64,000 nt of DNA from Pseudomonas sp. MYb118 (lineage in GTDB: Bacteria > Pseudomonadota > Gammaproteobacteria > Pseudomonadales > Pseudomonadaceae), in assembly GCF_040947875.1 (NCBI RefSeq), contig NZ_JBFRXN010000001.1, forward strand, positions 744,001-808,000, written 5' to 3'. The translations under genes and the position numbers were made by a program. The first letter of the stretch is position 1. The number at the start of each line of letters is the position of its first letter. The notes under the pieces were generated by a model. That model was not told the origin of the DNA, made no database searches, and saw only the letters and a program-made list of their open reading frames with translations. Of the stretch, positions 1 through 64,000 are shown one piece after another.

Positions 1-812
1 GCCTGGGGGTGGTGCAATGGCCCTATCTCAGCAAGCGCTGGGAGGCCGAAGAGCGGCTGGCAGCCATCGCGGCGCATTACGAAGTGGTCAGCCAGGGCTG
101 TCCGCAATTGTTGTTGTCGGGGCGCAATGAAAGCCTGACGTTGGCCGACCTGTCCGAGTGGGCCGAGCGTTGCTCACTGGTGCTGGATCGGCCGAAATGG
201 TTCATGCGTGAAGGGGAGTTGGTGCTGAACCTGTTCCAGGACGATCTGCGCATCGCCTCGCTGGCCTTCACCCTGGGCCGCACCGAGGCCGGGATGTGTC
301 TGTTCATCGGCGCCGTCCAGGGCATTCACAAAGGCGTGGACAGCGACACTTCCCTGACCATTTACCGTGACCTGACCAAGGCGTTCGAAGGGTTGCGCCC
401 GCGCAGTCTGCTGATCGAAGTGCTCAAGCACATGGCGGTCCGACTGGGTGTCGACAGGCTGTACGCCGTGACCGATGAACATCGTCATCACCGCCACCCG
501 TACTTCGGCGCGAACAAGGCCCAGGAACTGGCGGCCAACTATGACGTGATCTGGCTGGAGCACGGGGCGACACCGTCCGACCGTGAAGACTTCTTCGAGC
601 TGCCCATGGCGCCGTCGATCAAGCCGCTGGACACCATCGCCGCGAAAAAGCGCGCCATGTACCGCCGTCGTTATGAGTTGCTGCAAAGCACGTTCGGCAA
701 AGTCGACAGCCTGTTGCTCGGCAGCGGCACGGCCGCCACGCCGGTGGCGGGCACTGATCCGCAGGCCGGCGTGGCATTGCCTGCCGCCGCCACTACCTCC
801 AACGATCTTTAA
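1..812 (+). CDS. VirK/YbjX family protein (DUF535), 5'-truncated by the window edge
   Basis: The frame is open from the first base with no upstream stop. The first in-frame start in view (GTG at 9) gives 267 residues, while the family is usually near 300, so the true start probably lies before the window. The VirK/YbjX (DUF535) assignment rests on the central block around FIGAVQGI (residues 98-105) followed by a cluster of Arg/Tyr/His residues (LYAVTDEHRHHRHPYFG). No signal peptide or membrane span is visible in what remains. The last ~30 residues are Ala/Thr/Gly-rich and look like a disordered tail. The gene ends 11 bases before the GT4 gene, so it is probably part of the same transcript. 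The biochemical role of the family is unknown; members are linked to envelope functions and virulence in enterobacteria. Confidence 0.75.
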   Translation, partial: LGVVQWPYLSKRWEAEERLAAIAAHYEVVSQGCPQLLLSGRNESLTLADLSEWAERCSLVLDRPKWFMREGELVLNLFQDDLRIASLAFTLGRTEAGMCLFIGAVQGIHKGVDSDTSLTIYRDLTKAFEGLRPRSLLIEVLKHMAVRLGVDRLYAVTDEHRHHRHPYFGANKAQELAANYDVIWLEHGATPSDREDFFELPMAPSIKPLDTIAAKKRAMYRRRYELLQSTFGKVDSLLLGSGTAATPVAGTDPQAGVALPAAATTSNDL

Positions 813-823
813 GCCCGGTCCCT

Positions 824-2020
824 ATGCGCATCGCTTATTTCATCAATCAATACCCCAAGGTCAGCCACAGCTTCATTCGTCGCGAGATCCTGGCGCTGGA
901 GCGTCAGGGGTTCGAGGTCCAGCGCATTGCCTTGCGCGGCTGGGATGCCGAGCTGGTGGACGCCGAGGACGTGTCCGAGCGTGACAAGACCCAGTACGTG
1001 CTGCAAGGCGGCGTCAAGGCGCTGCTCAAGCCTGTGCTGCAGGTGTTGCGCGAGCGGCCACGGGCGTTTTTTTCCGCCTTGTGGCTGGCGCTGCGCATGG
1101 GGCGGCGTGCCGATCGCAGCTGGCCTTACCACTTGATCTACCTGGCGGAAGCCTGCCGTATGCTGCCCTGGCTGCAAGCCTGCGGACATGTGCATGCGCA
1201 TTTCGGCACCAACTCCACTGAAGTGGTGATGCTTGCCAATGCCCTCGGCGGGCCGGCCTACAGCTTCACCGTGCACGGGCCGGAAGAGTTCGACAAACCG
1301 CAGTTCATTCATCTGGGCGAAAAGGTCCGGCGCTCGGCGTTCGTCGTCGCCATCAGTTCCTACGGGCGCAGCCAGTTGTATCGCTGGGTCGATCACGGGC
1401 ACTGGAGCAAGGTCAAGGTCGTGCACTGTGGGCTGGAGCAGGCGTTCCATGACGTGCCGGCGGTGCCGATGCCGTTCCTGCCGCGCCTGGTTTGCGTGGG
1501 GCGCCTGTGTGAGCAGAAAGGCCAGTTGTTGCTGATGGAGGCTGCGCGCATCCTCGCGGCCAAAGGCGTGGCGTTCGAAATCGTCCTGGCGGGTGATGGT
1601 GAAATGCGTGGGCAGATCGAGGCGCTGATTGCCCGGCACGGCCTGCAGGCGCACGTGCAGATCACCGGCTGGATCAGCAGCGAGCAGGTGCGCGCGCATA
1701 TTCTCGGGGCGCGGGCCATGGTCCTGCCCAGCTTCGCCGAAGGCTTGCCGGTGGTCATCATGGAAGCCATGGCGTTGCGCCGGCCCGTGCTGACCACCTA
1801 CGTCGCCGGTATTCCCGAACTGGTGCGCCACGGCGAAAACGGCTGGCTGTTTCCCGCCGGCGCCGTGGCAGAATTGGCGGACGTGCTGGAAGACTGCCTG
1901 GCGCAACCGGACGACGTCTTGCAGCGCATGGGCGAGGCCGCGTATCAACGGGTGCTGGAGCGACACGACATCGACACCGAAGCGGCCAAGCTGGCCGCGC
2001 TCTTCAAGGCGCAGGCATGA
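824..2020 (+). CDS. Glycosyltransferase family 4 (retaining, GT-B fold)
   Basis: 398 residues. The N-terminal half (MRIAYFINQYPKVSHSF...) is the acceptor-side Rossmann domain. The C-terminal half has the donor-binding elements: GRLCEQKG near residue 226 and the EX7E pair E306/E314 within FAEGLPVVIMEAMA. This is the classical GT4 signature of retaining transferases using nucleotide-sugar donors. No signal peptide or membrane span is seen, so it probably works at the cytoplasmic face on a lipid-linked glycan intermediate. It overlaps the following GT2 gene by four bases (ATGA), which implies translational coupling. The N-terminus resembles WcaL/colanic-acid-type enzymes. The sugar transferred cannot be read from the sequence. 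Confidence 0.88.
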   Translation: MRIAYFINQYPKVSHSFIRREILALERQGFEVQRIALRGWDAELVDAEDVSERDKTQYVLQGGVKALLKPVLQVLRERPRAFFSALWLALRMGRRADRSWPYHLIYLAEACRMLPWLQACGHVHAHFGTNSTEVVMLANALGGPAYSFTVHGPEEFDKPQFIHLGEKVRRSAFVVAISSYGRSQLYRWVDHGHWSKVKVVHCGLEQAFHDVPAVPMPFLPRLVCVGRLCEQKGQLLLMEAARILAAKGVAFEIVLAGDGEMRGQIEALIARHGLQAHVQITGWISSEQVRAHILGARAMVLPSFAEGLPVVIMEAMALRRPVLTTYVAGIPELVRHGENGWLFPAGAVAELADVLEDCLAQPDDVLQRMGEAAYQRVLERHDIDTEAAKLAALFKAQA

Positions 2021-3204
2021 TCACATTACTCGGTTGGCTGTTCAGCGTTGTGCTGCTCCTCATCGTGCTGCCGGTGCTGGTGTTGTTCGTGCAGGTGCTG
2101 CTGGCCTGCCTGCCCGTGCGCTCGCGGGCACCTGCGCGGGCGACACGCCCACGGGTGGCGGTGCTGGTGCCGGCTCACAACGAGGCCCCGGTGATCGTCG
2201 CGACGATCAACAGCATCAAGGCGCAGTTGGTCGCGGGCGACCGCCTGTTGGTGGTGGCGGACAACTGTTCCGACGACACCGCCGCCGTGGCTCGCGCGGC
2301 CGGTGCCGAGGTGGTGGAACGCAGCAATGACCAGCAGCGCGGCAAGGGTTTTGCGCTGGAATTCGGTACCCGTCACCTGGCCGGCGACGCGCCTGAGGTG
2401 ATGATCGTCATCGACGCCGATTGCCAGTTGGGGCAGGGCACCATCGAGCAGTTGGCGCTGCGCTGCATCGAATCGGGGCGACCGACCCAGGCATTGGACC
2501 TGATGCATGCGCCTGCCGGTGCCGGGCTGAAAGTGCAGTTGGCCGAGTTCGCCTGGTGTGTGAAGAACCGGGTGCGGCCGCGTGGCTGGGCATGGCTGGG
2601 CCTGCCGTGCCCGTTGATGGGCACGGGCATGGCGTTTGTCTGGAAGGACCTGGCGTTGATCGAACTGGGCAGCGACCATATCGTCGAAGACTTGAAGATG
2701 GGCCTGGACTTATGCCGCAACGGCAAGCCGCCGCTGTTTTGCCCGGATGCGCTGGTCACCAGCTACTTCCCCCGCACCGAGGAAGGCCTGGTCAGTCAGC
2801 GAACCCGCTGGGAGCATGGCCACCTGGGCGTGATTCTCGGCGATGCGCCGAAGTTGTTCGTGGAATCCTTGCGCCAGCGCAACTGGAACCTGCTGGCGAT
2901 GACCCTGGACATGTGGGTCCCGCCATTGGCCTTGCTGACCCTGGTGCTGGGGGCTGGCTTTGTGTTGTCGTGGCTGCTGTTCCTGTTTGGCGGGCCCTCG
3001 GCACCGGCGCTGATCGCCACCGTGGGGATGGCCATCCTGGGCACGGCGATCCTGCTGGCATGGAGTCAATTCGGCCGCGCGATCATCTCGTTCACCGCCC
3101 TGATGTATGCGCCGCTCTACGCGTTGAAGAAAATTCCCTTGTACATCGGCTTCTTGCTCAAGCGCCAGGTCGAATGGGTGCGTTCGAAACGGGATGATCA
3201 TTGA
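2017..3204 (+). CDS. Membrane glycosyltransferase family 2
   Basis: 395 residues. It has one N-terminal membrane span (about 5-30), a GT2 catalytic domain with VPAHNEAP (51-58), ADNCSDDT (81-88) and the metal-binding DADC (133-136), then QRTRW, a QxxRW motif as in processive or membrane-anchored GT2 enzymes, and several C-terminal membrane spans from about residue 290. The start overlaps the end of the GT4 gene, and its stop overlaps the start of the WecG/TagA gene (ATGA at 3201-3204), so three transferases are translationally coupled. It would add a sugar to, or extend, a lipid-linked exopolysaccharide unit at the inner membrane. QxxRW plus flanking membrane spans leaves open that it is processive. 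Confidence 0.88.
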   Translation: MITLLGWLFSVVLLLIVLPVLVLFVQVLLACLPVRSRAPARATRPRVAVLVPAHNEAPVIVATINSIKAQLVAGDRLLVVADNCSDDTAAVARAAGAEVVERSNDQQRGKGFALEFGTRHLAGDAPEVMIVIDADCQLGQGTIEQLALRCIESGRPTQALDLMHAPAGAGLKVQLAEFAWCVKNRVRPRGWAWLGLPCPLMGTGMAFVWKDLALIELGSDHIVEDLKMGLDLCRNGKPPLFCPDALVTSYFPRTEEGLVSQRTRWEHGHLGVILGDAPKLFVESLRQRNWNLLAMTLDMWVPPLALLTLVLGAGFVLSWLLFLFGGPSAPALIATVGMAILGTAILLAWSQFGRAIISFTALMYAPLYALKKIPLYIGFLLKRQVEWVRSKRDDH

Positions 3205-3938
3205 TGAGTGCTTCAGGCTGGCGGCATCACTGGCAAACGATCGTGGCTAACATCAGGGTGGTCAACGATGCGGGCGACGAGAAAGCCCTGATCGAAACGC
3301 TCACCAGGCCGCAGGCGACCACCGTTGTCGGTTTCGTCAACGCCCACGCCATGAACCTGGTGACCGGCAACCGCGACTATTGTCAGGCGCTGTCCGCCGC
3401 TGATGTTTTGCTGCGCGATGGTTCAGGCATGGCCATTCTCTTTCGCCGGCTGGGTGTCGAACCGGGGCTGAACATGAATGGCACCGATTTGATTCCCAAG
3501 CTGCTGGCCGCCTACAAGGGGCGGCGAGTGGCCTTCTGGGGCACGCAGGAGCCCTGGCTGGCCGAAGCGGTGCGACACAGCCAAGCCAGGTTTTCGGTTG
3601 ACGTGGTGTCGGTGCATCATGGTTTTTCACCGGCCCAGACCTATGTCGATCTGGCCCGGCAGTATCAGCCGGAACTGGTGGTGCTGGGCATGGGCATGCC
3701 CAAGCAGGAAGCCGTTGCCGCCTTGCTGGCGGCCGGCGGCGAGCCCTGCCTCGTGGTGTGTGGCGGGGCCATCCTCGACTTCCTCGGCGGCAAGGTTTCA
3801 CGCGCTCCGCAATGGATGCGTCGCCTCGGTTGTGAATGGGTATTTCGGCTGCTCAGCGAGCCGCGGCGTCTGTTTACGCGCTACGTCGTGGGTAACCCGA
3901 TGTTTCTGTTACGCACTTTTCTCAGCAGGCCCTCTTGA
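3201..3938 (+). CDS. WecG/TagA/CpsF family glycosyltransferase (GT26)
   Basis: 245 residues, the usual size of the family. Typical blocks are FVNAHAMNLV (about 48-57), LLRDGSGMAILFRRLG, GTDLIPKLL and VVLGMGMPKQE. GT26 enzymes add the second sugar (for example ManNAc) onto an undecaprenyl-diphosphate-linked primer and lack a typical GT-A or GT-B fold. That role fits with the WcaJ-type priming transferase at 6864-8288 supplying the first lipid-linked sugar. It is the last gene of the coupled GT4-GT2-GT26 set; the next gene begins more than 300 bases downstream with what looks like its own promoter region. Confidence 0.88.
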   Translation: MMSASGWRHHWQTIVANIRVVNDAGDEKALIETLTRPQATTVVGFVNAHAMNLVTGNRDYCQALSAADVLLRDGSGMAILFRRLGVEPGLNMNGTDLIPKLLAAYKGRRVAFWGTQEPWLAEAVRHSQARFSVDVVSVHHGFSPAQTYVDLARQYQPELVVLGMGMPKQEAVAALLAAGGEPCLVVCGGAILDFLGGKVSRAPQWMRRLGCEWVFRLLSEPRRLFTRYVVGNPMFLLRTFLSRPS

Positions 3939-4264
3939 GCGTTGAGGGGACTTCGTATCACTTCTGAAATATCTTGCAAAACTCTCGGCTTGCATCTTTA
4001 CTCTGCTTAGTATTCTGGCTTGGCAGCTGTACTAGAGACTGTTTTCTTCACAAAGATTTTCGACGGCGAAATGGCGTCAAAAAATCTGGATTCCACGGAG
4101 GGAGTTGCGAGTTTTTCGCAAGAAGGAAAGTGTGACACGCATTTGGAAATGGCGCGCAAAACGCCATGGTCTGACTCGCTGTCGCGTCGTAGTGTGCCTG
4201 TGTCGAATAGTGGGTTTATTGGTTTGCAGATTAAATAAACTTCATTTGACGTGCGTTGATAAAG
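3939..4264 (+). other. AT-richer intergenic region before the GNAT-GT61 pair
   Basis: About 325 bases without a convincing gene, visibly richer in A+T than its flanks. It holds two short perfect hairpins, TTGCGA/TCGCAA (4105-4121) and ATGGCG/CGCCAT (4149-4167), and an AT-rich stretch just before the next gene. It probably holds a promoter and leader for the GNAT-GT61 pair. No -35/-10 pair is clear enough to call, and an open frame at 4020-4238 lacks a ribosome-binding site and recognisable protein features. Confidence 0.4.
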
Positions 4265-5449
4265 ATGAAAACGATCGTGACGGAAAGTTTGCGCAAGTTG
4301 TTATCCCCCTCGCTGCGATTCGAACTGCGCAAAGCATTCGCGTGGCTGCAGGACAGCCTCGCAAGGGCCTGTTTCTGGCGCTGGGAGATGGCCCGTTTCA
4401 AACTGCGCGAAGACAGTGCCCACGACATTTTGTATGTGGGTACGAAAGACCGCCGGGAGTTCGTCCAGGTATTGCTGGGGGCTCAGGCACCAGGCGCAGA
4501 CACCCGCCTGAGACTGCAAAAATCCGAACACACGTTATTGGTCACCGAGGTGCCGACCCCCGGCGCCCTGTTCGTGCCGCAACAGTTGAGCGCCGTCGTA
4601 CCGCTGCGCCGTTCGCTTGACGAGATCACCGGGCAATACAACAGCGAATTGCGGCGAAACCTGCGCAAACACCGCGCGCGTTATCGGATGCAACAAGCGT
4701 TGAACGATGACGATATCGCCAGCGCGGACCGCGACATGCTCCAGCCTTATGCCCGTGCCAGACACGGCAGTGCGGCGTCGCAAATTCAGACGCAGGAAGT
4801 GCATCGGGTGGCCAAGAGCGCCGGGCGACTGGACCTGGTGCTGCTGGAAGATGACGTGGTTGCCTGTCACCTGGGTTGCACCGTCACCCGTTCCGGCAAG
4901 CGCTACTGGAGCACCGTCCGTTTTGGCTACCCGGATACGGTGTTCTCCGATCACAAGAAATTGCGCGAGGTGAATTCGATCACCACTTTCATGGCGCTGG
5001 AGTGGGCGATCGAGAATAACTTCGATTATTACGATATCGGCACCTGCCTGGCTCGCCCGGACGATGGATTGCTTGAGTGGAAGAGACGGCGTGGGGGGGA
5101 TGTCGACACGCTGGGTAATCATGGTTACTTGTTTGTGAAGTTGCCGAAAGTGGGGGCCGAGCAGTTTCTTTGGGAGACGCCTTTATTTGCTGTTGAAAAT
5201 GGAAAGTTGACGCTGCATCTGGGCGTGCCGAGTGCCAGGAGTGATGAGGAAGTAGCTGTTCGTTATCGCGAAATGGGTTTCGGTGGGCTATCGAAAGTTT
5301 ATCTCCATTGTGCAGCTCCGCCGCGAGAACAACTGCTCGATATATTGCGCAGTCGATACAGTCACTTGAACTCACCGCCCGTGCTGGAATACGTGTTGTC
5401 ACCTGAAAAGTTGCCGATTGCAAAGTTCATTGGGTATAGCCGCGGTTAA
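4265..5449 (+). CDS. GNAT-like N-acyltransferase, copy 1
   Basis: 394 residues from ATG 4265. A TTG nine bases upstream is possible, but ATG is supported because the paralogue at 55177 aligns residue for residue from its own ATG (both reach SPS[LM]R[FY]EL at the same position). The C-terminal half carries a BioF2/CelD-like GNAT fold: a beta-strand block with VVACHLGC, GKRYWST, REVNS and ALEWAIEN, then DYYDIG and EWKRRRGGDVD. Such domains acylate amino-sugars or amines. The first ~30 residues are amphipathic; there is no signal peptide. It lies 12 bases before a GT61 gene, in the same arrangement as its paralogue. The likely job is acylation of a glycan precursor, but this is inferred from context. 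Confidence 0.7.
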   Translation: MKTIVTESLRKLLSPSLRFELRKAFAWLQDSLARACFWRWEMARFKLREDSAHDILYVGTKDRREFVQVLLGAQAPGADTRLRLQKSEHTLLVTEVPTPGALFVPQQLSAVVPLRRSLDEITGQYNSELRRNLRKHRARYRMQQALNDDDIASADRDMLQPYARARHGSAASQIQTQEVHRVAKSAGRLDLVLLEDDVVACHLGCTVTRSGKRYWSTVRFGYPDTVFSDHKKLREVNSITTFMALEWAIENNFDYYDIGTCLARPDDGLLEWKRRRGGDVDTLGNHGYLFVKLPKVGAEQFLWETPLFAVENGKLTLHLGVPSARSDEEVAVRYREMGFGGLSKVYLHCAAPPREQLLDILRSRYSHLNSPPVLEYVLSPEKLPIAKFIGYSRG

Positions 5450-5461
5450 AAGGGTGAGCAC

Positions 5462-6619
5462 ATGTTGCACTTCAATGCGTTGACCAGCAGCCCGTCGAAG
5501 TCCAGGTGGAGCCTCGCTGCGTATAAATACATGTTTGACACCCGGGTGACCCGCAAGCCAGCGGCCACCCTTGAAAGCCTGGCGGTCAAATCCTGGGAAA
5601 TCGCCCCCGCTTCGCAGACGATTGCGCCGCCGGCGTTTTACCTGCCCAACCAGCTCGAACGCGTGACGGGGTGGGAGGAAGCGCTTTTCTATCCCAACGA
5701 ACATCCCCGCCGCACCATGGAAGGCACCGGGCCGGTCGAGCACGGGGCGACCCGGGGCTTCCTGCTCAAGGACGTGTGGATGATCGACGGCGCGCTGTAC
5801 AAGGGCAACGCCAAGTCCTGGCTGACCCCGGGTGCGGGTCGGTTGCCGGGCATTCGCGTCGAACAGGAAATTGATCGCGGCGCGTTGTACTGCACCATGG
5901 GCGGCAATAAATGGTTCGGCAGCTGGTTGATGGACGACTGCCTGACCTATCGCCTGGCTTGCGAAGAGGGCGTGCCGGTCACCTCCGCACCGTTTGCCGA
6001 CAACGTTTCGGTGGCGCGCAACGGCATCCTGCACGCTCCCGGTTACGAGCGTTGGCTGGGCATGAACCCGCTGCGCGTGCGCAATGCATTCTTTCGCGAA
6101 CTGGTGATCTTCAACGACCTCAGTCAGAACCTGGATAAACACCTGCGGTTTCGGGCCATGGGCGAAAAGTTGCTCTCCCACGTCAATGTCAGCAGCCATC
6201 CCGGCGTGTTCATCGTGCGAGGCGGCCACGGTGCTTCGCGACGGTTGCGCAACGAAATGGAAGTCGCCGAGCGGCTGCGCGACCGCCGGGGTTTTCGCAT
6301 TCTCGACCCGGCCGTCTGCGATGTGCCGACCATCGTGGCCGCCTGTGCCGGGGCCAGGACAGTGGTGGGTATCGAGGGCAGTCACCTGATCCACGGCGTC
6401 AACGTCCTGCCGCCCGGTGGGTCGCTGCTGGTGCTGCAACCGCCGAACCGCTTCCTGTGCTTCTTCAAATACCTGACGGACCGCGATCAGCAGAACTTCG
6501 GTTTTGTCGTGGGTATGCCGGAGGGGGACGGGTTCCGGATCGACTCGGATGAAGTGGAACGCACCCTGGATCTGCTGCCGGTGTCGCAGGATACGCAGAG
6601 CCGCTACGCCGCTCTCTGA
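5462..6619 (+). CDS. Glycosyltransferase family 61 (DUF563), copy 1
   Basis: 385 residues. The C-terminal half is typical of GT61/DUF563: GEKLLSHVN, a variable linker, PTIVAACAGARTVVGIEGS and the LIHGVNVLPPGGSLLVL block with the conserved His-Gly. The N-terminal half (KSWEIAP, LERVTGWEE, RTMEGTG, WFGSWLMDDC) is shared with the copy at 56387 and looks like a family-specific extension. No signal peptide is seen. It probably forms one transcript with the GNAT-like gene 12 bases upstream and ends just before a double REP block. Bacterial GT61 substrates are poorly known; transfer onto a capsule, exopolysaccharide or LPS intermediate is the likely role. Confidence 0.75.
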   Translation: MLHFNALTSSPSKSRWSLAAYKYMFDTRVTRKPAATLESLAVKSWEIAPASQTIAPPAFYLPNQLERVTGWEEALFYPNEHPRRTMEGTGPVEHGATRGFLLKDVWMIDGALYKGNAKSWLTPGAGRLPGIRVEQEIDRGALYCTMGGNKWFGSWLMDDCLTYRLACEEGVPVTSAPFADNVSVARNGILHAPGYERWLGMNPLRVRNAFFRELVIFNDLSQNLDKHLRFRAMGEKLLSHVNVSSHPGVFIVRGGHGASRRLRNEMEVAERLRDRRGFRILDPAVCDVPTIVAACAGARTVVGIEGSHLIHGVNVLPPGGSLLVLQPPNRFLCFFKYLTDRDQQNFGFVVGMPEGDGFRIDSDEVERTLDLLPVSQDTQSRYAAL

Positions 6620-6630
6620 ACCTTGTTATA

Positions 6631-6851
6631 CCTGTAGGAGCGAGCTTGCTCGCGATGGTGGTCAACGATAACGCTGGCCGCCTGACACTCCGCGGTGTCT
6701 GATCCACCATCGCGAGCAAGCTCGCTCCTACAGGTACGGTGTGATCCTCTGTGGGAGCGAGCCTGCTCGCGATGAATACCCAGGCACCGCGGAGTGCCAG
6801 GCAGCCAGCGTTATCGTTGAACTCCATCGCGGGCAAGCCCGCTCCTACAGG
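6631..6851. repeat. Two REP pairs
   Basis: Two head-to-head pairs, 6631-6735 and 6749-6851. Each begins with a TGTAGGAGCGAGCTTGCTCG- or TGTGGGAGCGAGCCTGCTCG-type arm and closes with its reverse complement about 50 bases on. They lie between the convergent GT61 and sugar-transferase genes and could act as a transcript end. Confidence 0.9.
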
Positions 6852-6863
6852 TTGGGGTTGGGG

Positions 6864-8288
6864 TCAATAGGCGTGCTTGCCGGTGAACGCGAATACCGTG
6901 CGCACGAGGATGGTGAAGTCCAGCCACAGCGACCAGTTGTTGATGTACTCGATGTCCGAATCGACCCGGCGGATCATCTGGTCGATTTCCCGGGTTTCGC
7001 CCCGCAGGCCGCGCACCTGGGCCAGGCCGGTGATGCCGGGTTTGATGTTGTGGCGGGCAAAGTAGCCCGAGACATCCGGCGAATACTGCACGTCATGGGC
7101 GATGGCGTGCGGGCGAGGGCCCACCAGTGACATTTCCCCCATCAATACGTTGAACAGCTGCGGCAGCTCGTCGAGGCTGGTGCGGCGGATGAACGCGCCC
7201 ACCCGGGTGACTCGTGGATCGTTCTTCTGTGCCTGCTTGATGGTCCCCTCGGCCGGTTGATGGACCACCATGCTGCGGAATTTCCAGATGCGGAAGGACT
7301 CGCCGCTCCAGCCCATGCGCTCCTGCCGGAAGAACACCGGCCCCGGGCTGTCGAGCTTGATCGCCAGGGCAACCAGCGCCAGTACCGGGGCGGCCAGGAG
7401 CAGGATGAGAACGGTCAGGACCTTGTCTTCGAGGTTCTTGAGGAACAGGCGCATGCCAATCAGCGGGGTTTCCGACAGGGTCAGCACGGGAATCCCGGCG
7501 ATTTCGCGGACACTGTGGTTGATCAGGCGCAGGGAAAAGATGTCCGGCACCCAGTTAACCGAAATGTGTTTATCGAACAATCTCAGGTAAACGTCCTGAA
7601 TGACTTCGGAGCCGCCCAGCGGCGTGACGAAATACACGGTGCGGATGGAATGCTTGACCACCAGATCATCCAGGTGGGAAATGTCGCCAAGGATCGACAG
7701 GCGATGCTTGCCGTTCGCCGGTTCCTTGCCGCGATCATCGTCCGCGCCAATCAGCACGCAGCCGACAATGCGTTCGCCCAGCCACGGGTTGGTGCTGATT
7801 TTCTTGTGCAGGTAGTTCGCCAGTTCGCCCGAGCCGATGATCAGGGCATTTTCCAGTTGCGTCGGATGGGCCAGGAATTTCTTCTGCATTTCCCGGGTGG
7901 CCAGATGCAGCAACAGCTGGGCCACGTAACCCAGCACGAACAATTCACCCATCAACAGACGTGAATAGACCTCACTCTGTTTGGTCAGGAACGCCATGGC
8001 CACCAGGAAGCCGAAGGTCGCGGTCCAGGCCTTGAGGAGCTTGAAGGCCTTGATGGTAAACACCACGTTGCTGCGGTAAATGGCGTAGTGGTCATACACC
8101 ACGGCTAATGCGCCAAGCAGCAATAGCAGCATGATGACGTAGTCTTGCGTGATGTAGCCGATGTGATAGTTGATCAGGAACCAGGCAACGCCGGTGACCG
8201 CAACACAATCGAGACCTGCCTGGATAACGGTACTGGTACTGCTTCTACGCTGGAGCACGGAGCGGGTATTGTTAGGCTCAAAAATCAT
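6864..8288 (-). CDS. wcaJ: Undecaprenyl-phosphate glucose phosphotransferase (WcaJ type)
   Basis: 474 residues, the usual length of polyprenyl glycosylphosphotransferases. It has four or five N-terminal membrane spans (first ~135 residues), a central CoA-binding-like Rossmann domain ([14 protein letters not shown]), another membrane span near 290-310, and a C-terminal bacterial sugar transferase domain with [21 protein letters not shown] and SLVGPRPH. It moves glucose- or galactose-1-phosphate from a UDP-sugar to undecaprenyl phosphate, the first step of Wzx/Wzy exopolysaccharide assembly. It faces the glycosyltransferase genes across a REP block. GAGGT six bases before the ATG is a good ribosome-binding site. 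The ~250 bases upstream, before grxC, presumably hold its promoter; nothing in them could be assigned. Confidence 0.88.
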
Positions 8289-8536
8289 GCTTGGACCTCA
8301 TTTGCTTTCCTTCGCGCTCGTTAATGACGAGATTCAGGTCTATCAGCTCCCCCACGAGAGCCCTGGCGTCACCGGCAAGCCACTTCAAACGCATCACCCG
8401 TCTCATCGCCGGAATATTGCTGTTCAGGTAGATGAAGACGGGTGCTGTCACTTTAGCAGTACTGGGCAATCAGTCACGACATTGCTCAGGTTTGATACAA
8501 CATCCTTGTCAAAAAATGAAGCGTGTCACGTGCCCC

Positions 8537-8791
8537 TCAAGCCAGCATCGACAGCAAACCACCCTGGCGATCCAGCTTTGCCAGGTCGTCGAACCCGCCG
8601 ACATGGGTCTGGCCGATGAAAATCTGCGGCACGCTGCGACGGCCACCGCTGCGGCTGAGCATCTCCTGGAATTTCCCCGGTTCGGCCTGGACGTTGATTT
8701 CCTGGGCAACGATGCCTCGGCTGGCCAGCAGCGCCTTGGCGTTGCGGCAGTACGGGCAGGTATCGGTGGTGTAGAGCGTCACAGTGTTCAT
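8537..8791 (-). CDS. grxC: Glutaredoxin 3 (GrxC)
   Basis: 84 residues, standard for GrxC. The dithiol active site CPYC is at residues 12-15 and the cis-proline GSH-binding segment SVPQIFI is at about 53-59, followed by HVGGFDDL. It reduces disulfides and glutathione mixed disulfides in the cytoplasm. GAGGAG lies at good distance upstream of the ATG. The AhpD-like gene 28 bases upstream is on the same strand and probably co-transcribed, giving a small thiol-redox operon that faces an AraC regulator. Confidence 0.93.
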   Translation of the reverse strand: MNTVTLYTTDTCPYCRNAKALLASRGIVAQEINVQAEPGKFQEMLSRSGGRRSVPQIFIGQTHVGGFDDLAKLDRQGGLLSMLA

Positions 8792-8819
8792 CAGCGGTAC
8801 TCCTCGGTTAAACAGTGGT

Positions 8820-9338
8820 TCAAGCCTCGATGGTCGGGAAGTCGATATCGGTCAGCGCGGCGTTGTTGAGGTAGTTGGTCAACGTCATCAGGGCGACCTG
8901 GGCGATCACTTCGATGATCTTGGCGTCGTCGATACCGGCGTCCCGCGCGGCTGCCAGATGATCGTCGCTCAACTGGCCACGGCGTTCGGTGATCTGCCGG
9001 GCGAGGGTGGCGACGGCGTTGAGCTGGCCATGGCGGGCGTCGAGGATTTCCTGGGCCGACATCCCGGCTTTACCGGCAAAGAAGGTGTGGGCGCTCAGGC
9101 AGTAGTCGCAGCCGTTGACCTGGGACGTGGCCAGGGCGATCACTTCCTTCTCGACCGCGCTGAGCGAAGTCTTGCCCAGGGTGGCCGACTGCTGCATGTA
9201 GGACGTCAGCACGGCAGGGGCGTGGATCAGGGTTTTGAACATGTTCGGCAGGAAGCCGATTTTTTTCTGCACGCCTTCCAGCAGCGGGCGGGTGGCGTCA
9301 TTGGCTTGGTCGAGGCTCAGGGTGTTGATGCGGCTCAT
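8820..9338 (-). CDS. AhpD-like / carboxymuconolactone decarboxylase family peroxidase-related protein
   Basis: 172 residues. The helical AhpD fold is indicated by the CDYC...H motif (C77, C80, H84) and by Glu63 in EKEVIALA, the proton-relay set of AhpD-like alkylhydroperoxidases. GGAGAA lies before the ATG. Grouping with grxC suggests the CXXC disulfide is reduced by glutaredoxin. It is divergent from the AraC regulator at 9470, separated by 131 bases, so that regulator probably controls it. The real substrate is unknown; many proteins of this class are only 'peroxidase-related'. Confidence 0.83.
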   Translation of the reverse strand: MSRINTLSLDQANDATRPLLEGVQKKIGFLPNMFKTLIHAPAVLTSYMQQSATLGKTSLSAVEKEVIALATSQVNGCDYCLSAHTFFAGKAGMSAQEILDARHGQLNAVATLARQITERRGQLSDDHLAAARDAGIDDAKIIEVIAQVALMTLTNYLNNAALTDIDFPTIEA

Positions 9339-9469
9339 GGTGATTCTCCGATAAGGGCGCGGTATGCGCTGGGTACGGAGTTCATGCTAATGATCAGTGC
9401 TGGTGTATTGGGTGCAAATCGTCGAGGATATGCGACAGATCGTCCAGATCTTCTCTCGGGAGTTCGTTC

Positions 9470-10297
9470 ATGGATCGTTTATCGACCTTGCTCAGTCATT
9501 TCGGCGTCAGTGCCGGCACCTTCCACAGCGGTACGTTCTGCGGCATTACCGCGTTTGACGGCGAGCAGGCCTGCGGCCACCTGCATCTGTTGCGCGCTGG
9601 CGAGCTGACCCTGAAGCTGGCCGATGAGCGGGAACAGCAACTCGACACCCCGACCTTGATCTTTTTCCCCAGGCCCTACCGCCATCGGCTGTTTGCCGCC
9701 GACGACTCGGATACGCAACTGGTGTGCGCCTCACTGGATTTCGACGGTGGCGCCGGCAATGCCCTGGCGGCGGCGTTGCCGGATTATCTGGTGCTGGACC
9801 TCAAGGACCTGCCGACCCTGGCCGGCACCCTCGACTGGTTGTTCAAGGAGGCCTTCGACGGTCTGTGCGGGCGCGAAGCGATGATGGATCGCCTGTTCGA
9901 AGTGCTGGTCATCCAGTTGTTGCGCCACCTGCTCAGCAGTCGCGAACAAAGCCCCGGCCTGATGGCGGGCCTGGCCGATGCACGGCTGTCGCGGGCCCTG
10001 AGCCTGATGCACGACACGCCCGCCAAGGCCTGGACCGTGGCCGAGCTGTCGGCCGCCGCCAACATGTCCAGGGCCAGTTTTGCCGAACATTTTCGTCAGG
10101 TGGTGGGGCAGACGCCGGTGGACTACCTGGTGAGCTGGCGTGTCAGCCTGGCGCAGAAGCGCCTGCGGGAGGGCAAGTTGATTGCCTTGATTGCCGATGA
10201 AGTCGGCTACGAGAGCCCGTCGGCCCTGGCCCGGGCGTTCCGCCGCAAGACCGGGGTCAGCCCGCGCGAGTGGGGGCAGGCTGGCAAGCGTCGCTAG
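9470..10297 (+). CDS. AraC family transcriptional regulator with cupin domain
   Basis: 275 residues. The N-terminal ~130 form a cupin-like sensing domain. The C-terminal ~100 form two helix-turn-helix motifs: WTVAELSAAANMSRASFAEHF, then LIALIADEVGYESPSALARAF, closing with RKTGVSPREW. Cupin-type regulators of this kind often control a divergent oxidoreductase gene, which fits the AhpD-like/grxC operon starting 131 bases away. The ligand is not deducible. It ends convergently with the cytochrome gene at 10308, 10 bases apart. Confidence 0.87.
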   Translation: MDRLSTLLSHFGVSAGTFHSGTFCGITAFDGEQACGHLHLLRAGELTLKLADEREQQLDTPTLIFFPRPYRHRLFAADDSDTQLVCASLDFDGGAGNALAAALPDYLVLDLKDLPTLAGTLDWLFKEAFDGLCGREAMMDRLFEVLVIQLLRHLLSSREQSPGLMAGLADARLSRALSLMHDTPAKAWTVAELSAAANMSRASFAEHFRQVVGQTPVDYLVSWRVSLAQKRLREGKLIALIADEVGYESPSALARAFRRKTGVSPREWGQAGKRR

Positions 10298-10307
10298 ACG
10301 CTCGCAC

Positions 10308-10829
10308 TCATTTATTCATGCCGTCTTCGATTTCGATGCCTTGCGCTTGCATGGCCTTGATCAGCTCGGCGCGAGTGCCGGGCAGGTTGAGCATGGTTTC
10401 GGCGCGCAGGGCGGTGACTTCTTCGGCGGTGTAGGGCTGGTAATGCTCTGGCACGCTTTTGCCGGCCATGCCGCCTGGACGCATCAGCCAGTTGAGCAGG
10501 TCGGCCAGTTGCGCGTTGTTCAACGCCGATTGCGACATGCCGGGAACACGTACGAGGAACTCGCGCCCACCGGGGACTTTCAGAAAGTTGCCGACAAACC
10601 CGGCCATGCGTGGCGTGTCATTGGCGGGTGAGCCCATGCCGTTGCCCAGGTGGCAGCCGGCGCATTGCAACTGGTAGTTCACGCCAACGCTATAGCCTGC
10701 CTCGGCAATCGGTGTTTGCAGTTCTTCGTTGCCCGGTGCATGGCGCTGGTTCGGATTGGGAATGGCGCGTGCGTGGGCAAGTGGGGTGAGGAAAAGGCAG
10801 GCCAGGCCGAGGATTAACATGTGACGCAT
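10308..10829 (-). CDS. Periplasmic monohaem cytochrome c, last gene of the amine dehydrogenase operon
   Basis: 173 residues with a signal peptide (1-20, ending AHA) and one haem motif, CAGCH at residues 56-60. Several downstream Met residues could be the sixth ligand (for example in the GMSQSALNNAQ segment). It lies after the small-subunit gene, separated by a REP pair. The published aau cluster of Alcaligenes faecalis has the same order, aauBEDA followed by a small periplasmic monohaem cytochrome gene (orf-2), so I place it in the amine dehydrogenase electron-transfer chain. Mau clusters carry a different amicyanin or cytochrome set. The role is inferred from position. Confidence 0.75.
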   Translation of the reverse strand: MRHMLILGLACLFLTPLAHARAIPNPNQRHAPGNEELQTPIAEAGYSVGVNYQLQCAGCHLGNGMGSPANDTPRMAGFVGNFLKVPGGREFLVRVPGMSQSALNNAQLADLLNWLMRPGGMAGKSVPEHYQPYTAEEVTALRAETMLNLPGTRAELIKAMQAQGIEIEDGMNK

Positions 10830-10866
10830 GACAGACCCTTCTTGTTGTTATGACCGATCCCTGTCC

Positions 10867-10969
10867 CTGTAGGAGCGAGCTTGCTCGCGATGGTCGTCAG
10901 GACGCCGCTGAGTGTCAGGTATCCAGCGTCATCGTTAACGTCCATCGCGAGCAAGCTCGCTCCTACAGG
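10867..10969. repeat. REP pair
   Basis: A head-to-head pair of REP elements about 100 bases long, lying inside the amine dehydrogenase operon between the small-subunit and cytochrome genes. It may act as a partial terminator or mRNA stabiliser. Confidence 0.9.
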
Positions 10970-10996
10970 GGGCGGGGGGTGAGGTGTTACATCAAC

Positions 10997-11518
10997 TCAA
11001 ACAGCCACGCCGCGGATGATCGAAACGGTGCAGTGATAGATGTGCGATTTGGCGGCCAGGCACCAGTTCACATCGTTGTTGTTGAACGGGCGGTAGGCCG
11101 GTTCTTCACTGTCGTTACGGGTGCAGGCGCACTGGGCGCAGCTTTGCTTACCGCAGCAGTCGTTGTAGGAAATGATGTAGTCCTTGCCGTCCGCCGGGTT
11201 GCGACAGGTGCCGATCCAGGTCACTTGCGAGGCCTCGGTGCCCGGTGGGCAGGAGGTCACCGACCCGCCGCAGCAGCTGCACAGAAAGCCGTCGATGGAG
11301 CAGTAGCGCCAGTAGTCGCAACTGTTCGGATCACCGGGGTCGCCGGCTTTCGGGTCGGTGGCGGCCAGCGCCTTGCTGGTGCGATCCAGCGGCAGCAGCA
11401 GGGGCAGGGCGGCACCAGCCACCATCAGCGAGCCCATGCGCGACAGCAGTTTGCGGCGCGAAGTGGTGTCGGCAACACGGCGCGTCGAGCGCTCGAACAA
11501 CAGATCCAGCAGTTTCAT
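10997..11518 (-). CDS. aauA: Amine dehydrogenase small subunit with tryptophan tryptophylquinone precursor (AauA/MauA)
   Basis: 173 residues. The long N-terminal export signal carries SRRKLLSRMG (20-29), a twin-arginine-like motif, as in known MauA/AauA precursors. The mature part has 14 Cys, which form a dense disulfide network in this family, and two Trp, W101 and W152, placed as the two residues cross-linked and oxygenated to make the TTQ cofactor. It is the catalytic subunit: primary amine to aldehyde plus ammonia, in the periplasm. It is encoded after mauB-, mauE- and mauD-like genes. Assignment to aromatic rather than methylamine substrates rests on gene order, the absence of maturation genes in the window, and the adjacent aromatic pathway. 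Confidence 0.85.
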   Translation of the reverse strand: MKLLDLLFERSTRRVADTTSRRKLLSRMGSLMVAGAALPLLLPLDRTSKALAATDPKAGDPGDPNSCDYWRYCSIDGFLCSCCGGSVTSCPPGTEASQVTWIGTCRNPADGKDYIISYNDCCGKQSCAQCACTRNDSEEPAYRPFNNNDVNWCLAAKSHIYHCTVSIIRGVAV

Positions 11519-11536
11519 GAAAGTCTCCCTGCCTTA

Positions 11537-12163
11537 TCAGTGGCTATGGCCGTGGCTGTGGTCGTGGTTGTGCTCGTGTGGCTGAGCGTTGAGGTATTGC
11601 TGCAAGGTCGCGTGCTTCAGGTGTTCCACTTCGAACAGGCTGTCCAGGTGCTCGCGGGAATTGACCAGGCCCTTGGCGCGCAGGGTGCCGGCCTTGTCGA
11701 TCAGCGCCGCGTAAGGCAGCTTGCCGATCTGGTAGGTCATGCCCACTTCCGGGCCGACCACGTAGGTGGCGTCTTCCAGCTTGTGTTCGCGGATCAGCGC
11801 TTGCTGGGCGTCCATGTCGCCATCGCTGACGAACACCACGTCCAGGCTGCCGGCCTGTTCCTTGGCGATGGATTTGATCGCCGGCAGCAGCGACTTGCAG
11901 ATCGGGCAGGTCGGCGAAAGGAAGAACAGCAGTTGCGATTTTTCCCCGGCATAACCGAAGTTCACCGGGCGACCGTGACGGTCGGCGGCGGTGATTTGCG
12001 GTGCGGCTTCGTTGACGGCCACGCCTTTGTCGACCATCAGCGCGCCGGCTGGCGCCAGGCGACCGTGCAGTACACCAATCTGACGCACCAGGCCCATGAC
12101 GACGAACGCCAGGGCCACCAGCAGCACCCAGAGCAAAACGTTGGAAACGATCAAGCCTTCCAT
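11537..12163 (-). CDS. aauD: Amine dehydrogenase accessory thioredoxin-like protein (AauD/MauD)
   Basis: 208 residues. One N-terminal membrane anchor (about 5-27) precedes a periplasmic thioredoxin-fold domain with the redox pair C86-P-I-C89 and a cis-Pro at about 150 (GKLPYA). A His-rich tail (196-208) may bind metal. MauD is needed for correct disulfide formation in the Cys-rich small subunit and for its stability. It lies 18 bases before aauA and 5 bases after aauE, so the genes are tightly clustered. Confidence 0.88.
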   Translation of the reverse strand: MEGLIVSNVLLWVLLVALAFVVMGLVRQIGVLHGRLAPAGALMVDKGVAVNEAAPQITAADRHGRPVNFGYAGEKSQLLFFLSPTCPICKSLLPAIKSIAKEQAGSLDVVFVSDGDMDAQQALIREHKLEDATYVVGPEVGMTYQIGKLPYAALIDKAGTLRAKGLVNSREHLDSLFEVEHLKHATLQQYLNAQPHEHNHDHSHGHSH

Positions 12164-12168
12164 TTTGA

Positions 12169-12708
12169 TTACCTACCAATCAATTTGAGCAGAAGAGGGG
12201 AGTTCGCCAGCAAGCCATCGGCGGCGGCGTAGATCAGCAGCGCCACGGCGCTGGCAGCGAGGGTGACGAAACCGTCGAAAAAGCCCAGCTCGCGTGCCGT
12301 CGGCGTAACGCTGGCCAGCAACGCCAGGCCCACCAGTGCGCTGTTGCGCAGCAGCAGGACCGGCCGCAGCGGTTGCGCCTGGCCCGGGCCGGCACAGCCG
12401 CAGTCGATGTCGCGACGACCGCGCCAAAGGTTGATGCCGATGGCGGCGGCGTACAGCGCGATCAGCGCGCCGGCCGTCAACGCGGCATAGGCGCGGCACA
12501 CCGGCACCAGCAGCGCGAAGGCAATCGCCAGTTCGATCAACGGAATCGTGCGCGCGACCGGGCGAACCAGGGCGTCGGGCAGCAGTTGATAGTCCGCCAG
12601 TTGTTTGCGAAAGCGTGCCGGCGCGCGCAACTTGTGGGTCGCGGCGCTGGCCAGCAACACCGCAATGGCGATGGCGCTGGCGATGATCAGAATCGGGTCC
12701 AAGTGCAT
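12169..12708 (-). CDS. aauE: Amine dehydrogenase accessory membrane protein (AauE/MauE, DoxX-like)
   Basis: 179 residues with four or five membrane spans and a cytoplasm- or periplasm-facing Cys pair in DIDCGCAGP (C103, C105). It matches the MauE/DoxX-type redox membrane proteins, which work with MauD in transport, processing or disulfide formation of the small subunit. It is placed between aauB and aauD, 13 and 5 bases from them, the fixed order of mau and aau operons. No other function is suggested. Confidence 0.87.
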   Translation of the reverse strand: MHLDPILIIASAIAIAVLLASAATHKLRAPARFRKQLADYQLLPDALVRPVARTIPLIELAIAFALLVPVCRAYAALTAGALIALYAAAIGINLWRGRRDIDCGCAGPGQAQPLRPVLLLRNSALVGLALLASVTPTARELGFFDGFVTLAASAVALLIYAAADGLLANSPLLLKLIGR

Positions 12709-12721
12709 GGTCGCACCTCGT

Positions 12722-13873
12722 TTAGTAGCTCATGACCTGGGTCGCGGTTTTGGCGACCTTGGCCATGCTGCCGGTGAGCGTGTTGGTCTTGAGATCGAAA
12801 ATCTGCAAGCCGCCCTCGACGTCGGCGCCCAGCAGCAACGGTTTGTCGTCGCCGGTGGCTTGCATGCTCCACACCGGAACAGGCGCTTCCAGGGTGGCGA
12901 CTTTCTTCCCGGTCTTGAGATCGAACGCCCAGATCAGCGGGCTCGGGTCTTCCCACTTCATCGGTTCGTGAGCGTCGTGCATCAGCACGTACAGGCGATT
13001 GAGCTTCGGCGCCACGGCCATCAGCTGCCAGCCACCCGGGGCCCAACCGGCCTTCTTTTCCTCGTCGTTGGTCAGCGACCAGCTCGGCAGGATCTTCGGT
13101 GCTTCACCGCTGAAGTCCACGGCGCGCACGGTGCCGGTGGTCGTGGTGAAGTAGTAGGTGTCGCCGACGTTGACCGCGCGCTCCACCAGTTTTTCCGCAT
13201 TCGGGTCAAAGAACGGCGTGCGGCTGCGCGCGGTTTCCTGGCCCTGGTCGTTGAGCGTCACCACCTGCAGGCTGCCGTCGCCGCACAGCGAGGCGAAGCG
13301 GCGTTTGCCGATCGGATAGTTGAGCACGCAACCGGGGATCGAGATTTCGCTGGCCACGGCCTTGGCCTGGGTATCGACCACGGTGACCGAGGTCGACGGG
13401 GTGAAGTTGTAGACGTAGACGAAGCGGTCATCGCCGCTGGTCTTGAGGCCATAGCGCTGGGTCAGCGACTCGGCGCGCTTGTTCGGAATCAGCACTTCCC
13501 AGGCCGGCGACAGGGTCGAGCTGTCCCAGGCGGTCAGCACGTCGGTACGGGTACCGCGGGTACCCCGCGAGTACCAGATGTCGGCGCTGTAGAGGGTTTT
13601 CTGGTCGTGGCTCAAGGTCGAAGGTGCGGCGAAACCGGTCGGCACCATGCCGAGCACGCGTTTCTTGTCGGGATCGACCACGGTCACACGACCGGCCACG
13701 AAACTTTCGAATTCGACGTCGACAACAAAGGCCCGGTGGGCTTCCGGCGGGAAGGCCAAAACGGTCTGGCCGATGCCGGTGTCAGCGGGCAACTCCGCGC
13801 TGGCATTGTTCAAACCCAGTACCAGCAGGCTGAGACTCAGCGCTGACTGTACGGTGATCCTGGTGGCTCGCAT
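12722..13873 (-). CDS. aauB: Amine dehydrogenase large subunit (AauB/MauB)
   Basis: 383 residues: signal peptide 1-26 (ending ASA), then a seven-bladed beta-propeller. Blocks such as LGMVPTGF, TRGTRTDVL, CGDGSLQV and SLTNDEEKKAGWAPGG match the aromatic amine dehydrogenase large chain as I remember it from A. faecalis, better than methylamine dehydrogenase. It pairs with the TTQ small subunit as an alpha2beta2 periplasmic enzyme. It is the first gene of the operon, so the promoter should lie in the repeat-rich gap beyond 13873; I see no clear promoter or regulator site there. Likely substrates are tryptamine, phenylethylamine and tyramine. Confidence 0.85.
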   Translation of the reverse strand: MRATRITVQSALSLSLLVLGLNNASAELPADTGIGQTVLAFPPEAHRAFVVDVEFESFVAGRVTVVDPDKKRVLGMVPTGFAAPSTLSHDQKTLYSADIWYSRGTRGTRTDVLTAWDSSTLSPAWEVLIPNKRAESLTQRYGLKTSGDDRFVYVYNFTPSTSVTVVDTQAKAVASEISIPGCVLNYPIGKRRFASLCGDGSLQVVTLNDQGQETARSRTPFFDPNAEKLVERAVNVGDTYYFTTTTGTVRAVDFSGEAPKILPSWSLTNDEEKKAGWAPGGWQLMAVAPKLNRLYVLMHDAHEPMKWEDPSPLIWAFDLKTGKKVATLEAPVPVWSMQATGDDKPLLLGADVEGGLQIFDLKTNTLTGSMAKVAKTATQVMSY

Positions 13874-14169
13874 TAGGGGGAACTCCCTGAATTATTGTTC
13901 TCGCAAATCGCGGGTGCATGGCAGATTTTTGCAGTTCGATTCTGCCTTGGCCGGGGAGAGGGGGAATTGCTGTGGCTGCCAAGAGGTTGTTTGTCTGTGC
14001 CAGTCTTGATGAGCGGGGGGATTGGCCTGGAGTTTTGGGGGCGAGCCTGCTCGCGATGGCGTCTTTCTGGGTGTACATATCCATTTTTGCGGGTGCGGCC
14101 GCTTAGGGTTCCGCCCTTACGGCGACGTTTACCTGTAGGAGCGAGCTTGCTCGCGATGGCGGCCTGTCG

Positions 14170-14446
14170 GGTGTACATATCCGTTGTTGCGGCAACGGCC
14201 GCTTATGGTTCCGCTCTTACAGCGGGTGACTTTGGGGCCTACGCGGCCCGGCGCAAAGTCACCAAAACGCCCGGCCCCTGACGTACGGCCCTTCGCTACG
14301 CTCCGGGTTCCCTCGCTCCGGTCCTGCTCCGTGGGCCCGCCGCCATCGGCCATCCTTGGCCGAGGGCGGCTACCGCGGCATCCATGCCGCGGTAGCCCAC
14401 TACGCAGAACCTCCACTCGGCCTTCCGACGGGGCAATCTGCGGCGC
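14170..14446 (+). repeat. Left arm of a large inverted repeat
   Basis: About 277 bases, starting near GTGTACATATCC and ending near GGGGCAATCTGCGG. It matches the reverse complement of 14890-15160 over almost its full length, with small differences such as palindromic variation at the ACCGCGGCATCC segment. It contains internal short palindromes. It belongs to the class of long non-coding repeats found in P. fluorescens genomes. I see no open frame or transposase. Confidence 0.85.
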
Positions 14447-14474
14447 CTGTGGGATCGTGGCTCTGTTGCTGTTT

Positions 14475-14843
14475 CTGTGGGAGCGAGCCTGCTCGCGAAG
14501 GTCGTTAACGATGACGCGGGCCGTCTGGATGCCCGCGGTGCCTGGGCTACCATCGCGAGCAAGCTCGCTCCTACAGGGGGGCGTGCTCGGCTTTTGATCT
14601 TGATCTTCTGTGGGAGCGGGCTTGCTCGCGATGGTCGTCAACGATGACGTTGACTGTCTGACACCCAGCGGTGCCTGAATCACCATCGCGAGTAAACTCG
14701 CTCCTACAGGGGGCCGTGTTCCGCTTGTGATCTTGATCCTTTGTGGGAGCGAGCCTGCTCGCGATGGTCGTGAACGATGACGCGGGTTGCCTGGGTACCT
14801 GCGGAGTCTGGGCTACCATCGCGAGCAGGCTCGCTCCCACAGG
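14475..14843. repeat. Three REP pairs inside the large inverted repeat
   Basis: Head-to-head pairs at 14475-14577, 14608-14710 and 14742-14843, separated by near-identical linkers containing TTTTGATCTTGATC-like sequence. The repeated linker suggests tandem amplification of a REP-pair unit. They fill the loop between the two long inverted arms. Confidence 0.88.
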
Positions 14844-14889
14844 GGAAGGGTTTTGTGCTTTTGATCTTTAGCTTCTGGCCGAGAATGAC

Positions 14890-15160
14890 CAGGCGCCATA
14901 GATTGCCCCGTCGGAAGGCCGAGTGGAGGTTCTGCGCAGTGGGCAACCCGGCATGGATGCCGGGTTAGCCGCCCTCGGCCAAGGATGGCCGATGGCGGCG
15001 GGCCCACGGAGCAGGGCCGGAGCGAGGGAACCCGGAGCGTTAGCGAAGGGCCGTACGTCAGGGGCCAAGCGTTTTGGTGACTTTGGCGCCCCAAAGTCAC
15101 CCGCCGTAAGGGCGGAACCAAAAGCGGCCGTTACCGCAAAAATGGGTATGTACACCGGAA
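14890..15160 (-). repeat. Right arm of the large inverted repeat
   Basis: Reverse-complement copy of the arm at 14170-14446. It begins near GATTGCCCCGTCGGAAGGCC and ends near GGGTATGTACACC. The 440-base loop between the arms holds only REP pairs. Confidence 0.85.
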
Positions 15161-15162
15161 GG

Positions 15163-15192
15163 CCGCCATCGCGAGCAAGCTCGCTCCTACAG
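15163..15192 (-). repeat. REP singlet overlapping the kinase stop codon
   Basis: A single REP (CATCGCGAGCAAGCTCGCTC then CTACAG). Read on the minus strand, its CTGTAG end supplies the last Leu codon and the TAG stop of the PAS kinase gene. Confidence 0.85.
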
Positions 15193-16668
15193 ATTGGGGG
15201 CGATGGGGAGGGCGACGCTGAACACTGCGCCGCAAGGCTCGAGGTTCTGCGCCCAGATGTCCCCCCGGTGGCGGCCGATGATGTTTTTGCACAGGGCCAG
15301 GCCAATCCCGTTGCCGCTGACCTTGGACGAGAAGAAGCCGTCGAACAGTTTCTCCTGCGCCTCGGCCTGGATGCCGCGCCCACGGTCCTCGATGCGCAGT
15401 AGTGCCACCTCCTGTTCGCGGCTGGCCTGGATGCGCAGGACTCGGCGCTCGATGGGCAGGTCGCTCATTTCTTCGATGGCGTTGAAGGCCAGGTTGAGGA
15501 TGACCTGGCCGATCAGCACCTTCTCGCAACTGACCAGCAGCGGCGTCGCGCTGGGGATGATTTCGACCTGCACCTGGCTCGGTTCGGCGCGCAGGCTGAT
15601 GAAGTAGCGGGTCTCGCGCAGCAGTTCGTTGAGGTCGATCCGCTCTTCGCTCTGCTCCAGTTTCACCACGTAGTCGCGCACGCTCTTGATGATCACCGAG
15701 GCGTGCTCGATCTGCCGTACGGCGTTTTGCAGTCCCCAGCTCACGCCCTGTTCTACGGTGAGCTCCTTGCCCAGGCGAATCATTGCGCCCTCGATGAAGT
15801 TGCGGGTGGCGGCCAGCGGTTGGCTCAGTTCGTGGGCAATCGCCACGGCCATCTCGCCCATGGCGTTGTAGCGCGCCAGGTATTCGAGTTTCTGCTCGCT
15901 CAGGCGCCGTGCTTCCTCGGCGCGCACGTGTTCGGTGACGTCGCGAAACAGCAGCAGGTGGCCGACCAGGTCGTCTTCGATCTCGATGAAACGGCAGGTC
16001 GCCTGGTGCCAGCGCCATTCTCCATCGCGGCGCTGCACGTGGTACTGCACGCTGAACGGCGCATGCTCCGGGGTCTCATTGGCCAGTTGTTGCAGCAGGC
16101 GTTGGCGGGAGTCTTCGTCGCACCAGGACAGGAAGTTCTGCCCGGTCAGCGCAGGCCCTTCGCCCTGCAGCAACTGCGCGCCGGAGTCGCTGATGAAGCG
16201 GATGTCGCCCTCGGGGCTGAGCACCGCCACGCCTTCGGCCAGGTCCTGCATGAAGGCCTTGAGCCGGCTTTCGAAGCGCTTGAGGTCACGCTTGACCTTG
16301 TCCTCCCTGGAGATGTCGCGGAACTGCACCATCAGTACATCGCGGCCTTCCAGGTGCACCAGGGTCGCGACCGCCTCGGAGAGAATTTCCACCCCCTGCT
16401 TGGAGCGATAACACCACTCGATGGCGCGCTGGCCGGTGCGTGCGGCGCCTTCGAGCCAGCGCAGGCCGACCGAGCGCCGGTACTTGGGCGCATCGCGGGT
16501 CATGTCCGGGGCCTTGAGCGGCGTCAGTTCTTCCAGGGTGAAGCCCAGCGCGTCGAGGGCGGCGGTGTTGGCCCAGAGAATCTCTTTGCTGTGTGCGTCG
16601 TGAAGAATGATGCACAGCGGCATGGCTTCGATGAGGGTGAAGAAGTCGTTGGGTGTTGGCAGGTACAT
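15187..16668 (-). CDS. Cytoplasmic PAS-PAS sensor histidine kinase (FixL-like architecture)
   Basis: 493 residues with no membrane span. Two PAS domains (about 10-125 and 135-250) are followed by the HisKA box with phospho-acceptor H279 in AHELSQPL, an N-box (LNLAFNAIEEM), and a G box (DRGRGI ... GNGIGLALCKNII). It should sense a soluble or redox signal and phosphorylate a response regulator; the obvious partner is the FixJ-like protein at 25072. The two genes, both on the minus strand, bracket the plus-strand iacA-F-feaR block, so regulation of IAA catabolism is likely. Its stop codon lies inside a REP. A two-component system is known for some Burkholderiales iac clusters; the pairing here is inferred. 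Confidence 0.85.
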   Translation of the reverse strand: MYLPTPNDFFTLIEAMPLCIILHDAHSKEILWANTAALDALGFTLEELTPLKAPDMTRDAPKYRRSVGLRWLEGAARTGQRAIEWCYRSKQGVEILSEAVATLVHLEGRDVLMVQFRDISREDKVKRDLKRFESRLKAFMQDLAEGVAVLSPEGDIRFISDSGAQLLQGEGPALTGQNFLSWCDEDSRQRLLQQLANETPEHAPFSVQYHVQRRDGEWRWHQATCRFIEIEDDLVGHLLLFRDVTEHVRAEEARRLSEQKLEYLARYNAMGEMAVAIAHELSQPLAATRNFIEGAMIRLGKELTVEQGVSWGLQNAVRQIEHASVIIKSVRDYVVKLEQSEERIDLNELLRETRYFISLRAEPSQVQVEIIPSATPLLVSCEKVLIGQVILNLAFNAIEEMSDLPIERRVLRIQASREQEVALLRIEDRGRGIQAEAQEKLFDGFFSSKVSGNGIGLALCKNIIGRHRGDIWAQNLEPCGAVFSVALPIAPNL

Positions 16669-17000
16669 CGCGCAGCCCTTGCAGCCAGTGGAACCTGGGA
16701 GTGGAGAGTATGGCGCTTTATACCCGCTCGCGCGTGGGGATGCGCTCAGAAGTAACCGGGGGCGGGCTAGGGGATTTCTTTAGGCAAGTGGCTACACGCA
16801 CCAATGGTTGCGGCTTGAGGCGGTTTTTACACTGGGGGCCACAAGGGTAACGGCCTGCCGCGCCCTCTGTAGGAGCGAGCTTGCTCGCGATGAGGGTGTG
16901 TCAGTCACCAGTGATGTCGACAGGCATACCGCCATCGCGAGCAAGCTCGCTCCTACAGGGGGCACGGGGCACCCAATAATAAATACAACGGAGACAAGCC
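16669..17000 (+). promoter_or_regulatory. Divergent promoter region of the PAS kinase and iacA, with a REP pair
   Basis: About 330 bases between divergent genes. A REP pair occupies 16867-16959. GGAGA at 16989-16993 serves iacA. The left 200 bases must hold both promoters. I found no TGNCA-N8-AAA (FeaR-type) motif and no convincing palindrome outside the REP. Confidence 0.5.
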
Positions 17001-18152
17001 ATGCTGCGTTCAGCTGTCGCGGAGAAAGACCCTCTGCCAGGCGTTGATGAGAACACCGTCTTTGCGCAAGTGCTGGAAGAAGTACGCCAGCGGCGCGATG
17101 AGTTCGATGCGCTGTCCCATGTGCCACGGGACATGATCGAACGCTTCAAGCAGGTGGGCATCTACCGCGCCGCCACGCCGAAACGCTTCGGTGGCGACGC
17201 CCTGGCGCCGGCGCTGTTCCTGCGCATGATCGAGCGCATCGCCGAGGCCGACGGTTCTGCGGGCTGGGTCGCCAGTTTCGGCAGCGCCGGGGTCTACCTC
17301 GCGGCATTGCCGCCGGAAACCCTGGCTGAACTGTATGCCGACGGCCCGGACCTGGTGTTCGCCGGCGGCCTGTTCCCGCTGCAACCGGCCGAAGCGGTCG
17401 AGGGTGGTTACCAGGTCAACGGCACCTGGAAATTCGCCAGTGGCTGCAAGGGCGCCGACCTGCTCGGCGTCGGCATCGGCGCCGCCGGTGGCAAGCCGCG
17501 CACCGCGGTGCTGCGCCCGGATCAGGTGGACATCATCGAGAACTGGGACGTGGTCGGCCTCAAGGGCACCGGCAGCCATGACCTGCGCGTCACAGACAAG
17601 CGCGTCGACGAGCGCTGGACGTTCATCCGCGGCGGCGCTGCCACCATCGACGAACCGCTGTTCCGCTACCCGTCGATTGCCTACGCCGCCCAGGTGCTGG
17701 CGGTGGTCAACCTCGGCCTGGCCCGCGCCGCCCTCGACGAAGTCAGCCGCATGGCCGCCGGCAGCGGCATCACCGGTGCGCCAAAAATGGCCGACCGCGC
17801 CTACGTACGCATCGAGATCGCCAAGGCCGAAGCCAGCCTCGCCGCCGCCCGCGGCTTCTTCTACAACGCCACCGAGCAGGTGTGGAATTCGATCCTGGCA
17901 GGCTTACCGGTCACCGCCGAACAGACCAGCCTGCTGCGCCTGTCCGCCATTCACGTGTCCCAGGCCGGTGCGGCCGTGGTGCAGAGCGCCTACAGCCTGG
18001 CCGGGACCACCGCCATTTACCTGCACCATCCGCTGCAGCGTTACCTGCGCGATTCGATGGTGGTCACCCAGCACGCCTTTCTCAGTGAAGGCCTGTACGA
18101 CGGCGCCGGTTCCGTGCTGCTCGGCGTATCGCCATTCCCTGGCTACATCTGA
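17001..18152 (+). CDS. iacA: Indole-3-acetate monooxygenase, acyl-CoA-dehydrogenase-like flavoprotein (IacA)
   Basis: 383 residues with the acyl-CoA dehydrogenase / HpaB-HsaA group D flavin monooxygenase fold: an N-terminal helical part (VPRDMIERFKQVGIYRAATPKRFGG), a middle beta domain (GTWKFASGC, VGLKGTGSHD) and C-terminal helices (AIYLHHPLQRYLRD). IacA uses reduced flavin, supplied by IacG, to hydroxylate IAA at the indole ring as the first step of its degradation. It is the first gene of a close-packed set iacA-B-I-H-C-D-E whose content matches the known iac clusters of P. putida 1290 and Burkholderiales. The gene set as a whole, rather than this protein alone, makes the assignment firm. 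Confidence 0.88.
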   Translation: MLRSAVAEKDPLPGVDENTVFAQVLEEVRQRRDEFDALSHVPRDMIERFKQVGIYRAATPKRFGGDALAPALFLRMIERIAEADGSAGWVASFGSAGVYLAALPPETLAELYADGPDLVFAGGLFPLQPAEAVEGGYQVNGTWKFASGCKGADLLGVGIGAAGGKPRTAVLRPDQVDIIENWDVVGLKGTGSHDLRVTDKRVDERWTFIRGGAATIDEPLFRYPSIAYAAQVLAVVNLGLARAALDEVSRMAAGSGITGAPKMADRAYVRIEIAKAEASLAAARGFFYNATEQVWNSILAGLPVTAEQTSLLRLSAIHVSQAGAAVVQSAYSLAGTTAIYLHHPLQRYLRDSMVVTQHAFLSEGLYDGAGSVLLGVSPFPGYI

Positions 18153-18175
18153 ACCCTCTCTTAAAGGATCGAACC

Positions 18176-18547
18176 ATGTCCCAGACTACCCAGGAACCGT
18201 TGCGCGTCGTTTTTTGCATCGGCATCACCCAGAACTTCTTCGACCTGCCCACCGGCGAAGGCCTGAGCGTGTGGAAAGGCTTCAGCCAGATGATGGCCTC
18301 GCTCGGCGCCATGCCCGGCATCAATGTACTCGGCGCGATGGACGATGACCGGCTGATGGTCGGCCCGTCCACCACCTCGCCCTGGACCGTGTACATCATG
18401 GCCGACGTCGACTGCCACCAGTCGGTGATCGACGCCTGCAACCTGTTCCGTACCACCCCGGTGAACGAATACAGCCTGTGGCGCTACGCCAAGGTCGAAG
18501 CGCGCATCGGTCGCCCGCTGACCATTCCCGACGCGGCCAAGGTGTAA
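18176..18547 (+). CDS. iacB: IacB-like conserved protein of IAA degradation
   Basis: 123 residues, soluble, no signal peptide and no recognised catalytic motif. The fold looks like a small alpha/beta (possibly ferredoxin-like) protein. Its position directly after iacA (23 bases) and before the SnoaL-like iacI gene (3 bases) is the known place and size of iacB. IacB is required or accessory in IAA breakdown, but its reaction was unclear to the best of my knowledge. The name is from context plus size, not from a motif. Confidence 0.75.
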   Translation: MSQTTQEPLRVVFCIGITQNFFDLPTGEGLSVWKGFSQMMASLGAMPGINVLGAMDDDRLMVGPSTTSPWTVYIMADVDCHQSVIDACNLFRTTPVNEYSLWRYAKVEARIGRPLTIPDAAKV

Positions 18548-18550
18548 GTC

Positions 18551-19021
18551 ATGGACCAGGTCTTGCTCCAGCGTCTGGCGACGCTCGAAGGGGAAAGTGC
18601 GGTGCGCCGTCTGATGGCGCGCTACATGGACCTGTGCGATGTGCCCAGGGCGCCCACCCGCGTGAGCGATCTGGCGGCGCTGTTCTGCCTCGATGCGATC
18701 TGGGAAGGCGTCGGCAGCCAGACCGCGCAGACCTTCGGCCAGCATCACGGCCGGGACGCGGTGGCGGCGTTCGTTGGCGGTTACCTGCCGCCCTCGGATC
18801 ATTTCCAGCTGAACCTGCATTACCTCACCAGTGAGTCGATCCAGGTCGACGGCCAGGCGGCGCAGGGGCACTGGATCATGCAGCAGATTTCCACCTACGC
18901 CGACGGGCGCAGCGAGTTGTTCGGCACGCGGCTGAACATCGACTTTCGCTGCGTCGAGGGCACCTGGCTGATCGCGCATTTTCGCACCCAGCGCCTGTTC
19001 AATCAGGAACTCAATACATGA
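18551..19021 (+). CDS. iacI: SnoaL/NTF2-like protein of IAA degradation (IacI)
   Basis: 156 residues with the NTF2-like cone fold typical of SnoaL proteins: an N-terminal helix (ESAVRRLMARYMDLCD), the LAALFCLDAIWEG strand-turn, FVGGYLPP and the C-terminal strands up to WLIAHFRTQR. These proteins catalyse isomerisation or hydration, or bind small aromatic intermediates. It overlaps the amidase gene by ATGA. Every described iac cluster has such a gene (iacI). The exact step is not established from sequence. Confidence 0.8.
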   Translation: MDQVLLQRLATLEGESAVRRLMARYMDLCDVPRAPTRVSDLAALFCLDAIWEGVGSQTAQTFGQHHGRDAVAAFVGGYLPPSDHFQLNLHYLTSESIQVDGQAAQGHWIMQQISTYADGRSELFGTRLNIDFRCVEGTWLIAHFRTQRLFNQELNT

Positions 19022-20139
19022 GCACCTTCATCAGCCAATTCCTTCTCGGCGGCAACGGCAAGCGCGTGGCCATCAAGGACTCCATCGACATCGCCGGTCA
19101 CCCGACCCGTTCCGGCAGCCGCGCCTTTGCCGAGGTTGCACCGGCGGCGCAGCACGCCGAAGTAGTCGAGGCGATCCTTGCGGCAGGCTGGCAGATCGTC
19201 GGCAAGACCAACCTGCACGAACTGGCCTTTGGTGTCACCGGCATCAACGACTGGACCGGCACGCCGATCAACCCGCAGGCGCCGGACCGGGTACCAGGCG
19301 GTTCTTCCAGCGGTTCGGCGGCGGCCGTAGCGGCGGGCCTGGCAGACATCGCCATCGGCACCGACACCGGTGGCTCGGTGCGCGTACCGGCGGCCTGCTG
19401 CGGCATCGCCGGGCTCAAGCCGACCTACGGCCGCGTCAGCCGTGTGGGCGCGCATCCGCTGCAATCGAGCCTCGATTGCGTCGGCCCGTTCGCCCGCACC
19501 ATGGACGACCTGATCGCCGCCATGCAGGTGATCTGTCCCGGTTTCGAAACCCAGGGCGTGCCTGCTGAGGGGGCCCGGGTCGGCTTCATCGAAGTCGACT
19601 GCGACGCCCACCTGCAAGCCAGCCTCGGCGCTGCCGCTGATCGCGCAGGTTGGCACCGCAGCTCGCTGTTCCTCAGTGAATTCGAAGCGGCCTTCGCCGC
19701 CGGCCTCACGGTGATCAACTTCGAAAACTGGGCCGCGTTGGGCCACCTGACCGGCCAGGGCCTGATCGGCGCGGATGTCGAGCAGCGCCTGCTGGCCGCC
19801 AGTCGCACCACGGCGGCAGACCTGGCGCAAGCGGAAAAAGTCCGTGCGCGCTTCACCCAGCAGGTGGACGCCGCGCTGGAAAACTTCGACGTGCTGCTGT
19901 TGCCCACGCTGCCAAGCCTGCCGCCGACGCTGGTCGAGGCGCGCAGCGCGAGCAAGGCGGTGGCCGAGATGACGCCGCTGGTACGGCCTTTCAACCTGAG
20001 CGGTCACCCGGCGCTGTCGGTGCCGGTGGAACTCGATTGTGGCGGGCTGAAGGTCGGCCTGCAGATCGTCGGCCGCAAGGGTGCGGACGAACAGGTCTGC
20101 GCCTTCGGTGCGCAGTTGCAACAACGCCTGGCGGGTTAG
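19018..20139 (+). CDS. iacH: Amidase-signature family hydrolase (IacH)
   Basis: 373 residues, somewhat short for an amidase-signature enzyme but with the full catalytic Ser-cisSer-Lys set: K20 (VAIKDSID), the GGSSSGSAAAVAAG segment (94-107) and nucleophile S120 in GTDTGGSVRVPA. It would hydrolyse an amide in or beside the IAA pathway, for example an indole-ring-opened lactam or IAA-amide; iacH is a constant member of iac loci. It is coupled to iacI by a four-base overlap and followed by iacC after 44 bases. Confidence 0.85.
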   Translation: MSTFISQFLLGGNGKRVAIKDSIDIAGHPTRSGSRAFAEVAPAAQHAEVVEAILAAGWQIVGKTNLHELAFGVTGINDWTGTPINPQAPDRVPGGSSSGSAAAVAAGLADIAIGTDTGGSVRVPAACCGIAGLKPTYGRVSRVGAHPLQSSLDCVGPFARTMDDLIAAMQVICPGFETQGVPAEGARVGFIEVDCDAHLQASLGAAADRAGWHRSSLFLSEFEAAFAAGLTVINFENWAALGHLTGQGLIGADVEQRLLAASRTTAADLAQAEKVRARFTQQVDAALENFDVLLLPTLPSLPPTLVEARSASKAVAEMTPLVRPFNLSGHPALSVPVELDCGGLKVGLQIVGRKGADEQVCAFGAQLQQRLAG

Positions 20140-20183
20140 CTCGCGCCTGAAAACAATCATAAGAACGCCATGAGGAGAACCGC

Positions 20184-21467
20184 ATGAGCACGCATGACTA
20201 CCGGCTGATCGCATCGACGAAAAGCCCCGAAGACCTGGTCCAGCCTGACCGCGTCGACGTCTCGCTGTACAACGATCCGGCGCTGTTCGAAGCCGAACTG
20301 GAAAAAATTTTCTACCGCACCTGGGTGTGGGTGGCGCACGAAAGCGAAGTGCGCAACAGCGGCGACTTCAAGACCGCCACCATCGGCCGCCGGCCGGTGA
20401 TCGTGGTGCGCGACAAGAAGAACACCATCAACGTGCTGGAAAACCGTTGCCGCCACCGTGGCGCCACCGTGTGCGAAAAGCACAAGGGCAACGCCACCGG
20501 TTTCACCTGCCCCTACCACAGCTGGTCGTACGGCCTGGATGGCAAGCTGCGCGCGCTGCCTTACCCGGACGGCTATGAAGGCATCCTGGAAAAGTCCGAG
20601 CTGCCGCTGACCAGCCTGCGCGTGGAAAGCTACGCCGGCATGATCTTCGCCAGCTACAACGATGAGATCGAACCGCTGGAAGACTTCCTCGGCGGCGCCA
20701 AGCACTGGATGGACCTGTTCATGAAGCAGGGCGCCGGTTACCCGATCAAGACCCAGGGCGAACACAAGTTCAGCTTCAAGGGCAACTGGAAAATCCAGCT
20801 GGAAAACACCACTGACGGTTACCACTTCCCGATCGTGCACAAGTCGTTCATGTCGTCGGTGGATGAAGAAACCTCGGAAATGCTCTCGTTCATGACCGAC
20901 GAACAGGCGGTGACCCACGCCCTGGGTAACGGCCACAGCGTCATGGTCATGGTGCCGGAACACGTCGACCTGGATCACGACGACGGCACCGAGCAATTGC
21001 AGGAACGCTTCGCCCACGTCACCGAGGAACTGTCGAAAAGCATGCCGGCGGAGCAGGTGCGCCGCATCGTGCGCTCGCTGCACGGCGCCGGGTTCAACCT
21101 CAACCTGTTCCCCAACGTGGCCATGTCGATGTCGTTCTTCCGGGTGCTGCGCCCGGTGTCGGTCACCGAAACCGAAATCCGCCACGTGGCCCTGGGCATG
21201 GACGGCGGCCCGGAAATCGCCAACCGCGAGCGCATGCGCATTCACGAGCACTTCCAGGGCCCGTTCGGCTTCGGCAGCCCCGATGACGCCGAGGCCTGGG
21301 ACCGCGTGCAGCGTGGCTCCTACGCCGGCGTCGATGCGCCGATCCTGGTCAACCGTGGCCTGAACCGCGAAATCACCGCTGAAAATGGCGACAAAGTCAG
21401 CCACGCCACCGACGAAGGCGGCATGCGCGGTGCCTACGACATGTGGAAAAGGATGATGAGCCAATGA
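20184..21467 (+). CDS. iacC: Rieske dioxygenase large subunit (IacC)
   Basis: 427 residues. The N-terminal Rieske [2Fe-2S] site is C89-x-H91 ... C109-x-x-H112. The C-terminal catalytic domain has bridging D211 and Fe(II) ligands H214 and H219 in ENTTDGYHFPIVH. It is the alpha subunit of a ring-hydroxylating oxygenase with IacD as beta subunit and IacF as reductase, acting on the oxindole intermediate on the way to catechol. AGGAG precedes the ATG. It overlaps iacD by four bases. Confidence 0.92.
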   Translation: MSTHDYRLIASTKSPEDLVQPDRVDVSLYNDPALFEAELEKIFYRTWVWVAHESEVRNSGDFKTATIGRRPVIVVRDKKNTINVLENRCRHRGATVCEKHKGNATGFTCPYHSWSYGLDGKLRALPYPDGYEGILEKSELPLTSLRVESYAGMIFASYNDEIEPLEDFLGGAKHWMDLFMKQGAGYPIKTQGEHKFSFKGNWKIQLENTTDGYHFPIVHKSFMSSVDEETSEMLSFMTDEQAVTHALGNGHSVMVMVPEHVDLDHDDGTEQLQERFAHVTEELSKSMPAEQVRRIVRSLHGAGFNLNLFPNVAMSMSFFRVLRPVSVTETEIRHVALGMDGGPEIANRERMRIHEHFQGPFGFGSPDDAEAWDRVQRGSYAGVDAPILVNRGLNREITAENGDKVSHATDEGGMRGAYDMWKRMMSQ

Positions 21468-21958
21468 GCAAGCACGACATTTTCAATGGCGGCCCACTGG
21501 CCCAGGCCATCGAATTCATCTGGCGCGAAGCCGAACTGCTGGACCACAAGAACTACGCCGAATGGGCGACCCTGTGGAGCGAGAGCGGCAAGTACATCGT
21601 GCCGATCGACCCGGACACCGAAGACTTCGAGGCCACGCTCAACTACGCCTACGACGACGCGCGCATGCGTGACCTGCGCATCGAACGCCTGACCGCCGGC
21701 TACTCGCCGTCGGCGGTGGACGCGGCGAAAACCATCCGCACCGTCTCGCGTTTTCGCCTGGTGGAAGCGGCGGGCGACATCGTCGAAGTCAACTCGGCGC
21801 AGTTGCTCTACGCCTACAAGCGCGGCGTGCACACGCCGTTCGTGGCCGACCTCAACCACCGCATTCGCTTCACCGACGGCGTGCCAAGCCTGGAGCGCAA
21901 AGTGGTGCGCCTGATCAACTCCACCGACAGCCTGAGCGCGCTCGGCTTCCTTTTGTGA
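21464..21958 (+). CDS. iacD: Rieske dioxygenase small subunit (IacD)
   Basis: 164 residues from ATG 21464, which overlaps the iacC stop (ATGA) and follows a GGATGATGAG stretch. A longer frame from 21443 would run inside iacC and is unlikely. The sequence has the NTF2-like fold of ring-hydroxylating dioxygenase beta subunits (AIEFIWREAELLDHKNYAEW, then RFRLVEA). It is structural, with no cofactors, and completes the alpha/beta oxygenase. Confidence 0.9.
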   Translation: MSKHDIFNGGPLAQAIEFIWREAELLDHKNYAEWATLWSESGKYIVPIDPDTEDFEATLNYAYDDARMRDLRIERLTAGYSPSAVDAAKTIRTVSRFRLVEAAGDIVEVNSAQLLYAYKRGVHTPFVADLNHRIRFTDGVPSLERKVVRLINSTDSLSALGFLL

Positions 21959-21968
21959 GGGCAGGGAC

Positions 21969-22709
21969 ATGTATCGAGTAGCCCTTGTCACAGGTGCCTC
22001 GCGGGGCCTGGGCGAATGCATCGCCCGGCGCCTGCATGCGGCGGGTTATCGCGTCGCCCTGGCCGACGTGCAGATCAACGGCGTGCAGCGCCTGGCCCTG
22101 GAGCTGGACAGCAGCGGCACCAGCGCCGTGGCCATCGAATTGGACGTGCGCAGCAAAGACGATTTCATCCGCGCGCGGGACCTGCTGACTGAGCGCTGGG
22201 GCGGCACCGACATCCTGGTGAACAACGCCGGGGTGTCGAAAGTCGCGGCGCTGATGGACATCACGCCGGAAGAATTCGACGAGTCGATGGCGATCAACCT
22301 GCGCGGCACCTTCGTCGCCTGCCAGGTGTTCGGCGCGCATTTTGCCGAGCGCGGCTTTGGCCGCATCGTCAACATCGCCTCGCTCGCCGGGCAGAACGGC
22401 GGCACCGCCACCGGCGCGCACTACGCGGCGGCCAAGGGCGGTGTGGCCACGCTGACCAAGGTGTTCGCCCGCGAACTGGCGCCACGCGGGGTCACGGTCA
22501 ACAGCATCTCGCCGGGCCCGCTGGACTTGCCGGTGGTGCGCGAAACCGTGGCGCCGGAGCGTCTGGAGCAGATCCTCAAGATGATCCCGGCGGGCACCCT
22601 GGGCGACCCGATGTATGTCGCCGACAGCGTGCTGCTGCTGATTGCCGATCACGCCACCTCGGTGACGGGCGCGTGTCTGGACATCAATGGTGGTTTGTTC
22701 ATGCGTTGA
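21969..22709 (+). CDS. iacE: Short-chain dehydrogenase/reductase (IacE)
   Basis: 246 residues, classical SDR. The NAD(P)-binding TGASRGLG is at 8-15, NNAG at 85-88 and the catalytic triad is S138, Y152, K156 (HYAAAK). In the iac pathway IacE acts early, on the hydroxylated indole product of IacA. It lies 10 bases after iacD. A REP pair separates it from iacF, which is otherwise in line on the same strand. Confidence 0.9.
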   Translation: MYRVALVTGASRGLGECIARRLHAAGYRVALADVQINGVQRLALELDSSGTSAVAIELDVRSKDDFIRARDLLTERWGGTDILVNNAGVSKVAALMDITPEEFDESMAINLRGTFVACQVFGAHFAERGFGRIVNIASLAGQNGGTATGAHYAAAKGGVATLTKVFARELAPRGVTVNSISPGPLDLPVVRETVAPERLEQILKMIPAGTLGDPMYVADSVLLLIADHATSVTGACLDINGGLFMR

Positions 22710-22731
22710 TCGAAACACCCCCATCCCCTTT

Positions 22732-22821
22732 GTGTGGGAGCGAGCCTGCTCGCGATGCGGTGTATCAATCACCGTTGATGTCGACTGGCATACCGCATCG
22801 CGAGCAGGCTCGCTCCCACAG
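22732..22821. repeat. REP pair between iacE and iacF
   Basis: A head-to-head pair of TGTGGGAGCGAGCCTGCTCG-type REPs with a ~30-base loop, set inside what should be one operon. Most likely it affects mRNA decay or read-through to iacF. Confidence 0.9.
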
Positions 22822-22883
22822 GAATCAGGCATTCCACCCGGGGGCGGGCATTCCAACAAAAACAACATGATTCAGGTGATGCA

Positions 22884-23831
22884 ATGATGAAGGTGAAGAT
22901 CGAAAGGATCGTCGACGAAGCGCTGGATATCCGTTCCTTTCGCCTCGTGCGCAGTGACGGCCAGCCGCTCGACACCTATGAGCCGGGTGCCCACGTCGAC
23001 CTGACCGGGCCGACCGGGGTGACCCGTCAGTATTCGCTGTGCAGCCCGCCCCAGGACCGCCGTGCGTACCTGGTGGCGGTAAAGAAAGAGGCGCAGTCCC
23101 GTGGCGGTTCGGCGGCGTTGCACGAAGTGCAGGAGGGCACCGAGCTGGAAATGGGCGCGCCGCGCAACCTGTTCCGCCTCGACGCCGAGGCGAGCGAGCA
23201 TGTGCTGTGCGCCGCCGGCATCGGCGTCACGCCGCTGCTGAGCATGGCCTATCGGCTGGCAGAGACCGGCCAGCCGTGGCGTCTGCACTATTTCGCCCGT
23301 TCGCCGCAGTACGCCGCGTTTTCCGCGCTGCTGGCCGAGACGTTCGCCGGGCATGTGCAGTTTCACTACGGCGTCGAACCGGCGGACATGGACGCCGTGC
23401 TGACGCAATGCCTTGAGCAGGCCGGCAGCGCTGCCCATGTGTATACCTGCGGCCCGGCGCCGTTCATGAACAAGGTGGTGGAAGTGGCCTCGCGCAGCCG
23501 TGGTGATGAGGCCATCCACCTGGAGCACTTCCAGGCCGACCCGGCCGCGAACGCCGGCCCCAGCGGCGGTTTCGAAGTCGAGCTGGCCAGTTCCGGCGTG
23601 GTCCTGCAGGTGCCGGCCAATACCTCGCTGGTGGACGTGTTGCAGGCCCATGGCTGCGACATCGACACCGAATGCCGTGAAGGCATCTGCGGCACCTGCG
23701 TCGTCGAGGTGCTCGACGGCGTGCCGGAGCACCGCGACAACTGCCTGTCGAACAAGGAAAAGGCTTCCAACAAGCAGATCTGCGCCTGCGTGTCCCGTGC
23801 GCTTTCCGCTCGTCTGGTATTGGACATCTGA
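22884..23831 (+). CDS. iacF: Dioxygenase reductase, FMN/NAD and plant-type [2Fe-2S] (IacF)
   Basis: 315 residues with phthalate-dioxygenase-reductase order. An N-terminal FAD/FMN-binding barrel (RQYSLCSPP) is followed by an NAD-binding domain (CAAGIGVTPLLSM, YTCGPAPFM) and a C-terminal plant-type [2Fe-2S] ferredoxin domain with Cys residues in ECREGICGTC and the distal DNCLS. It passes electrons from NADH to the IacC Rieske centre. AGGTGA precedes the ATG. It is separated from iacE by 174 bases with a REP pair, so it may have its own promoter. Confidence 0.9.
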   Translation: MMKVKIERIVDEALDIRSFRLVRSDGQPLDTYEPGAHVDLTGPTGVTRQYSLCSPPQDRRAYLVAVKKEAQSRGGSAALHEVQEGTELEMGAPRNLFRLDAEASEHVLCAAGIGVTPLLSMAYRLAETGQPWRLHYFARSPQYAAFSALLAETFAGHVQFHYGVEPADMDAVLTQCLEQAGSAAHVYTCGPAPFMNKVVEVASRSRGDEAIHLEHFQADPAANAGPSGGFEVELASSGVVLQVPANTSLVDVLQAHGCDIDTECREGICGTCVVEVLDGVPEHRDNCLSNKEKASNKQICACVSRALSARLVLDI

Positions 23832-23980
23832 TTCACGGCAGGACTGGAAAGGCAGCGCAGGAGCCTGTTGAATAACGCCCCTGGACTGTCGAAGGAGGCG
23901 ACGGCCAGGGTTGTGACATTTACGAACCGCTCGACGAAGCGGTCGAAAAATAACAATAAAAGACGTGAGGCTTTGCAGTG

Positions 23981-24901
23981 ATGATGACTTCTTCGGCGGT
24001 TCGCAACGAGGCGTTCGAAAGCTGGTTGAACCAGGTCAACCAGGCGTGCGGGCGTTTCGATGCCCGGGCCCTGGACACGGATTTCTATGGCGAGCTGGCG
24101 GAGTATCGCAGCGGCGCGATCAATCTGAGTGTCGTCGACATGGCGCACGTGCACCTGTATCGCACCAGCAGGGACGTCAGCGTCAGCAGTGACGGGCATT
24201 ACTACGCGGTGTTCCAGATGCGCGGCAGTTCGCAGCTGGAGCAGGGCGGCAATCGCGCCCGGCTGGGCACCGGCGACATCGCCCTGATTGATGCCAGTCG
24301 TCCCAGCGACATGACCTATCACGAGGATTCCCGGCAGTTGTCGCTGATCCTGCCGCGCCAGGTGGTCGAGCGCGGTTCGCACTTCAACGCGGTCAACTGC
24401 GCCACGCGCATCGGTGCCAGTTCGCCCCTGGCGACCATGGCCAACAAGCTGGTGCTCGACACCCGCCAGCAGGAAGGCCTGGACATGCAGGAAAGCGAGG
24501 CGGTGCTCGATGCGCTGGTCAGCCTGCTGCTGCCGGGCATCAGCGCCCGCGACAACAGTGGCGACGCCCATGAGCGACAGTTCCGCAAGATCATCGCCTA
24601 CATCGACGACCACCTGGGTACCGAAGAGCTGTGCCCGGAGATGATCGCCCGGGAAGTCGGCATCTCCGTGCGCGGGCTGTACCGGATGTTCTCCAAGCGC
24701 GGCCTGGTGGTGGCGCAATACATCAAGCACCGGCGCCTGGACTTCTGCGCCGAAAACCTGCGCCGCGCGGACGTCGAGCAGAAGCTGTCGGCGCTGTGTT
24801 ATGCCTGGGGGTTCTCGGATTCGAGTTACTTCTCGTCGGCGTTCAAGTCACGCTTTGGCGTATCACCGGGGGCTTATCGCAAGCGGTATAGCCAGGTTTG
24901 A
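23981..24901 (+). CDS. feaR: FeaR-like AraC family activator
   Basis: 306 residues from ATG 23981; GTG 23978 and ATG 23984 are alternatives. Compared from memory with E. coli FeaR, the activator of the phenylethylamine/tyramine genes tynA and feaB, similarity runs the full length: a start like FESWLNQVNQACG, then GDIALIDASRPS, RQFRKIIAYIDD, SVRGLYRMFSKRGLVVAQYI, RRLDFCAENLRRAD and WGFSDSSYFSSAFKSRFG. The two C-terminal helix-turn-helix motifs are intact. It follows iacF by 149 bases on the same strand. Predicted targets are the feaB-type operon and divergent porin at 32.8-36.3 kb, where FeaR-like sites are found. Whether it also acts on iac or aau genes is open; I saw no matching site there. 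Confidence 0.85.
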   Translation: MMTSSAVRNEAFESWLNQVNQACGRFDARALDTDFYGELAEYRSGAINLSVVDMAHVHLYRTSRDVSVSSDGHYYAVFQMRGSSQLEQGGNRARLGTGDIALIDASRPSDMTYHEDSRQLSLILPRQVVERGSHFNAVNCATRIGASSPLATMANKLVLDTRQQEGLDMQESEAVLDALVSLLLPGISARDNSGDAHERQFRKIIAYIDDHLGTEELCPEMIAREVGISVRGLYRMFSKRGLVVAQYIKHRRLDFCAENLRRADVEQKLSALCYAWGFSDSSYFSSAFKSRFGVSPGAYRKRYSQV

Positions 24902-24916
24902 TACTGTCACCATTCC

Positions 24917-25057
24917 TGTAGGAGCGAGCTTGCTCGCGATGGCGGCGTGTCAGTCGATATCAATGGCGCCTGACACACCGCATCGCGAGCAAGCTCGCTC
25001 CTACAGGAGGTGTGTCGTGCACAAATCCGGTGTGGGAGCGAGCCTGCTCGCGATAGG
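24917..25057. repeat. REP pair plus REP singlet
   Basis: A head-to-head pair at 24917-25007 and a single element of the GTGGGAGCGAGCCTGCTCGC type at 25030-25057, between the convergent feaR-like gene and the response regulator gene. Confidence 0.88.
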
Positions 25058-25071
25058 CCGAACGGCCGACC

Positions 25072-25701
25072 TCAATGCCGCACCGGCTCCTCCGCCGGTA
25101 AATGCAACACCTCGCGCACCAGCATGGCGATGCTGGTGACACCCATCTTTTCCTTGATCTTGGTCCGGTGCACATCAACGGTCTTCACGCTGATGTTCAG
25201 CTCGCGGGCGATGACCTTGCTCGCCTTGCCGTCGATCACCAGCATCAGCACCTCGCGTTCGCGCCCGGTCAGCAGGGCCAGTTTGCTTTGCAGGTGCTGG
25301 CGCTGCTCCTGGTCGGCCTGGGCGTGCACGGCGGTCTTCAGCGCGGCCTGGATGCGGTCGATCATCTGTTGCGGGTTGTAGGGCTTCTCGACGAAGTCCA
25401 GGGCGCCGTTCTTCATCGCTGTCACCGACATCGGGATGTCGCCATGGGCCGAGACGAAGATCGTCGGCAGGCTGCTGCCGCGCTGGTTGAGGATTTCCTG
25501 GAGCTGGAAGCCACTGGTTTCCGGCATGCGCACGTCCAGCACCAGGCACGCCGGCTGCCGTGGGTCGTACTGGTTGAGGAACTCTTCGGCACCGGCAAAA
25601 CATTGCGCCTGCACGCTGACCGACTCCAGGAGCCAGGCCAGTGAAGTGCGCAAATCCTTGTCGTCGTCGACGATATAAACAATCGGTTTGCGTGTTTCCA
25701 T
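25072..25701 (-). CDS. FixJ/LuxR-type response regulator
   Basis: About 209 residues from ATG 25701; a GTG at 25713 would add four residues, and neither has a strong ribosome-binding site. The N-terminal receiver domain has an acidic cluster (VDDD), the phospho-acceptor Asp in LVLDVRMP, the TIFVSAHGD segment and the conserved Lys in VEKPYNP. The C-terminal LuxR helix-turn-helix is LTGREREVLMLVIDGKASK onward to VKTVDVHRTKI. It is the natural partner for the PAS kinase at 15187, and both flank the iac genes. It is divergent from iacG by about 250 bases, so it probably controls iacG and the iacA promoter. Confidence 0.85.
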   Translation of the reverse strand: METRKPIVYIVDDDKDLRTSLAWLLESVSVQAQCFAGAEEFLNQYDPRQPACLVLDVRMPETSGFQLQEILNQRGSSLPTIFVSAHGDIPMSVTAMKNGALDFVEKPYNPQQMIDRIQAALKTAVHAQADQEQRQHLQSKLALLTGREREVLMLVIDGKASKVIARELNISVKTVDVHRTKIKEKMGVTSIAMLVREVLHLPAEEPVRH

Positions 25702-25955
25702 CAGGGTTGCCACGAATTTCTAATTATTGTTTTCGCACGCGTGCACGCAGCGGCGGTTGGCGTTCATTGACGCCTGCACGCAGCATAACCACTGCCGCGG
25801 GCCCTGACGATAAAGAAACCACCTAGGCGACTAGCGGAAAGCCCACCTCGGCATGGGGATCGCGAGAATGGTTGCACGCCGCGCCGGGCCTTAGTCTTGT
25901 AGCTAATCCAACGGGCCGCGCAATGACGGCCCCGCACAAGAAAAGGGGCACCGAC

Positions 25956-26468
25956 ATGGCCAACCTGAGCCAGCAGCAAATCGACTTTCGCAATGCCATG
26001 GCGCAGTTGCCGGCGGCGGTGAACATCATCACCACCAACGGCCCTGGCGGCCGCTGCGGGATCACTGCCAGCGCGGTGTGCTCGGTGACCGATTCGCCGC
26101 CCACCGTGCTGGTGTGCGTCAACCGCAACAGCGCCACCCACGATGTGTTCCGCACCAACGGCCAGCTGTGCGTCAACGTGCTGTGCGGCGAACAGGAAGG
26201 ACTGGCCCGCCACTTCGCCGGCATGACCCAGGCGACCATGGCCGAACGCTTCGCCTGGGACCTGTGGGACGACGGCGACACCGGCGTGCCGGTGCTGCGC
26301 GACGCGCTGGTGCAGCTGGAAGGGCGGATCAGCGAGTGCAAGGAGGTTGGGTCGCATTCGGTGATGTTCGTCGAGTTGTCCAACATCGGCGTGCGCGGGG
26401 CGGGTGACAGCCTGGTGTATTTCAACCGCCTGTTTCACCGGTTGGAGCATGCAGGGGTAGCTTGCTGA
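25956..26468 (+). CDS. iacG: Flavin reductase (IacG), partner of IacA
   Basis: 170 residues from ATG 25956, preceded by AAAAGGGG. A longer frame from 25872 has no ribosome-binding site. Single flavin-reductase-like (HpaC/RutF type) domain: FRNAMAQLPAAVNIITT, GITASAVCSVTDSPPTVLVCVNR, and the LCVNVLCGEQEGLARHFAG loop. It supplies FADH2 or FMNH2 to IacA. It sits apart from the iacA-F run, behind the regulators, as its own unit divergent from the response regulator gene. Confidence 0.87.
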   Translation: MANLSQQQIDFRNAMAQLPAAVNIITTNGPGGRCGITASAVCSVTDSPPTVLVCVNRNSATHDVFRTNGQLCVNVLCGEQEGLARHFAGMTQATMAERFAWDLWDDGDTGVPVLRDALVQLEGRISECKEVGSHSVMFVELSNIGVRGAGDSLVYFNRLFHRLEHAGVAC

Positions 26469-26479
26469 ACGTAATTAAC

Positions 26480-26582
26480 CTGTAGGAGCGAGCTTGCTCG
26501 CGATGGTGGTCAACGATAACGCGGGCTGTCTGGATGCCCGCGGTGCCTGGGCTTCCATCGCGAGCAAGCTCGCTCCTACAGG
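26480..26582. repeat. REP pair
   Basis: Head-to-head REP pair directly after iacG, in the convergent gap to the kinase gene. Confidence 0.9.
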
Positions 26583-26597
26583 GTAATGTGGTGGATT

Positions 26598-26628
26598 GAT
26601 CGTTCCCACGCAGAGCGTGGGAACGATC
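26598..26628. repeat. Perfect 14-bp hairpin, non-REP repeat family
   Basis: GATCGTTCCCACGC, an AGA loop, then its exact reverse complement. This hairpin differs from the REP consensus and is, to my knowledge, common between genes of Pseudomonas. It may work as a bidirectional transcript end here. Confidence 0.8.
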
Positions 26629-26648
26629 AACAGGGGGCGGTCGCTCGG

Positions 26649-27671
26649 TCACCGAGTCTGTTGCAGGTACTCCCGCGCCAACCGGCAGGCGCGTTCGATC
26701 AGCATCGGCGCCATTTCGATTGCGGTGGGCGTGCCCTGGCGGGTGTGAATCCAGCCCAGGTAGGTGGTGCCACGCAGCATCAGAAACAGCGCCAGGGTCT
26801 GGCGGTCCGTGTCGGTCAGCGGCTTGACCGCATGATACCCGGCCAGCAGCGCCGCCTGGATCTGCTCGAAGCGCGGATCATCCAGGCAGAAGTACAGGGC
26901 CGTGGCCAGTTCGAACATGTGCCAGCCGAAACCGGCATCGTCGAAGTCGATCAAGCGCAACTGCGGACCCTCGATCAGCAGGTTCTCCGGCACCAGGTCG
27001 GCGTGGATCATGCCGAAGTTGTCCAGATGCCGGCCATAGCGGCGCAGGTCATGGCGCGCCGCACGGCGGGCGTCCTGCAGCAGCTGGCGCTGTTCGTCGC
27101 TGAGCTGTTCCAGCTCCCAGAAACGCCCCCAGAACGGCTGGTTGCCGATCAGGCCTTCTTCGTCCCAGGCATGCCGGACGAACTCGTCCGGTTGCTGCCA
27201 CTGCGCCGCGTGCAGGTGAATGCGCGCGGCAATGGCGCCGGCTTCGGCGTAGAGAAAGTCGATCTCGGTACCGGCCTGTACGCCGTTTTCCGAGGTGCCT
27301 GCCGTCGCACCGGGCAGCCAGGCGAGCATGTCGACCTGGCGCGGTTCGCCAATGTCGGCATGGGCGACTTCCACCAGATGCCGCTCGCCGCGTGCACGGA
27401 TGATCTGCGGCACGGTGATGCCAGCCTGCGCCAGCGCCTCCATCCATTGCAGTTCGGAGCGCAGCGCCGCCTCGCAGTGATAGCCGTGGCGATGGATGCG
27501 CAGGGCGACGCGCTGGCCGTCCTCGCGGTGGGCAGAGAACACCGCGTTCTCGCGAAACTTCACCAGTTGCACATCGCCAAAGGTGCCGTCCCATTGCTCC
27601 AGGGCATGGCGGGCGAAGTCGTGCAGGCGGGCGACCTGTTGGTCGTGGTTCAAGCTATGGAATTCACTCAT
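26649..27671 (-). CDS. APH-family small-molecule kinase (ethanolamine/hydroxylysine kinase-like)
   Basis: 340 residues with the aminoglycoside-phosphotransferase/choline-kinase fold. The catalytic loop is H223-x-D225-x4-N230 (IHADLVPENLL), the metal site IDFDD is at 241-245, and an upstream nucleotide lobe contains RENAVFSA and VALRIHR. It lies 9 bases after a PLP enzyme of the AGXT2L type, and that kinase plus phospho-lyase pairing is the one described for hydroxylysine kinase / phosphohydroxylysine lyase and for phosphoethanolamine lyase. So the likely reaction is phosphorylation of an amino-alcohol hydroxyl group. A real antibiotic kinase is less likely given the neighbours. Confidence 0.72.
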   Translation of the reverse strand: MSEFHSLNHDQQVARLHDFARHALEQWDGTFGDVQLVKFRENAVFSAHREDGQRVALRIHRHGYHCEAALRSELQWMEALAQAGITVPQIIRARGERHLVEVAHADIGEPRQVDMLAWLPGATAGTSENGVQAGTEIDFLYAEAGAIAARIHLHAAQWQQPDEFVRHAWDEEGLIGNQPFWGRFWELEQLSDEQRQLLQDARRAARHDLRRYGRHLDNFGMIHADLVPENLLIEGPQLRLIDFDDAGFGWHMFELATALYFCLDDPRFEQIQAALLAGYHAVKPLTDTDRQTLALFLMLRGTTYLGWIHTRQGTPTAIEMAPMLIERACRLAREYLQQTR

Positions 27672-27680
27672 GGCAGGGCC

Positions 27681-28961
27681 TCAAAGCGCGCTCAGGGCGC
27701 TGTCCAGGGTGTCGACGAACAGGTCGGCGTGCTCGCGGCTGAACACCAGCGGCGGACGCAACTTGAGAATGTTGTCGCCGGCGCCGATCTTGCTGATCAG
27801 TACGCCGTGCTCGCGCATGTGGTTGACCACCCGGCGCGCCTCCGGCCCGGCGGGTTCCTTGCTGGCGTGGTCGCGCACCAGTTCCATGGCGAAGAACAGG
27901 CCCTTGCCGCGCACGTCGCCGATGATCGAATGCTTTCCAGCCAGGGTTTGCAGGCGCTGTTGCACGTAGGCGCCGACGGTCATAGCGTTGTCCAGCAACT
28001 GCTGTTGCTCGATCACATCCAGCACCGCCATGCCGACCGCTGCTGCCACCGGCGAGCCGCCGAAGGTGTTGAAGTACATCGCGCTGCGCCCGAACGACTC
28101 GACCAGTGCCTTACTGGTGACCAGCCCGGCGAGGGGGTAGCCGTTGCCCATCGGTTTGCCGAGGGTGACGATGTCCGGCACCACGCCGTGGGCCTGATGC
28201 CCCCACAGGTGCTCGCCGGTGCGGCCGAAGCCCGACTGCACCTCGTCGGCGATGAACAGGCCACCGGCCGCGCGAATCAGCTCGGCGGCCTTGTTGACGA
28301 ACCCGGCCGGCACCCGTGGCAGGCCTTCGTTGGCGAACAGCGTGTCGATCAGCAGCGCCGCCGGGCGGATGCCCTGGGCCTGCATAGAGGCGATTGCGGC
28401 CTTGATGTTGGCGGCGTATTCCTCCAGTTGCTGCGCTTCGCTGACCCCCGCCGGCGCTCGATAGCGGCAGGGGATCGGCACCGCCCGGGCGTGGGTGGCG
28501 AATGGCTCGGGCGACGGCAGCGCGGTGGTGACTTCGGCCAGCGACGCCGAGTTGCCGTGGTAGTTGTAGTCACTGACGATGATCCCGGTGCCACCGCTGG
28601 CGAACCGCGCCAGGCGCAGCGCCAGTTCGTTGGCCTCGCTGCCGGTGCAGGTGAACATCACCGTGTCCAGCGCTGCGGCGAAGGTCGCGGTCAGGCGCTC
28701 GGCGTAGCGCACCACCTGCTCGTCGAGGTAGCGGGTGTGGATGTTCAGGGTGCTGGCCTGGCGGTGCATGGCCTCGACCACGTGCGGGTTGCAGTGGCCG
28801 ACGCAGGGCACGTTGTTGTACACGTCCAGGTAGCGCCGGCCATCGACGTCGTACAGCCAGACGCCTTCGCCGCGCACCAGGTGCAGGGGCTTGTCGTAGA
28901 ACAGCGGCGAGGCGCTGCCGAGCACGCGGTGGCGGCGTTGCAGCAGGGTGTCTTCAGGCAT
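27681..28961 (-). CDS. PLP-dependent phospho-lyase, AGXT2L-like class III aminotransferase fold
   Basis: 426 residues from ATG 28961, which overlaps the permease stop (ATGCCTGA). Fold-type I: PLP Lys K269 in TLGKPMGNGYP and Asp D239 in ADEVQSGFGR. Many blocks recall the mammalian ammoniophospholyases AGXT2L1/2 rather than ordinary aminotransferases: YLDVYNNVPCVGHCNPH, EHLWGHQAHGVVPDIVTLGK, YFNTFGGSPVAAAVG, IIGDVRGKGLF and NILKLRPP. Such enzymes eliminate phosphate and ammonia from phosphoethanolamine (to acetaldehyde) or 5-phosphohydroxylysine. The kinase downstream would make the substrate. Ordinary omega-transaminase activity is the main alternative. Confidence 0.75.
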   Translation of the reverse strand: MPEDTLLQRRHRVLGSASPLFYDKPLHLVRGEGVWLYDVDGRRYLDVYNNVPCVGHCNPHVVEAMHRQASTLNIHTRYLDEQVVRYAERLTATFAAALDTVMFTCTGSEANELALRLARFASGGTGIIVSDYNYHGNSASLAEVTTALPSPEPFATHARAVPIPCRYRAPAGVSEAQQLEEYAANIKAAIASMQAQGIRPAALLIDTLFANEGLPRVPAGFVNKAAELIRAAGGLFIADEVQSGFGRTGEHLWGHQAHGVVPDIVTLGKPMGNGYPLAGLVTSKALVESFGRSAMYFNTFGGSPVAAAVGMAVLDVIEQQQLLDNAMTVGAYVQQRLQTLAGKHSIIGDVRGKGLFFAMELVRDHASKEPAGPEARRVVNHMREHGVLISKIGAGDNILKLRPPLVFSREHADLFVDTLDSALSAL

Positions 28962-30276
28962 GGTCGGGTACCTCGATGTCGGTGGCGCTGTGCGCACGAG
29001 CGCGCAGCAGGTAGTTGAAAATGCACAGGACGAAGGTCACGCCCAGGGCGATCAGCATCATCAGGTCGAGCTGGAAGCAGGCGGCGATCACCACCAGCGT
29101 CAGGGCCAGGCCCAGCCAGGCAATCAAGGTGCCGCCGACCAGACGGAACGGGCGCGCCAGATGCGGCTGGCTGCGCTTGATCCGCAGGTAGGCGGCGAAA
29201 ATCAGCAGGTAGCAGACGTTGAGCAGCAGCACCACGGCGAGCATCACCGTGGCCGGGTCGACGGTGGACAGCGGCAGGCCGATGGCGCCGATCAGCAGCA
29301 GGGCCGGGTAGGGCGTACCGCGCTTGCCGGTCTTGCCCAGCCACTGCGGGAACAGGCCATCGCGGGCCATGGCGAACAACTGCCGGGAGGCGGCGTAGAC
29401 CAGCGAGAAGAACGTGGCGATCAAGCCGAACACCGCGCCGCAGCCGATTACCTTGGCCAGCCACGAGCCGTCGCCGTAGGCATTGGTGCGGGTCATGGCG
29501 GCGTACAGCGGATCACCCGCCGAGCCCACCGCTTCGACGCCACCGGCGCCCGGTGCGCAGACCAGCACCACCAGCGCCGTCACCAGCAGGGTAGCGACCG
29601 CCGCGAGAATCCCCCGTGGCATGTTGCGCCCCGGGTTGCTGGCCTCCTCGGCAGCCGAGCCGGTTTGCTCGACGGTGATGAACAGCCAGATGGCGAAGGG
29701 TACGCAGGCGAAGATCCCGCCCAGGCTCAGGGCCGGGGTGCTGGTCGCCGCCGGCATCGCCAGCAGGCTGGCCAGCTCGACATGCGGCGCCATGGCCACG
29801 CCGAAGGTCAGCAGGGCCGCGACGGCGATGACTCCGGCGATCATGGTCAGGCCCATGGCTTCACCGACGCCACGGATGTGGATGCCGATGATCACCGCGA
29901 ACAGCGCGCCTTTGACCGCCCAGCCGCCGAGGCCGAACATCGACTCGGTGTAGGCGCAGATGAAGGTCGCCGCCGCGCCAGTGCCGATGGTCAGTGCCAG
30001 GGCACAGGCGACGCCGACCAGGTAACCCACGAACGGCCCGAACGCGCTCTGCGCATAGACGAACACGCCGCCGGCACTGGGCAGCGCCGTCGACAGCTCG
30101 GCCACGCACAACGCCAGGCCACCGCACAACAGGGCCATCAACAAGGTGGCGACCAGCATGTTCAGCCAGCCGCCGGCCATCAGTCCGAAATTCCAGCCGG
30201 AAAACTGCCCGGCCACCACCAACGCAATACCCAGGCCAGCGATCTTTGGCCAGCCCAACGCACTTTTCTTAAGCAC
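28954..30276 (-). CDS. APC family permease, ethanolamine-permease-like
   Basis: 440 residues, about 12 membrane spans, GTG start after GGGAGA. The N-terminal block GLGIALVVAGQFSGWNFGL followed by VAELSTALPSAGGVFVYAQSAFGP recalls the EAT (ethanolamine) branch of the APC superfamily, where 'SGWNFGL' replaces the usual amino acid permease motif. The gene overlaps the phospho-lyase gene by eight bases, so permease, lyase and kinase form one operon. A role in importing ethanolamine or another amino alcohol fits best; an amine or amino acid substrate remains possible given the neighbouring amine catabolism. Confidence 0.78.
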   Translation of the reverse strand: MLKKSALGWPKIAGLGIALVVAGQFSGWNFGLMAGGWLNMLVATLLMALLCGGLALCVAELSTALPSAGGVFVYAQSAFGPFVGYLVGVACALALTIGTGAAATFICAYTESMFGLGGWAVKGALFAVIIGIHIRGVGEAMGLTMIAGVIAVAALLTFGVAMAPHVELASLLAMPAATSTPALSLGGIFACVPFAIWLFITVEQTGSAAEEASNPGRNMPRGILAAVATLLVTALVVLVCAPGAGGVEAVGSAGDPLYAAMTRTNAYGDGSWLAKVIGCGAVFGLIATFFSLVYAASRQLFAMARDGLFPQWLGKTGKRGTPYPALLLIGAIGLPLSTVDPATVMLAVVLLLNVCYLLIFAAYLRIKRSQPHLARPFRLVGGTLIAWLGLALTLVVIAACFQLDLMMLIALGVTFVLCIFNYLLRARAHSATDIEVPDHA

Positions 30277-30429
30277 AGCAGTCTCCCGCGACCCGAAGGC
30301 CGTTTTATTGTTTTTGGGGTTTTTGGAAGGGATTGGCCTTGATACTACGCGGGGCGGGGGGAAGGGCTTGTTTGTGGGTGTGCCAGGTGGTTGGTTGTGG
30401 GTGCCAGATTGGGGACCGCGTTATCGTTC

Positions 30430-30506
30430 ATCGCGAGCAGGCTCGCTCCCACAGGGATCTGTGCCATTCACAAATCCTCATGTGGGAGCGAGCCTGCTCG
30501 CGATAG
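30430..30506. repeat. REP pair in outward arrangement
   Basis: Two elements at 30430-30457 (CATCGCGAGCAGGCTCGCTC type) and 30481-30506 (opposite strand), the reverse of the usual head-to-head order, between the chemoreceptor and the permease gene. Confidence 0.85.
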
Positions 30507-30529
30507 CGATACATCAGGCACCGCAAATG

Positions 30530-32656
30530 TCAGATCCGAAAACTCCCCACCAACTCACGCAACCGCCCCGCCTCACGCTCAAGCTCGGTGCACGCGCGCA
30601 AGGTCGATTGCAGGTTTTCCAGCCCACGCTGGTTGAGGCTGTTGATCTCGGTGATGTCGACATTCAACGCCTCCACCACCGAAGTCTGCTCTTCGGTGGC
30701 GGCGGCAACCGACTGGTTGACGTTGTCGATCTCGCCGATGCGTTGGGTCACGCTGCCCAGGCGGGTGCCGGCGAGGTTGGCGATGGTGACGCTTTCCTCG
30801 CTGTGCTGCTGGCTCTCGGTCATGGTGCTGACCGACTCGCGCGCGCCCACCTGCAAGGCCTCGATCATCTGCTGGATCTGCGCCGCCGACGTCTGCGTGC
30901 GGCCGGCCAGGCTGCGCACCTCATCGGCGACCACGGCAAAGCCGCGGCCGGCTTCCCCGGCACGCGCCGCTTCGATCGCGGCGTTGAGCGCCAGCAGGTT
31001 GGTCTGCTGGGAGATGCCCTTGATCACTTCGAGGATCTGGCCGATGTCCACGGTCTTGGTGTTCAGCACTTCGATGTTGGCGCAGGAGGTGCTGATTTTC
31101 GCCGACAGTGCATTCATTACCTCGATGGTGCGTTCCACCACCTGGCGCCCGTCCTCGGCCTGCTGCCGGGCGGCGGAGGCTTGCTGCGAAGCGTCGCTGG
31201 CGTTATGGGCGATTTCCTGGGCAGCGGCGCCCAGTTGGTTGATGGCGGCGGCGACGCTGTTGGTGCGGGTCGATTGTTCATCGACATCGCTGAGCGACGA
31301 GTTGGACGCCAGCAGCACGCGCTTGGCCCCTTCATTGACCCCCAGCGCCGCCGAAGACACCTCGCGGATGGAGTGATGAATGCGCTCGACGAAGCGGTTG
31401 AACGCGGTGGCCAGTTGACCGATTTCGTCGCGTGACTGCACCGACAGGCGCCGGGTCAGGTCGCCTTCGCCCAGGGAAATGTCTTCCATGACCCGCGTCA
31501 GCACTTGCAGCGGCCGGGTGATGCGATAGGCCGCGTACCAGATCAGCACCAGCCCGAGCAGGGCCGCGCCGCCGCCGAGCAGCAGCGACAGCGCGGTGCT
31601 CTGCACGCCCCGTGCATCCAGGTCCTGTTGCAGACGGGTGACCGGCGCCAGCAGCACGTCCTGCGGCACGCCGACCAGCACGCCCCATGGGGCCGAACCG
31701 GCAATCGGGGTCAGCGGTTCGAGCACTTCGATCTGTTGCCGGTCGGCGAACACCTGCGGCTGGCCCTGGTGCAAGGCGGCCAGGACGGGCGCGTTGTCGA
31801 GCGGCTGGCCGAGCTGGCTGACATCCTGGCTGTTGGCGGAAATCACCCCGCGTGGGCTGACGATGCTGATCCGGCCGCGGCCGTCGAACAACTTGCCGGC
31901 GCTGGCTTCGCTGTTTTGTTGCAGGGCGGCGAGGTTGATGTCCAGGCCGACCACGGCGATGACGCGGCCGTTGTCCAGCAGCGGAAAGGCGATGCTGGTC
32001 ACCAGTTTGCGGCTGCCGGACGCCTCGTCGAAGTAGGGCTCCAGCACGCAGGCCTGGCGGCTGTCCCGGGCACAGGTGTAGAAGGCGTTGTAGGGCGCGC
32101 CGCTGGGGCCGGGTTCGGTGTTGGCCAGCAGGCCTTCGTCGCCGATCACCGCCTGCAATTCACCCGGTTTGCTTTGCACCCAGTACAACGAGAAACGGCC
32201 TTTTTCGTTGCTGCCCAGTTCCGCCTGGTCGGCGAAACCGGCGTCGGCACCGTCCAGGGCGTCAGGCTCGAAAATGACATAAAGCCCGAGCAGGTCGGGC
32301 TTGTCTTTCAGGGCCTGGTTGAGCTGGGTGTTGAGCTCCTGGCGCAGTTGCTGGCGGGTCAAGGTGCCCTGGTGCTGCAGTTGCCGCAGGTACAACAGAT
32401 AACGTGACAGGCCCTGGCCGAATTCGTGGGTCTGGATGAAGGTGCGCTGCACATGCATCGCCTGCACCTTGCCCAGTGCCTGCATGTGTTCGCGGGCGGC
32501 GTCGGCGAGCATGTCACTGCTGGCCTGGGCCACTTGCTGGCTGCTCTGGTGGCTCTGGTACAGCGACAGGCCCATCAGCAAACCCACCACCAGCAGCAGG
32601 CAAAGGCCGGCGAGCAGGGCGATCTTGCTCTGGATCGTGAGGAATTTGTTGTGCAT
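30530..32656 (-). CDS. Methyl-accepting chemotaxis protein with dCache-type sensor
   Basis: 708 residues. Membrane span 1 is at about 12-35, a ~320-residue periplasmic dCache-like sensing domain follows ([26 protein letters not shown] [28 protein letters not shown]), then membrane span 2, a HAMP domain ([25 protein letters not shown]) and the cytoplasmic signalling hairpin with [21 protein letters not shown]. It directs chemotaxis through CheA/CheW. It has the same orientation as the permease operon, separated by REPs. Location in an amine/IAA catabolic island suggests one of those compounds, or ethanolamine, is its attractant; this is inference from position. Confidence 0.88.
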
Positions 32657-32700
32657 TGGAAAAGCCTTTTTCCTGGAAACGAACCCTGTCCCCTATCCCC

Positions 32701-32802
32701 CTGTAGGAGCGAGCTTGCTCGCGATGGAATGTCAGACACCGCTGGGCTTCAGACAGCCAGCGTCATCGTTGACGACCATCGCGAGCAAGCTCGCTCCTAC
32801 AG
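32701..32802. repeat. REP pair
   Basis: Head-to-head pair between the chemoreceptor and the porin gene. Confidence 0.9.
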
Positions 32803-32829
32803 AAAGCAGAGAGCAGAAAGCAGGGAAGA

Positions 32830-34152
32830 TCAGAAGGTGGTGGCAAAAATCAGCTGGCTATACAGGTTCTTGTCGTTGTTGCCCAACTGGGTGCCACCCT
32901 GGTCGGCGCTCTTGTCCGGCTGGAACAGGCCCACCAGCGGCATGATGCTCAGGTGGTCGTTGACGTGCCATTCGGCGTACAGGTCCACTTCGTGGCCATC
33001 GGTATTGCCGAGGTTGCGGTCGATGGTGTCGAAGTTGAAGTACATCGCGCCGACATTGAGGTTTTCCAGGGGCGAGACGGTGAACTTGACCTGCTGGATG
33101 CGCGAGTTGCTGTTGAACGGGCCGGCGTAGTTGCCCGCCACTTCACCCTGGAACCAGGTGCCGAAACCACGGCTGAAACCGTAGAACAGCGTGTCGTAGT
33201 TTTCCGAGAAGCGGCTGTAGCGGTAGCCGACATACGGCGACCAGGCCACGTCGGAGAAGGTCCAGCCGGCTTCCAGGTACCAGGCGTCTTCAGTGCCGGT
33301 GTGCGGTTTGTCCTGCTTGGCGTATTCACCGGAGAGGAACAGGTCCTTGACCCCGGCGTTACCGGTGGCGCGCAGGCTGTAGGTCTTCATGCCGTCGCGT
33401 TCGAGCTGGATCGGCGAGGCGTATTGCTCGTCGATGTCGGTGGTGTCGATGTACGTCAGGCCGACGGTGGCGGCTTCGGACACGTGCTCCAGGGTGCCGA
33501 CGTACATTTCGGTCATGGCCTGGGCGTGGTTGTTGGACTTGAGGTACATCACGTCGCCGCGCCAGCCTTCCTTGCCGCCGATGCGCAGCACGGCGGTTTC
33601 ATCGAACGCCTTGCGCGCGGCCAGCCAGTAGGCGCCGCCACGGTTGAACTCGCCGTCGGCCAGGCCCTTGCCCATGTTCAGGGCGTCGCCGTCGATCAGG
33701 AAGCCATCGCCGACCACGATGTTCTGGCGACCGAAGGACAGGTCGATGCCGTCTTCGCCGAGCACGTCGAACAGTTTGCCCGAACGCCAGCCGAGGTAGG
33801 CGTCTTCGAACTTGGTGGTGCGCTCGGAACCGTCGCTGAAGCCTGCGGCATCGCCGTCACCCCAGGTGCCGGAGCTGAGCAGGTTCGCCGCGCCATAGGC
33901 AGTGCCCGCGCCAGCCAGGCCCTTGTCGAAGCTCAGGCCGTACTTGATGTAGCCCTCGCGCCACGACGAAGAACCTTCATTGAGGCGGCCGGACAGCGCG
34001 TAGTTTTCCTGGCTGTGGAACACGCCGAACACGGCTTCCAGCGTGGCGTTCAGGTGGCTGTCATCATCGGCGTAGAGTTCGTAGGCGCCGGCATGGCCAG
34101 CACTGATCATCAGCGCAAGGGTGGAGAGACGAAGCAAGGGCGACTTGAGCAT
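32830..34152 (-). CDS. Outer-membrane porin (beta-barrel), predicted aromatic-amine regulon member
   Basis: 440 residues from ATG 34150-34152; the open frame continues upstream to 34815, but that part overlaps the divergent cytochrome gene and is not coding. Signal peptide 1-23 (ends AGA/AYE). The mature protein is dominated by alternating amphipathic strands and ends in ATTF, the terminal Phe signature for outer-membrane insertion. The size and alternating pattern resemble alginate-export-like or OprD-sized porins, but I cannot assign a named family. It is divergent from cytochrome c-feaB, and a FeaR-like site points towards it. It probably admits the amine or arylacetic substrate. Confidence 0.78.
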   Translation of the reverse strand: MLKSPLLRLSTLALMISAGHAGAYELYADDDSHLNATLEAVFGVFHSQENYALSGRLNEGSSSWREGYIKYGLSFDKGLAGAGTAYGAANLLSSGTWGDGDAAGFSDGSERTTKFEDAYLGWRSGKLFDVLGEDGIDLSFGRQNIVVGDGFLIDGDALNMGKGLADGEFNRGGAYWLAARKAFDETAVLRIGGKEGWRGDVMYLKSNNHAQAMTEMYVGTLEHVSEAATVGLTYIDTTDIDEQYASPIQLERDGMKTYSLRATGNAGVKDLFLSGEYAKQDKPHTGTEDAWYLEAGWTFSDVAWSPYVGYRYSRFSENYDTLFYGFSRGFGTWFQGEVAGNYAGPFNSNSRIQQVKFTVSPLENLNVGAMYFNFDTIDRNLGNTDGHEVDLYAEWHVNDHLSIMPLVGLFQPDKSADQGGTQLGNNDKNLYSQLIFATTF

Positions 34153-34228
34153 GGTGTGGCATCCGTTCTTGTTCTTGAGCGCAGGTTTGCGGTCTTTTTC
34201 GATACTAAGTCGCGGAACTTTTCCAGCC

Positions 34229-34244
34229 TTTTGTGTGGTTGCCA
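34229..34244 (-). promoter_or_regulatory. FeaR-like site (reverse orientation, toward porin)
   Basis: Minus-strand TGGCA-N8-AAA. The E. coli FeaR site was reported as TGNCA-N8-AAA (from memory). It lies 77 bases upstream of the porin start. Confidence 0.5.
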
Positions 34245-34277
34245 AAGAGTTGGCTGTGCTTGCCAAACTTGCCGTTT

Positions 34278-34293
34278 TGGCAGCCCCGGCAAA
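34278..34293 (+). promoter_or_regulatory. FeaR-like site 1 (toward cytochrome c-feaB)
   Basis: TGGCA, eight bases, AAA. Together with the next site it forms a direct repeat spaced 21 bp (two helical turns), as AraC-family activators commonly bind. Confidence 0.55.
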
Positions 34294-34298
34294 GCAAC

Positions 34299-34314
34299 TG
34301 GCACGCAGCACAAA
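34299..34314 (+). promoter_or_regulatory. FeaR-like site 2 (toward cytochrome c-feaB)
   Basis: TGGCA, eight bases, AAA, 21 bp after site 1 and 115 bases before the cytochrome start. The promoter should lie between this site and 34429; no canonical -35/-10 is obvious. Confidence 0.55.
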
Positions 34315-34428
34315 TCCCGCACCGCGCTGACCACCGACAATCGCTGTCAACCCTGCCGATGCCCATTGCGTCGGCGCTTCCGTGTTGGCGCTCGCCTGAC
34401 GAGCGCGGTTTTTCAAGGTCGCTTTCCT

Positions 34429-34818
34429 ATGTTCACCTCGCTGCGTCTGTCTTTTATCGGTCTGCTCTCGTTCACCGTGGCGCACACCGCGCTGGCCGCC
34501 GAGTGCAGCCCCGACCAGGGCCGTGGCGCCCAGGTCTTCGCCAATGAGTGCGGGGTGTGCCACTCGGTCACCCAGGGCGCGACCGGGATGATGGGGCCGA
34601 ACCTGGCCGGGGTGGTGGGGCGCAAGTCGGGGTCGCTGGCAGGCTTCAACTATTCCCAGGCCATGCGCACCAAGGACGTGACCTGGCAGGCCGAGAACAT
34701 CGCGCAACTGATCACCCAGCCCCAGGCCTATGTGCCGGGAACCTACATGCCTTACATGGGCCTGGCCTCGGCGGACGATCGCCAGGCGGTCACGTGTTTC
34801 CTCAAAGAACAACACTGA
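34429..34818 (+). CDS. Periplasmic class I cytochrome c
   Basis: 129 residues from ATG 34429 (AAGG upstream). A longer frame starting far upstream is an antisense artefact through the porin gene. Signal peptide 1-24 (ends ALAA), haem motif CGVCH at 41-45, and a late Met in YMPYMGL as likely axial ligand: a small mitochondrial-type cytochrome c. It lies 40 bases before feaB, under two FeaR-like sites. It could accept electrons from the periplasmic amine dehydrogenase and pass them to an oxidase. Confidence 0.85.
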   Translation: MFTSLRLSFIGLLSFTVAHTALAAECSPDQGRGAQVFANECGVCHSVTQGATGMMGPNLAGVVGRKSGSLAGFNYSQAMRTKDVTWQAENIAQLITQPQAYVPGTYMPYMGLASADDRQAVTCFLKEQH

Positions 34819-34858
34819 TCAGCCGGTTCCAGGCTGACATTTGAATGAAAGGTGATTT

Positions 34859-36349
34859 ATGAGCAACGTTGAAATCCTGCCGCAGGTTGCTGCATTCCTG
34901 GCCCGTCGCCACGGCTGCTTCATCGATGGCCAGTGGGTGTTCGCCGAAGGGCAGAGCATTGCCGTGGTCAACCCGGCCACCGGGCAAACCCTGTGCGAGA
35001 CCATGGATGCACCGCTGGAAGTGGTTGAGCAGGCCGTGCAGTCGTCGCACCAGGCGTTCAAGACGGGCGTCTGGTCGGGCCTGCGCCCGGCGGATCGCGA
35101 GCGCATCCTGCTCAACTTCACCCGCCTGGTGGAAGAGCACGCCGAGGAACTGGCGCAACTGGAAACCCTGAGCCAGGGCAAGTCGATCAACATGGCCCGC
35201 GCCCTGGATGTCAACGCCACGGTCGAGTTCATGCGCTACATGTCCGGCTGGGCGACCAAGATCGAAGGGCAGACCTTCGACGTGTCGATCCCGCTGCCAC
35301 CCGGCGCCAAGTTCACCGCGTTCACCAAGCGTGAACCGGTCGGTGTGGTCGTCGGGATCGTGCCGTGGAACTTCCCGCTGCTGATCGCCGCGTGGAAGTT
35401 GATGCCCGCACTGGCCACCGGTTGCACGGTGATCATCAAGCCGGCCATGGAAACCCCGCTGACCGCCATGCGCCTGGCCGAACTGGCCCTGGAAGCGGGT
35501 ATTCCGGCCGGTGTGTTCAACGTGGTCACCGGTGGCGGCGCCTCGGTAGGTGGCGTGCTGACCGCGCACCCGCTGGTAAGCAAGGTGTCGTTCACCGGCT
35601 CCACCGCCGTGGGCAAGAGCGTCGGTGTGGCGTGCATGGCCAACATGACCCGGTTCTCCCTGGAACTGGGCGGCAAGAACCCGATGATCGTGCTGGCCGA
35701 TGCCGACATCGAGAAAGCGGTGCAGGGCGCGATTCTCGGCGGACTGTTGAACAACGGCCAGGTGTGCGCCGCCGCCTCGCGCTTCTACGTGCACCGTTCG
35801 ATCCACGACCAGTTCGTCGAAGCCCTGGCGGCCGCGGTCTCGGCCATGCCGATCGGCGCCGGCATGAACTGCGAGGCGGCGATCAACCCGCTGGTCTCGC
35901 GCAAGCAGCAGCAGGCCGTGCTCAAGCACATCGAACTGGCTCGCCAGGAAGGTGCGCGCGTGGTGGCCGGTGGCGAGCTGCTGGACGGCGACGGTTTCTT
36001 CGTCCAGCCGACCATCCTGGCCGACATCGACCACGGCATGACCGTGGCCCGCGAAGAGGTGTTCGGTCCGGTGCTGGGCGTGATGCCGTTCGATGACGAA
36101 GACGCGGTGATCGCCCTGGCCAACGACAACCGCTACGGCCTGGCGGCCAGCCTGTGGACCAACGACCTGGGCAAGGCGATGAACCTGGTGCCGCGCATCG
36201 AGGCCGGCACCGTGTGGGTCAACGCCCACGTGTTGCTCGACCCGGCGATGCCGTTTGGCGGGGTCAAGCAGTCAGGCATGGGGCGCGAGTTCGGCCGTGC
36301 GGTGATCGAGGCTTACACCGAGCTGAAATCGGTGTGCATCGCCCACTGA
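34859..36349 (+). CDS. feaB: Phenylacetaldehyde dehydrogenase-type aldehyde dehydrogenase (FeaB)
   Basis: 496 residues, full-length ALDH with catalytic C303 (NNGQVCAAASRF), E269 (LELGGK), N171 (PWNFP) and K194. Similarity to E. coli FeaB is high as remembered: HG..IDGQW, NPATGQ, ETLSQGKSI, DVSIPLPPGAKFTAFTKREPVGVV, GGKNP, AGTVWVN.H.L.D...PFGG.KQSG.GREFG and the end TELKSVC. It oxidises arylacetaldehydes (phenyl-, hydroxyphenyl-, probably indole-3-acetaldehyde) to the acids. AAAGG precedes the ATG. It would link the amine dehydrogenase to iac. It ends one base before the convergent MscS gene. Confidence 0.83.
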   Translation: MSNVEILPQVAAFLARRHGCFIDGQWVFAEGQSIAVVNPATGQTLCETMDAPLEVVEQAVQSSHQAFKTGVWSGLRPADRERILLNFTRLVEEHAEELAQLETLSQGKSINMARALDVNATVEFMRYMSGWATKIEGQTFDVSIPLPPGAKFTAFTKREPVGVVVGIVPWNFPLLIAAWKLMPALATGCTVIIKPAMETPLTAMRLAELALEAGIPAGVFNVVTGGGASVGGVLTAHPLVSKVSFTGSTAVGKSVGVACMANMTRFSLELGGKNPMIVLADADIEKAVQGAILGGLLNNGQVCAAASRFYVHRSIHDQFVEALAAAVSAMPIGAGMNCEAAINPLVSRKQQQAVLKHIELARQEGARVVAGGELLDGDGFFVQPTILADIDHGMTVAREEVFGPVLGVMPFDDEDAVIALANDNRYGLAASLWTNDLGKAMNLVPRIEAGTVWVNAHVLLDPAMPFGGVKQSGMGREFGRAVIEAYTELKSVCIAH

Positions 36350-36350
36350 T

Positions 36351-38738
36351 TCACTCGCGCGGCGCGGGCTTCGCCAGTTCGATGCCCGCAGCGCCCAGGC
36401 GCTTGAGGATTTCGAACAGCAGGTCGCTCTTGGTCACCCCGACGATCCGGGGGCTGGCCACGTAGCCGGTCACGGTCAGGGTGATGCCCTCGGGCGTGAG
36501 CTTGCTGAAGCGCACCACCGGCGCCGGTTTATCGAGGATGGTCTCGTTCTCATGATAGGCGTTGTAGAGCAGGTCCTTGACCTGTTCCGGGTCAATGTCC
36601 AGGGGAAACGTCAGTTCCAGCGACGCCACCCCCTGGGCACTGCCGCCCAGGGTCACGTTGCGCAGGTTCTGCGAGATCAATTGTGAGTTGGGCACGATGA
36701 CGATCGAGCGGTCACTGAGCTGGATTTCCGTGGCCCGCACGTTGATCCGGCGGATGTCGCCCTCGACGCCGCTGATGCTGATCAGGTCGCCGACCTTCAC
36801 CGGGCGTTCGGTGAGCAGGATCAGCCCGGAGACGAAGTTCTTCACAATCTCCTGCAAACCAAAACCGATACCCACCGACAGCGCACTGACGATCCACGCC
36901 AGGTTGGTCCACTGCACGCCCAGCGACGACAGGGTCAGCAGGATCACCAGCGCATAGGCGATGTTGGCGAACAGCGTGCTGAGCGAGGCGCACATGCCCG
37001 GGTCCATGCGGGTCTTGGGCAGGAACTCGTTGTCCAGCCAGCGGCGCAGCGTGCGCACCAGGTAGATGCCGATCATCAGCGCCAGCACGGCGTTGAGCAG
37101 ATGACCTGGGATGATGTTGAGCTTGCGCAGCCCGGCACCGCCAAGCACGGCCATGGTCTGGTCGACCAGTTGGCCGAGGGTGGTGCCGACGCCGCCGACG
37201 AACAGGGTGATGATCGCCAGCAGGATCAGCCCGGCGCGACCTAGCCCCGAGAGCACCACGGATGCCTGTTCCAGGCGCGTGTCACCGATGCCCAGCACTT
37301 GTTTGAGGGCCTTGCCGCTGGCGCTTTTCGGCGAGAACAGGTGTTCGCATGTGTCGTTGAACAACTGCACCAGCAGGTAGAAACCGGTGAGGATGATGAA
37401 CATCCACACCAGTTGATAGGTGATGAACCGCGCGGCGGAGATGTAGCCGATCAACAGCGCCGCCAGCGAAGCCAGTACGCACAGGCAGGCGAACGCATAA
37501 AGCAGGCTGGCGACGGCGGAGTTGGCCGGTGGATGATCACCCGTGGCCGCCACCGCCTTGCGTGCCTTGTTGATGCGCAGGAACAGCGCGCCGATCAGCA
37601 GGGTGATCACCAATGAAACGAAGCCGCGGCCAAACAGCACGGCCTGGCTGCTCATGTCCGTGACATTGACCACCTGGGCCAGGGTCATCAGCACCAGCAG
37701 GGTGCCGGCGACCAGTTTCGGGAAGGGCTTGATGGCCTGGGCGACCGGGTCGGAAATCGCCGGCAAGCGCCAGGAAGGGTGCTGCGTCGACAGCAGGGCA
37801 CGGCTCAGGCCGGTGATCAGCACGCACACGTACACCACTTTTTCGAACTCGTCGGAGTAGCTCTGCATCAGCGGCGACAGCGGGATGTGCCGGGTCAGCG
37901 CGTAGAACAGCAGAGACATGGCGATGGCGGTGGTCAGCAGTGTGGCGGCGACCGAGGCAAATGCCAGGGTGCTTCGACGCAGGCGACCTTCGGGCATGCG
38001 GTGGATGCAGATCCAGGTAAAACCGCGGTCTGCCACCTGGCGTCCCCATGTCCACAGCACGAATGCCAGGGCCACCAGAACCACCGTGAACAGCCGCTCG
38101 CCGGGCAGCCAGGCCACCGCGAGCGCCGCCGCGACGTGCTGGAAGAACGTGCTCAGGTGCTCGATATCCCCCTGCTGCGGGCTGAACAACGGTGACCAGA
38201 AACCGGCGCTCAAGATGCTGCCGGCGCGCAACGACACCTCAGATTCCAGCAGGCTGCGGCGAATCGCGGCGATCTGGATCAGCAGGCCGGCGGCGCTGTC
38301 CTTGAGGCTGGCGAGGGTCTTGAGGTTGGCGTCGAGTTTGCTTTTCTGCTGGGAAACGCTGTCGCGCTGCTCGGCGATTTCCGATTTTTCCAGGGCCACG
38401 CCACTTTCGGTGACCGGCGTGAGCACATCGAGCTGGGCCTGCAATTGTTTCTGTTCGGGCAGCAGTGCCGACTGCATCGCCGACACATCGGTGATGAATG
38501 ACTGGATCAGGTCCTGGAGGGTGACCATCTGGGTGACGTTGTTGGCCTGGGAAACCTGTTGCTTGATGCGGTCCAGACGCAGTTGCAGGCCTTGCAGGTC
38601 GCTCTGCGAGACGGTCACGGTGGTGAGGCCGGACAGGGAAGGGGCGTTGCCCGTCAGGTCGGCGGCCAGCAGCGTCGGGCCGCTCGGTACGAGCAGGGTG
38701 AACAGCAGGAAGAGCATTGACCGCAATGCAGGGCACAT
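36351..38738 (-). CDS. Large MscS-family mechanosensitive channel (periplasmic N-terminal domain)
   Basis: 795 residues. There is a signal-like N-terminus, a ~170-residue periplasmic helical domain rich in coiled-coil sequence (VSQSDLQGLQLRLDRIKQ onward), about ten membrane spans, then the MscS core. The pore helix and upper domain are marked by SVGIGFGLQEIVKNFVSGL and by GDLISISGVEGDIRRINVRATEIQLSDRSIVIVPN (in parts). It resembles the DUF3772/MscK-like long MscS proteins rather than small MscS. It releases solutes during hypo-osmotic shock. No start codon has a strong ribosome-binding site; ATG 38717 is a possible later start. Confidence 0.87.
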   Translation of the reverse strand: MCPALRSMLFLLFTLLVPSGPTLLAADLTGNAPSLSGLTTVTVSQSDLQGLQLRLDRIKQQVSQANNVTQMVTLQDLIQSFITDVSAMQSALLPEQKQLQAQLDVLTPVTESGVALEKSEIAEQRDSVSQQKSKLDANLKTLASLKDSAAGLLIQIAAIRRSLLESEVSLRAGSILSAGFWSPLFSPQQGDIEHLSTFFQHVAAALAVAWLPGERLFTVVLVALAFVLWTWGRQVADRGFTWICIHRMPEGRLRRSTLAFASVAATLLTTAIAMSLLFYALTRHIPLSPLMQSYSDEFEKVVYVCVLITGLSRALLSTQHPSWRLPAISDPVAQAIKPFPKLVAGTLLVLMTLAQVVNVTDMSSQAVLFGRGFVSLVITLLIGALFLRINKARKAVAATGDHPPANSAVASLLYAFACLCVLASLAALLIGYISAARFITYQLVWMFIILTGFYLLVQLFNDTCEHLFSPKSASGKALKQVLGIGDTRLEQASVVLSGLGRAGLILLAIITLFVGGVGTTLGQLVDQTMAVLGGAGLRKLNIIPGHLLNAVLALMIGIYLVRTLRRWLDNEFLPKTRMDPGMCASLSTLFANIAYALVILLTLSSLGVQWTNLAWIVSALSVGIGFGLQEIVKNFVSGLILLTERPVKVGDLISISGVEGDIRRINVRATEIQLSDRSIVIVPNSQLISQNLRNVTLGGSAQGVASLELTFPLDIDPEQVKDLLYNAYHENETILDKPAPVVRFSKLTPEGITLTVTGYVASPRIVGVTKSDLLFEILKRLGAAGIELAKPAPRE

Positions 38739-38812
38739 AGGCTGGCCGACTCGATGTTAGTCATTCAGCCTATGAGGTTAGGTCATCCGCTCAAACTGCG
38801 AGGTATAGTTTG

Positions 38813-38842
38813 CCCGGCGGGGCCCGATCGAGCCCCGCCGGG
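38813..38842 (-). terminator. GC-rich hairpin after the thiolase gene
   Basis: CCCGGCGGGGC paired with GCCCCGCCGGG around an eight-base loop, just downstream of the thiolase stop. It is followed by no strong T-run, so it may be a weak or Rho-assisted terminator. Confidence 0.6.
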
Positions 38843-38849
38843 GTGCGGT

Positions 38850-40034
38850 TCAGACGCGTTCGAACAACACCGCGATGCCCTGGCCGCCGCCGATGCACAT
38901 GGTCGCCAGCGCATAGCGGCCCTGCACGCGCAGCAGTTCGTGGATGGCCTTGGTGGCGATGATCGCGCCGGTGGCGCCCACCGGGTGACCGAGGGAGATG
39001 CCGGAACCGTTGGGGTTGACCTTTTCCGGGTCGAAGCCCAGTTCCTGGGCCACGGCGCAGGCCTGCGCGGCGAAGGCTTCGTTGGACTCGATGACGTCCA
39101 GGTCGGCCACGGTCAGGCCGGCACGTTGCAGCACCAGTCGGGTGGCGGGGATCGGGCCCAGGCCCATCAGTTCCGGCTCGACACCGGCGTGGGCGTAGCC
39201 GACCAGGCGCACCATCGGCTTGAGGCCCTGGGCGCGCACCGTTTCGCCGGTGGCGAGGATCAGTGCCGCGGCGCCGTCGTTGAGGCCCGAGGCGTTGCCG
39301 GCGGTGACGCTGCCGTCTTTCTTGAACGCCGGTTTCATCTTGGCCAGTTGCTCGGCGTTGACGTCGCCACGCACGTGTTCGTCGGTGTCGAAGGTCACGG
39401 TGCCTTTGCGCGAGGCGATTTCGATGGGCACGATCTGGCTGGCGAAGCGGCCTTCGGCAATGGCCCGGGCGGCGCGCTGCTGGCTGACCAGGGCCAGTTC
39501 GTCCTGGGCTTCACGGCTGATGCCAAAGCGTTCGGCGACGTTTTCCGCGGTGATGCCCATGTGGAAACCGGCAAACGGGTCCTGCAACACGCCGAGCATG
39601 TAGTCGATGGCCTGCATGTCCCCCATGCGCCCACCCCAGCGCGCCTGCGGCAGCAGATAGGCGCCACGGCTCATGGACTCGACACCACCGGCCAGCGCCG
39701 CGCCGGCATCGCCGAGCATCAGGCTCTGTGCGGCACTGACGATCGCCTGCAAGCCGGAGCCGCACAGGCGGTTGACGTTGAAGGCCGGGGTTTCCTTGGG
39801 CAGGCCGGCATTCATCGCCGCCGTGCGGGAAATGTAGGCGTCACGGGCTTCGGTGGGGATCACATGGCCCAGCACCGCATGGCCGATCAGCTCAGGCGCC
39901 AGGCCCGAGCGCTCGATGGCGGCGCGGCAGATGTCGGTGGCCAGTTGGGTCGGCGGTACATCCTTGAGCGAGCCGCCAAAGCTGCCGATGGCGGAACGCA
40001 CGGCGCTGATCACATAAATGTCGGATGGGTTCAT
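38850..40034 (-). CDS. bktB: Thiolase, BktB-like acetyl-CoA C-acetyltransferase
   Basis: 394 residues from ATG 40034, which has GGGAA at good distance; the frame starts earlier only through out-of-gene sequence. Thiolase active site: C91 in NRLCGSGLQA, His in GHPVGATGA, and the C-terminal Cys in MCIGGGQG. It closely matches Ralstonia BktB in blocks such as GSFGGSLKDV, VTFDTDEHVR, GLNDGAAALI and YGHAGV/YAHAGVEP, so acetyl- or beta-ketoacyl-CoA thiolysis or condensation is likely. It stands alone, with a REP-rich region upstream and a hairpin downstream. Its role relative to the nearby island is unclear. Confidence 0.85.
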   Translation of the reverse strand: MNPSDIYVISAVRSAIGSFGGSLKDVPPTQLATDICRAAIERSGLAPELIGHAVLGHVIPTEARDAYISRTAAMNAGLPKETPAFNVNRLCGSGLQAIVSAAQSLMLGDAGAALAGGVESMSRGAYLLPQARWGGRMGDMQAIDYMLGVLQDPFAGFHMGITAENVAERFGISREAQDELALVSQQRAARAIAEGRFASQIVPIEIASRKGTVTFDTDEHVRGDVNAEQLAKMKPAFKKDGSVTAGNASGLNDGAAALILATGETVRAQGLKPMVRLVGYAHAGVEPELMGLGPIPATRLVLQRAGLTVADLDVIESNEAFAAQACAVAQELGFDPEKVNPNGSGISLGHPVGATGAIIATKAIHELLRVQGRYALATMCIGGGQGIAVLFERV

Positions 40035-40168
40035 GAGGATTCCCTGCTGGAGTCGGGTGCGCGTCTGGCACTGTGGATGGGGCAAGAGTCTAGGCGCGGG
40101 GCGGGTTTTGGCCTATGTCGCAAGTGCTCAAGGGCTGTGGTGTTTTTTGCCAGTTGTACTGTGCTCTT

Positions 40169-40391
40169 GTGGGAGCGGGCATGTCGAGGCGTCGAACCGT
40201 CGCGATGGTCGTTAACGATAACGCCGGCTGCCTGATACCCCTCGGCGCCTGATACACCATCGCGAGCAAGCTCGCTCCTACAGGTCTGGTGGTGTCCTTG
40301 TGGGAGCGAGCCTGCTCGCGATGAGGCCGGCACATGCACATTTAGCGGCGACTGACCCACCGCCATCGCGAGCAGGCTCGCTCCCACAGGG
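40169..40391. repeat. Variant REP pair plus standard REP pair
   Basis: The first pair (40169-40282) has an unusual left arm, GTGGGAGCGGGC then ATGTCGAGGCGTCGAACCGT and CGCGATGG, i.e. a longer arm than the usual REP. The second (40300-40391) is standard head-to-head. Together they fill the ~380-base gap between the thiolase and kinase genes. Confidence 0.8.
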
Positions 40392-40413
40392 GGGGTGTCA
40401 GGTTCACGGTCGA

Positions 40414-41817
40414 TCACTCGCCCTGCCGTCGTGCCGGGAACACCAGTTCGAAGCTTGTCAGGCCATCCCGGCTGCTGGCGCTGCAGGTGCCGTTGTGCAG
40501 CTGCATGATGGTCGCCACGATCGACAGTCCCAGGCCGTTGGAGTTGGCCGAGCGTTCGCGGGACTGGTCGACCCGGTAGAAGCGTTCGAACAGGCGGGGC
40601 AGGTGTTCGGCGGGGATGGTCGGGCCGTGGTTGCGCACGCTCAGGCGGATGCCGTCGGCGGACGGCGTGGCGCCGATGAACAGTTCGGAATGCGGCGCGC
40701 CGTATTTGATGGCGTTGGCACACAGGTTGGCCAAAGCCCGGCGCAGCAGCATCGGTTCGGCCCAGATCACGCCGCTGCCGCGGGCTTCGATGTGGATGCC
40801 GACATCCGCCGCCGGCCCTTCGAAGTACTCGGCCATGCGCTGCATTTCATCGGCGGCGTCCAGTTCCTGGCGCTGTTTGAGCGCGCTGGACGGGTCGGTG
40901 CGGGCCAGGAACAGCATGCTGTCGAGCATGCGCGCCAGGCGCTCGAGTTCCTCGACGTTGGACGCCAGCAGTTGCTGGTAGGCCTCGATGCTGCGGTTCT
41001 GCTGGAGGGCCACCTGGGTTTCGCCCATCAGGTTGTTGATCGGCGTGCGCAGTTCGTGGGCCATGTCGGTTGAGACCTGGCTCAGTTGCGCAAAGCCCTT
41101 GCCCAGGCGGTCAAGCATGGCATTGAACGCGTCGATCATCGGCAGCAGCTCCTGCGGCGCGCCTTGGCTGTCCAGGCGTTCGCCGAGATTGCCCACATCA
41201 ATCCCGTGGGCGTGCCGCGCCAGCCGTCGCAACGGCAGCAGGCCGCGATGCACCAGCAGGTAACCAGACAGCGCCAGCAGCACCGCCGCGACGCTGGCGA
41301 ACAGGTAGACGTTGAGGCGATAACTGGCGAGCAGGGCGGTGCGTTCGGTCATCAGGCGGCCGGTGACGACCTGCAGGCTGCCCATGTCGCCGGAGTCGAT
41401 GGTCGCCGCCACGGCCGAGAAGGGCACGCCGTTCACGCCCGGATAATGCTGCACGTCGGCCAGACCCAGCTGGTGGTCCATGGTCACCGGCGCCAAGGAG
41501 GGCAGCGGCAGGTTGCCGGGGTTGACCACCAGCAGCGGTTTCTGTCCCGGCGGGGTGATGGTCAGCAGCGCTTCGCGGTTGCCCATCATGTTCTGGAACA
41601 GCGCCGGTTTGGTCTTGATCAGCTCCAGGGTGTTGCTGTCGTTGAGGAACGTGCGCAGTTGATTGATGCGTGTGATCAGGGCCGCATCGTCGCGCCGGAT
41701 CAGCTCGCGCTCCAGGTCGCGGTACAGCGCCACGCCCAACAGGGTCAGGGAAATGAACGCGAGCAGGGCGAACACCAGCGCCAGGCGCAGGGTCAGGGAA
41801 TGGCGCAGGCCGCTCAT
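40414..41817 (-). CDS. Sensor histidine kinase, heavy-metal (CusS/CopS) type
   Basis: 467 residues. Membrane span 1 is at about 12-33, a periplasmic sensing region follows, then span 2 (about 168-190), HAMP, a HisKA box with [15 protein letters not shown] and the ATPase domain ([30 protein letters not shown]). It is coupled to the response regulator by ATGA (41814-41817). The layout with a DUF2790 gene upstream is usual for Pseudomonas copper or other metal-linked systems. The signal is inferred by class, not proven. Confidence 0.87.
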
Positions 41818-42485
41818 GGTTGCGTATCGAAACGGTAGCCGATCCCGCGCACGCTATGGATCAGCTTGAGCTGGAAGGGGTCGTCGATCTTCATGCGCAA
41901 GCGACGCACGGCCACATCGACCACGTTGGTGTCGCTGTCGAAATTCATGTCCCAGACCCGCGAGGCGATCATCGAGCGCGACAGGACTTCGCCCTGATGC
42001 GTGGCGAACAGGTGCAACAGGGCGAACTCCTTGTTGGTCAGGGTGATCCGCACCCCGGCACGGGTGATGCGGCGCTTGAGCACGTCGATCTGCAGGTCTT
42101 CGACGTGCAGCTGTTCTTCCTCGCGGGTCGGCCCCCGGCGGGTCAGGGTGCGCAGGCGCGCCACCAGTTCGGCGAAGGAAAACGGCTTGATCAGGTAATC
42201 GTCGGCGCCCAGTTCCAGGCCCTTGACGCGGTCGGCGATGTCATCGCGAGCGGTCAGGAACAACACCGGCGTATCGGCTTCCTTGCGCAGGCGGCGCAGG
42301 ACTTCCCAGCCATCCATTTTCGGCATCATCACGTCGAGCACGATGACATCGAAGTCGTGCTCCAGCGCCTGATGCAGCCCATCGACACCGTCCCGCGCCA
42401 GGGTGACGCAGTAACCCAGTTCCTGCAGGCCATTGAGCAAATAGTTGCCGGCCTTGGGTTCGTCTTCAACTACCAGGATGTTCAT
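41814..42485 (-). CDS. OmpR-family response regulator, heavy-metal (CusR/CopR) type
   Basis: 223 residues. The receiver domain has VVEDE, phospho-acceptor D51 in [18 protein letters not shown] of FLTARD and K of [13 protein letters not shown]. The C-terminal winged helix spans residues from about 125 ([22 protein letters not shown] onward). The four-base overlap with the kinase gene shows co-translation. It may regulate the DUF2790 gene 39 bases upstream. Confidence 0.9.
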
Positions 42486-42524
42486 GCAGATACGCCTCGG
42501 ACCAATCGCGCCAGTGTAGCCGGA

Positions 42525-42782
42525 TCAATTGGCATTGGTGCAACCGGCACCGCTGACCTGGTAATCGAGCACGTGCTCGCGACCCTGGGAGTCCAGGTAG
42601 TTGAGTTGGGCGGGGACGATCCCGCATTGCTGGGAAATGTCAGTGCTGGACAGCACCTTGGCCACATCCAGATGGACGAAGAAACCGGTCTTGTCGTGGA
42701 TCACCGGCTGGGTGCTCGCGGTGTCTGCGAAGGCCGAGCCAGCGGCGAGGAAGGCGGCGATAGCGAAGATAAATGTTTTCAT
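42525..42782 (-). CDS. Small exported DUF2790 protein
   Basis: 85 residues with a signal peptide (1-19, ends AFA). The mature part (TQPVIHDKTGFFVHLDVAKV, then CGIVPAQLNYLDSQGREHVLDYQVSGAGCTN) is typical of DUF2790, a periplasmic family almost confined to Pseudomonas, with two conserved Cys (near 53 and 81) that probably form a disulfide. It is first gene of the operon with the response regulator and kinase. Family members are often found next to metal-responsive two-component systems; the function is unknown. Confidence 0.85.
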   Translation of the reverse strand: MKTFIFAIAAFLAAGSAFADTASTQPVIHDKTGFFVHLDVAKVLSSTDISQQCGIVPAQLNYLDSQGREHVLDYQVSGAGCTNAN

Positions 42783-42904
42783 GGCGAGTCTCTCTATTCA
42801 GATGGGCGGTGGCTGCCGGGTGTGGCCGGACAGTGAGTTCAGGTTAACGAGGCGATCCGGACAGCCGACCAACAGAACAATGACAATCCTGTAATGCAGC
42901 GGGC

Positions 42905-43675
42905 TCAGGGCTGGCGGCCGGAGGCTTCAAGGATCAGGTCGGTGATTTCCTTGGCGTGGGACACCAGCGACAGGTGGCTCGACGGCAACTCGATGGTGCT
43001 GGCGTTCATGCGTTTGGCGAGGAAGCGCTCAAGGTCCGGGTTGATGGTCTGGTCGAGGCTGGACACCGCGTACCACGACGGTTTGCTGTGCCACGCAGCG
43101 GCGGTGGTGCGGTCGCTGAACAGGGTCTTGGCGATCGGTTGCTGCACGGCGAACAACTGCATGGCCTTGGCGTGGGGCACGTCGCTGGCGAAGTACTTGA
43201 GGAAGGCGTCCTGCTTGAGGCTGACGAAGCCGTCGTGCTCCTCGGTGCCGGCGCGCACCGGCATGGTCGGGTATTTCGCCGACAGCGCGACGAAGTCTTC
43301 GCCGGCGTCCGGTGCGCGAGCCGCGACATAGACCAGCGAGCTGACTTTCGGATCGACCCCGGCCTCGCTGACGACGGTGCCGGCGTAGGAGTGGCCGACC
43401 AGCACCGTCGGGCCATCCTGTTGCGCCAGAACACGCTGGGTGGCTGCGACATCGTCAGCGACCGAGGTCAACGGGTTTTGCACGGCGGTGACGTGCAGAC
43501 CGGCGGCCTGCAACCGCGAGATAACCTCGGACCAGCTCGAGCCATCGGCCCAGGAACCGTGCACCAGCACGACATTATTGGCCTTGACCGGCGCGATGTC
43601 GGCGGCCATGGCGGAACCGGTGCCCAGCATCATCAGGCTGGCGGCGATCAGGCAGAGTTTGCTCAATGGTTTCAT
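42905..43675 (-). CDS. Exported alpha/beta-hydrolase
   Basis: 256 residues from ATG 43675, chosen because AGGG lies eight bases before it; ATG 43696 would lack a ribosome-binding site. Signal peptide 1-24/25 (SAMA). Alpha/beta fold with oxyanion HGSW (39-42), nucleophile S96 in GHSYAG, and a late His in PSSHLSLVSH; the acid residue is not fixed. It resembles the small esterase/hydrolase or salicylate-esterase-like branch ('alpha/beta fold hydrolase'). No operon partner is present. The substrate cannot be inferred. Confidence 0.82.
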   Translation of the reverse strand: MKPLSKLCLIAASLMMLGTGSAMAADIAPVKANNVVLVHGSWADGSSWSEVISRLQAAGLHVTAVQNPLTSVADDVAATQRVLAQQDGPTVLVGHSYAGTVVSEAGVDPKVSSLVYVAARAPDAGEDFVALSAKYPTMPVRAGTEEHDGFVSLKQDAFLKYFASDVPHAKAMQLFAVQQPIAKTLFSDRTTAAAWHSKPSWYAVSSLDQTINPDLERFLAKRMNASTIELPSSHLSLVSHAKEITDLILEASGRQP

Positions 43676-43872
43676 GGTGTGGACCCTTGTCATCATCAGT
43701 GGAAGGTGTCACCCGATGTGGGTGAGCGACGCCGCCACTTTAGAAACCGAGGGTGTTGGCAACGCTGACAAGTCGATGACAAGTTTGTAATGCAGGGCCT
43801 GCCGTATGTCGGGCGCCCGGAACGGTGATGGACGCTGGTCTTCCAATCCAGGACAACGACGGGAGATCAATC

Positions 43873-44094
43873 ATGACTTACGACCGACGACGTGAGGCCC
43901 TCGCGGCCTGGTATGAAATGCTCGACCATCCGGCCATTCGCATGGATGTCGAGGAGCAATATGACGAGCTGCTCAAGGCGGCGGATGAGATGGAACACGC
44001 CGAACTGATCAGCAGTTCGGAATGGCGCAGCCTGGTGCGCAAGGCGGGCGTGGCGTTTTCCCATTCGACCGAAGGGATGCGCGGCGGAACCTAG
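43873..44094 (+). CDS. Small hypothetical protein
   Basis: 73 residues from ATG 43873, which has GGGAGA seven bases upstream; a longer frame from 43825 lacks one. The composition is acidic and helical (MTYDRRREALAAWYEMLDH), with no signal peptide, metal motif or membrane span. It resembles small conserved proteins of Pseudomonas that lack known function. It stands alone and ends 22 bases before the convergent chrA gene. Confidence 0.6.
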   Translation: MTYDRRREALAAWYEMLDHPAIRMDVEEQYDELLKAADEMEHAELISSSEWRSLVRKAGVAFSHSTEGMRGGT

Positions 44095-44116
44095 GTTTTA
44101 CGTCCAGGGCTTACGC

Positions 44117-45310
44117 TCAGGCTGCAACGCTCAGCAACCACCCCGACAGCCCACCTGCGATCACCACCAGCCACGGCGGCAGCTTCCAGAACATCAAGGC
44201 CACCAGTGCAAGCAGGGCCAGGGCGAAATCCGCGGGTTTGCCGATGGCGCCGGTCCACACCGGCTGATACAGCGCGGCCAGCAGCAGCCCGACCACGGCG
44301 GCGTTGATGCCGCTCAGTGCGGCCTGGGTGCGCTGGCTGCGGCGCAAGGCCTCCCAGAATGGCAGGGCGCCAAGGATCAGCAAGAAGGATGGGGCGAAGA
44401 TCGCCAGCAGGGCGATCACGCCGCCACCGAGGCCCGTGGGTGTCTGGTTCATGGCGGCGCCGAGGAACGCGGCGAAGGTGAACAGCGGGCCTGGAATGGC
44501 CTGCGCCGCGCCGTAGCCGGCGAGAAAGGTTTGCTTGTCGACCCAACCGCTGGTCACCACTTCGCTTTGCAGCAGCGGCAGCACGACGTGGCCGCCGCCG
44601 AACACCAGCGAACCGCTGCGGTAGAAGGCATCGACCATGGCCAGCGTCTGGTTGGACAGCAGTTGGTTGGCCAGCGGCAGACCGCCCAGCAACAGCACGA
44701 ACAAACTCAGCCACAACACGCCTGCGCGCCGGCGGACGGTGATCGGCAGGGGTTCGTGGCCGTTGCTTTCGGCAGGTTTGATCAGCCACAAGCCGGTTAT
44801 GCCGGCTGCCGCCATGACACCGATTTGCGTACCGATGGAGGGGTGCAGCAGGACGATGCCGGCGCCAACCATCATCATCGTGATGCGCAGGCCGTCCGTG
44901 CACAGCGTGCGCGCCATGCCCCACACCGCTTGCGCGACCACCGCCACGGCCACCACCTTGAGACCGTGCAATGCGCCGGGGGCGAGGAGGGAGCCGTAAT
45001 GGGTCAGGCCCAGGGCGAACAGCATCAGCACTAGGGCCGAGGGCAGGGTAAACCCGGCCCACGCCGCCATCGCACCCAGGTACCCGGCGCGCGACAGACC
45101 CAGGGCGATGCCGACCTGGCTGCTGGCCGGGCCCGGCAGAAACTGACACAGCGCCACCAGGTCGGCATAGCTGCGCTCGCTGAGCCAGTGTCGCCGACTG
45201 ACAAACTCCGCCCGGAAATACCCCAGATGCGCGACGGGACCGCCGAATGAAGTCAAGCCCAGGCGCAGGAAGATGACGAACACCGACCAGGCGCTGCGGG
45301 AATCGGTCAT
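44117..45310 (-). CDS. chrA: Chromate transporter ChrA (long, two-domain)
   Basis: 397 residues, the full two-domain form: each half has the CHR signature, with FLRLGLTSFGGPVAHLGYF at the start, LCQFLPGPASSQVG, and in the second half SLVFGGGHVVLPLL then GYGAAQAIPGPLFTFAAFLG. About 10-12 membrane spans. It exports chromate by proton exchange from the inner membrane. No chrB is beside it. The 422-base upstream gap contains two REP pairs. Confidence 0.92.
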   Translation of the reverse strand: MTDSRSAWSVFVIFLRLGLTSFGGPVAHLGYFRAEFVSRRHWLSERSYADLVALCQFLPGPASSQVGIALGLSRAGYLGAMAAWAGFTLPSALVLMLFALGLTHYGSLLAPGALHGLKVVAVAVVAQAVWGMARTLCTDGLRITMMMVGAGIVLLHPSIGTQIGVMAAAGITGLWLIKPAESNGHEPLPITVRRRAGVLWLSLFVLLLGGLPLANQLLSNQTLAMVDAFYRSGSLVFGGGHVVLPLLQSEVVTSGWVDKQTFLAGYGAAQAIPGPLFTFAAFLGAAMNQTPTGLGGGVIALLAIFAPSFLLILGALPFWEALRRSQRTQAALSGINAAVVGLLLAALYQPVWTGAIGKPADFALALLALVALMFWKLPPWLVVIAGGLSGWLLSVAA

Positions 45311-45389
45311 GCGGGGGCCTGCCTGGAGTGTTGGGGGTAGGAATCCATTCTAACCATGGACTGTGTACCGGGTGTTGCTCCGCCATCCC

Positions 45390-45626
45390 TGTAGGAGCGA
45401 GCTTGCTCGCGATGAGGCCAGCACATTCACCATCCATGGCGCCTGACACACCGCATCGCGAGCATGCTCGCTCCTACAGGGGCGGTGTTCACAAATCCAA
45501 TAGTGTGGGAGCGAGCCTGCTCGCGATGAGGTCGGCACATTCAACATCCATGGGGCCTGACACTCCGCTTCGCGAGCAAGCTCGCTCCTACAGGGGGCGG
45601 TGTTCACAAATCCAATAGTGTGGGAG
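45390..45626. repeat. Two REP pairs with 31-bp flanking direct repeat
   Basis: REP pairs at 45390-45480 and 45503-45596. The 31 bases at 45481-45511 (start GGCGGTGTTCACAAATCC) recur exactly at 45596-45626, which shows tandem duplication of the unit. These fill most of the gap between chrA and the symporter gene. Confidence 0.88.
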
Positions 45627-45732
45627 TGGGGTGTCCTTTTGGCGCTATCTGCTGGCTTATTAGCGTTAGCCGGCAATCCGTCGGCGCGTTACAGTGGACG
45701 CCATGTTTTTCGTACCCTGACGGACGCTGCCC

Positions 45733-46731
45733 ATGACCCGCCCCCGTTTTCTCCCCGACAACTTCACCCTGACCCTGATCGCCGTGGTCATTCTTGCCAG
45801 TCTGCTGCCCGCCAGCGGTCAGGTGGCGGTCGGGTTTGGCTGGTTGACCAACATTGCCATTGCCCTGCTGTTTTTCCTGCACGGCGCCAAGCTGTCCCGT
45901 GAGTCGATTATCGCCGGTGCGGGCCACTGGCGCCTGCATTTGCTGGTGTTCAGCCTGACGTTCATCCTCTTCCCGCTGATCGGCCTGGCGCTCAAGCCGC
46001 TGTTGTCGCCGCTGATCGGCGCCGACCTGTACATGGGCATGCTCTACCTGTGCGCATTGCCGGCCACGGTGCAGTCGGCGATTGCCTTCACTTCGCTGGC
46101 GCGCGGCAACATCCCGGCGGCGATTTGCAGTGCGGCGGCCTCCAGCCTGTTCGGGATTTTCCTCACGCCGCTGCTGGTGACACTGCTGCTCAACGTGCAC
46201 GGCGATGGCGGCTCGACGCTGGATGCGATCGTGAAAATCAGCGTGCAACTGCTGCTGCCGTTCATTGCCGGCCAGATCGCCCGGCGCTGGATCGGCGCCT
46301 GGGTGGGGCGCAACAAGAACTGGCTGAAATTCGTCGATCAGGGGTCGATCCTGCTGGTGGTGTACGGCGCCTTCAGCGAAGCGGTGAACGAGGGTATCTG
46401 GCACCAGATTCCACTGTGGGAGCTGGCCGGCCTGGTGGTCGCCTGCTGCATCGTGCTGGGCCTGGTCCTGCTGGCATCCACCGTGCTCGGCAAGGCGTTC
46501 GGGTTCAATCAGGAAGACCGCATCACCATCCTGTTCTGCGGTTCGAAGAAAAGCCTGGCGACCGGCGTACCCATGGCCCAGGTGCTGTTCGCCGGCAGCA
46601 CCATCGGCGTGCTGATTTTGCCGTTGATGCTGTTCCACCAGATCCAGTTGATGGTCTGCGCGGTCCTTGCGCAGCGTTACGCCAAGCGTCCGGAAAGCAT
46701 TCCGGAGCTGATGGCGCACGTCGATCCTTGA
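45733..46731 (+). CDS. Bile acid:sodium symporter (BASS)-family transporter
   Basis: 332 residues, nine or ten membrane spans. It has the BASS-like N-terminal block (FFLHGAKLSRESIIAG), ALPATVQSAIAFTSLARGNIPAA (Na+-binding area) and the C-terminal GSKKSLATGVPMAQVLF. Substrates are unknown; bacterial members move organic anions such as pantothenate, arsenite-related or keto acids. ATG 45733. Its TGA and the next gene's stop codon share TGATCA, so the two convergent genes meet without any gap. Confidence 0.87.
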   Translation: MTRPRFLPDNFTLTLIAVVILASLLPASGQVAVGFGWLTNIAIALLFFLHGAKLSRESIIAGAGHWRLHLLVFSLTFILFPLIGLALKPLLSPLIGADLYMGMLYLCALPATVQSAIAFTSLARGNIPAAICSAAASSLFGIFLTPLLVTLLLNVHGDGGSTLDAIVKISVQLLLPFIAGQIARRWIGAWVGRNKNWLKFVDQGSILLVVYGAFSEAVNEGIWHQIPLWELAGLVVACCIVLGLVLLASTVLGKAFGFNQEDRITILFCGSKKSLATGVPMAQVLFAGSTIGVLILPLMLFHQIQLMVCAVLAQRYAKRPESIPELMAHVDP

Positions 46732-48297
46732 TCACTGGCCGTCGACCACCCGCGGCAATTGCAGCGGGTTGAAGTCGCGCAGCGCCTCGGGCAACAGCGC
46801 CTGCGGAAAGCCCTGGTAGGCCACCGGCCGCAGGAAGCGCTCGATGGACGTCATGCCCACCGAGGTGAAGCGGCTGTCGGAGGTGGCCGGGAAGGGGCCG
46901 CCGTGCACGGTGGCGTGGGTCACTTCCTGCGGGTGGGCGAAGGCGTTGACCACGATCCGCCCGGTGCGGCGCTCCAGCACCGGCAATACGCGCCGGGCCA
47001 GTGGCAGGTCGTCTTCTTCAAGGTGCAGGGTGGCACTGAGCTGGCCGTTGAGCGAGCGCGCCACCGCCAGCCACTGCGCTTCATCCTGTACCGTCACCAA
47101 CAGCGCTGACGGGCCGAACACCTCCTGCGACAGCAGCGGTTCGCTGAGGAAACGCTGGCCGCTGACCTCCAACAATGCCGACTGGCCGTCAAAGTCCGCA
47201 TTGCCCGCGAAACCTTCGGCGATCCGCCGTGCGCCGGCGTTCTCCAGCGCCGTGAGCCCCTTGAGGTAGGACGCATGAATGCCCGGTGTCAGCATCGTGC
47301 GCGCTGCCGCCTCGTTCACCCGTTTGACCATCGCCTCACGCAGTGCCTGCAAGCCTGCGCCTTCTATCGCGATCAGCAGCGCCGGGCGCAGGCAGGCCTG
47401 GCCGACGTTGACCAGCATGCGCTCGATGAACCCGTCGCCGATCTGCGCACCCCGTGCGGCCAGTGCGGCGGGCAGGATGAACGTCGGGTTGATACTGGTC
47501 ATTTCAGTGAACACCGGAATTGGCTCGGGCCGCTGTTGCGCCCGGCGATACAGGGCCATGCCGCCGTGCTCTGAACCGGTGAACGTCACCGCCTTGATCA
47601 ACGGATGGTCGACCAGCGCTTCGCCGATGGCATTGCCGCTGCCGCGCACCATCGAAAACACGCCTTCGTGCAGGCCATGGTCATGCACCGCCTGCTGGAT
47701 CGCCCGCGCCTGGATTTCCGAAGCGCCGGGGTGGGCGTTGTGAGCCTTGAGGATCACCGTCGCCCCGGCGGCCATCGCCGAAGCCGTATCACCCCCGGCC
47801 ACCGAGTAGGAGATCGGGAAGTTGCTCGCGCCGAAAATCGCCACCGGGCCGATGGCGATTTTCTGCAAGCGATGGTCCATGCGCGGACGCGGCTGCCGCT
47901 CGGGCTGTGCCGGGTCAATGGCCAGTTGCAGGAAGCGGCCTTTGCGCACCACCTCGGCGAACTGGCGAAATTGCGTGGCCGCCCGGCCGACTTCACCTTC
48001 GAGCTGCGCTTGCGGCAGGCCGGTTTCCAGTGCGGCCCGCTGCGCCAGCGCCGGGCGAACGGCTTCGAGGTTGTCGGCGATGCTGTCCAGGAACGCTGCG
48101 CGCTGGCTCAGCGAGGTATGGCTGTAACTGTCGAACGCTTCATCGGCGAGGGTGGCGGCGCGGTGCACCTGCAACGCGCCACCGAGGGCGAAATCGGTGT
48201 CGAGCCATTGCTGCGTGGCGGGGTTGAGCGCCTTCATCGTGCCTTCGCTGGCCGGGACATCGTGGGCGCCGATGATCAGGTTACCTGTGAGTTTCAT
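46732..48297 (-). CDS. Aldehyde dehydrogenase, alpha-ketoglutarate-semialdehyde dehydrogenase type
   Basis: 521 residues, the length of the KGSADH/AldA subgroup. Active-site residues: C302 in GQACLRPA, E265 in EMTSINP, N159 (GASNFP) and K184. It resembles NADP+-dependent alpha-ketoglutaric semialdehyde dehydrogenases, but typical members read EMGS(V/I)NP and GQFCT(K/N)PG, so two active-site-neighbour positions differ. It follows the isochorismatase-like gene by 6 bases, so one operon driven from the HxlR-controlled promoter is likely. The aldehyde substrate is unknown. Confidence 0.82.
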   Translation of the reverse strand: MKLTGNLIIGAHDVPASEGTMKALNPATQQWLDTDFALGGALQVHRAATLADEAFDSYSHTSLSQRAAFLDSIADNLEAVRPALAQRAALETGLPQAQLEGEVGRAATQFRQFAEVVRKGRFLQLAIDPAQPERQPRPRMDHRLQKIAIGPVAIFGASNFPISYSVAGGDTASAMAAGATVILKAHNAHPGASEIQARAIQQAVHDHGLHEGVFSMVRGSGNAIGEALVDHPLIKAVTFTGSEHGGMALYRRAQQRPEPIPVFTEMTSINPTFILPAALAARGAQIGDGFIERMLVNVGQACLRPALLIAIEGAGLQALREAMVKRVNEAAARTMLTPGIHASYLKGLTALENAGARRIAEGFAGNADFDGQSALLEVSGQRFLSEPLLSQEVFGPSALLVTVQDEAQWLAVARSLNGQLSATLHLEEDDLPLARRVLPVLERRTGRIVVNAFAHPQEVTHATVHGGPFPATSDSRFTSVGMTSIERFLRPVAYQGFPQALLPEALRDFNPLQLPRVVDGQ

Positions 48298-48303
48298 GAG
48301 TGA

Positions 48304-48933
48304 TCACTCCTGCCCGGCGAGGAGGGTGACGAGCTCATGGGTCGTGACGATCGAATGGGCGAAGGTCGGGCCGTTGAGTTCGTGGGCGGCGTGCATCATT
48401 TCCGGACGCAATGCGGCGGTTGCATCGCGGACCAGGGTAACGTGGTAACCCATTTCCGCGGCATAGCGGGCGGTCGCCTCGATGCAGGTATTGGCCAGCA
48501 GGCCGACGATGATCACGTGGGTGATGCCTTGCTGCTTGAGGCGAAAATCCAGGTCGGTGTTGGCGAAACCGCTGGAGCCCCAGTGCTCCTGGACGACGAT
48601 GTCACCGTCCTGCGGGGCGAAATCAGGGTGCCATTCGCCGCCCCATTCGCCACGGGCGAAGTGGTGCATGTGCATGATCTTGCTCTGGGTGGGGGTCGGG
48701 TGGTCCCAGCATTCGTAGTCGCCATGTTCCCAGCGACGGTGCGGTACGATGACCACCTGAATGCCCTGGCCGCGTACGGCGATGTCGAGGGTGCGCAGGT
48801 TGTCGAGCAGGCCGACCTGTTCGGCGATCGGCTTGAGCAGGGGGAAAACCTTGCCGCCTTCGGACAGGAAATCGTTATAGGGATCGACCAGCAGATAAGC
48901 GGTGCGATCCAGGGGATAAAAGGGCTTCGACAT
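48304..48933 (-). CDS. Isochorismatase-like cysteine hydrolase with an atypical lysine position
   Basis: 209 residues from ATG 48933, with GGAGA just upstream (an apparent longer start at GTG 48948 overlaps that ribosome-binding site). Isochorismatase-like fold: D17 in LLVDPYND and the nucleophile C150 in LLANTCIEATARYA. In ordinary members the catalytic Lys falls in a 'VV.K....saF' strand; here the strand reads DIVVQEHWGSSGF with no Lys. The gene is divergent from an HxlR regulator and operonic with the aldehyde dehydrogenase. Amide or urea-type hydrolysis is plausible, or a changed activity. Confidence 0.83.
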   Translation of the reverse strand: MSKPFYPLDRTAYLLVDPYNDFLSEGGKVFPLLKPIAEQVGLLDNLRTLDIAVRGQGIQVVIVPHRRWEHGDYECWDHPTPTQSKIMHMHHFARGEWGGEWHPDFAPQDGDIVVQEHWGSSGFANTDLDFRLKQQGITHVIIVGLLANTCIEATARYAAEMGYHVTLVRDATAALRPEMMHAAHELNGPTFAHSIVTTHELVTLLAGQE

Positions 48934-48994
48934 GACAATGTTCTCCACAAGAAGATGAATGACAGGTGCCGGGGTTGCCCGGTCATCTTGTTGA

Positions 48995-49007
48995 TATGAT
49001 AATCATA
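48995..49007. promoter_or_regulatory. Palindrome between hydrolase and HxlR genes, candidate operator
   Basis: TATGAT, one base, ATCATA, a perfect 6-bp inverted repeat 26 bases before the regulator start and 62 bases before the hydrolase start, in an AT-rich stretch. Symmetry fits a dimeric winged-helix repressor of the HxlR type. Confidence 0.5.
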
Positions 49008-49032
49008 GTAACTAGGTATGAGGCAAGCTCCT

Positions 49033-49542
49033 ATGTCGATAAACACCAGTGCTCCCGACACGCTGTGCCCGATTGCACGGGCCGAAACCGTCGTGGGTGA
49101 CCGCTGGACCGTGCTGGTATTGCGGGAGTTGTTCATGGGCAGCCATCGCTACGACGAGATCCAGGCGCAGACCGGCGGTACGCCGCAAATGGTCGCCTCG
49201 CGCCTGAAAAACCTGGAAGCCGAAGGCATGGTCGAACGTCGCCTGTACAACGAACGACCACCACGCTACGAATATCACCTTAGCGAAAAAGGCCGGGCTT
49301 TCTACCCGGTGGTGCTGGCGCTGCGAGCCTGGGGGGAAACCTGGTGCAAATCACCGCAGGAGGGCCTGGCGGTGGTCTACACCCACACCACCTGCGGCGA
49401 ACCGGCTGGCCTTGGCCTGGCGTGCGCTCACTGCGGTGAACTGCTGCGCCGTGACGAACTGGTCAGCGAACAGAGCCCGGCCTACCAGGCCGAACGCCAA
49501 GAGCGGCGCGAAGCGTTCAAGAGTGCACGCAGCCCGCAGTGA
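49033..49542 (+). CDS. HxlR family transcriptional regulator with C-terminal Cys motif
   Basis: 169 residues from ATG 49033 (GAGG upstream); ATG 49018 is possible but has a poor site. HxlR winged helix: CPIARAETVVGDRW, VLRELFMGSHRYDEI, then GGTPQMVASRLKNLE and RPPRYEYHLSEKGRA. Conserved Cys12 is present. After the DNA-binding part is an extra segment with C121 and C131-x2-C134, resembling a small zinc-ribbon. It probably represses or activates the divergent hydrolase-aldehyde dehydrogenase operon through the palindrome at 48995. Confidence 0.87.
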   Translation: MSINTSAPDTLCPIARAETVVGDRWTVLVLRELFMGSHRYDEIQAQTGGTPQMVASRLKNLEAEGMVERRLYNERPPRYEYHLSEKGRAFYPVVLALRAWGETWCKSPQEGLAVVYTHTTCGEPAGLGLACAHCGELLRRDELVSEQSPAYQAERQERREAFKSARSPQ

Positions 49543-49576
49543 GCGGAACATGGATGACATCGCGCAAGGAGCCCAC

Positions 49577-50134
49577 ATGCCACTGACCGCCACCACCCTG
49601 ATCGACATCGCCATGAGCAACCCGGTCAATGCCGAAATGCTCCGACGCCTGCCCGAGCTGGGGCTCGACCAATGCCTGCTGACGGCGGGCTGCCTGTTCC
49701 AGGCGGTGTGGAATCACCAGTCTGGCCAGCCAGCGGGGTGGGGCATCAAGGATTACGATGTTTTCTACTTCGACGAAGACCTGTCCTGGGACACGGAAAA
49801 CCGTGTGATCCAGGCCGCCCAGGTGCTGTTCCAGGACCTGGGCGTGAACGTCGAACTGAAGAACCAGGCGCGGGTGCATCTGTGGTACGCACAACGCTTC
49901 GGTGTCGGTTACCCGCAACTGCTGTCGGCCAAAGACGGCATCGACCGTTATCTGGTGGCGGGCACCTGCATCGGCCTGGATGTGAACAGCGGAGAGCTGT
50001 ACGCCACCTACGGCCTGGACGACATCGAGCAGGGGCTGTTGCGGATCAATCCACTCAATTCCCGTCCGGCGCTGTTTGCGCAAAAGGCGCAGAGTTATCA
50101 GGCGCGTTGGCCGTGGCTGCAGATGATCGAATGA
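49577..50134 (+). CDS. Nucleotidyltransferase-fold protein (DUF925)
   Basis: 185 residues from ATG 49577 with AAGGAG five bases upstream; earlier starts lie in the linker after hxlR. It belongs to the DUF925 nucleotidyltransferase family: LTAGCLFQAVWN, then WGIKDYDVFYFDEDLSWDTE (metal-binding Asp cluster) and LKNQARVHLWY. Its start lies 34 bases after the regulator, so co-transcription is possible. Function is unknown; members may transfer nucleotides to proteins or RNA. Confidence 0.85.
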   Translation: MPLTATTLIDIAMSNPVNAEMLRRLPELGLDQCLLTAGCLFQAVWNHQSGQPAGWGIKDYDVFYFDEDLSWDTENRVIQAAQVLFQDLGVNVELKNQARVHLWYAQRFGVGYPQLLSAKDGIDRYLVAGTCIGLDVNSGELYATYGLDDIEQGLLRINPLNSRPALFAQKAQSYQARWPWLQMIE

Positions 50135-50169
50135 AAAGGGACGGGGTGCCGATGCGCCCCGTCCCCTTT
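50135..50169. terminator. Bidirectional hairpin terminator
   Basis: AAAGGGACGGGG pairs with CCCCGTCCCCTTT (one bulge) around ~10 bases, flanked by A and T runs, between the convergent DUF925 and NTF2-like genes. Confidence 0.78.
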
Positions 50170-50171
50170 GA

Positions 50172-50603
50172 TCAGAACTTGAACGCCTGACGCCCAACCA
50201 GCAGCCACTGGCCTTTCTGCTTCTGCCAGATCTGGAAGTTCTCGATCTCGGTCGGGATCACTTCCTCGCCCTTCAGCGCCTGCGCCGAGAAGTGGTTGCG
50301 CACCAGCGCGACGTCGCCCGACAGGTTGATGGTCTGGTTCTGCATCTCCAGGGTCTTGAACGCACTGCGGCCGGTTTCGATGTCGGCGATGTATTCCTGC
50401 TTGTTCTGGATTTTCCCGCTGGAGTGGCCGTAGGTCAGGTTCTCGGCGGTCAGGGCGTTGAGCTCGGGGATGTTCTTTTTCAGCATGGCCTGGGTCAGCT
50501 TGTCGACGGCCTTGGCCACGTCGGCTTCACCGCTGGACGGGGCGGCGGCGACATAGCCGCTGAACAGGCAGAGAAAACCGACCAGCACTTTCACTTTTTT
50601 CAT
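50172..50603 (-). CDS. Exported NTF2-like (DUF4440) protein
   Basis: 143 residues from ATG 50603, with AAGGAA seven bases upstream. Signal peptide 1-20 (ends VAAA). The mature domain is NTF2-like: VDKLTQAMLKKNIPELNALTAENLTYGHSSGKIQNK and the QIWQKQKGQWLLVGRQAFKF end (in parts). These small periplasmic proteins are common and of unknown ligand. It is probably monocistronic, sharing a bidirectional terminator with the upstream gene. Confidence 0.8.
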   Translation of the reverse strand: MKKVKVLVGFLCLFSGYVAAAPSSGEADVAKAVDKLTQAMLKKNIPELNALTAENLTYGHSSGKIQNKQEYIADIETGRSAFKTLEMQNQTINLSGDVALVRNHFSAQALKGEEVIPTEIENFQIWQKQKGQWLLVGRQAFKF

Positions 50604-50731
50604 GGGTGATTCCTTGTTGTTGTAGGTGAACGAGTGATGGGCCTGGGGTGGCATTCATCAGTCGTCGTACAACCTAGCATGCGGCATGAGAAAAGCGAAC
50701 TGTCTGGGATATCGGTTTGCCTGTTCGGTCC

Positions 50732-50828
50732 CCATCGCGAGCAGGCTCGCTCCCACAATGGTTTTTTGGTGAACACAGTTTCTGTGAACACTGGAGATCC
50801 AATGTGGGAGCGAGCCTGCTCGCGATGG
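50732..50828. repeat. Outward-facing REP pair
   Basis: Elements at 50732-50758 and 50801-50828 in the order opposite to the usual head-to-head pair, between ilvD and the NTF2-like gene. Confidence 0.85.
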
Positions 50829-50857
50829 GGCCAGATCAGACACCCAAGAAAAACGGA

Positions 50858-52540
50858 TCAAAGATACTTATCCGTCACCGCCCCCTCCGAAGCACTCGAC
50901 ACCGTCTTCGCATACTTGGCCAGCACCCCGCGCGTGTACTTGGGCGCAGGCCGAACCCAGCGGGCCTTGCGCTCGGCCAGCACCGCGTCGGTCACCGCCA
51001 GGCTGATCTGCCGGGTCTCTGCGTCGATGGTGATGCGATCGCCATCCTCGACCAGCGCAATCGGCCCGCCCTCGAAGGCTTCCGGGGTGATGTGGCCGAC
51101 CACGAAGCCGTGGGATCCGCCGGAAAACCGGCCGTCGGTGATCAGCGCCACCTCCTTGCCGAGGCCCTTGCCCATCACCGCCGAGGTCGGCGAGAGCATT
51201 TCGCGCATGCCCGGGCCGCCCTTGGGGCCCTCGTAACGAATCACGATGACATCGCCGGCCTGCACTTCACCGTTGAGAATACCGGCCAGCGCGCCTTCTT
51301 CGCCGTGATAGACCCGCGCCGTGCCCTCAAAGCGCAGGCCTTCCTTGCCGGTGATCTTGGCCACTGCGCCGGTGGGTGAGAGATTGCCGTGCAGCACCAC
51401 CAGGTGCGAATCCTTTTTCACCGGCTGGTCGAACGGCAGGATCACGTCCTGGCCGGCGGGGTAGTCCGGCACGTTCGCCAGGTTTTGCGCCAGGGTCTTG
51501 CCGGTGACGGTCATGGCATCGCCGTGCAGCATGCCGGCGGCGAGCATGCGTTTCATCAGCGGCTGGATGCCGCCGATGGCCACCAGCTCGCTCATCATGT
51601 ATTGGCCGCTGGGGCGCAGGTCGGCCACCACCGGCGAGACTTTGCCCAGTTCGACGAAGTCATCCAGGCTCAATTCGACGTCCACTGCGTGGGCCATGGC
51701 CAACAGATGCAGCACGGCATTGGTCGAGCCGGCGAGGGCGATCACCACGCGAATGGCATTCTCGAAGGCCTTGCGGGTCATGATGTCCCGTGGCTTGAGG
51801 TCGAGCTTGAGCAGTTCCATGACCTGTTGCCCGGCGCGGAAACTGTCCGAAGCCTTGTCGCCGCCGACCGCGTCCTGGGAACTGGAGCCCGGCAGGCTCA
51901 TGCCCAGCGCTTCGATGGCCGAGGCCATGGTGTTGGCGGTGTACATGCCGCCGCAGGAGCCCGGCCCGGGGATCGCCACTTCCTCGATCTGCTTGACCTG
52001 GATTTCGTTGATGTCGCCGCGGGCGTTCTGGCCCACGGCTTCGAACACGGAAATGATGTCGGTGTGCCCGGCGCCAGGGCGGATGGTGCCGCCGTAGACG
52101 AAGATGGACGGGCGGTTGAGCCGCGCCATGCCGATCAGGCAGCCCGGCATGTTCTTGTCGCAGCCGCCGACGGTCACCAGGCCGTCGAAACCTTCGCAGC
52201 CGGCCACCGTCTCGATGGAGTCGGCGATCACCTCACGGGACACCAGCGAGTACTTCATGCCTTCGGTGCCGTTGGCGATGCCGTCGGAAATGGTGATGGT
52301 GTTGAAAATGACGCCCTTGGCCCCGGCGGCATTCGCGCCTTTTTCCGCCTCGGCCGCCAGCTTGTCGATGTGCATGTTGCATGGCGTGACCATCGCCCAG
52401 GTGGAGGCGATGCCGATCTGCGGCTTCTTGAAGTCTTCGTCGGTGAAACCCACGGCCCGAAGCATCGAACGGCCGGGCGCACGCTCCACGCCATCGACCA
52501 CTTGAGAGGAATACTTGCGCAAATCGTCTTTACTTCTCAT
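50858..52540 (-). CDS. ilvD: Dihydroxy-acid dehydratase, short form (IlvD)
   Basis: 560 residues, the shorter IlvD type (the E. coli-type enzyme is ~616). Cluster and substrate-binding Cys lie in VTPCNMH, VGGCDKNMPGC and GPGSCGGMYTANTM; GRFSGGSHGFVVGHITPEA is the C-terminal signature. It dehydrates 2,3-dihydroxy-3-methylvalerate and -isovalerate in isoleucine/valine synthesis. It may be a second dehydratase beside the long form elsewhere in the genome, or act on sugar acids. It is divergent from mqo with ~380 bases between. Confidence 0.9.
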   Translation of the reverse strand: MRSKDDLRKYSSQVVDGVERAPGRSMLRAVGFTDEDFKKPQIGIASTWAMVTPCNMHIDKLAAEAEKGANAAGAKGVIFNTITISDGIANGTEGMKYSLVSREVIADSIETVAGCEGFDGLVTVGGCDKNMPGCLIGMARLNRPSIFVYGGTIRPGAGHTDIISVFEAVGQNARGDINEIQVKQIEEVAIPGPGSCGGMYTANTMASAIEALGMSLPGSSSQDAVGGDKASDSFRAGQQVMELLKLDLKPRDIMTRKAFENAIRVVIALAGSTNAVLHLLAMAHAVDVELSLDDFVELGKVSPVVADLRPSGQYMMSELVAIGGIQPLMKRMLAAGMLHGDAMTVTGKTLAQNLANVPDYPAGQDVILPFDQPVKKDSHLVVLHGNLSPTGAVAKITGKEGLRFEGTARVYHGEEGALAGILNGEVQAGDVIVIRYEGPKGGPGMREMLSPTSAVMGKGLGKEVALITDGRFSGGSHGFVVGHITPEAFEGGPIALVEDGDRITIDAETRQISLAVTDAVLAERKARWVRPAPKYTRGVLAKYAKTVSSASEGAVTDKYL

Positions 52541-52918
52541 GACCCTTCCTCATGCAGACGCCTGGAAAATCAGCATGAGTATAGTGGCCGGCAGGCGCGG
52601 GCCCGGACTATCAGGTCAGGAACAGACGCGCGGGTTCACCGTGTCGTGATATCCTGCGCGCCACTTGATTAAGTCAATTCCGTTTTCCTGTCCCTGGCGA
52701 CAGGCGAACAGAATCACTGTCGCTCAAGTAGCTGAAGCCAAAAAAGATAAAAAGTCAGTTCAGTAGGGACATATAACTGAGGCCGGTGCATGCAATCGGC
52801 CTTGTGTGCCCACCCTGCAGTTCTTACGTGCGAGTACCGGGGACAGTCAGCCTGTCTGTCGTGATCAGGGGCTCGCGGGTAGGGAAGAAGGGCGGACGTT
52901 TTATCATAGGTGCTACAG
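52541..52918. promoter_or_regulatory. Divergent ilvD/mqo control region
   Basis: 378 bases. It has an ilvD leader, an AT-rich stretch near 52735-52760, a short GGCCG/CGGCC hairpin near 52779-52801, and, before mqo, GGAAGAAGGG and a TTATCATAGG stretch. A TAGGTG beside the ATG at 52919 likely sets the start. I saw no REP or clear operator. Confidence 0.45.
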
Positions 52919-54562
52919 ATGTTTAAGAAAGTGAACACGGCCCTGTTGGGTCTGGCTCTGTCGTTGGGGATGACGACTGCCCAGGCCGAAGAAGCCAAGA
53001 AAGTCGATGTGCTGCTGATTGGCGGCGGCATCATGAGCGCAACCCTCGGCGTCTGGCTCAACGAACTGGAACCCGGCACCTCGATGGAAATGATCGAGCG
53101 CCTGGACGGTGTCGCCCTGGAAAGCTCCAACGGCTGGAACAACGCCGGTACCGGTCACTCTGCCCTGGCCGAACTGAACTACACCCCGGAAGACGACAAA
53201 GGCAACGTGTCGATTCCCAAGGCTGTTGAAATCAACGAAGCGTTTCAGGTCTCCCGTCAGTTCTGGGCCTGGCAGGTTCAGCAGGGCGTGCTGAAAAACC
53301 CGCGTTCGTTCATCAACACCACGCCGCACATGAGCTTTGTGTGGGGTGACGACAACATCAAGTTCCTGAAAAAGCGCTACGAAGCCCTGCAGGCGAGCCC
53401 GCTGTTCGCCGGCATGCAGTACTCCGAAGATCCGGCTGTGATCAAGAAGTGGGTCCCGCTGATGATGGAAGGGCGTGACCCGAACCAGAAAATCGCGGCC
53501 ACCTGGAGCCCGCTGGGTACCGACATGAACTTCGGCGAGATCACGCGCCAGTTCGTCGCTCACCTGCAAACCCTGCCGAAATTCGACCTGAAGCTGTCCA
53601 GCGAAGTGCAGGACATCACTCGTAACGAAGACGGCACCTGGCGCGTCAGCTCCAAGAACCTGAAAGACGGCAGCAAGTTCACCACCGACGCCAAGTTCGT
53701 GTTCATCGGCGCAGGTGGCGGTGCCCTGCACCTGCTGCAGAAGTCCGGCATCGACGAAGCCAAGGAATACGCTGGCTTCCCGGTCGGCGGCTCGTTCCTG
53801 GTGACCGATAACCCGGCTATCGCCGAGCAGCACCTGGCCAAGGCCTACGGCAAGGCTTCGGTGGGTGCACCACCGATGTCGGTTCCGCACCTGGACACCC
53901 GTGTCCTGGACGGCAAGCGCGTCATCCTGTTTGGCCCATTCGCGACCTTCAGCACCAAGTTCCTCAAGGAAGGTTCGTACCTGGACCTGCTGACCACCAC
54001 TACCACCCACAACGTGTGGCCAATGACCAAGGTCGGCATCAAGGAGTACCCGCTGGTGGAATACCTCGCCGGCCAGCTGATGCTGTCGGATGAAGACCGC
54101 CTCAATGCGCTGAAAGAGTACTTCCCGAACGCCAAGGCTGAAGACTGGCGCCTGTGGCAAGCCGGCCAGCGCGTGCAGATCATCAAGCGTGATGAAGCCG
54201 CCGGTGGCGTGCTGAAACTGGGTACCGAGATCGTCGCTTCCGCTGACGGCTCGATCGCCGGCCTGCTGGGCGCCTCGCCAGGTGCTTCGACTGCTGCACC
54301 GATCATGCTGCAAGTGATCCAGAAGGTGTTCAAGGACAAGGTCGCGACCCCTGAGTGGCAGGAAAAGCTGCACAAGATCGTACCTAGCTACGGCACCCAG
54401 CTGAACAACGACCCGGCCAAAGTGGCCGAGGAGTGGGCCTACACCGCCAAGGTGCTGGAACTGCCGACGCCTCCGGTCATCGGTCAGGCTGCCGCACCGG
54501 CCCCGGCCGCTGCCCCGGCAGAAGTGCCAAAGCCTGAAGCCGCACGCGACATGGCTCTGTAA
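52919..54562 (+). CDS. mqo: Malate:quinone oxidoreductase with N-terminal signal-like segment
   Basis: 547 residues from ATG 52919 (GTG 52910 possible). The Mqo domain is complete: FAD-binding [13 protein letters not shown] (about 34-46), [49 protein letters not shown], and [23 protein letters not shown] near the end. It oxidises malate to oxaloacetate, giving electrons to the quinone pool. Unusual are an N-terminal hydrophobic stretch ending AQA that looks like a signal peptide, and a Pro/Ala-rich 30-residue C-terminal tail. Such N-termini do occur in one Pseudomonas Mqo subtype as I remember it. It is followed by a strong terminator. Confidence 0.88.
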
Positions 54563-54580
54563 GCACAGACCTGTTGGAAA

Positions 54581-54619
54581 AAGCCCACTGCACCGGCGAC
54601 GGTCAGTGGGCTTTTTTTT
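54581..54619 (+). terminator. Rho-independent terminator of mqo
   Basis: AAGCCCACTG pairs with CAGTGGGCTT around a 14-base loop, followed by a run of T. It is clear and strong. Confidence 0.93.
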
Positions 54620-54626
54620 GAGCCCC

Positions 54627-54717
54627 CTGTAGGAGCGAGCTTGCTCGCGATGGCGGCAGCTCCGGCAACTCCGACTTGTCTGATACACCGCAATCGCGAG
54701 CAAGCTCGCTCCTACAG
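54627..54717. repeat. REP pair
   Basis: Head-to-head pair just after the mqo terminator. Confidence 0.9.
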
Positions 54718-55176
54718 AGGGGTGGGGGAGGGCTCGGGTTTTTGGTGTCAAAAACTCGGCAGTCAAGCGTTCCTGTTTTTATTCATGGCTAATGTGTTGC
54801 AAAATGTAAAATTCGAAACAGATCAAAATGCCTTCCATATCAACGTTTAAGCGCATGCCCCGGCAACGGTTCACGTTGTCTTCCCTCGTGCCATTGCTTT
54901 GGCATTTCCCAATTAATTCTTTTTGAATCATTCAGTTGCAGCGTAACTTCAGCGCATTTCTGAAGATTCAGCCGCTGTTCTCCCCCCACGATCACACCCG
55001 CACAGCCCCCCAGCCCACTCTTGCAAACGAAAGCCTTTCTTCCTTAACTGTTACCTAATGTAAAAAAGTGGATTCACCAACGATGTCTTTTAAATCAAGG
55101 TTTTAGTACGGCTGTTCAAGTGCTGCCGGATGTTTCTTTGACCTCTCCAGATCGACGCTCAAGGGATGACCAAGAA
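54718..55176 (+). promoter_or_regulatory. AT-rich leader before the second GNAT-GT61 pair
   Basis: 459 bases, no convincing gene, lower G+C than the flanks, with A/T-rich stretches at about 54770-54850 and 55040-55110. It should hold the promoter and a long untranslated leader. It is similar in character to 3939-4264 before the first pair, but I saw no shared block of sequence between them. Confidence 0.45.
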
Positions 55177-56331
55177 ATGAAAGAGAAGCTGGCGGCACTG
55201 GTCCGAAAATTCGTTTCACCTTCCATGCGCTATGAATTGCGCAGCGCGGCCAACCGGCTGAACGGCCTTTTGCAGCAGGCGTGCCTGTGGCGTTGGGAAA
55301 TCGCCCGGTTCCGCTTGCAGCATGAAAGCCCTTACGAGGTTCTCTACGTCGGCCGCAAAAACCGCCGGGACATGGCCAAGCTGCTGATCGGCGGCAAGTC
55401 CCTGATCGACAACGGTGCGCCGCAGGATCAAGCGCAGCCGGCCTCATCCAATCACGTGGTGGTCATCAGTGAAGTGCCGACCACGGGCGCTCTCAACGTG
55501 CCGGTGTACCTGAGCGCCGTGGTGCCGCTGGGGCGATCGCTGGAAGACATCACCGCACGATACGACAGCGAGTTGCGCCGCAGCATTCGCAAGAATCGGC
55601 CGCTCTACAGCATGCGCCAGGCACGGCTCGACGAAGAGATCGAGATGGCGGACCGTGACATGCTTCGCCCTTATGCGGTGGCGCGCCAGGGCACCCACGC
55701 CGCGCAATTCGCCACCCAGGAAGTGTTCAGGATCGCCAGGACGGTCGGTCGCCTCGACCTGATCACCCTCAATGACGAAGTAGTGGCCTGTCACCTGGGG
55801 TGTGTCGTGACGCGCGGCGGCAAGCGCTACTGGAGCACGCTGCGTTTCGGTTATACCGAGGCGGTGTTCTCGGATGCGAAAAAGCTGCGTGAGGTCAATT
55901 CGATGACCACGTACATGGCGCTCGAATGGGCTATCGAAAATGGCTTCGACTACTACGACATCGGGCTGTGCGTGGCGCGTCCGGACGACGGCCTGCTGAA
56001 GTGGAAAAGACGCCGGGGCGGCGATGTCGATTCCCTGGGCAATGACGCCTATCTGTTTGTCCGTCTGCCCAAGACCGGCACGGCCCGTTTCCTCTGGGAT
56101 ACCCCGTTGTTCGCGTTCGAAGGCAAGGAACTGACCCTGCATCTCGGCTTGCCGGATGGCCCGAGCGATGAGGAGGCGGCGCGGCGTTATCACGAGATGG
56201 TCTTCGGCGGGCTCGACAAGATCTACCTGCACTGCGAGAAGAACAAGGGCGAGCAGTTCCTGGAAACCTTGCGCAACCGCTATGCCAATGCGCAAGTCAC
56301 CCCGGTTTTGCAGAAGGTCGCCTCCAGTTGA
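55177..56331 (+). CDS. GNAT-like N-acyltransferase, copy 2
   Basis: 384 residues from ATG 55177; a GTG at 55120 lies in leader sequence and lacks a match in the paralogue. It aligns end to end with the protein at 4265 (about six residues in ten identical over the catalytic half by eye): MADRDMLRPYAVARQG, VVACHLGC, GKRYWSTLRFGY, REVNSMTTYMALEWAIEN, DYYDIG, KRRRGGDVDSLGN. It differs in an N-terminal insertion (IGGKSLIDNGAPQDQAQPAS). The gene is followed by a GT61 copy after 55 bases. There are no other polysaccharide genes within 40 kb on either side in the window. Confidence 0.7.
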   Translation: MKEKLAALVRKFVSPSMRYELRSAANRLNGLLQQACLWRWEIARFRLQHESPYEVLYVGRKNRRDMAKLLIGGKSLIDNGAPQDQAQPASSNHVVVISEVPTTGALNVPVYLSAVVPLGRSLEDITARYDSELRRSIRKNRPLYSMRQARLDEEIEMADRDMLRPYAVARQGTHAAQFATQEVFRIARTVGRLDLITLNDEVVACHLGCVVTRGGKRYWSTLRFGYTEAVFSDAKKLREVNSMTTYMALEWAIENGFDYYDIGLCVARPDDGLLKWKRRRGGDVDSLGNDAYLFVRLPKTGTARFLWDTPLFAFEGKELTLHLGLPDGPSDEEAARRYHEMVFGGLDKIYLHCEKNKGEQFLETLRNRYANAQVTPVLQKVASS

Positions 56332-56386
56332 GCCAAGTCCCGGTCAAATCCGTACAGCGCTTCGATGTCCTGCAGGGAGGACTTTC

Positions 56387-57505
56387 ATGGAACGCGATGT
56401 TTCGCAATTGAGTACCGTGAGCGCCGGTCGCCGAAAAAAATGGACCCTGGCCGCTTACCGGTACATGGCGAGAAAACGCCTGGCGCACAAGGTCGAAATC
56501 AACCTGAAGAACCTGGCGGTGAAAAGCTGGGACATCGCCCCAAGCGAGGTCACCCATTCGCCGCCGGCGTTCTTCCTGCCCGGCCAGATGGAGCGCGTGA
56601 CGGGTTGGGAGGCCAAGCGCTTTTATCCCTACGAGCATCCGTCGCGCACCATGGAAGGGCTGGGTGATGTGGTGCAGGGGCCGACCCGTGGTTACCTGCT
56701 CAAGGATGTCTGGCTGATTGACGGCGTGCTTTACAAGGGCAAGGCCAGTCTGTGGCTGTCGAACAAGCCGGCGCGGTTTCCGCACATCGTGGTCGAGCGC
56801 GAAATCCAGCGTGCCGCCGTCTATTGCACGCAAAACGGCAACAGCTGGTTCGGCACCTGGCTGATGGAAGACTGCCCGACCTACGCGTTGGCCGAGGAAG
56901 AGGGCATGCCGGTGACCACCGCACCGTCTGCGCGGTTTCCGCTGTTCACCCAGGCACCCGCGTACGAGGACTGGTTGGACATGCGGCCGACGCGGCTGCA
57001 CACGGCGTTTTTCCGCGAACTGGTGCTGTTCGATGATCAAAGCCAGAACAGCAGCCGGAGCCTGCGCTATCGGGCCATGGGGGAAAAACTGCTGTCGCAC
57101 GTCAATTCGGCAGCGCACCCCGGCGTGTTCATCCTGCGCGGTGGCGCCGGCGATCTGCGCCTGTTGCGTAACGAACTGGAACTGGCGGACCACCTGCACA
57201 AGACCCGCGGCTTTCGCATTCTCGATCCACTGAAAAACGATGTGCCGACCATCGTTGCCACCTGCGCGGGTGCGCAAACCGTGATCGGTGTCGAAGGCAG
57301 TCAATTGGTGCATGGCGTCAATGTACTGAAGTCCGGCGGGTCGGTGCTGACCTTGCAACCACCGAATCGCTTCGTCAGTTACTACAAGTACCTGACGGAT
57401 CGCGACCGGCAGAACTTCGGCTTTGTGGTGGGGCGCCCGGAAGGGGATGGGTTCACCATCGACATTGACGAGGTGGAGCGCACGCTGGATCTGTTTCCGG
57501 CGTAG
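56387..57505 (+). CDS. Glycosyltransferase family 61 (DUF563), copy 2
   Basis: 372 residues from ATG 56387, with AGGGAGG six bases upstream; a frame from 56156 reads antisense-type sequence in the previous gene. It is the paralogue of 5462-6619: KSWDIAP, PAFFLPGQMERVTGWE, RTMEGLG, NSWFGTWLMEDCPTY, FRELVLFDD, GEKLLSHVN and GVEGSQLVHGVNVL. With the acyltransferase it makes a self-contained cassette. It ends before a perfect hairpin. Confidence 0.75.
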   Translation: MERDVSQLSTVSAGRRKKWTLAAYRYMARKRLAHKVEINLKNLAVKSWDIAPSEVTHSPPAFFLPGQMERVTGWEAKRFYPYEHPSRTMEGLGDVVQGPTRGYLLKDVWLIDGVLYKGKASLWLSNKPARFPHIVVEREIQRAAVYCTQNGNSWFGTWLMEDCPTYALAEEEGMPVTTAPSARFPLFTQAPAYEDWLDMRPTRLHTAFFRELVLFDDQSQNSSRSLRYRAMGEKLLSHVNSAAHPGVFILRGGAGDLRLLRNELELADHLHKTRGFRILDPLKNDVPTIVATCAGAQTVIGVEGSQLVHGVNVLKSGGSVLTLQPPNRFVSYYKYLTDRDRQNFGFVVGRPEGDGFTIDIDEVERTLDLFPA

Positions 57506-57522
57506 CGCGTGATGGGTCGTTC

Positions 57523-57547
57523 AACCCCGAGCGTTGCGCTCGGGGTT
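57523..57547. terminator. Perfect 11-bp hairpin between convergent genes
   Basis: AACCCCGAGCG, loop TTG, CGCTCGGGGTT. It sits midway between the GT61 stop (57505) and the convergent monooxygenase stop (57559). It has no strong T-run, so it may act bidirectionally or with Rho. Confidence 0.7.
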
Positions 57548-57558
57548 GGCTGGTCGAC

Positions 57559-58602
57559 TCAGCGGAACGCGGGAACCACGTGCTTGATGAACAGTTCCAG
57601 GGATTTTTTCTTCTCGGCGTGAGGCAGGCTGTTGTCGCACCAGAAGCTGAACTCGTCGACGCCCAGTTCCTGGTAGTACTTGATGCGCGGAATGATCTCT
57701 TCCGGGGTGCCGATCATGGCGGTCTTGTGCAGGCTTTCGAGTTCGAACTCCGGACGCCCGGCGAACTTTTCTTCCGGGCTCGGGGCGAGGAAGCCGTTGA
57801 CCGGGGTTTCCTTGTTGCCGAACCAGGCATCGAACGTGCGGTAGAACCTGGAGATGGCCTTGGCCCCGACTTTCCAGCCTTCCGGGTTGTCGGCGCTGTG
57901 CACGTGGGTGTGACGCAACACCATCAATTGTGGACGCGGCACGCCCGGGTTGTTGTCCAGGGCGGTCTGGAACTTGTTTTTCAGGTCGAGGACTTCTTCG
58001 TCGCCTTTCATCAGCGGCGTGACCATGACGTTGCAGCCGTTGGCCACGGCGAAGTTGTGCGAGTCCGGGTCACGGGCGGCGATCCACATCGGCGGGTTAG
58101 GCTGCTGGATCGGCTTGGGCACGCTGGTGGAGGTGGGGAATTTCCAGATGTCGCCGTCGTGGGCGTAGTCGCCTTTCCACAGGGCACGCACCACCGGGAC
58201 CATTTCGCGCAGGGCCTGGCCACCGCTCGAGGCTGGCATGCCGCCGGCCATGCGGTCGAATTCGACCTGGTAGGCGCCACGGGCCAGGCCGACTTCCATG
58301 CGGCCATTGCTGATCACGTCGAGCAGGGCGCACTCACCGGCCACCCGCAGCGGGTGCCAGAACGGCGCGATGATGGTGCCGGCGCCCAGATGAATGGTGG
58401 TGGTCTTCGCCGCGAGGTAAGCCAGCAATGGCATCGGGCTTGGCGAGATGGTGTATTCCATGGCGTGGTGTTCGCCAATCCACACGGTGCTGAAACCACC
58501 GGCTTCGGCCATCAGGGTCAGTTCGGTCAGGTCCTCGAACAGCTGGCGGTGGCTGACGCTTTCGTCCCAACGTTCCATGTGTACGAACAGGGAAAATTTC
58601 AT
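57559..58602 (-). CDS. Luciferase-like (LLM) flavin-dependent monooxygenase
   Basis: 347 residues, TIM-barrel LLM fold: MKFSLFVHMERWD, FSTVWIGEHH, LGAGTIIAPFWHPLRVAGECALLDVISNGRMEVGLARG in parts, and WKVGAKAISRF. It uses reduced flavin and O2, supplied probably by the flavin reductase at 58858, and is preceded by the shared inverted-repeat operator at 58657. Known two-component LLM enzymes oxidise alkanesulfonates, terpenoids, uracil (RutA) or nitrilotriacetate. The substrate here is unknown; the adjacent NCS1 permease suggests a nucleobase- or hydantoin-like compound. Confidence 0.85.
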   Translation of the reverse strand: MKFSLFVHMERWDESVSHRQLFEDLTELTLMAEAGGFSTVWIGEHHAMEYTISPSPMPLLAYLAAKTTTIHLGAGTIIAPFWHPLRVAGECALLDVISNGRMEVGLARGAYQVEFDRMAGGMPASSGGQALREMVPVVRALWKGDYAHDGDIWKFPTSTSVPKPIQQPNPPMWIAARDPDSHNFAVANGCNVMVTPLMKGDEEVLDLKNKFQTALDNNPGVPRPQLMVLRHTHVHSADNPEGWKVGAKAISRFYRTFDAWFGNKETPVNGFLAPSPEEKFAGRPEFELESLHKTAMIGTPEEIIPRIKYYQELGVDEFSFWCDNSLPHAEKKKSLELFIKHVVPAFR

Positions 58603-58656
58603 GACGCTACCTCGAATCTCTTGTGGTCGACCCGTCGACTGCGGGGCTGTTGGTTA

Positions 58657-58676
58657 TTGGTATACCATAATACCAA
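58657..58676. promoter_or_regulatory. Operator copy 1 (before LLM monooxygenase)
   Basis: TTGGTATACCATAATACCAA: perfect 7-bp inverted repeat TTGGTAT-N6-ATACCAA, with inner palindrome TGGTATACCA. It lies 55 bases from the LLM start. Symmetry suits a GntR-type dimer. Confidence 0.7.
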
Positions 58677-58727
58677 GTGACTGCAAATTGTTTAGATGCG
58701 CTGCATACCCCTGGCTTGCATCTTCTG

Positions 58728-58830
58728 TGTGGGAGCGAGCCTGCTCGCGATTGGGGTGACCAGGCAACCCAGGCCATCAGGCGCACCGCGTTAGCGTTGA
58801 ACATCTCGCGAGCAGGCTCGCTCCCACAGG
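58728..58830. repeat. REP pair
   Basis: Head-to-head REPs between the flavin reductase gene and operator 1. Confidence 0.9.
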
Positions 58831-58857
58831 AATAGCGAATACAGGGGTATCGGGGAA

Positions 58858-59343
58858 TCAGGCGAGAACAGGCAACGCACCCATCTTGCCGTGGCAATAC
58901 ACCAGCGGGCTGTTGCTGTGCTGCGGCACGATCAGGTTTTTCACCGCACCGACCATGATCGCGTGGTCGCCACCTTCGTATTCGCGCCACAACTCGCATT
59001 CGATCACCGCCGTGGCATTGGCCAGGATCGGGTTGCCCAGTTCGCTCAACGTCCATTCGATGCCCTGCGCCTTGTCCTTGCCCTTGCGTGCGAAAGCATA
59101 GGCTTCGCTCTGCTGGCCGCCGGAGAGGACGTGGATGGCAAAACGCTTGTTCTTGATCAGGACAGGGTAGGAGTCGGAACTGTAGTTGGGGCAGAACAAC
59201 ACCAGGGCCGGGTCCATGGACAGCGAGCTGAAGGCGCTGGCGGTCAGGCCGACGATCTGGCCGTCGTCATCGAGGGTGGTGATCACGGTGACCCCGGACG
59301 GAAACGAACCCATCACTTGTTTGTAGATGGCGGCATCAATCAT
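58858..59343 (-). CDS. Flavin reductase of a two-component monooxygenase (HpaC/RutF type)
   Basis: 161 residues with flavin-reductase-like domain: KQVMGSFPSGVTVITTLDD, TASAFSSLSMDPALVLFC, FAIHVLSGGQQSEAYAFARKGKDK (in parts). It makes FMNH2/FADH2 with NAD(P)H for the LLM enzyme. It is same strand as, and upstream of, the LLM gene, but has its own operator copy at 59393 and a REP between them, so may be transcribed both separately and with it. Confidence 0.87.
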   Translation of the reverse strand: MIDAAIYKQVMGSFPSGVTVITTLDDDGQIVGLTASAFSSLSMDPALVLFCPNYSSDSYPVLIKNKRFAIHVLSGGQQSEAYAFARKGKDKAQGIEWTLSELGNPILANATAVIECELWREYEGGDHAIMVGAVKNLIVPQHSNSPLVYCHGKMGALPVLA

Positions 59344-59392
59344 GGGACGGTCCTCTGGCGGTGAAACGGGTTTTTATGAATTTGTAGGTATG

Positions 59393-59412
59393 ATGGTATA
59401 CCGTAATACATC
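59393..59412. promoter_or_regulatory. Operator copy 2 (before flavin reductase)
   Basis: ATGGTATACCGTAATACATC: same motif as 58657-58676 with five mismatches, 50 bases from the flavin reductase start. The inner palindrome TGGTATACC is kept. Confidence 0.6.
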
Positions 59413-59566
59413 GTTTGCAAGCGCTTTTTCAGTCGTGCCGATAAACGTATATTTTGCCGGTTTCGCCCAATGATTACGGGATTTTTGCCAGATTTGACGC
59501 GCAGGTCATTCGTCAGGAAAGCGGATCAGAAGTCTTTTTAAAGACCGGATCAGTCTTGTCAAAAGT

Positions 59567-59586
59567 TTGGAATACCATAATATGAC
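59567..59586. promoter_or_regulatory. Operator copy 3 (before NCS1 permease)
   Basis: TTGGAATACCATAATATGAC: same motif as copy 1 with mismatches mainly at the right end, 75 bases before the permease start. It lies in the 317-base divergent gap that otherwise holds only AT-rich promoter-like sequence. Confidence 0.6.
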
Positions 59587-59660
59587 TCGCATCTGAGGGG
59601 GGCCGCAGAGCACCCCCGGTTTGGCTTCGTACAACTATAAGATCAGACAAACTCGAGTTC

Positions 59661-61076
59661 ATGCACATGTCCCAGATGTCCCGGCAAGACCCCCTGATCG
59701 AGAATCACACGGTCGATTACGTCCCACTCGCGGAACGCCACGGGAAGGCCCGCGACCTGTTCACCTTATGGTTCAGTACCAACATTGCGCCACTGCCCAT
59801 CGTCACCGGTGCCATGGTTGTACAAGTGTTCCATCTCAACCTGTTCTGGGGCCTGCTGGCGATTGCCCTGGGGCATATGGTGGGCGGTCTGGTGATCGCG
59901 CTCGCCTCGGCGCAGGGCCCGCGCATGGGCATTCCGCAGATGGTGCAGAGCCGTGGCCAATTCGGCCGTTACGGCGCGCTGCTGATCGTGTTCTTCGCGG
60001 CGATCATCTACATCGGTTTCTTCATTTCCAACATCGTGCTGGCCGGCAAGTCGATCGTCGGCATTGCGCCGTCGGTGCCGGTGCCGCTGAGCATCCTGAT
60101 CGGTGCCTTGAGTGCCACGGCCATCGGCGTCATCGGCTACAACTTCATCCATACGCTGAACCGCATCGGCACCTGGGTGATGGGCAGTGCGCTGCTCGCG
60201 GGCTTTATCTACATTTTTGCCCATGACCTGCCGGCGGACTTCTTCACCCGTGGTGATTTCAACCTGTCCGGATGGTTGGCGACGGTGTCGCTTGGGATCA
60301 TCTGGCAGATCAGCTTCTCGCCGTACGTGTCCGACTATTCGCGTTACCTGCCGGCGGACATCGGCATCAGCAAGCCGTTTTTCGCTACCTACCTGGGCGC
60401 GACGCTGGGCACCATCCTGTCGTTCACCTTCGGCGCCGTGGCCGTGCTGGCAACACCCGAAGGCACCGAGGCGATGGCGGCGGTCAAGCAGTCCACCGGC
60501 TGGCTGGGGCCGATCCTGATGGTGTTGTTCCTGCTCAACATCATCAGCCACAACGCGCTCAACCTGTACGGTGCGGTGCTGTCGATCATCACCTCGATCC
60601 AGACCTTCGCCAGCCAATGGACCCCGAGCATCAAGGTGCGCGTGGTGCTGTCGAGCGTGATCCTGGCGGGTTGCTGCCTGGTGGCGCTGGGGGCCTCGGC
60701 AGACTTCATCTCCGAGTTCATCGGCCTGATTCTCGCGCTGTTGCTGGTGCTGGTGCCGTGGGCTTCGATCAACCTGATCGACTTCTACCTGATCAAGCGC
60801 GGCAGCTACGACATCGCCTCGATCTTCAGTGCCGACGGCGGCATCTACGGCCGTTTCAACCTGCACGCGATCATCGCCTATTTCATCGGCATCATCGTGC
60901 AGCTGCCGTTCGCCAACACCTCGTTGTACGTCGGCCCCTACGCCAACCTGGTGGAGGGCGCGGATCTGTCCTGGCTGGTCGGCCTGATCGTGACCTGCCC
61001 GCTGTATTACTGCCTGGCGACACGCGGCAAGGCACAGCAGCGCAGCACTGCGGCGCGTCTGGGCTACACCGACTGA
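59661..61076 (+). CDS. NCS1 family nucleobase/hydantoin-type permease
   Basis: 471 residues, 12 membrane spans. NCS1 features: FTLWFSTNIAPLPIVTGAM, GHMVGGLVIALASAQGPRMGIPQMVQSRGQFG in parts, SFSPYVSDYSRYLP and the long late-loop Asp/Ser residues. Such permeases (CodB, PucI, Mhp1) take up cytosine, uracil, allantoin or hydantoins by Na+ or H+ symport. ATG 59661 or 59667; neither has a strong ribosome-binding site. The regulon shared with the LLM pair through the operator suggests the compound oxidised by the monooxygenase is imported here. Confidence 0.87.
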   Translation: MHMSQMSRQDPLIENHTVDYVPLAERHGKARDLFTLWFSTNIAPLPIVTGAMVVQVFHLNLFWGLLAIALGHMVGGLVIALASAQGPRMGIPQMVQSRGQFGRYGALLIVFFAAIIYIGFFISNIVLAGKSIVGIAPSVPVPLSILIGALSATAIGVIGYNFIHTLNRIGTWVMGSALLAGFIYIFAHDLPADFFTRGDFNLSGWLATVSLGIIWQISFSPYVSDYSRYLPADIGISKPFFATYLGATLGTILSFTFGAVAVLATPEGTEAMAAVKQSTGWLGPILMVLFLLNIISHNALNLYGAVLSIITSIQTFASQWTPSIKVRVVLSSVILAGCCLVALGASADFISEFIGLILALLLVLVPWASINLIDFYLIKRGSYDIASIFSADGGIYGRFNLHAIIAYFIGIIVQLPFANTSLYVGPYANLVEGADLSWLVGLIVTCPLYYCLATRGKAQQRSTAARLGYTD

Positions 61077-61115
61077 CCGCTGTCATCCAGCCCGCCCGCG
61101 GGGCACAGCCAGCAC

Positions 61116-62093
61116 CTACAAGCTTTGGGTCTGGCTGTCCTTGCGGGTAAGGATCAGGCTCAACACCACCGAGCCCAGAATCACCACGCCTACCACCGCC
61201 AGTGACCATTCCACGGGCATGTGGAACCACGGCATGATCGTCATCTTGCCGCCAATGAACACCAGCACCAGCGCCAGCCCATACTTGAGCAGATGAAAGC
61301 GGTCGGCCATGTCGGCGAGCAGAAAGTACAGCGCGCGCAGCCCCATGATCGCGAAGATGTTCGAGGTGAAAATGATGAACGGATCGGTGGTGACGGCGAA
61401 GATCGCCGGGATGCTGTCGACCGCGAACATCAGGTCGCTGGCCTCGATCAGCACCAGCACCAGGAACATCGGCGTCGCCCAGCGCACACCGTTCTGCACC
61501 ACGAAAAAGCGCTCGCCGTGAAAGCCCTGGGTGATGCGCATGTGGCCGCGTATCCAGCGTAGCAAGGGGTTGTTGTCCAGGTCCGGTTGCTTGTCCGCGA
61601 ACACCAGCATCTTGACCCCGGTGATGATCAGGAACACGCCGAACACATACAGGATCCAGGTGAACTGCGAGACCAGCCACACGCCGGCGAAGATCATCGC
61701 CGCGCGCATCACGATCGCCCCGAGCACGCCGTACAGCAGCACCCGGCGCTGCAACTCCGGCGGCACCGCGAAGTAGCTGAAGATCATCACGAACACGAAC
61801 ATGTTGTCGATCGACAGCGATTGCTCGATCAGGTAACCGGTGAGGAATTCGAGGGTCTTGTCGCGGGCCACATCGGCACCGAACTCACCGTGCAGATACC
61901 ACCAGAGCAGCCCCGCAAAAGCCAGCGCCAGCAGGCACCAGGCAACCACCCAGGACGCGGCTTCGCGAACCGACACCCGATGCGCCTTGCGCCCGCCGAA
62001 GACGAACAGGTCCAGGGCCAGCATCGCCAGCACGAAGACGACGAAGGCGCCCCACATCCAGGGTTCGCCGATGTTGATGTGCGTGGCTGGCAT
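61116..62093 (-). CDS. TerC family integral membrane protein
   Basis: 325 residues, seven to nine membrane spans. TerC signatures: SLSIDNMFVFVMIFSYF, the RVLLYGVLGAIVMRAAMI block, and AVDSIPAIFAVTTDPFIIFTSNIFAIMGLRAL (in parts). The set of membrane Asp/Glu residues resembles the Alx/TerC manganese-export type. GGGAGA lies nine bases upstream of the ATG. It is convergent with the permease. It is probably an inner-membrane metal exporter or membrane-protein metalation factor; the substrate is not fixed. Confidence 0.88.
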   Translation of the reverse strand: MPATHINIGEPWMWGAFVVFVLAMLALDLFVFGGRKAHRVSVREAASWVVAWCLLALAFAGLLWWYLHGEFGADVARDKTLEFLTGYLIEQSLSIDNMFVFVMIFSYFAVPPELQRRVLLYGVLGAIVMRAAMIFAGVWLVSQFTWILYVFGVFLIITGVKMLVFADKQPDLDNNPLLRWIRGHMRITQGFHGERFFVVQNGVRWATPMFLVLVLIEASDLMFAVDSIPAIFAVTTDPFIIFTSNIFAIMGLRALYFLLADMADRFHLLKYGLALVLVFIGGKMTIMPWFHMPVEWSLAVVGVVILGSVVLSLILTRKDSQTQSL

Positions 62094-62223
62094 GGCGTTC
62101 TCCCGATCTGGACAGTGTGTGGGTCGACGGGGTCATGCTAGCGAAGGGATAGAGCTTGCGAAAAATCGTTTATTTCGTCGGGATGTTTCGGTTTTTCCGA
62201 AGTATCAGATTTCCACCCGGCCC

Positions 62224-62316
62224 CTGTAGGAGCGAGCTTGCTCGCGATGAGGCCCTTTCAGCCAGCATCGATGCTGCCTGACCCGCCGCTATCGCGAGCA
62301 AGCTCGCTCCTACAGG
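62224..62316. repeat. REP pair
   Basis: Head-to-head REPs between terC and the ABC transporter operon. Confidence 0.9.
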
Positions 62317-62345
62317 GGGGGAGATGGGGGGGAAATATCGGGGGC

Positions 62346-62379
62346 AAAAAAAGACCGCCACAACCCGACGTTGTGGCGG
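62346..62379 (-). terminator. Terminator of the ABC transporter operon
   Basis: On the minus strand, CCGCCACAAC pairs with GTTGTGGCGG (loop of five), followed by a run of T. It lies 20-55 bases downstream of the ATPase stop. Confidence 0.9.
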
Positions 62380-62399
62380 CCCGAAGGTGACTCTGTGGA

Positions 62400-63554
62400 T
62401 CAGTGTGCGCCAGCGGCCTTGTTCAGGTCGCTTTCCGCCCACTCGGTGTACACGCAGGCATCGGCGGTGGCCCAGCGCACGCGCACCGGATCACCGGCCT
62501 TGAGCGGCATGCCGGCGGCCGAGAGCGCCTTGACCGTCATCGAGGTGCCGCCCAGGGTTTTCACCGTGCAGGTCTGGCTTTCGCCGAGGAACAGCACTTC
62601 ACCGACAATCGCCGAGACTTCGTTCCAGCCCGCCGCCAGGGGTTCCTGCGCGGCCTGTTCAACACTCAACGCCAGGGCTTTTTCCGGACGCACCATCAGC
62701 AGCACATCCTGCTCGTTCTGCAACCCTGAGGTCAGGCGGATCGACAGCGCCTGGCCTTCGAACGAAGCGGCCGCGTTGCCCTGGGCCTTGAGCTTGAGGA
62801 AGTTCGAGTTGCCGAGGAACGACGCGACGAACGCGTTCGGCGGGTTCTGGTACAGGTCAAAACCGGTGCCCAGGCCAACGATCTTGCCGTGGCTGAAGAT
62901 GGCGATGCGCTGGGACAGGCGCATGGCTTCTTCCTGGTCGTGGGTCACGTAGACGATGGTGATGCCCAGGCGCCGGTGCAGTTGGCGCAGTTCGTCCTGC
63001 AGGTCTTCACGCAGTTTTTTGTCCAGCGCGCCGAGGGGTTCGTCCATCAGCAGGATGCGAGGTTCGTACACCAGCGCCCGGGCGATGGCGACCCGTTGCT
63101 GCTGGCCGCCGGACAGTTGCGAAGGGCGGCGGTGGGCGAACTGTTCCAGTTGCACCAGCTTGAGCATGGCATCGACCCGGCGCTCGCGCTCGGCGCTGTC
63201 GAGCTTGCGGATCGCCAGCGGGAAGGCGATGTTGTCGCGCACCGACAGGTGCGGGAACAGCGAGTAACGCTGGAACACCATGCCGATGTCGCGCTTGTGC
63301 GGAGGCACGTTGACCAGGGATTTACCCTGCACCAGGATCTCGCCGCTGGTGGGCGTCTCGAAGCCTGCGAGCATCGACAGGGTGGTACTTTTGCCCGAGC
63401 CGCTGGAGCCGAGGAAGGTGAGGAATTCACCGTCCTTGATGTCCAGGGCGATGTTGTCCACGGCGGCGAATTCGCCGTAGTACTTGTTCAGGTTGCGCAG
63501 GCTTACCAGGGGTTGCTCATTTTGCTGCGCGGTCTCTTTGATCACTGCACTCAT
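62400..63554 (-). CDS. ABC transporter ATP-binding protein, spermidine/putrescine type (PotA-like)
   Basis: 384 residues from ATG 63554, with AGGAGA six bases upstream; the frame is open further but lacks a site. Walker A GSSGSGKST (49-57), signature LSGGQQQRVAIARAL, Walker B ILLMDEPLGALD, switch His in VTHDQEEA, then a TOBE-type C-terminal domain. It belongs to the MOI/polyamine-opine branch. It follows a PotC-like permease gene upstream. The solute is unknown; polyamine, opine or amine uptake is likely and would fit the amine catabolism nearby only loosely. Confidence 0.88.
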   Translation of the reverse strand: MSAVIKETAQQNEQPLVSLRNLNKYYGEFAAVDNIALDIKDGEFLTFLGSSGSGKSTTLSMLAGFETPTSGEILVQGKSLVNVPPHKRDIGMVFQRYSLFPHLSVRDNIAFPLAIRKLDSAERERRVDAMLKLVQLEQFAHRRPSQLSGGQQQRVAIARALVYEPRILLMDEPLGALDKKLREDLQDELRQLHRRLGITIVYVTHDQEEAMRLSQRIAIFSHGKIVGLGTGFDLYQNPPNAFVASFLGNSNFLKLKAQGNAAASFEGQALSIRLTSGLQNEQDVLLMVRPEKALALSVEQAAQEPLAAGWNEVSAIVGEVLFLGESQTCTVKTLGGTSMTVKALSAAGMPLKAGDPVRVRWATADACVYTEWAESDLNKAAGAH

Positions 63555-63570
63555 GTCGTTCTCCTGGCGC

Positions 63571-64000
63571 TCAAGCGCTGATTTCATTGCGCCGGCGAAG
63601 GGCGGCGGCGATCACCATGACCAATACCGAGAGGCCGATCAGCAGCGTCGAGGCGACGGCGATCACAGGCGTCAGGTCCTGGCGCAGGGTGGTCCACATT
63701 TTCACGGGAAGGGTCTGCAACGTCGGGCTGGCCATCATCACGCTCAGCACCACTTCGTCCCACGAGACGAGGAAGGCGAAGAGGGCGCCGGCGACCATGC
63801 CGGGGCGGATCGCCGGGAACGTCACCTTGAACACCGCTTGCAGGCGCGAGGCCCCGCAGATCACCGCCGCGTCTTCGATCGACTGGTCGAACAGCTTCAG
63901 CGAGTTGATGATCGAGATGATGGTGAACGGCAGCGCGACGATCACATGGCTGACCACGAAGGCGAACATCGTCCCGGTGTAGCCGAGCTTGAGGAACAGC
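63571..64000 (-). CDS. ABC transporter inner-membrane permease (PotC-like), 5' end beyond the window
   Basis: The visible part covers the C-terminal ~140 residues. It has membrane spans SHVIVALPFTIISIINSL, FLVSWDEVVLSVMMA and VIAVASTLLIGLSVLVMVIAA, and the EAA-loop form EDAAVICGASRLQAVFKVTFPAIRPGM. It is the BPD_transp_1 domain of a polyamine-type importer, partner of the ATPase 16 bases downstream. The start and any other subunits lie after 64000. Confidence 0.85.
   Translation of the reverse strand, partial: LFLKLGYTGTMFAFVVSHVIVALPFTIISIINSLKLFDQSIEDAAVICGASRLQAVFKVTFPAIRPGMVAGALFAFLVSWDEVVLSVMMASPTLQTLPVKMWTTLRQDLTPVIAVASTLLIGLSVLVMVIAAALRRRNEISA

Follow-up and report, generated by a model that had tools for sequence, protein, structure and literature searches.

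The question raised by this locus is whether one island of Pseudomonas sp. MYb118 encodes a single chain from tryptamine through indole-3-acetate to catechol, as the earlier note on this DNA proposed, or something wider. The window, i.e. the whole stretch analysed (64,000 nt), comes from assembly GCF_040947875.1 (contig NZ_JBFRXN010000001.1, forward strand, 744,001-808,000). The island occupies window positions 10308-36349, and all coordinates below are in window numbering.

It holds an aau operon, nine intact iac genes, genes for FeaR and a FeaB-type dehydrogenase, and a permease-lyase-kinase operon, together with those for a porin, two c-type cytochromes, a chemoreceptor and a two-component pair flanking iac (Table 1). 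Profile and structure matches, along with the open frames, bear out the gene list of that note (aau operon, complete iac set, FeaR-like and FeaB-type proteins): all nine iac frames (A, B, I, H, C, D, E, F, G) are open, and the FeaR-like activator passes an equivalog model. Elsewhere in the genome, paaA is present, as is a catechol 1,2-dioxygenase gene (catA, C4:772432, score over cut-off). Taking the whole explanation jointly, we consider it quite probable that the island consists of two functional blocks spliced together, a FeaR-controlled amine module and an iac cluster under separate regulation.

Table 1. Features of the MYb118 island, in window numbering.
Feature	Position	Strand	Evidence
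OrfX, secreted monohaem c-type protein, last aau operon gene	10308..10829	-	single CAGCH haem motif
AauA, TTQ light chain, twin-arginine signal	10997..11518	-	TTQ tryptophans and catalytic Asp kept
AauD, MauD-like maturation protein	11537..12163	-	TIGR02661 211.4 bits, cut-off 188.6
AauE, MauE-like membrane maturation protein	12169..12708	-	PF07291 102.3 bits, cut-off 27
AauB, aromatic amine dehydrogenase heavy chain	12722..13873	-	PF06433; top structure match AADH 2h3x
FeaR-type operator, aau operon	13977..14002		TGNCA-N16-TGNCA
PAS histidine kinase, probable iac sensor (IacS-like)	15187..16668	-	
IacA	17001..18152	+	55% to copy in P. putida 1290 (G244)
IacB	18176..18547	+	56% to copy in P. 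putida 1290 (G244)
IacI, SnoaL-like	18551..19021	+	
IacH amidase	19018..20139	+	
IacC, Rieske dioxygenase large subunit	20184..21467	+	
IacD, dioxygenase small subunit	21443..21958	+	
IacE, short-chain dehydrogenase	21969..22709	+	
IacF, dioxygenase reductase	22884..23831	+	
FeaR, AraC-type regulator, proposed amine-module activator	23978..24901	+	NCBIfam NF007243 360.9 bits, cut-off 199
FixJ-like response regulator, proposed histidine-kinase partner	25072..25713	-	
IacG, flavin reductase	25956..26468	+	
APH-fold small-molecule kinase, proposed aryl-aminoalcohol kinase	26649..27671	-	
Class-III-aminotransferase-fold O-phosphate phospho-lyase	27681..28997	-	top structure match 5g4i phospholyase, 468.9 bits
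APC permease, ethanolamine-permease-like	28954..30276	-	TIGR00908 336.7 bits, below cut-off 381.75
FeaR-type operator, permease-lyase-kinase operon	30381..30406		TGNCA-N16-TGNCA
Methyl-accepting chemotaxis protein, Cache-type sensor	30530..32656	-	
Outer-membrane beta-barrel protein, porin-like	32830..34152	-	Pfam Alginate_exp weak, 19.3 of 25.2 bits
FeaR-type operator, porin	34240..34265		TGNCA-N16-TGNCA
FeaR-type operator, cytochrome c and feaB	34278..34303		TGNCA-N16-TGNCA
c550-like cytochrome, possible electron acceptor	34429..34818	+	PF00034 37.4 bits, cut-off 21.3
FeaB-type arylacetaldehyde dehydrogenase	34859..36349	+	top structure match 4o5h phenylacetaldehyde dehydrogenase

The TTQ enzyme looks built for aromatic amines

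AauAB looks built as an aromatic amine dehydrogenase (AADH), predicted to take tryptamine, phenylethylamine or tyramine. When the heavy chain was searched against PDB sequences, AADH was nearest (169.5 bits), with a clear gap to the best methylamine dehydrogenase (136.4), while the light chain gave a near tie between AADH (167.2) and the methylamine dehydrogenase 3c75 (167.0), other methylamine dehydrogenases reaching at most 133. Asp84, Asn156 and Thr172 of the A. faecalis light chain, as well as W109, W160 and Asp128, which we take to be the two TTQ tryptophans and the catalytic residue, are kept in 34-35 of 35 rows (every aligned copy covering them). Periplasmic oxidation as the first step, another proposal of the earlier note, agrees with the twin-arginine stretch of AauA (SRRKLLSRM) and the signal-like N-terminus of AauB, both judged by eye. 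OrfX accompanies aauA in 78 of 80 named loci; against the Pfam cytochrome c profile it scores 20.0 bits, slightly below the 21.3 cut-off. AauB matches on plasmids amount to only 7 records, 33-38% identical.

It is very improbable, in our opinion, that this is a methylamine dehydrogenase in a module for methylamine. The corresponding profiles TIGR02658 and TIGR02659 do match (171.1 and 179.3 bits), the light chain of one such enzyme nearly ties with AADH, and ‘methylamine’ wording has been used for the P. putida 1290 island (PMC6624763); however, both profiles stay below their curated cut-offs (454.45 and 196.85), the heavy chain puts AADH clearly first, no MauG scores over cut-off, and FeaR, FeaB and aryl pathways surround the enzyme. 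The assignment was thus rejected on profile cut-offs, heavy-chain ranking and context, the light chain alone being undecisive.

Several features of the enzyme count against our main explanation. The heavy chain shares 93 of 289 residues with A. faecalis AADH, whose pocket residue L100 is replaced by F in MYb118; in the light chain F169 is Y, the same as in 3c75 in the alignment. The best MauG match in a profile search of the genome reached 198.8 of 443.85 bits, and TTQ assembly would then be without a known route.

Porin, cytochrome and FeaB genes adjoin the amine genes

The AlphaFold model of the porin-like protein (mean pLDDT 63) has a signal helix and many strands, and its top Foldseek matches are AlgE and OmpC/OmpF-type porins (TM 0.45-0.58). 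A 621-aa open frame on the plus strand (32953-34818) was rejected as a single gene, since most of it is antisense to this barrel gene; the genuine part is the c550-like cytochrome. For the FeaB-type enzyme, phenylacetaldehyde dehydrogenase StyD is the best among the NCBIfam models listed, yet below its cut-off (660.9 of 850 bits). At three aau loci (G300, G274 and G276), the stretch read showed neither a porin gene nor feaB.

A predicted FeaR operator precedes the amine genes and is absent before iac

The first motif tried, TGNCA-N8-AAA, reportedly comes from work on E. coli FeaR. It is enriched before porin, cytochrome and aauB genes (61 of 85 regions; none of 599 permuted patterns equals it, the best, an overlapping one, reaching 50) and occurs in both the feaB and tynA promoters of E. 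coli. As it misses the window’s own aauB promoter, it was replaced by a direct-repeat form. One-mismatch sites had revealed a 21-base repeat; since this repeat was first seen in the MYb118 window, its tests are those on E. coli and the other genomes.

In the loci read across genomes, TGNCA-N16-TGNCA lies within 420 bases upstream of aauB in 35/36 cases, the porin gene in 25/26, the cytochrome gene in 23/23 and the permease gene in 7/7. Over the same distance it was found before iacA in 0/21, iacG in 0/22, and the histidine kinase and response regulator genes in 0/17 each. When spacers of 8-29 were scanned, the maximum fell at 16 (90 of 92 regions, against 24 for the runner-up), and E. coli K-12 has the N16 form before feaB and before tynA. 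Exact matches to a fuller consensus number three in the MYb118 genome, all inside the island. Among 36 other genomes there are 24 such sites, in 11 of 18 aau+ genomes and in none of 18 aau- genomes, and the reversed pattern gives none; the seven aau+ genomes without an exact site have the looser form where loci were read. Four sites elsewhere in the MYb118 genome, one or two mismatches off, equal the reversed control (also four) and were taken as chance; one of them, with a single mismatch (C3:991813), lies within a likely coding frame.

A predicted operator, which FeaR would bind, is therefore common to the aau, porin, cytochrome-feaB and permease-lyase-kinase genes. As it stands before amine genes and never before iac or two-component genes, two regulons meet in the island, and a single regulon including iac is unsupported. 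We propose that the iac cluster is controlled separately from FeaR, by the histidine kinase and response regulator that it carries. The iac genes of these genomes fall into two types, about 54% alike, and the PAS histidine kinase accompanies iacA of the MYb118 type in 17/17 loci and in 39/39 (overlapping sets).

The amine module is bound to paa about as tightly as to iac

The genus set comprised 398 genomes, 46 aau+ and 352 aau-. AauB matches of 35-40% were excluded, and 11 genomes having no better match were counted as aau-. IacA counts take in every match with E <=1e-60, including two genomes whose loci showed neither iacB, iacC nor iacH (G187, G334) and two partial matches (G031, G388). Among the 45 other aau+ genomes, the aau loci of 36 were read, as were the loci of 31 of the 39 iac+ aau- genomes.

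The earlier note had suggested looking for these modules together in other Pseudomonas, and they co-occur far above chance: iac is present in 43/46 aau+ vs 39/352 aau- genomes (odds ratio 115), and paa in 42/46 vs 60/352, kinship among genomes inflating these and all other counts. No genome among the 46 aau+ lacks both. Each association persists inside strata of the other. Three of the 46 have no iacA, one of them being 78% complete. A second set of 37 aau+ genomes, at least 5 of them common with the genus set, has iacA in 30 and paaA in 36, and one lacks both. As for linkage, 30 of the 46 genomes carry iacA no more than 25 kb from aauB, and 10 of the 42 with paaA carry that gene no more than 20 kb from aauB. 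Because the tie to paa is about as tight as that to iac, the module appears to serve as an entry for arylethylamines in general, with two or more exits.

It could be argued that the module is a phenylethylamine/tyramine system feeding paa and other pathways, with iac merely co-located and tryptamine not physiological. The frequency of paaA in aau+ genomes, its proximity to aauB in ten of them and its lead over iacA in the second set speak for this. We nevertheless find it unlikely, as in four aau+ genomes iac is present while no paaA exceeds its cut-off, the iac association persists within paa+ genomes (39/42 aau+ vs 9/60 aau-), and aau is found together with iac in several distinct arrangements, that of P. 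putida 1290 among them. Still, the equality of the two links counts against our main explanation, and phenylethylamine may be the main substrate, with tryptamine secondary.

The tryptamine-to-catechol chain proposed earlier stands as to its parts, the amine dehydrogenase, FeaB and iac genes all supporting it, and it is likely, though only as one branch of a wider amine funnel. According to a passage of PMC7225977, C. glathei cells with IacA/IacE did not oxidise tryptamine, so deamination would need to precede iac.

The permease-lyase-kinase operon probably yields the same aldehydes

The earlier note held that the kinase, phospho-lyase and permease might be a separate pathway, which was not borne out: these adjacent genes on a single strand (26649-30276) have the same FeaR-type operator as the amine genes and, judged by sequence, are part of the amine module. 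Their products probably convert beta-hydroxy arylethylamines to the aldehydes that AauAB would also make. We lean slightly towards a second arylacetaldehyde entry in which such amines would be imported, phosphorylated at the benzylic hydroxyl in the cytoplasm, and then cleaved by the PLP phospho-lyase, releasing arylacetaldehyde, ammonia and phosphate. Both routes would be driven by FeaR, giving a funnel with two entries, whose two exits are paa and iac. Candidate substrates are phenylethanolamine, octopamine and synephrine-like amines. One aldehyde dehydrogenase would then serve hydroxylated and unhydroxylated amines alike; with only the amine dehydrogenase, the former would end up as a mandelate-type acid, the wrong product. 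To our knowledge, an arylethanolamine kinase/phospho-lyase entry into arylacetaldehyde metabolism is undescribed, and none appeared in the titles and abstract openings from a literature search (partial coverage, not proof of absence).

An ordinary ethanolamine route to acetaldehyde, acquired by chance, would fit the permease, which resembles ethanolamine permease (below cut-off), and the lyase, which resembles the phospho-lyases 5g4i and 6tor. It seems doubtful to us, however, because the 17 genomes with a kinase of at least 76% identity all fall among the 46 aau+ of 398, the operator precedes the permease in all seven loci and likewise in each of the 6 further permease-lyase-kinase operons read, and relatives of the operon adjoin paaZ, paaXABCDE, a tyramine oxidase or a FeaB-like gene.

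Proposed mechanism and its meaning

Gene identity, co-occurrence, linkage and the shared operator are observed; the substrates, the flow of electrons, the binding of FeaR and the signal sensed by each regulator are what we infer. The porin would let arylethylamines into the periplasm, where AauAB would deaminate them to arylacetaldehydes, with OrfX, the c550-like protein or both as the c-type cytochromes that take up the electrons. After crossing into the cytoplasm, the aldehyde would be oxidised by FeaB to the arylacetate, products of tryptamine leaving through iac, which would degrade indole-3-acetate to catechol, and those of phenylethylamine through the paa genes, located outside the island.

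Plants contain both tryptamine and auxin, and amines of the octopamine type are found in animals as well as plants. By consuming both precursor and hormone, a cell could alter how much auxin is present around leaves and roots. The fixed-spacing operator defines a testable regulon, and an alternative reading is offered for the ‘methylamine’ genes of the P. putida 1290 island. A role is likewise proposed for permease-lyase-kinase operons on Mesorhizobium and Phyllobacterium plasmids, annotated there only as aminotransferases and phosphotransferases.

Comparison with known systems

The A. faecalis aau cluster has the order aauBEDA followed by a monohaem c-type cytochrome gene, with no mauG known nearby; all of these traits recur in MYb118, where, unlike in A. 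faecalis, FeaR, porin, FeaB, permease-lyase-kinase and iac genes join the operon. The FeaR/FeaB/TynA system of E. coli K-12 has the same regulator family and the same operator before feaB and the amine-oxidising enzyme, and paaZ adjoins tynA. There, however, the enzyme is the copper amine oxidase TynA and not a TTQ dehydrogenase, and the MYb118 operator, unlike that of E. coli, also precedes the porin, the cytochrome and the permease-lyase-kinase operon.

In the auxin-eater P. putida 1290, iac lies beside aau, feaR, porin, cytochrome and FeaB-type genes, as in MYb118, with iac proteins 41-63% identical and a different gene order. The link of aau and feaB to iac, unfamiliar to the earlier note, was therefore visible before, in an island described with ‘methylamine’ and ‘phenylacetaldehyde’ genes (PMC6624763); as a link between an aromatic amine dehydrogenase and iac it was found in none of the titles and abstract openings from the literature search (partial coverage, not proof of absence). 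A passage of PMC11676955 gives the 1290 iac genes a MarR-type regulator, whereas MYb118 has a histidine kinase and a FixJ-like partner. Finally, the nearest solved relative of the MYb118 lyase, 5g4i, is of the ethanolamine-phosphate phospho-lyase type. Since the operator links the MYb118 enzyme to FeaR, and the enzyme is also tied to genes for aryl amines and phenylacetate, we propose for it, unlike for 5g4i, an aryl substrate.

The aau, iac and paa genes co-occur across the genus

The joint occurrence of aau (the operon of the TTQ aromatic amine dehydrogenase) and iac (the genes converting IAA to catechol) in other Pseudomonas, which the earlier note had put forward as a check of its proposed tryptamine route, proved to be present. 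We searched a genus set of 398 genomes, the window's own included, for the heavy chain AauB, for IacA and for the PaaA family of the phenylacetate (paa) genes, calling a genome aau-positive at an AauB identity of at least 58%. In the resulting 46 of 398 genomes IacA was found 43 times, as compared to 39 of 352 aau-negative ones, and PaaA was over its cut-off in 42, as compared to 60 of 352; every one of the 46 had at least one of the two. Iac was present in 39/42 aau-positive vs. 9/60 aau-negative genomes of the paa-positive stratum and in 4/4 vs. 30/292 of the paa-negative one, the association tests counting relatives as independent, so that their p-values are a rough guide only. A second set of 37 aau-positive genomes, derived from 38 named loci chosen mostly for iac not adjoining aau and overlapping the genus set by at least five genomes, contained IacA in 30 and PaaA in 36; Stutzerimonas stutzeri 24a75 was the sole one of the 37 with neither.

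The amine dehydrogenase operon, and no MauG over the cut-off

The operon belongs to a gene island at 10308-36349 of the window, which itself spans C1:744001-808000, and is ordered aauB, aauE, aauD, aauA, orfX, with one CxxCH motif in OrfX. The light chain AauA is identical to that of A. faecalis AADH at 65/118 positions and the heavy chain AauB at 93/289. The light-chain residues that we take to correspond to the TTQ pair and to Asp128, the catalytic residue, Thr172, Asn156 and Asp84 of AADH are invariant in all aligned copies covering them, Phe169 is replaced by Tyr in all copies covering that position, and heavy-chain Leu100 by Phe in 28/37. Since TTQ is required, yet a profile search of the whole window genome (6.58 Mb, four contigs) gave no MauG over the cut-off, the light chain would have to mature by a non-MauG route. 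The best MauG match, also below the cut-off, was at locus L069.

The 80 named loci found with AauB belong to Pseudomonas (76), Alloalcanivorax (3) and Stutzerimonas (1); one genome, Pseudomonas composti LY1, has two separate aau loci (L207, L228). A REP-like palindromic repeat of about 40 bases lies between orfX and aauA, and a 593-base query containing it had 117 genome matches, all of which, beyond the window's own, were restricted to the repeat part. By eye, the gap from aauB to the histidine kinase is long and rich in repeats and inverted repeats; it is far shorter in several relatives, e.g. genome G107.

FeaR-type operators precede the amine genes

The operator motif TGNCA-N16-TGNCA occurs five times in the window vs. 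1.69 expected. As 5 of 100 shuffles also reached at least five, the match count alone is weak, and placement matters.

Features of the window and their coordinates
Feature	Position	Location or remark
FeaR-type operator	13977-14002	ahead of aauB
FeaR-type operator	30381-30406	ahead of permease
FeaR-type operator	34240-34265	ahead of porin
FeaR-type operator	34278-34303	ahead of cytochrome-feaB pair
Fifth motif match	13780-13805	within aauB
REP-like repeat	10859-10900	between orfX and aauA
Repeat-rich gap	13900-15186	aauB to histidine kinase
Permease-lyase-kinase operon	26649-30276	
Outer-membrane protein ("porin")	32830-34152	

Scanning up to 420 bases upstream at 36 aau loci of other genus genomes (background, 0.06 per 430 bases), we found the operator ahead of aauB in 35/36 cases, porin in 25/26, cytc (the c550-like cytochrome gene) in 23/23 and permease in 7/7, as well as ahead of feaB itself in 8/30 and feaR in 3/32. 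It was never found ahead of iacA (0/21), iacG (0/22), iacC (0/22), the chemotaxis receptor gene (0/17), or the histidine kinase and FixJ-like response regulator genes flanking iac (0/17 each). The spacer of 16 was seen in 90 of 92 porin, cytc, aauB and permease regions, the next being 12, in 24 regions. Among the 80 named loci, partly overlapping these 36, the operator preceded aauB in 80/80, porin in 16/20, cytc in 9/9 and iacA in 0/39.

A fuller consensus, derived from the window's own sites, matched exactly at three sites in the window genome (aauB, permease and porin). In 36 other genomes it gave 24 exact sites in 11 of 18 aau-positive genomes and none in 18 aau-negative ones; the reversed consensus, our control, gave none in the 36. 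It was present in 8/9 aau-positive genomes whose aau loci had not gone into the locus scan. Distances of 104-129 bases to aauB or of about 2.7-2.9 kb to the kinase gene are common among the sites, the latter fitting the expected position of the permease promoter. Because the operator precedes amine genes and never iac genes, these sequences make it most likely that FeaR runs the amine module, not iac. For C. glathei, iacS and iacR have been reported (PMC7225977), a role probably filled in the window by the histidine kinase and FixJ-like regulator.

Islands of three genomes (G260, G338, G151) hold two FeaR paralogues each, at 54-55% and 81-87% identity to the window's; such pairs may respond to different aldehydes.

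The product of the porin gene had no Pfam family over the cut-off. Its AlphaFold model, built from 11 relatives (mean pLDDT 63), shows a signal helix and then numerous strands, and the top Foldseek matches were the alginate exporter AlgE and OmpC/OmpF-type porins; given the modelled strands and this ranking, "porin-like" seems a fair description.

A permease-lyase-kinase operon as a probable second entry

The kinase of this operon, a proposed entry for beta-hydroxylated arylethylamines, had matches in 26/398 genus genomes, 17 at 76% identity or more and the other nine at 49% or less. All 17 are aau-, iac- and paa-positive (chance of all being aau-positive about 6e-18, assuming independence). 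In some of them the kinase gene and aauB are on different contigs or some 26-63 kb apart; the kinase contig of draft genome G002 also carries iacF-feaR-response regulator-iacG, and is therefore the same island, fragmented. Permease, lyase and kinase stand together, with the operator ahead of permease, in 7/7 kinase-bearing aau loci and 6/6 further close copies read.

The operon adjoins paaZ in genome G027 (TIGR02278, 974.8 bits over 562.8). Genome G129, without aau, has a diverged lyase-kinase pair, then a short-chain dehydrogenase, then a FeaB-like enzyme (550.7 bits with the phenylacetaldehyde dehydrogenase model StyD, below cut-off) with one operator match immediately ahead. Four of 74 matching annotated plasmid records were read: the operon continues into paaX-paaABCDE in Mesorhizobium AR07 and comes after genes for an aldehyde dehydrogenase and a tyramine oxidase in Phyllobacterium zundukense; Sphingobium TomTYG74 has aromatic-ring genes and an AraC gene nearby, and Pseudomonas MPC6 has aminotransferase-fold and AraC genes, with neither paa nor amine oxidase near the match. 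In the order at large a kinase relative occurs in 13/293 genomes, own included; at 11 other loci, read over about 4 kb or less each, the lyase adjoins the kinase in nine, and in the remaining two the sequence ends near the kinase.

Phosphate elimination by a phospho-lyase is established chemistry for ethanolamine phosphate. By analogy, an aryl-ethanolamine phosphate would yield an arylacetaldehyde, the presumed substrate of FeaB.

The arrangements of aau and iac speak for repeated joining

The aauB-iacA distance is at most 25 kb in 30/46 aau-positive genomes, in several arrangements. In the window's clade iac lies between aauB and the remaining amine genes, and feaR is flanked by iacF and the response regulator gene. 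The loci of P. citronellolis and P. delhiensis (L209, L215, L216) have aauB followed by histidine kinase-iac, with no feaR ahead of the response regulator in L209 and L216, the L215 stretch stopping before that point. Porin separates aau from iac in P. marincola (G042, L214), iac is on the opposite side of aau in P. schmalbachii (L208), and G244 (P. putida 1290) and G264 have 1290-type iac, then porin, cytochrome, feaR, aau and feaB; in G113, G247 and G368 feaB and iacH are about 9-13 kb apart with other genes between. P. migulae (G210) has an island without iacA-F, yet with histidine kinase, response regulator and iacG kept; elsewhere in its genome there is an other-type iac set.

Five changes of the label "linked" are needed on the IacA tree, all of them imposed by branches with good support, and this tree sets the two iac types well apart; linked groups likewise stand in separate places of the AauB tree. 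Because of these separate positions and forced changes, the trees speak for repeated joining of aau and iac, and losses could account for part of the pattern.

Three further kinds of loci were observed. In Pseudomonas sp. R5(2019) (L198) an iac-type histidine kinase and response regulator adjoin aau in a stretch without iac genes, and an other-type IacA (53%) is elsewhere. G045, G307 and G384 (L112/L136, L114, L143) have porin and feaR, G384 also feaB, beside iac without aau, possibly remnants of a lost amine module. G187 and G334 (L096, L095) combine an IacA-like gene (about 60%) with iacG-like, iacF-like and aldehyde dehydrogenase genes, and the 19 kb read showed none of iacB, iacC and iacH; this is perhaps another indole-type pathway.

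Comparison with known systems

The tryptamine route is likely real but one branch only. The parts are known and their assembly is new, hydroxylated amines probably having a second entry of their own. The iac island of P. putida 1290, of about 30 kb, is reported to carry genes for the use of methylamine, phenylacetaldehyde and opines (PMC6624763). In our 40 kb reading of this genome aau and a FeaB-type gene adjoin iac (AauA 80%, AauB 61% and FeaB-type 47% to the window's), and we infer that these are the published "methylamine" and "phenylacetaldehyde" genes. The E. coli K-12 feaR-feaB-tynA stretch holds two operator matches vs. 0.14 expected, located ahead of feaB and tynA, respectively. TynA is replaced by a TTQ dehydrogenase in the window's FeaR-type regulon, and auxin catabolism appears to have been attached to such a regulon more than once.
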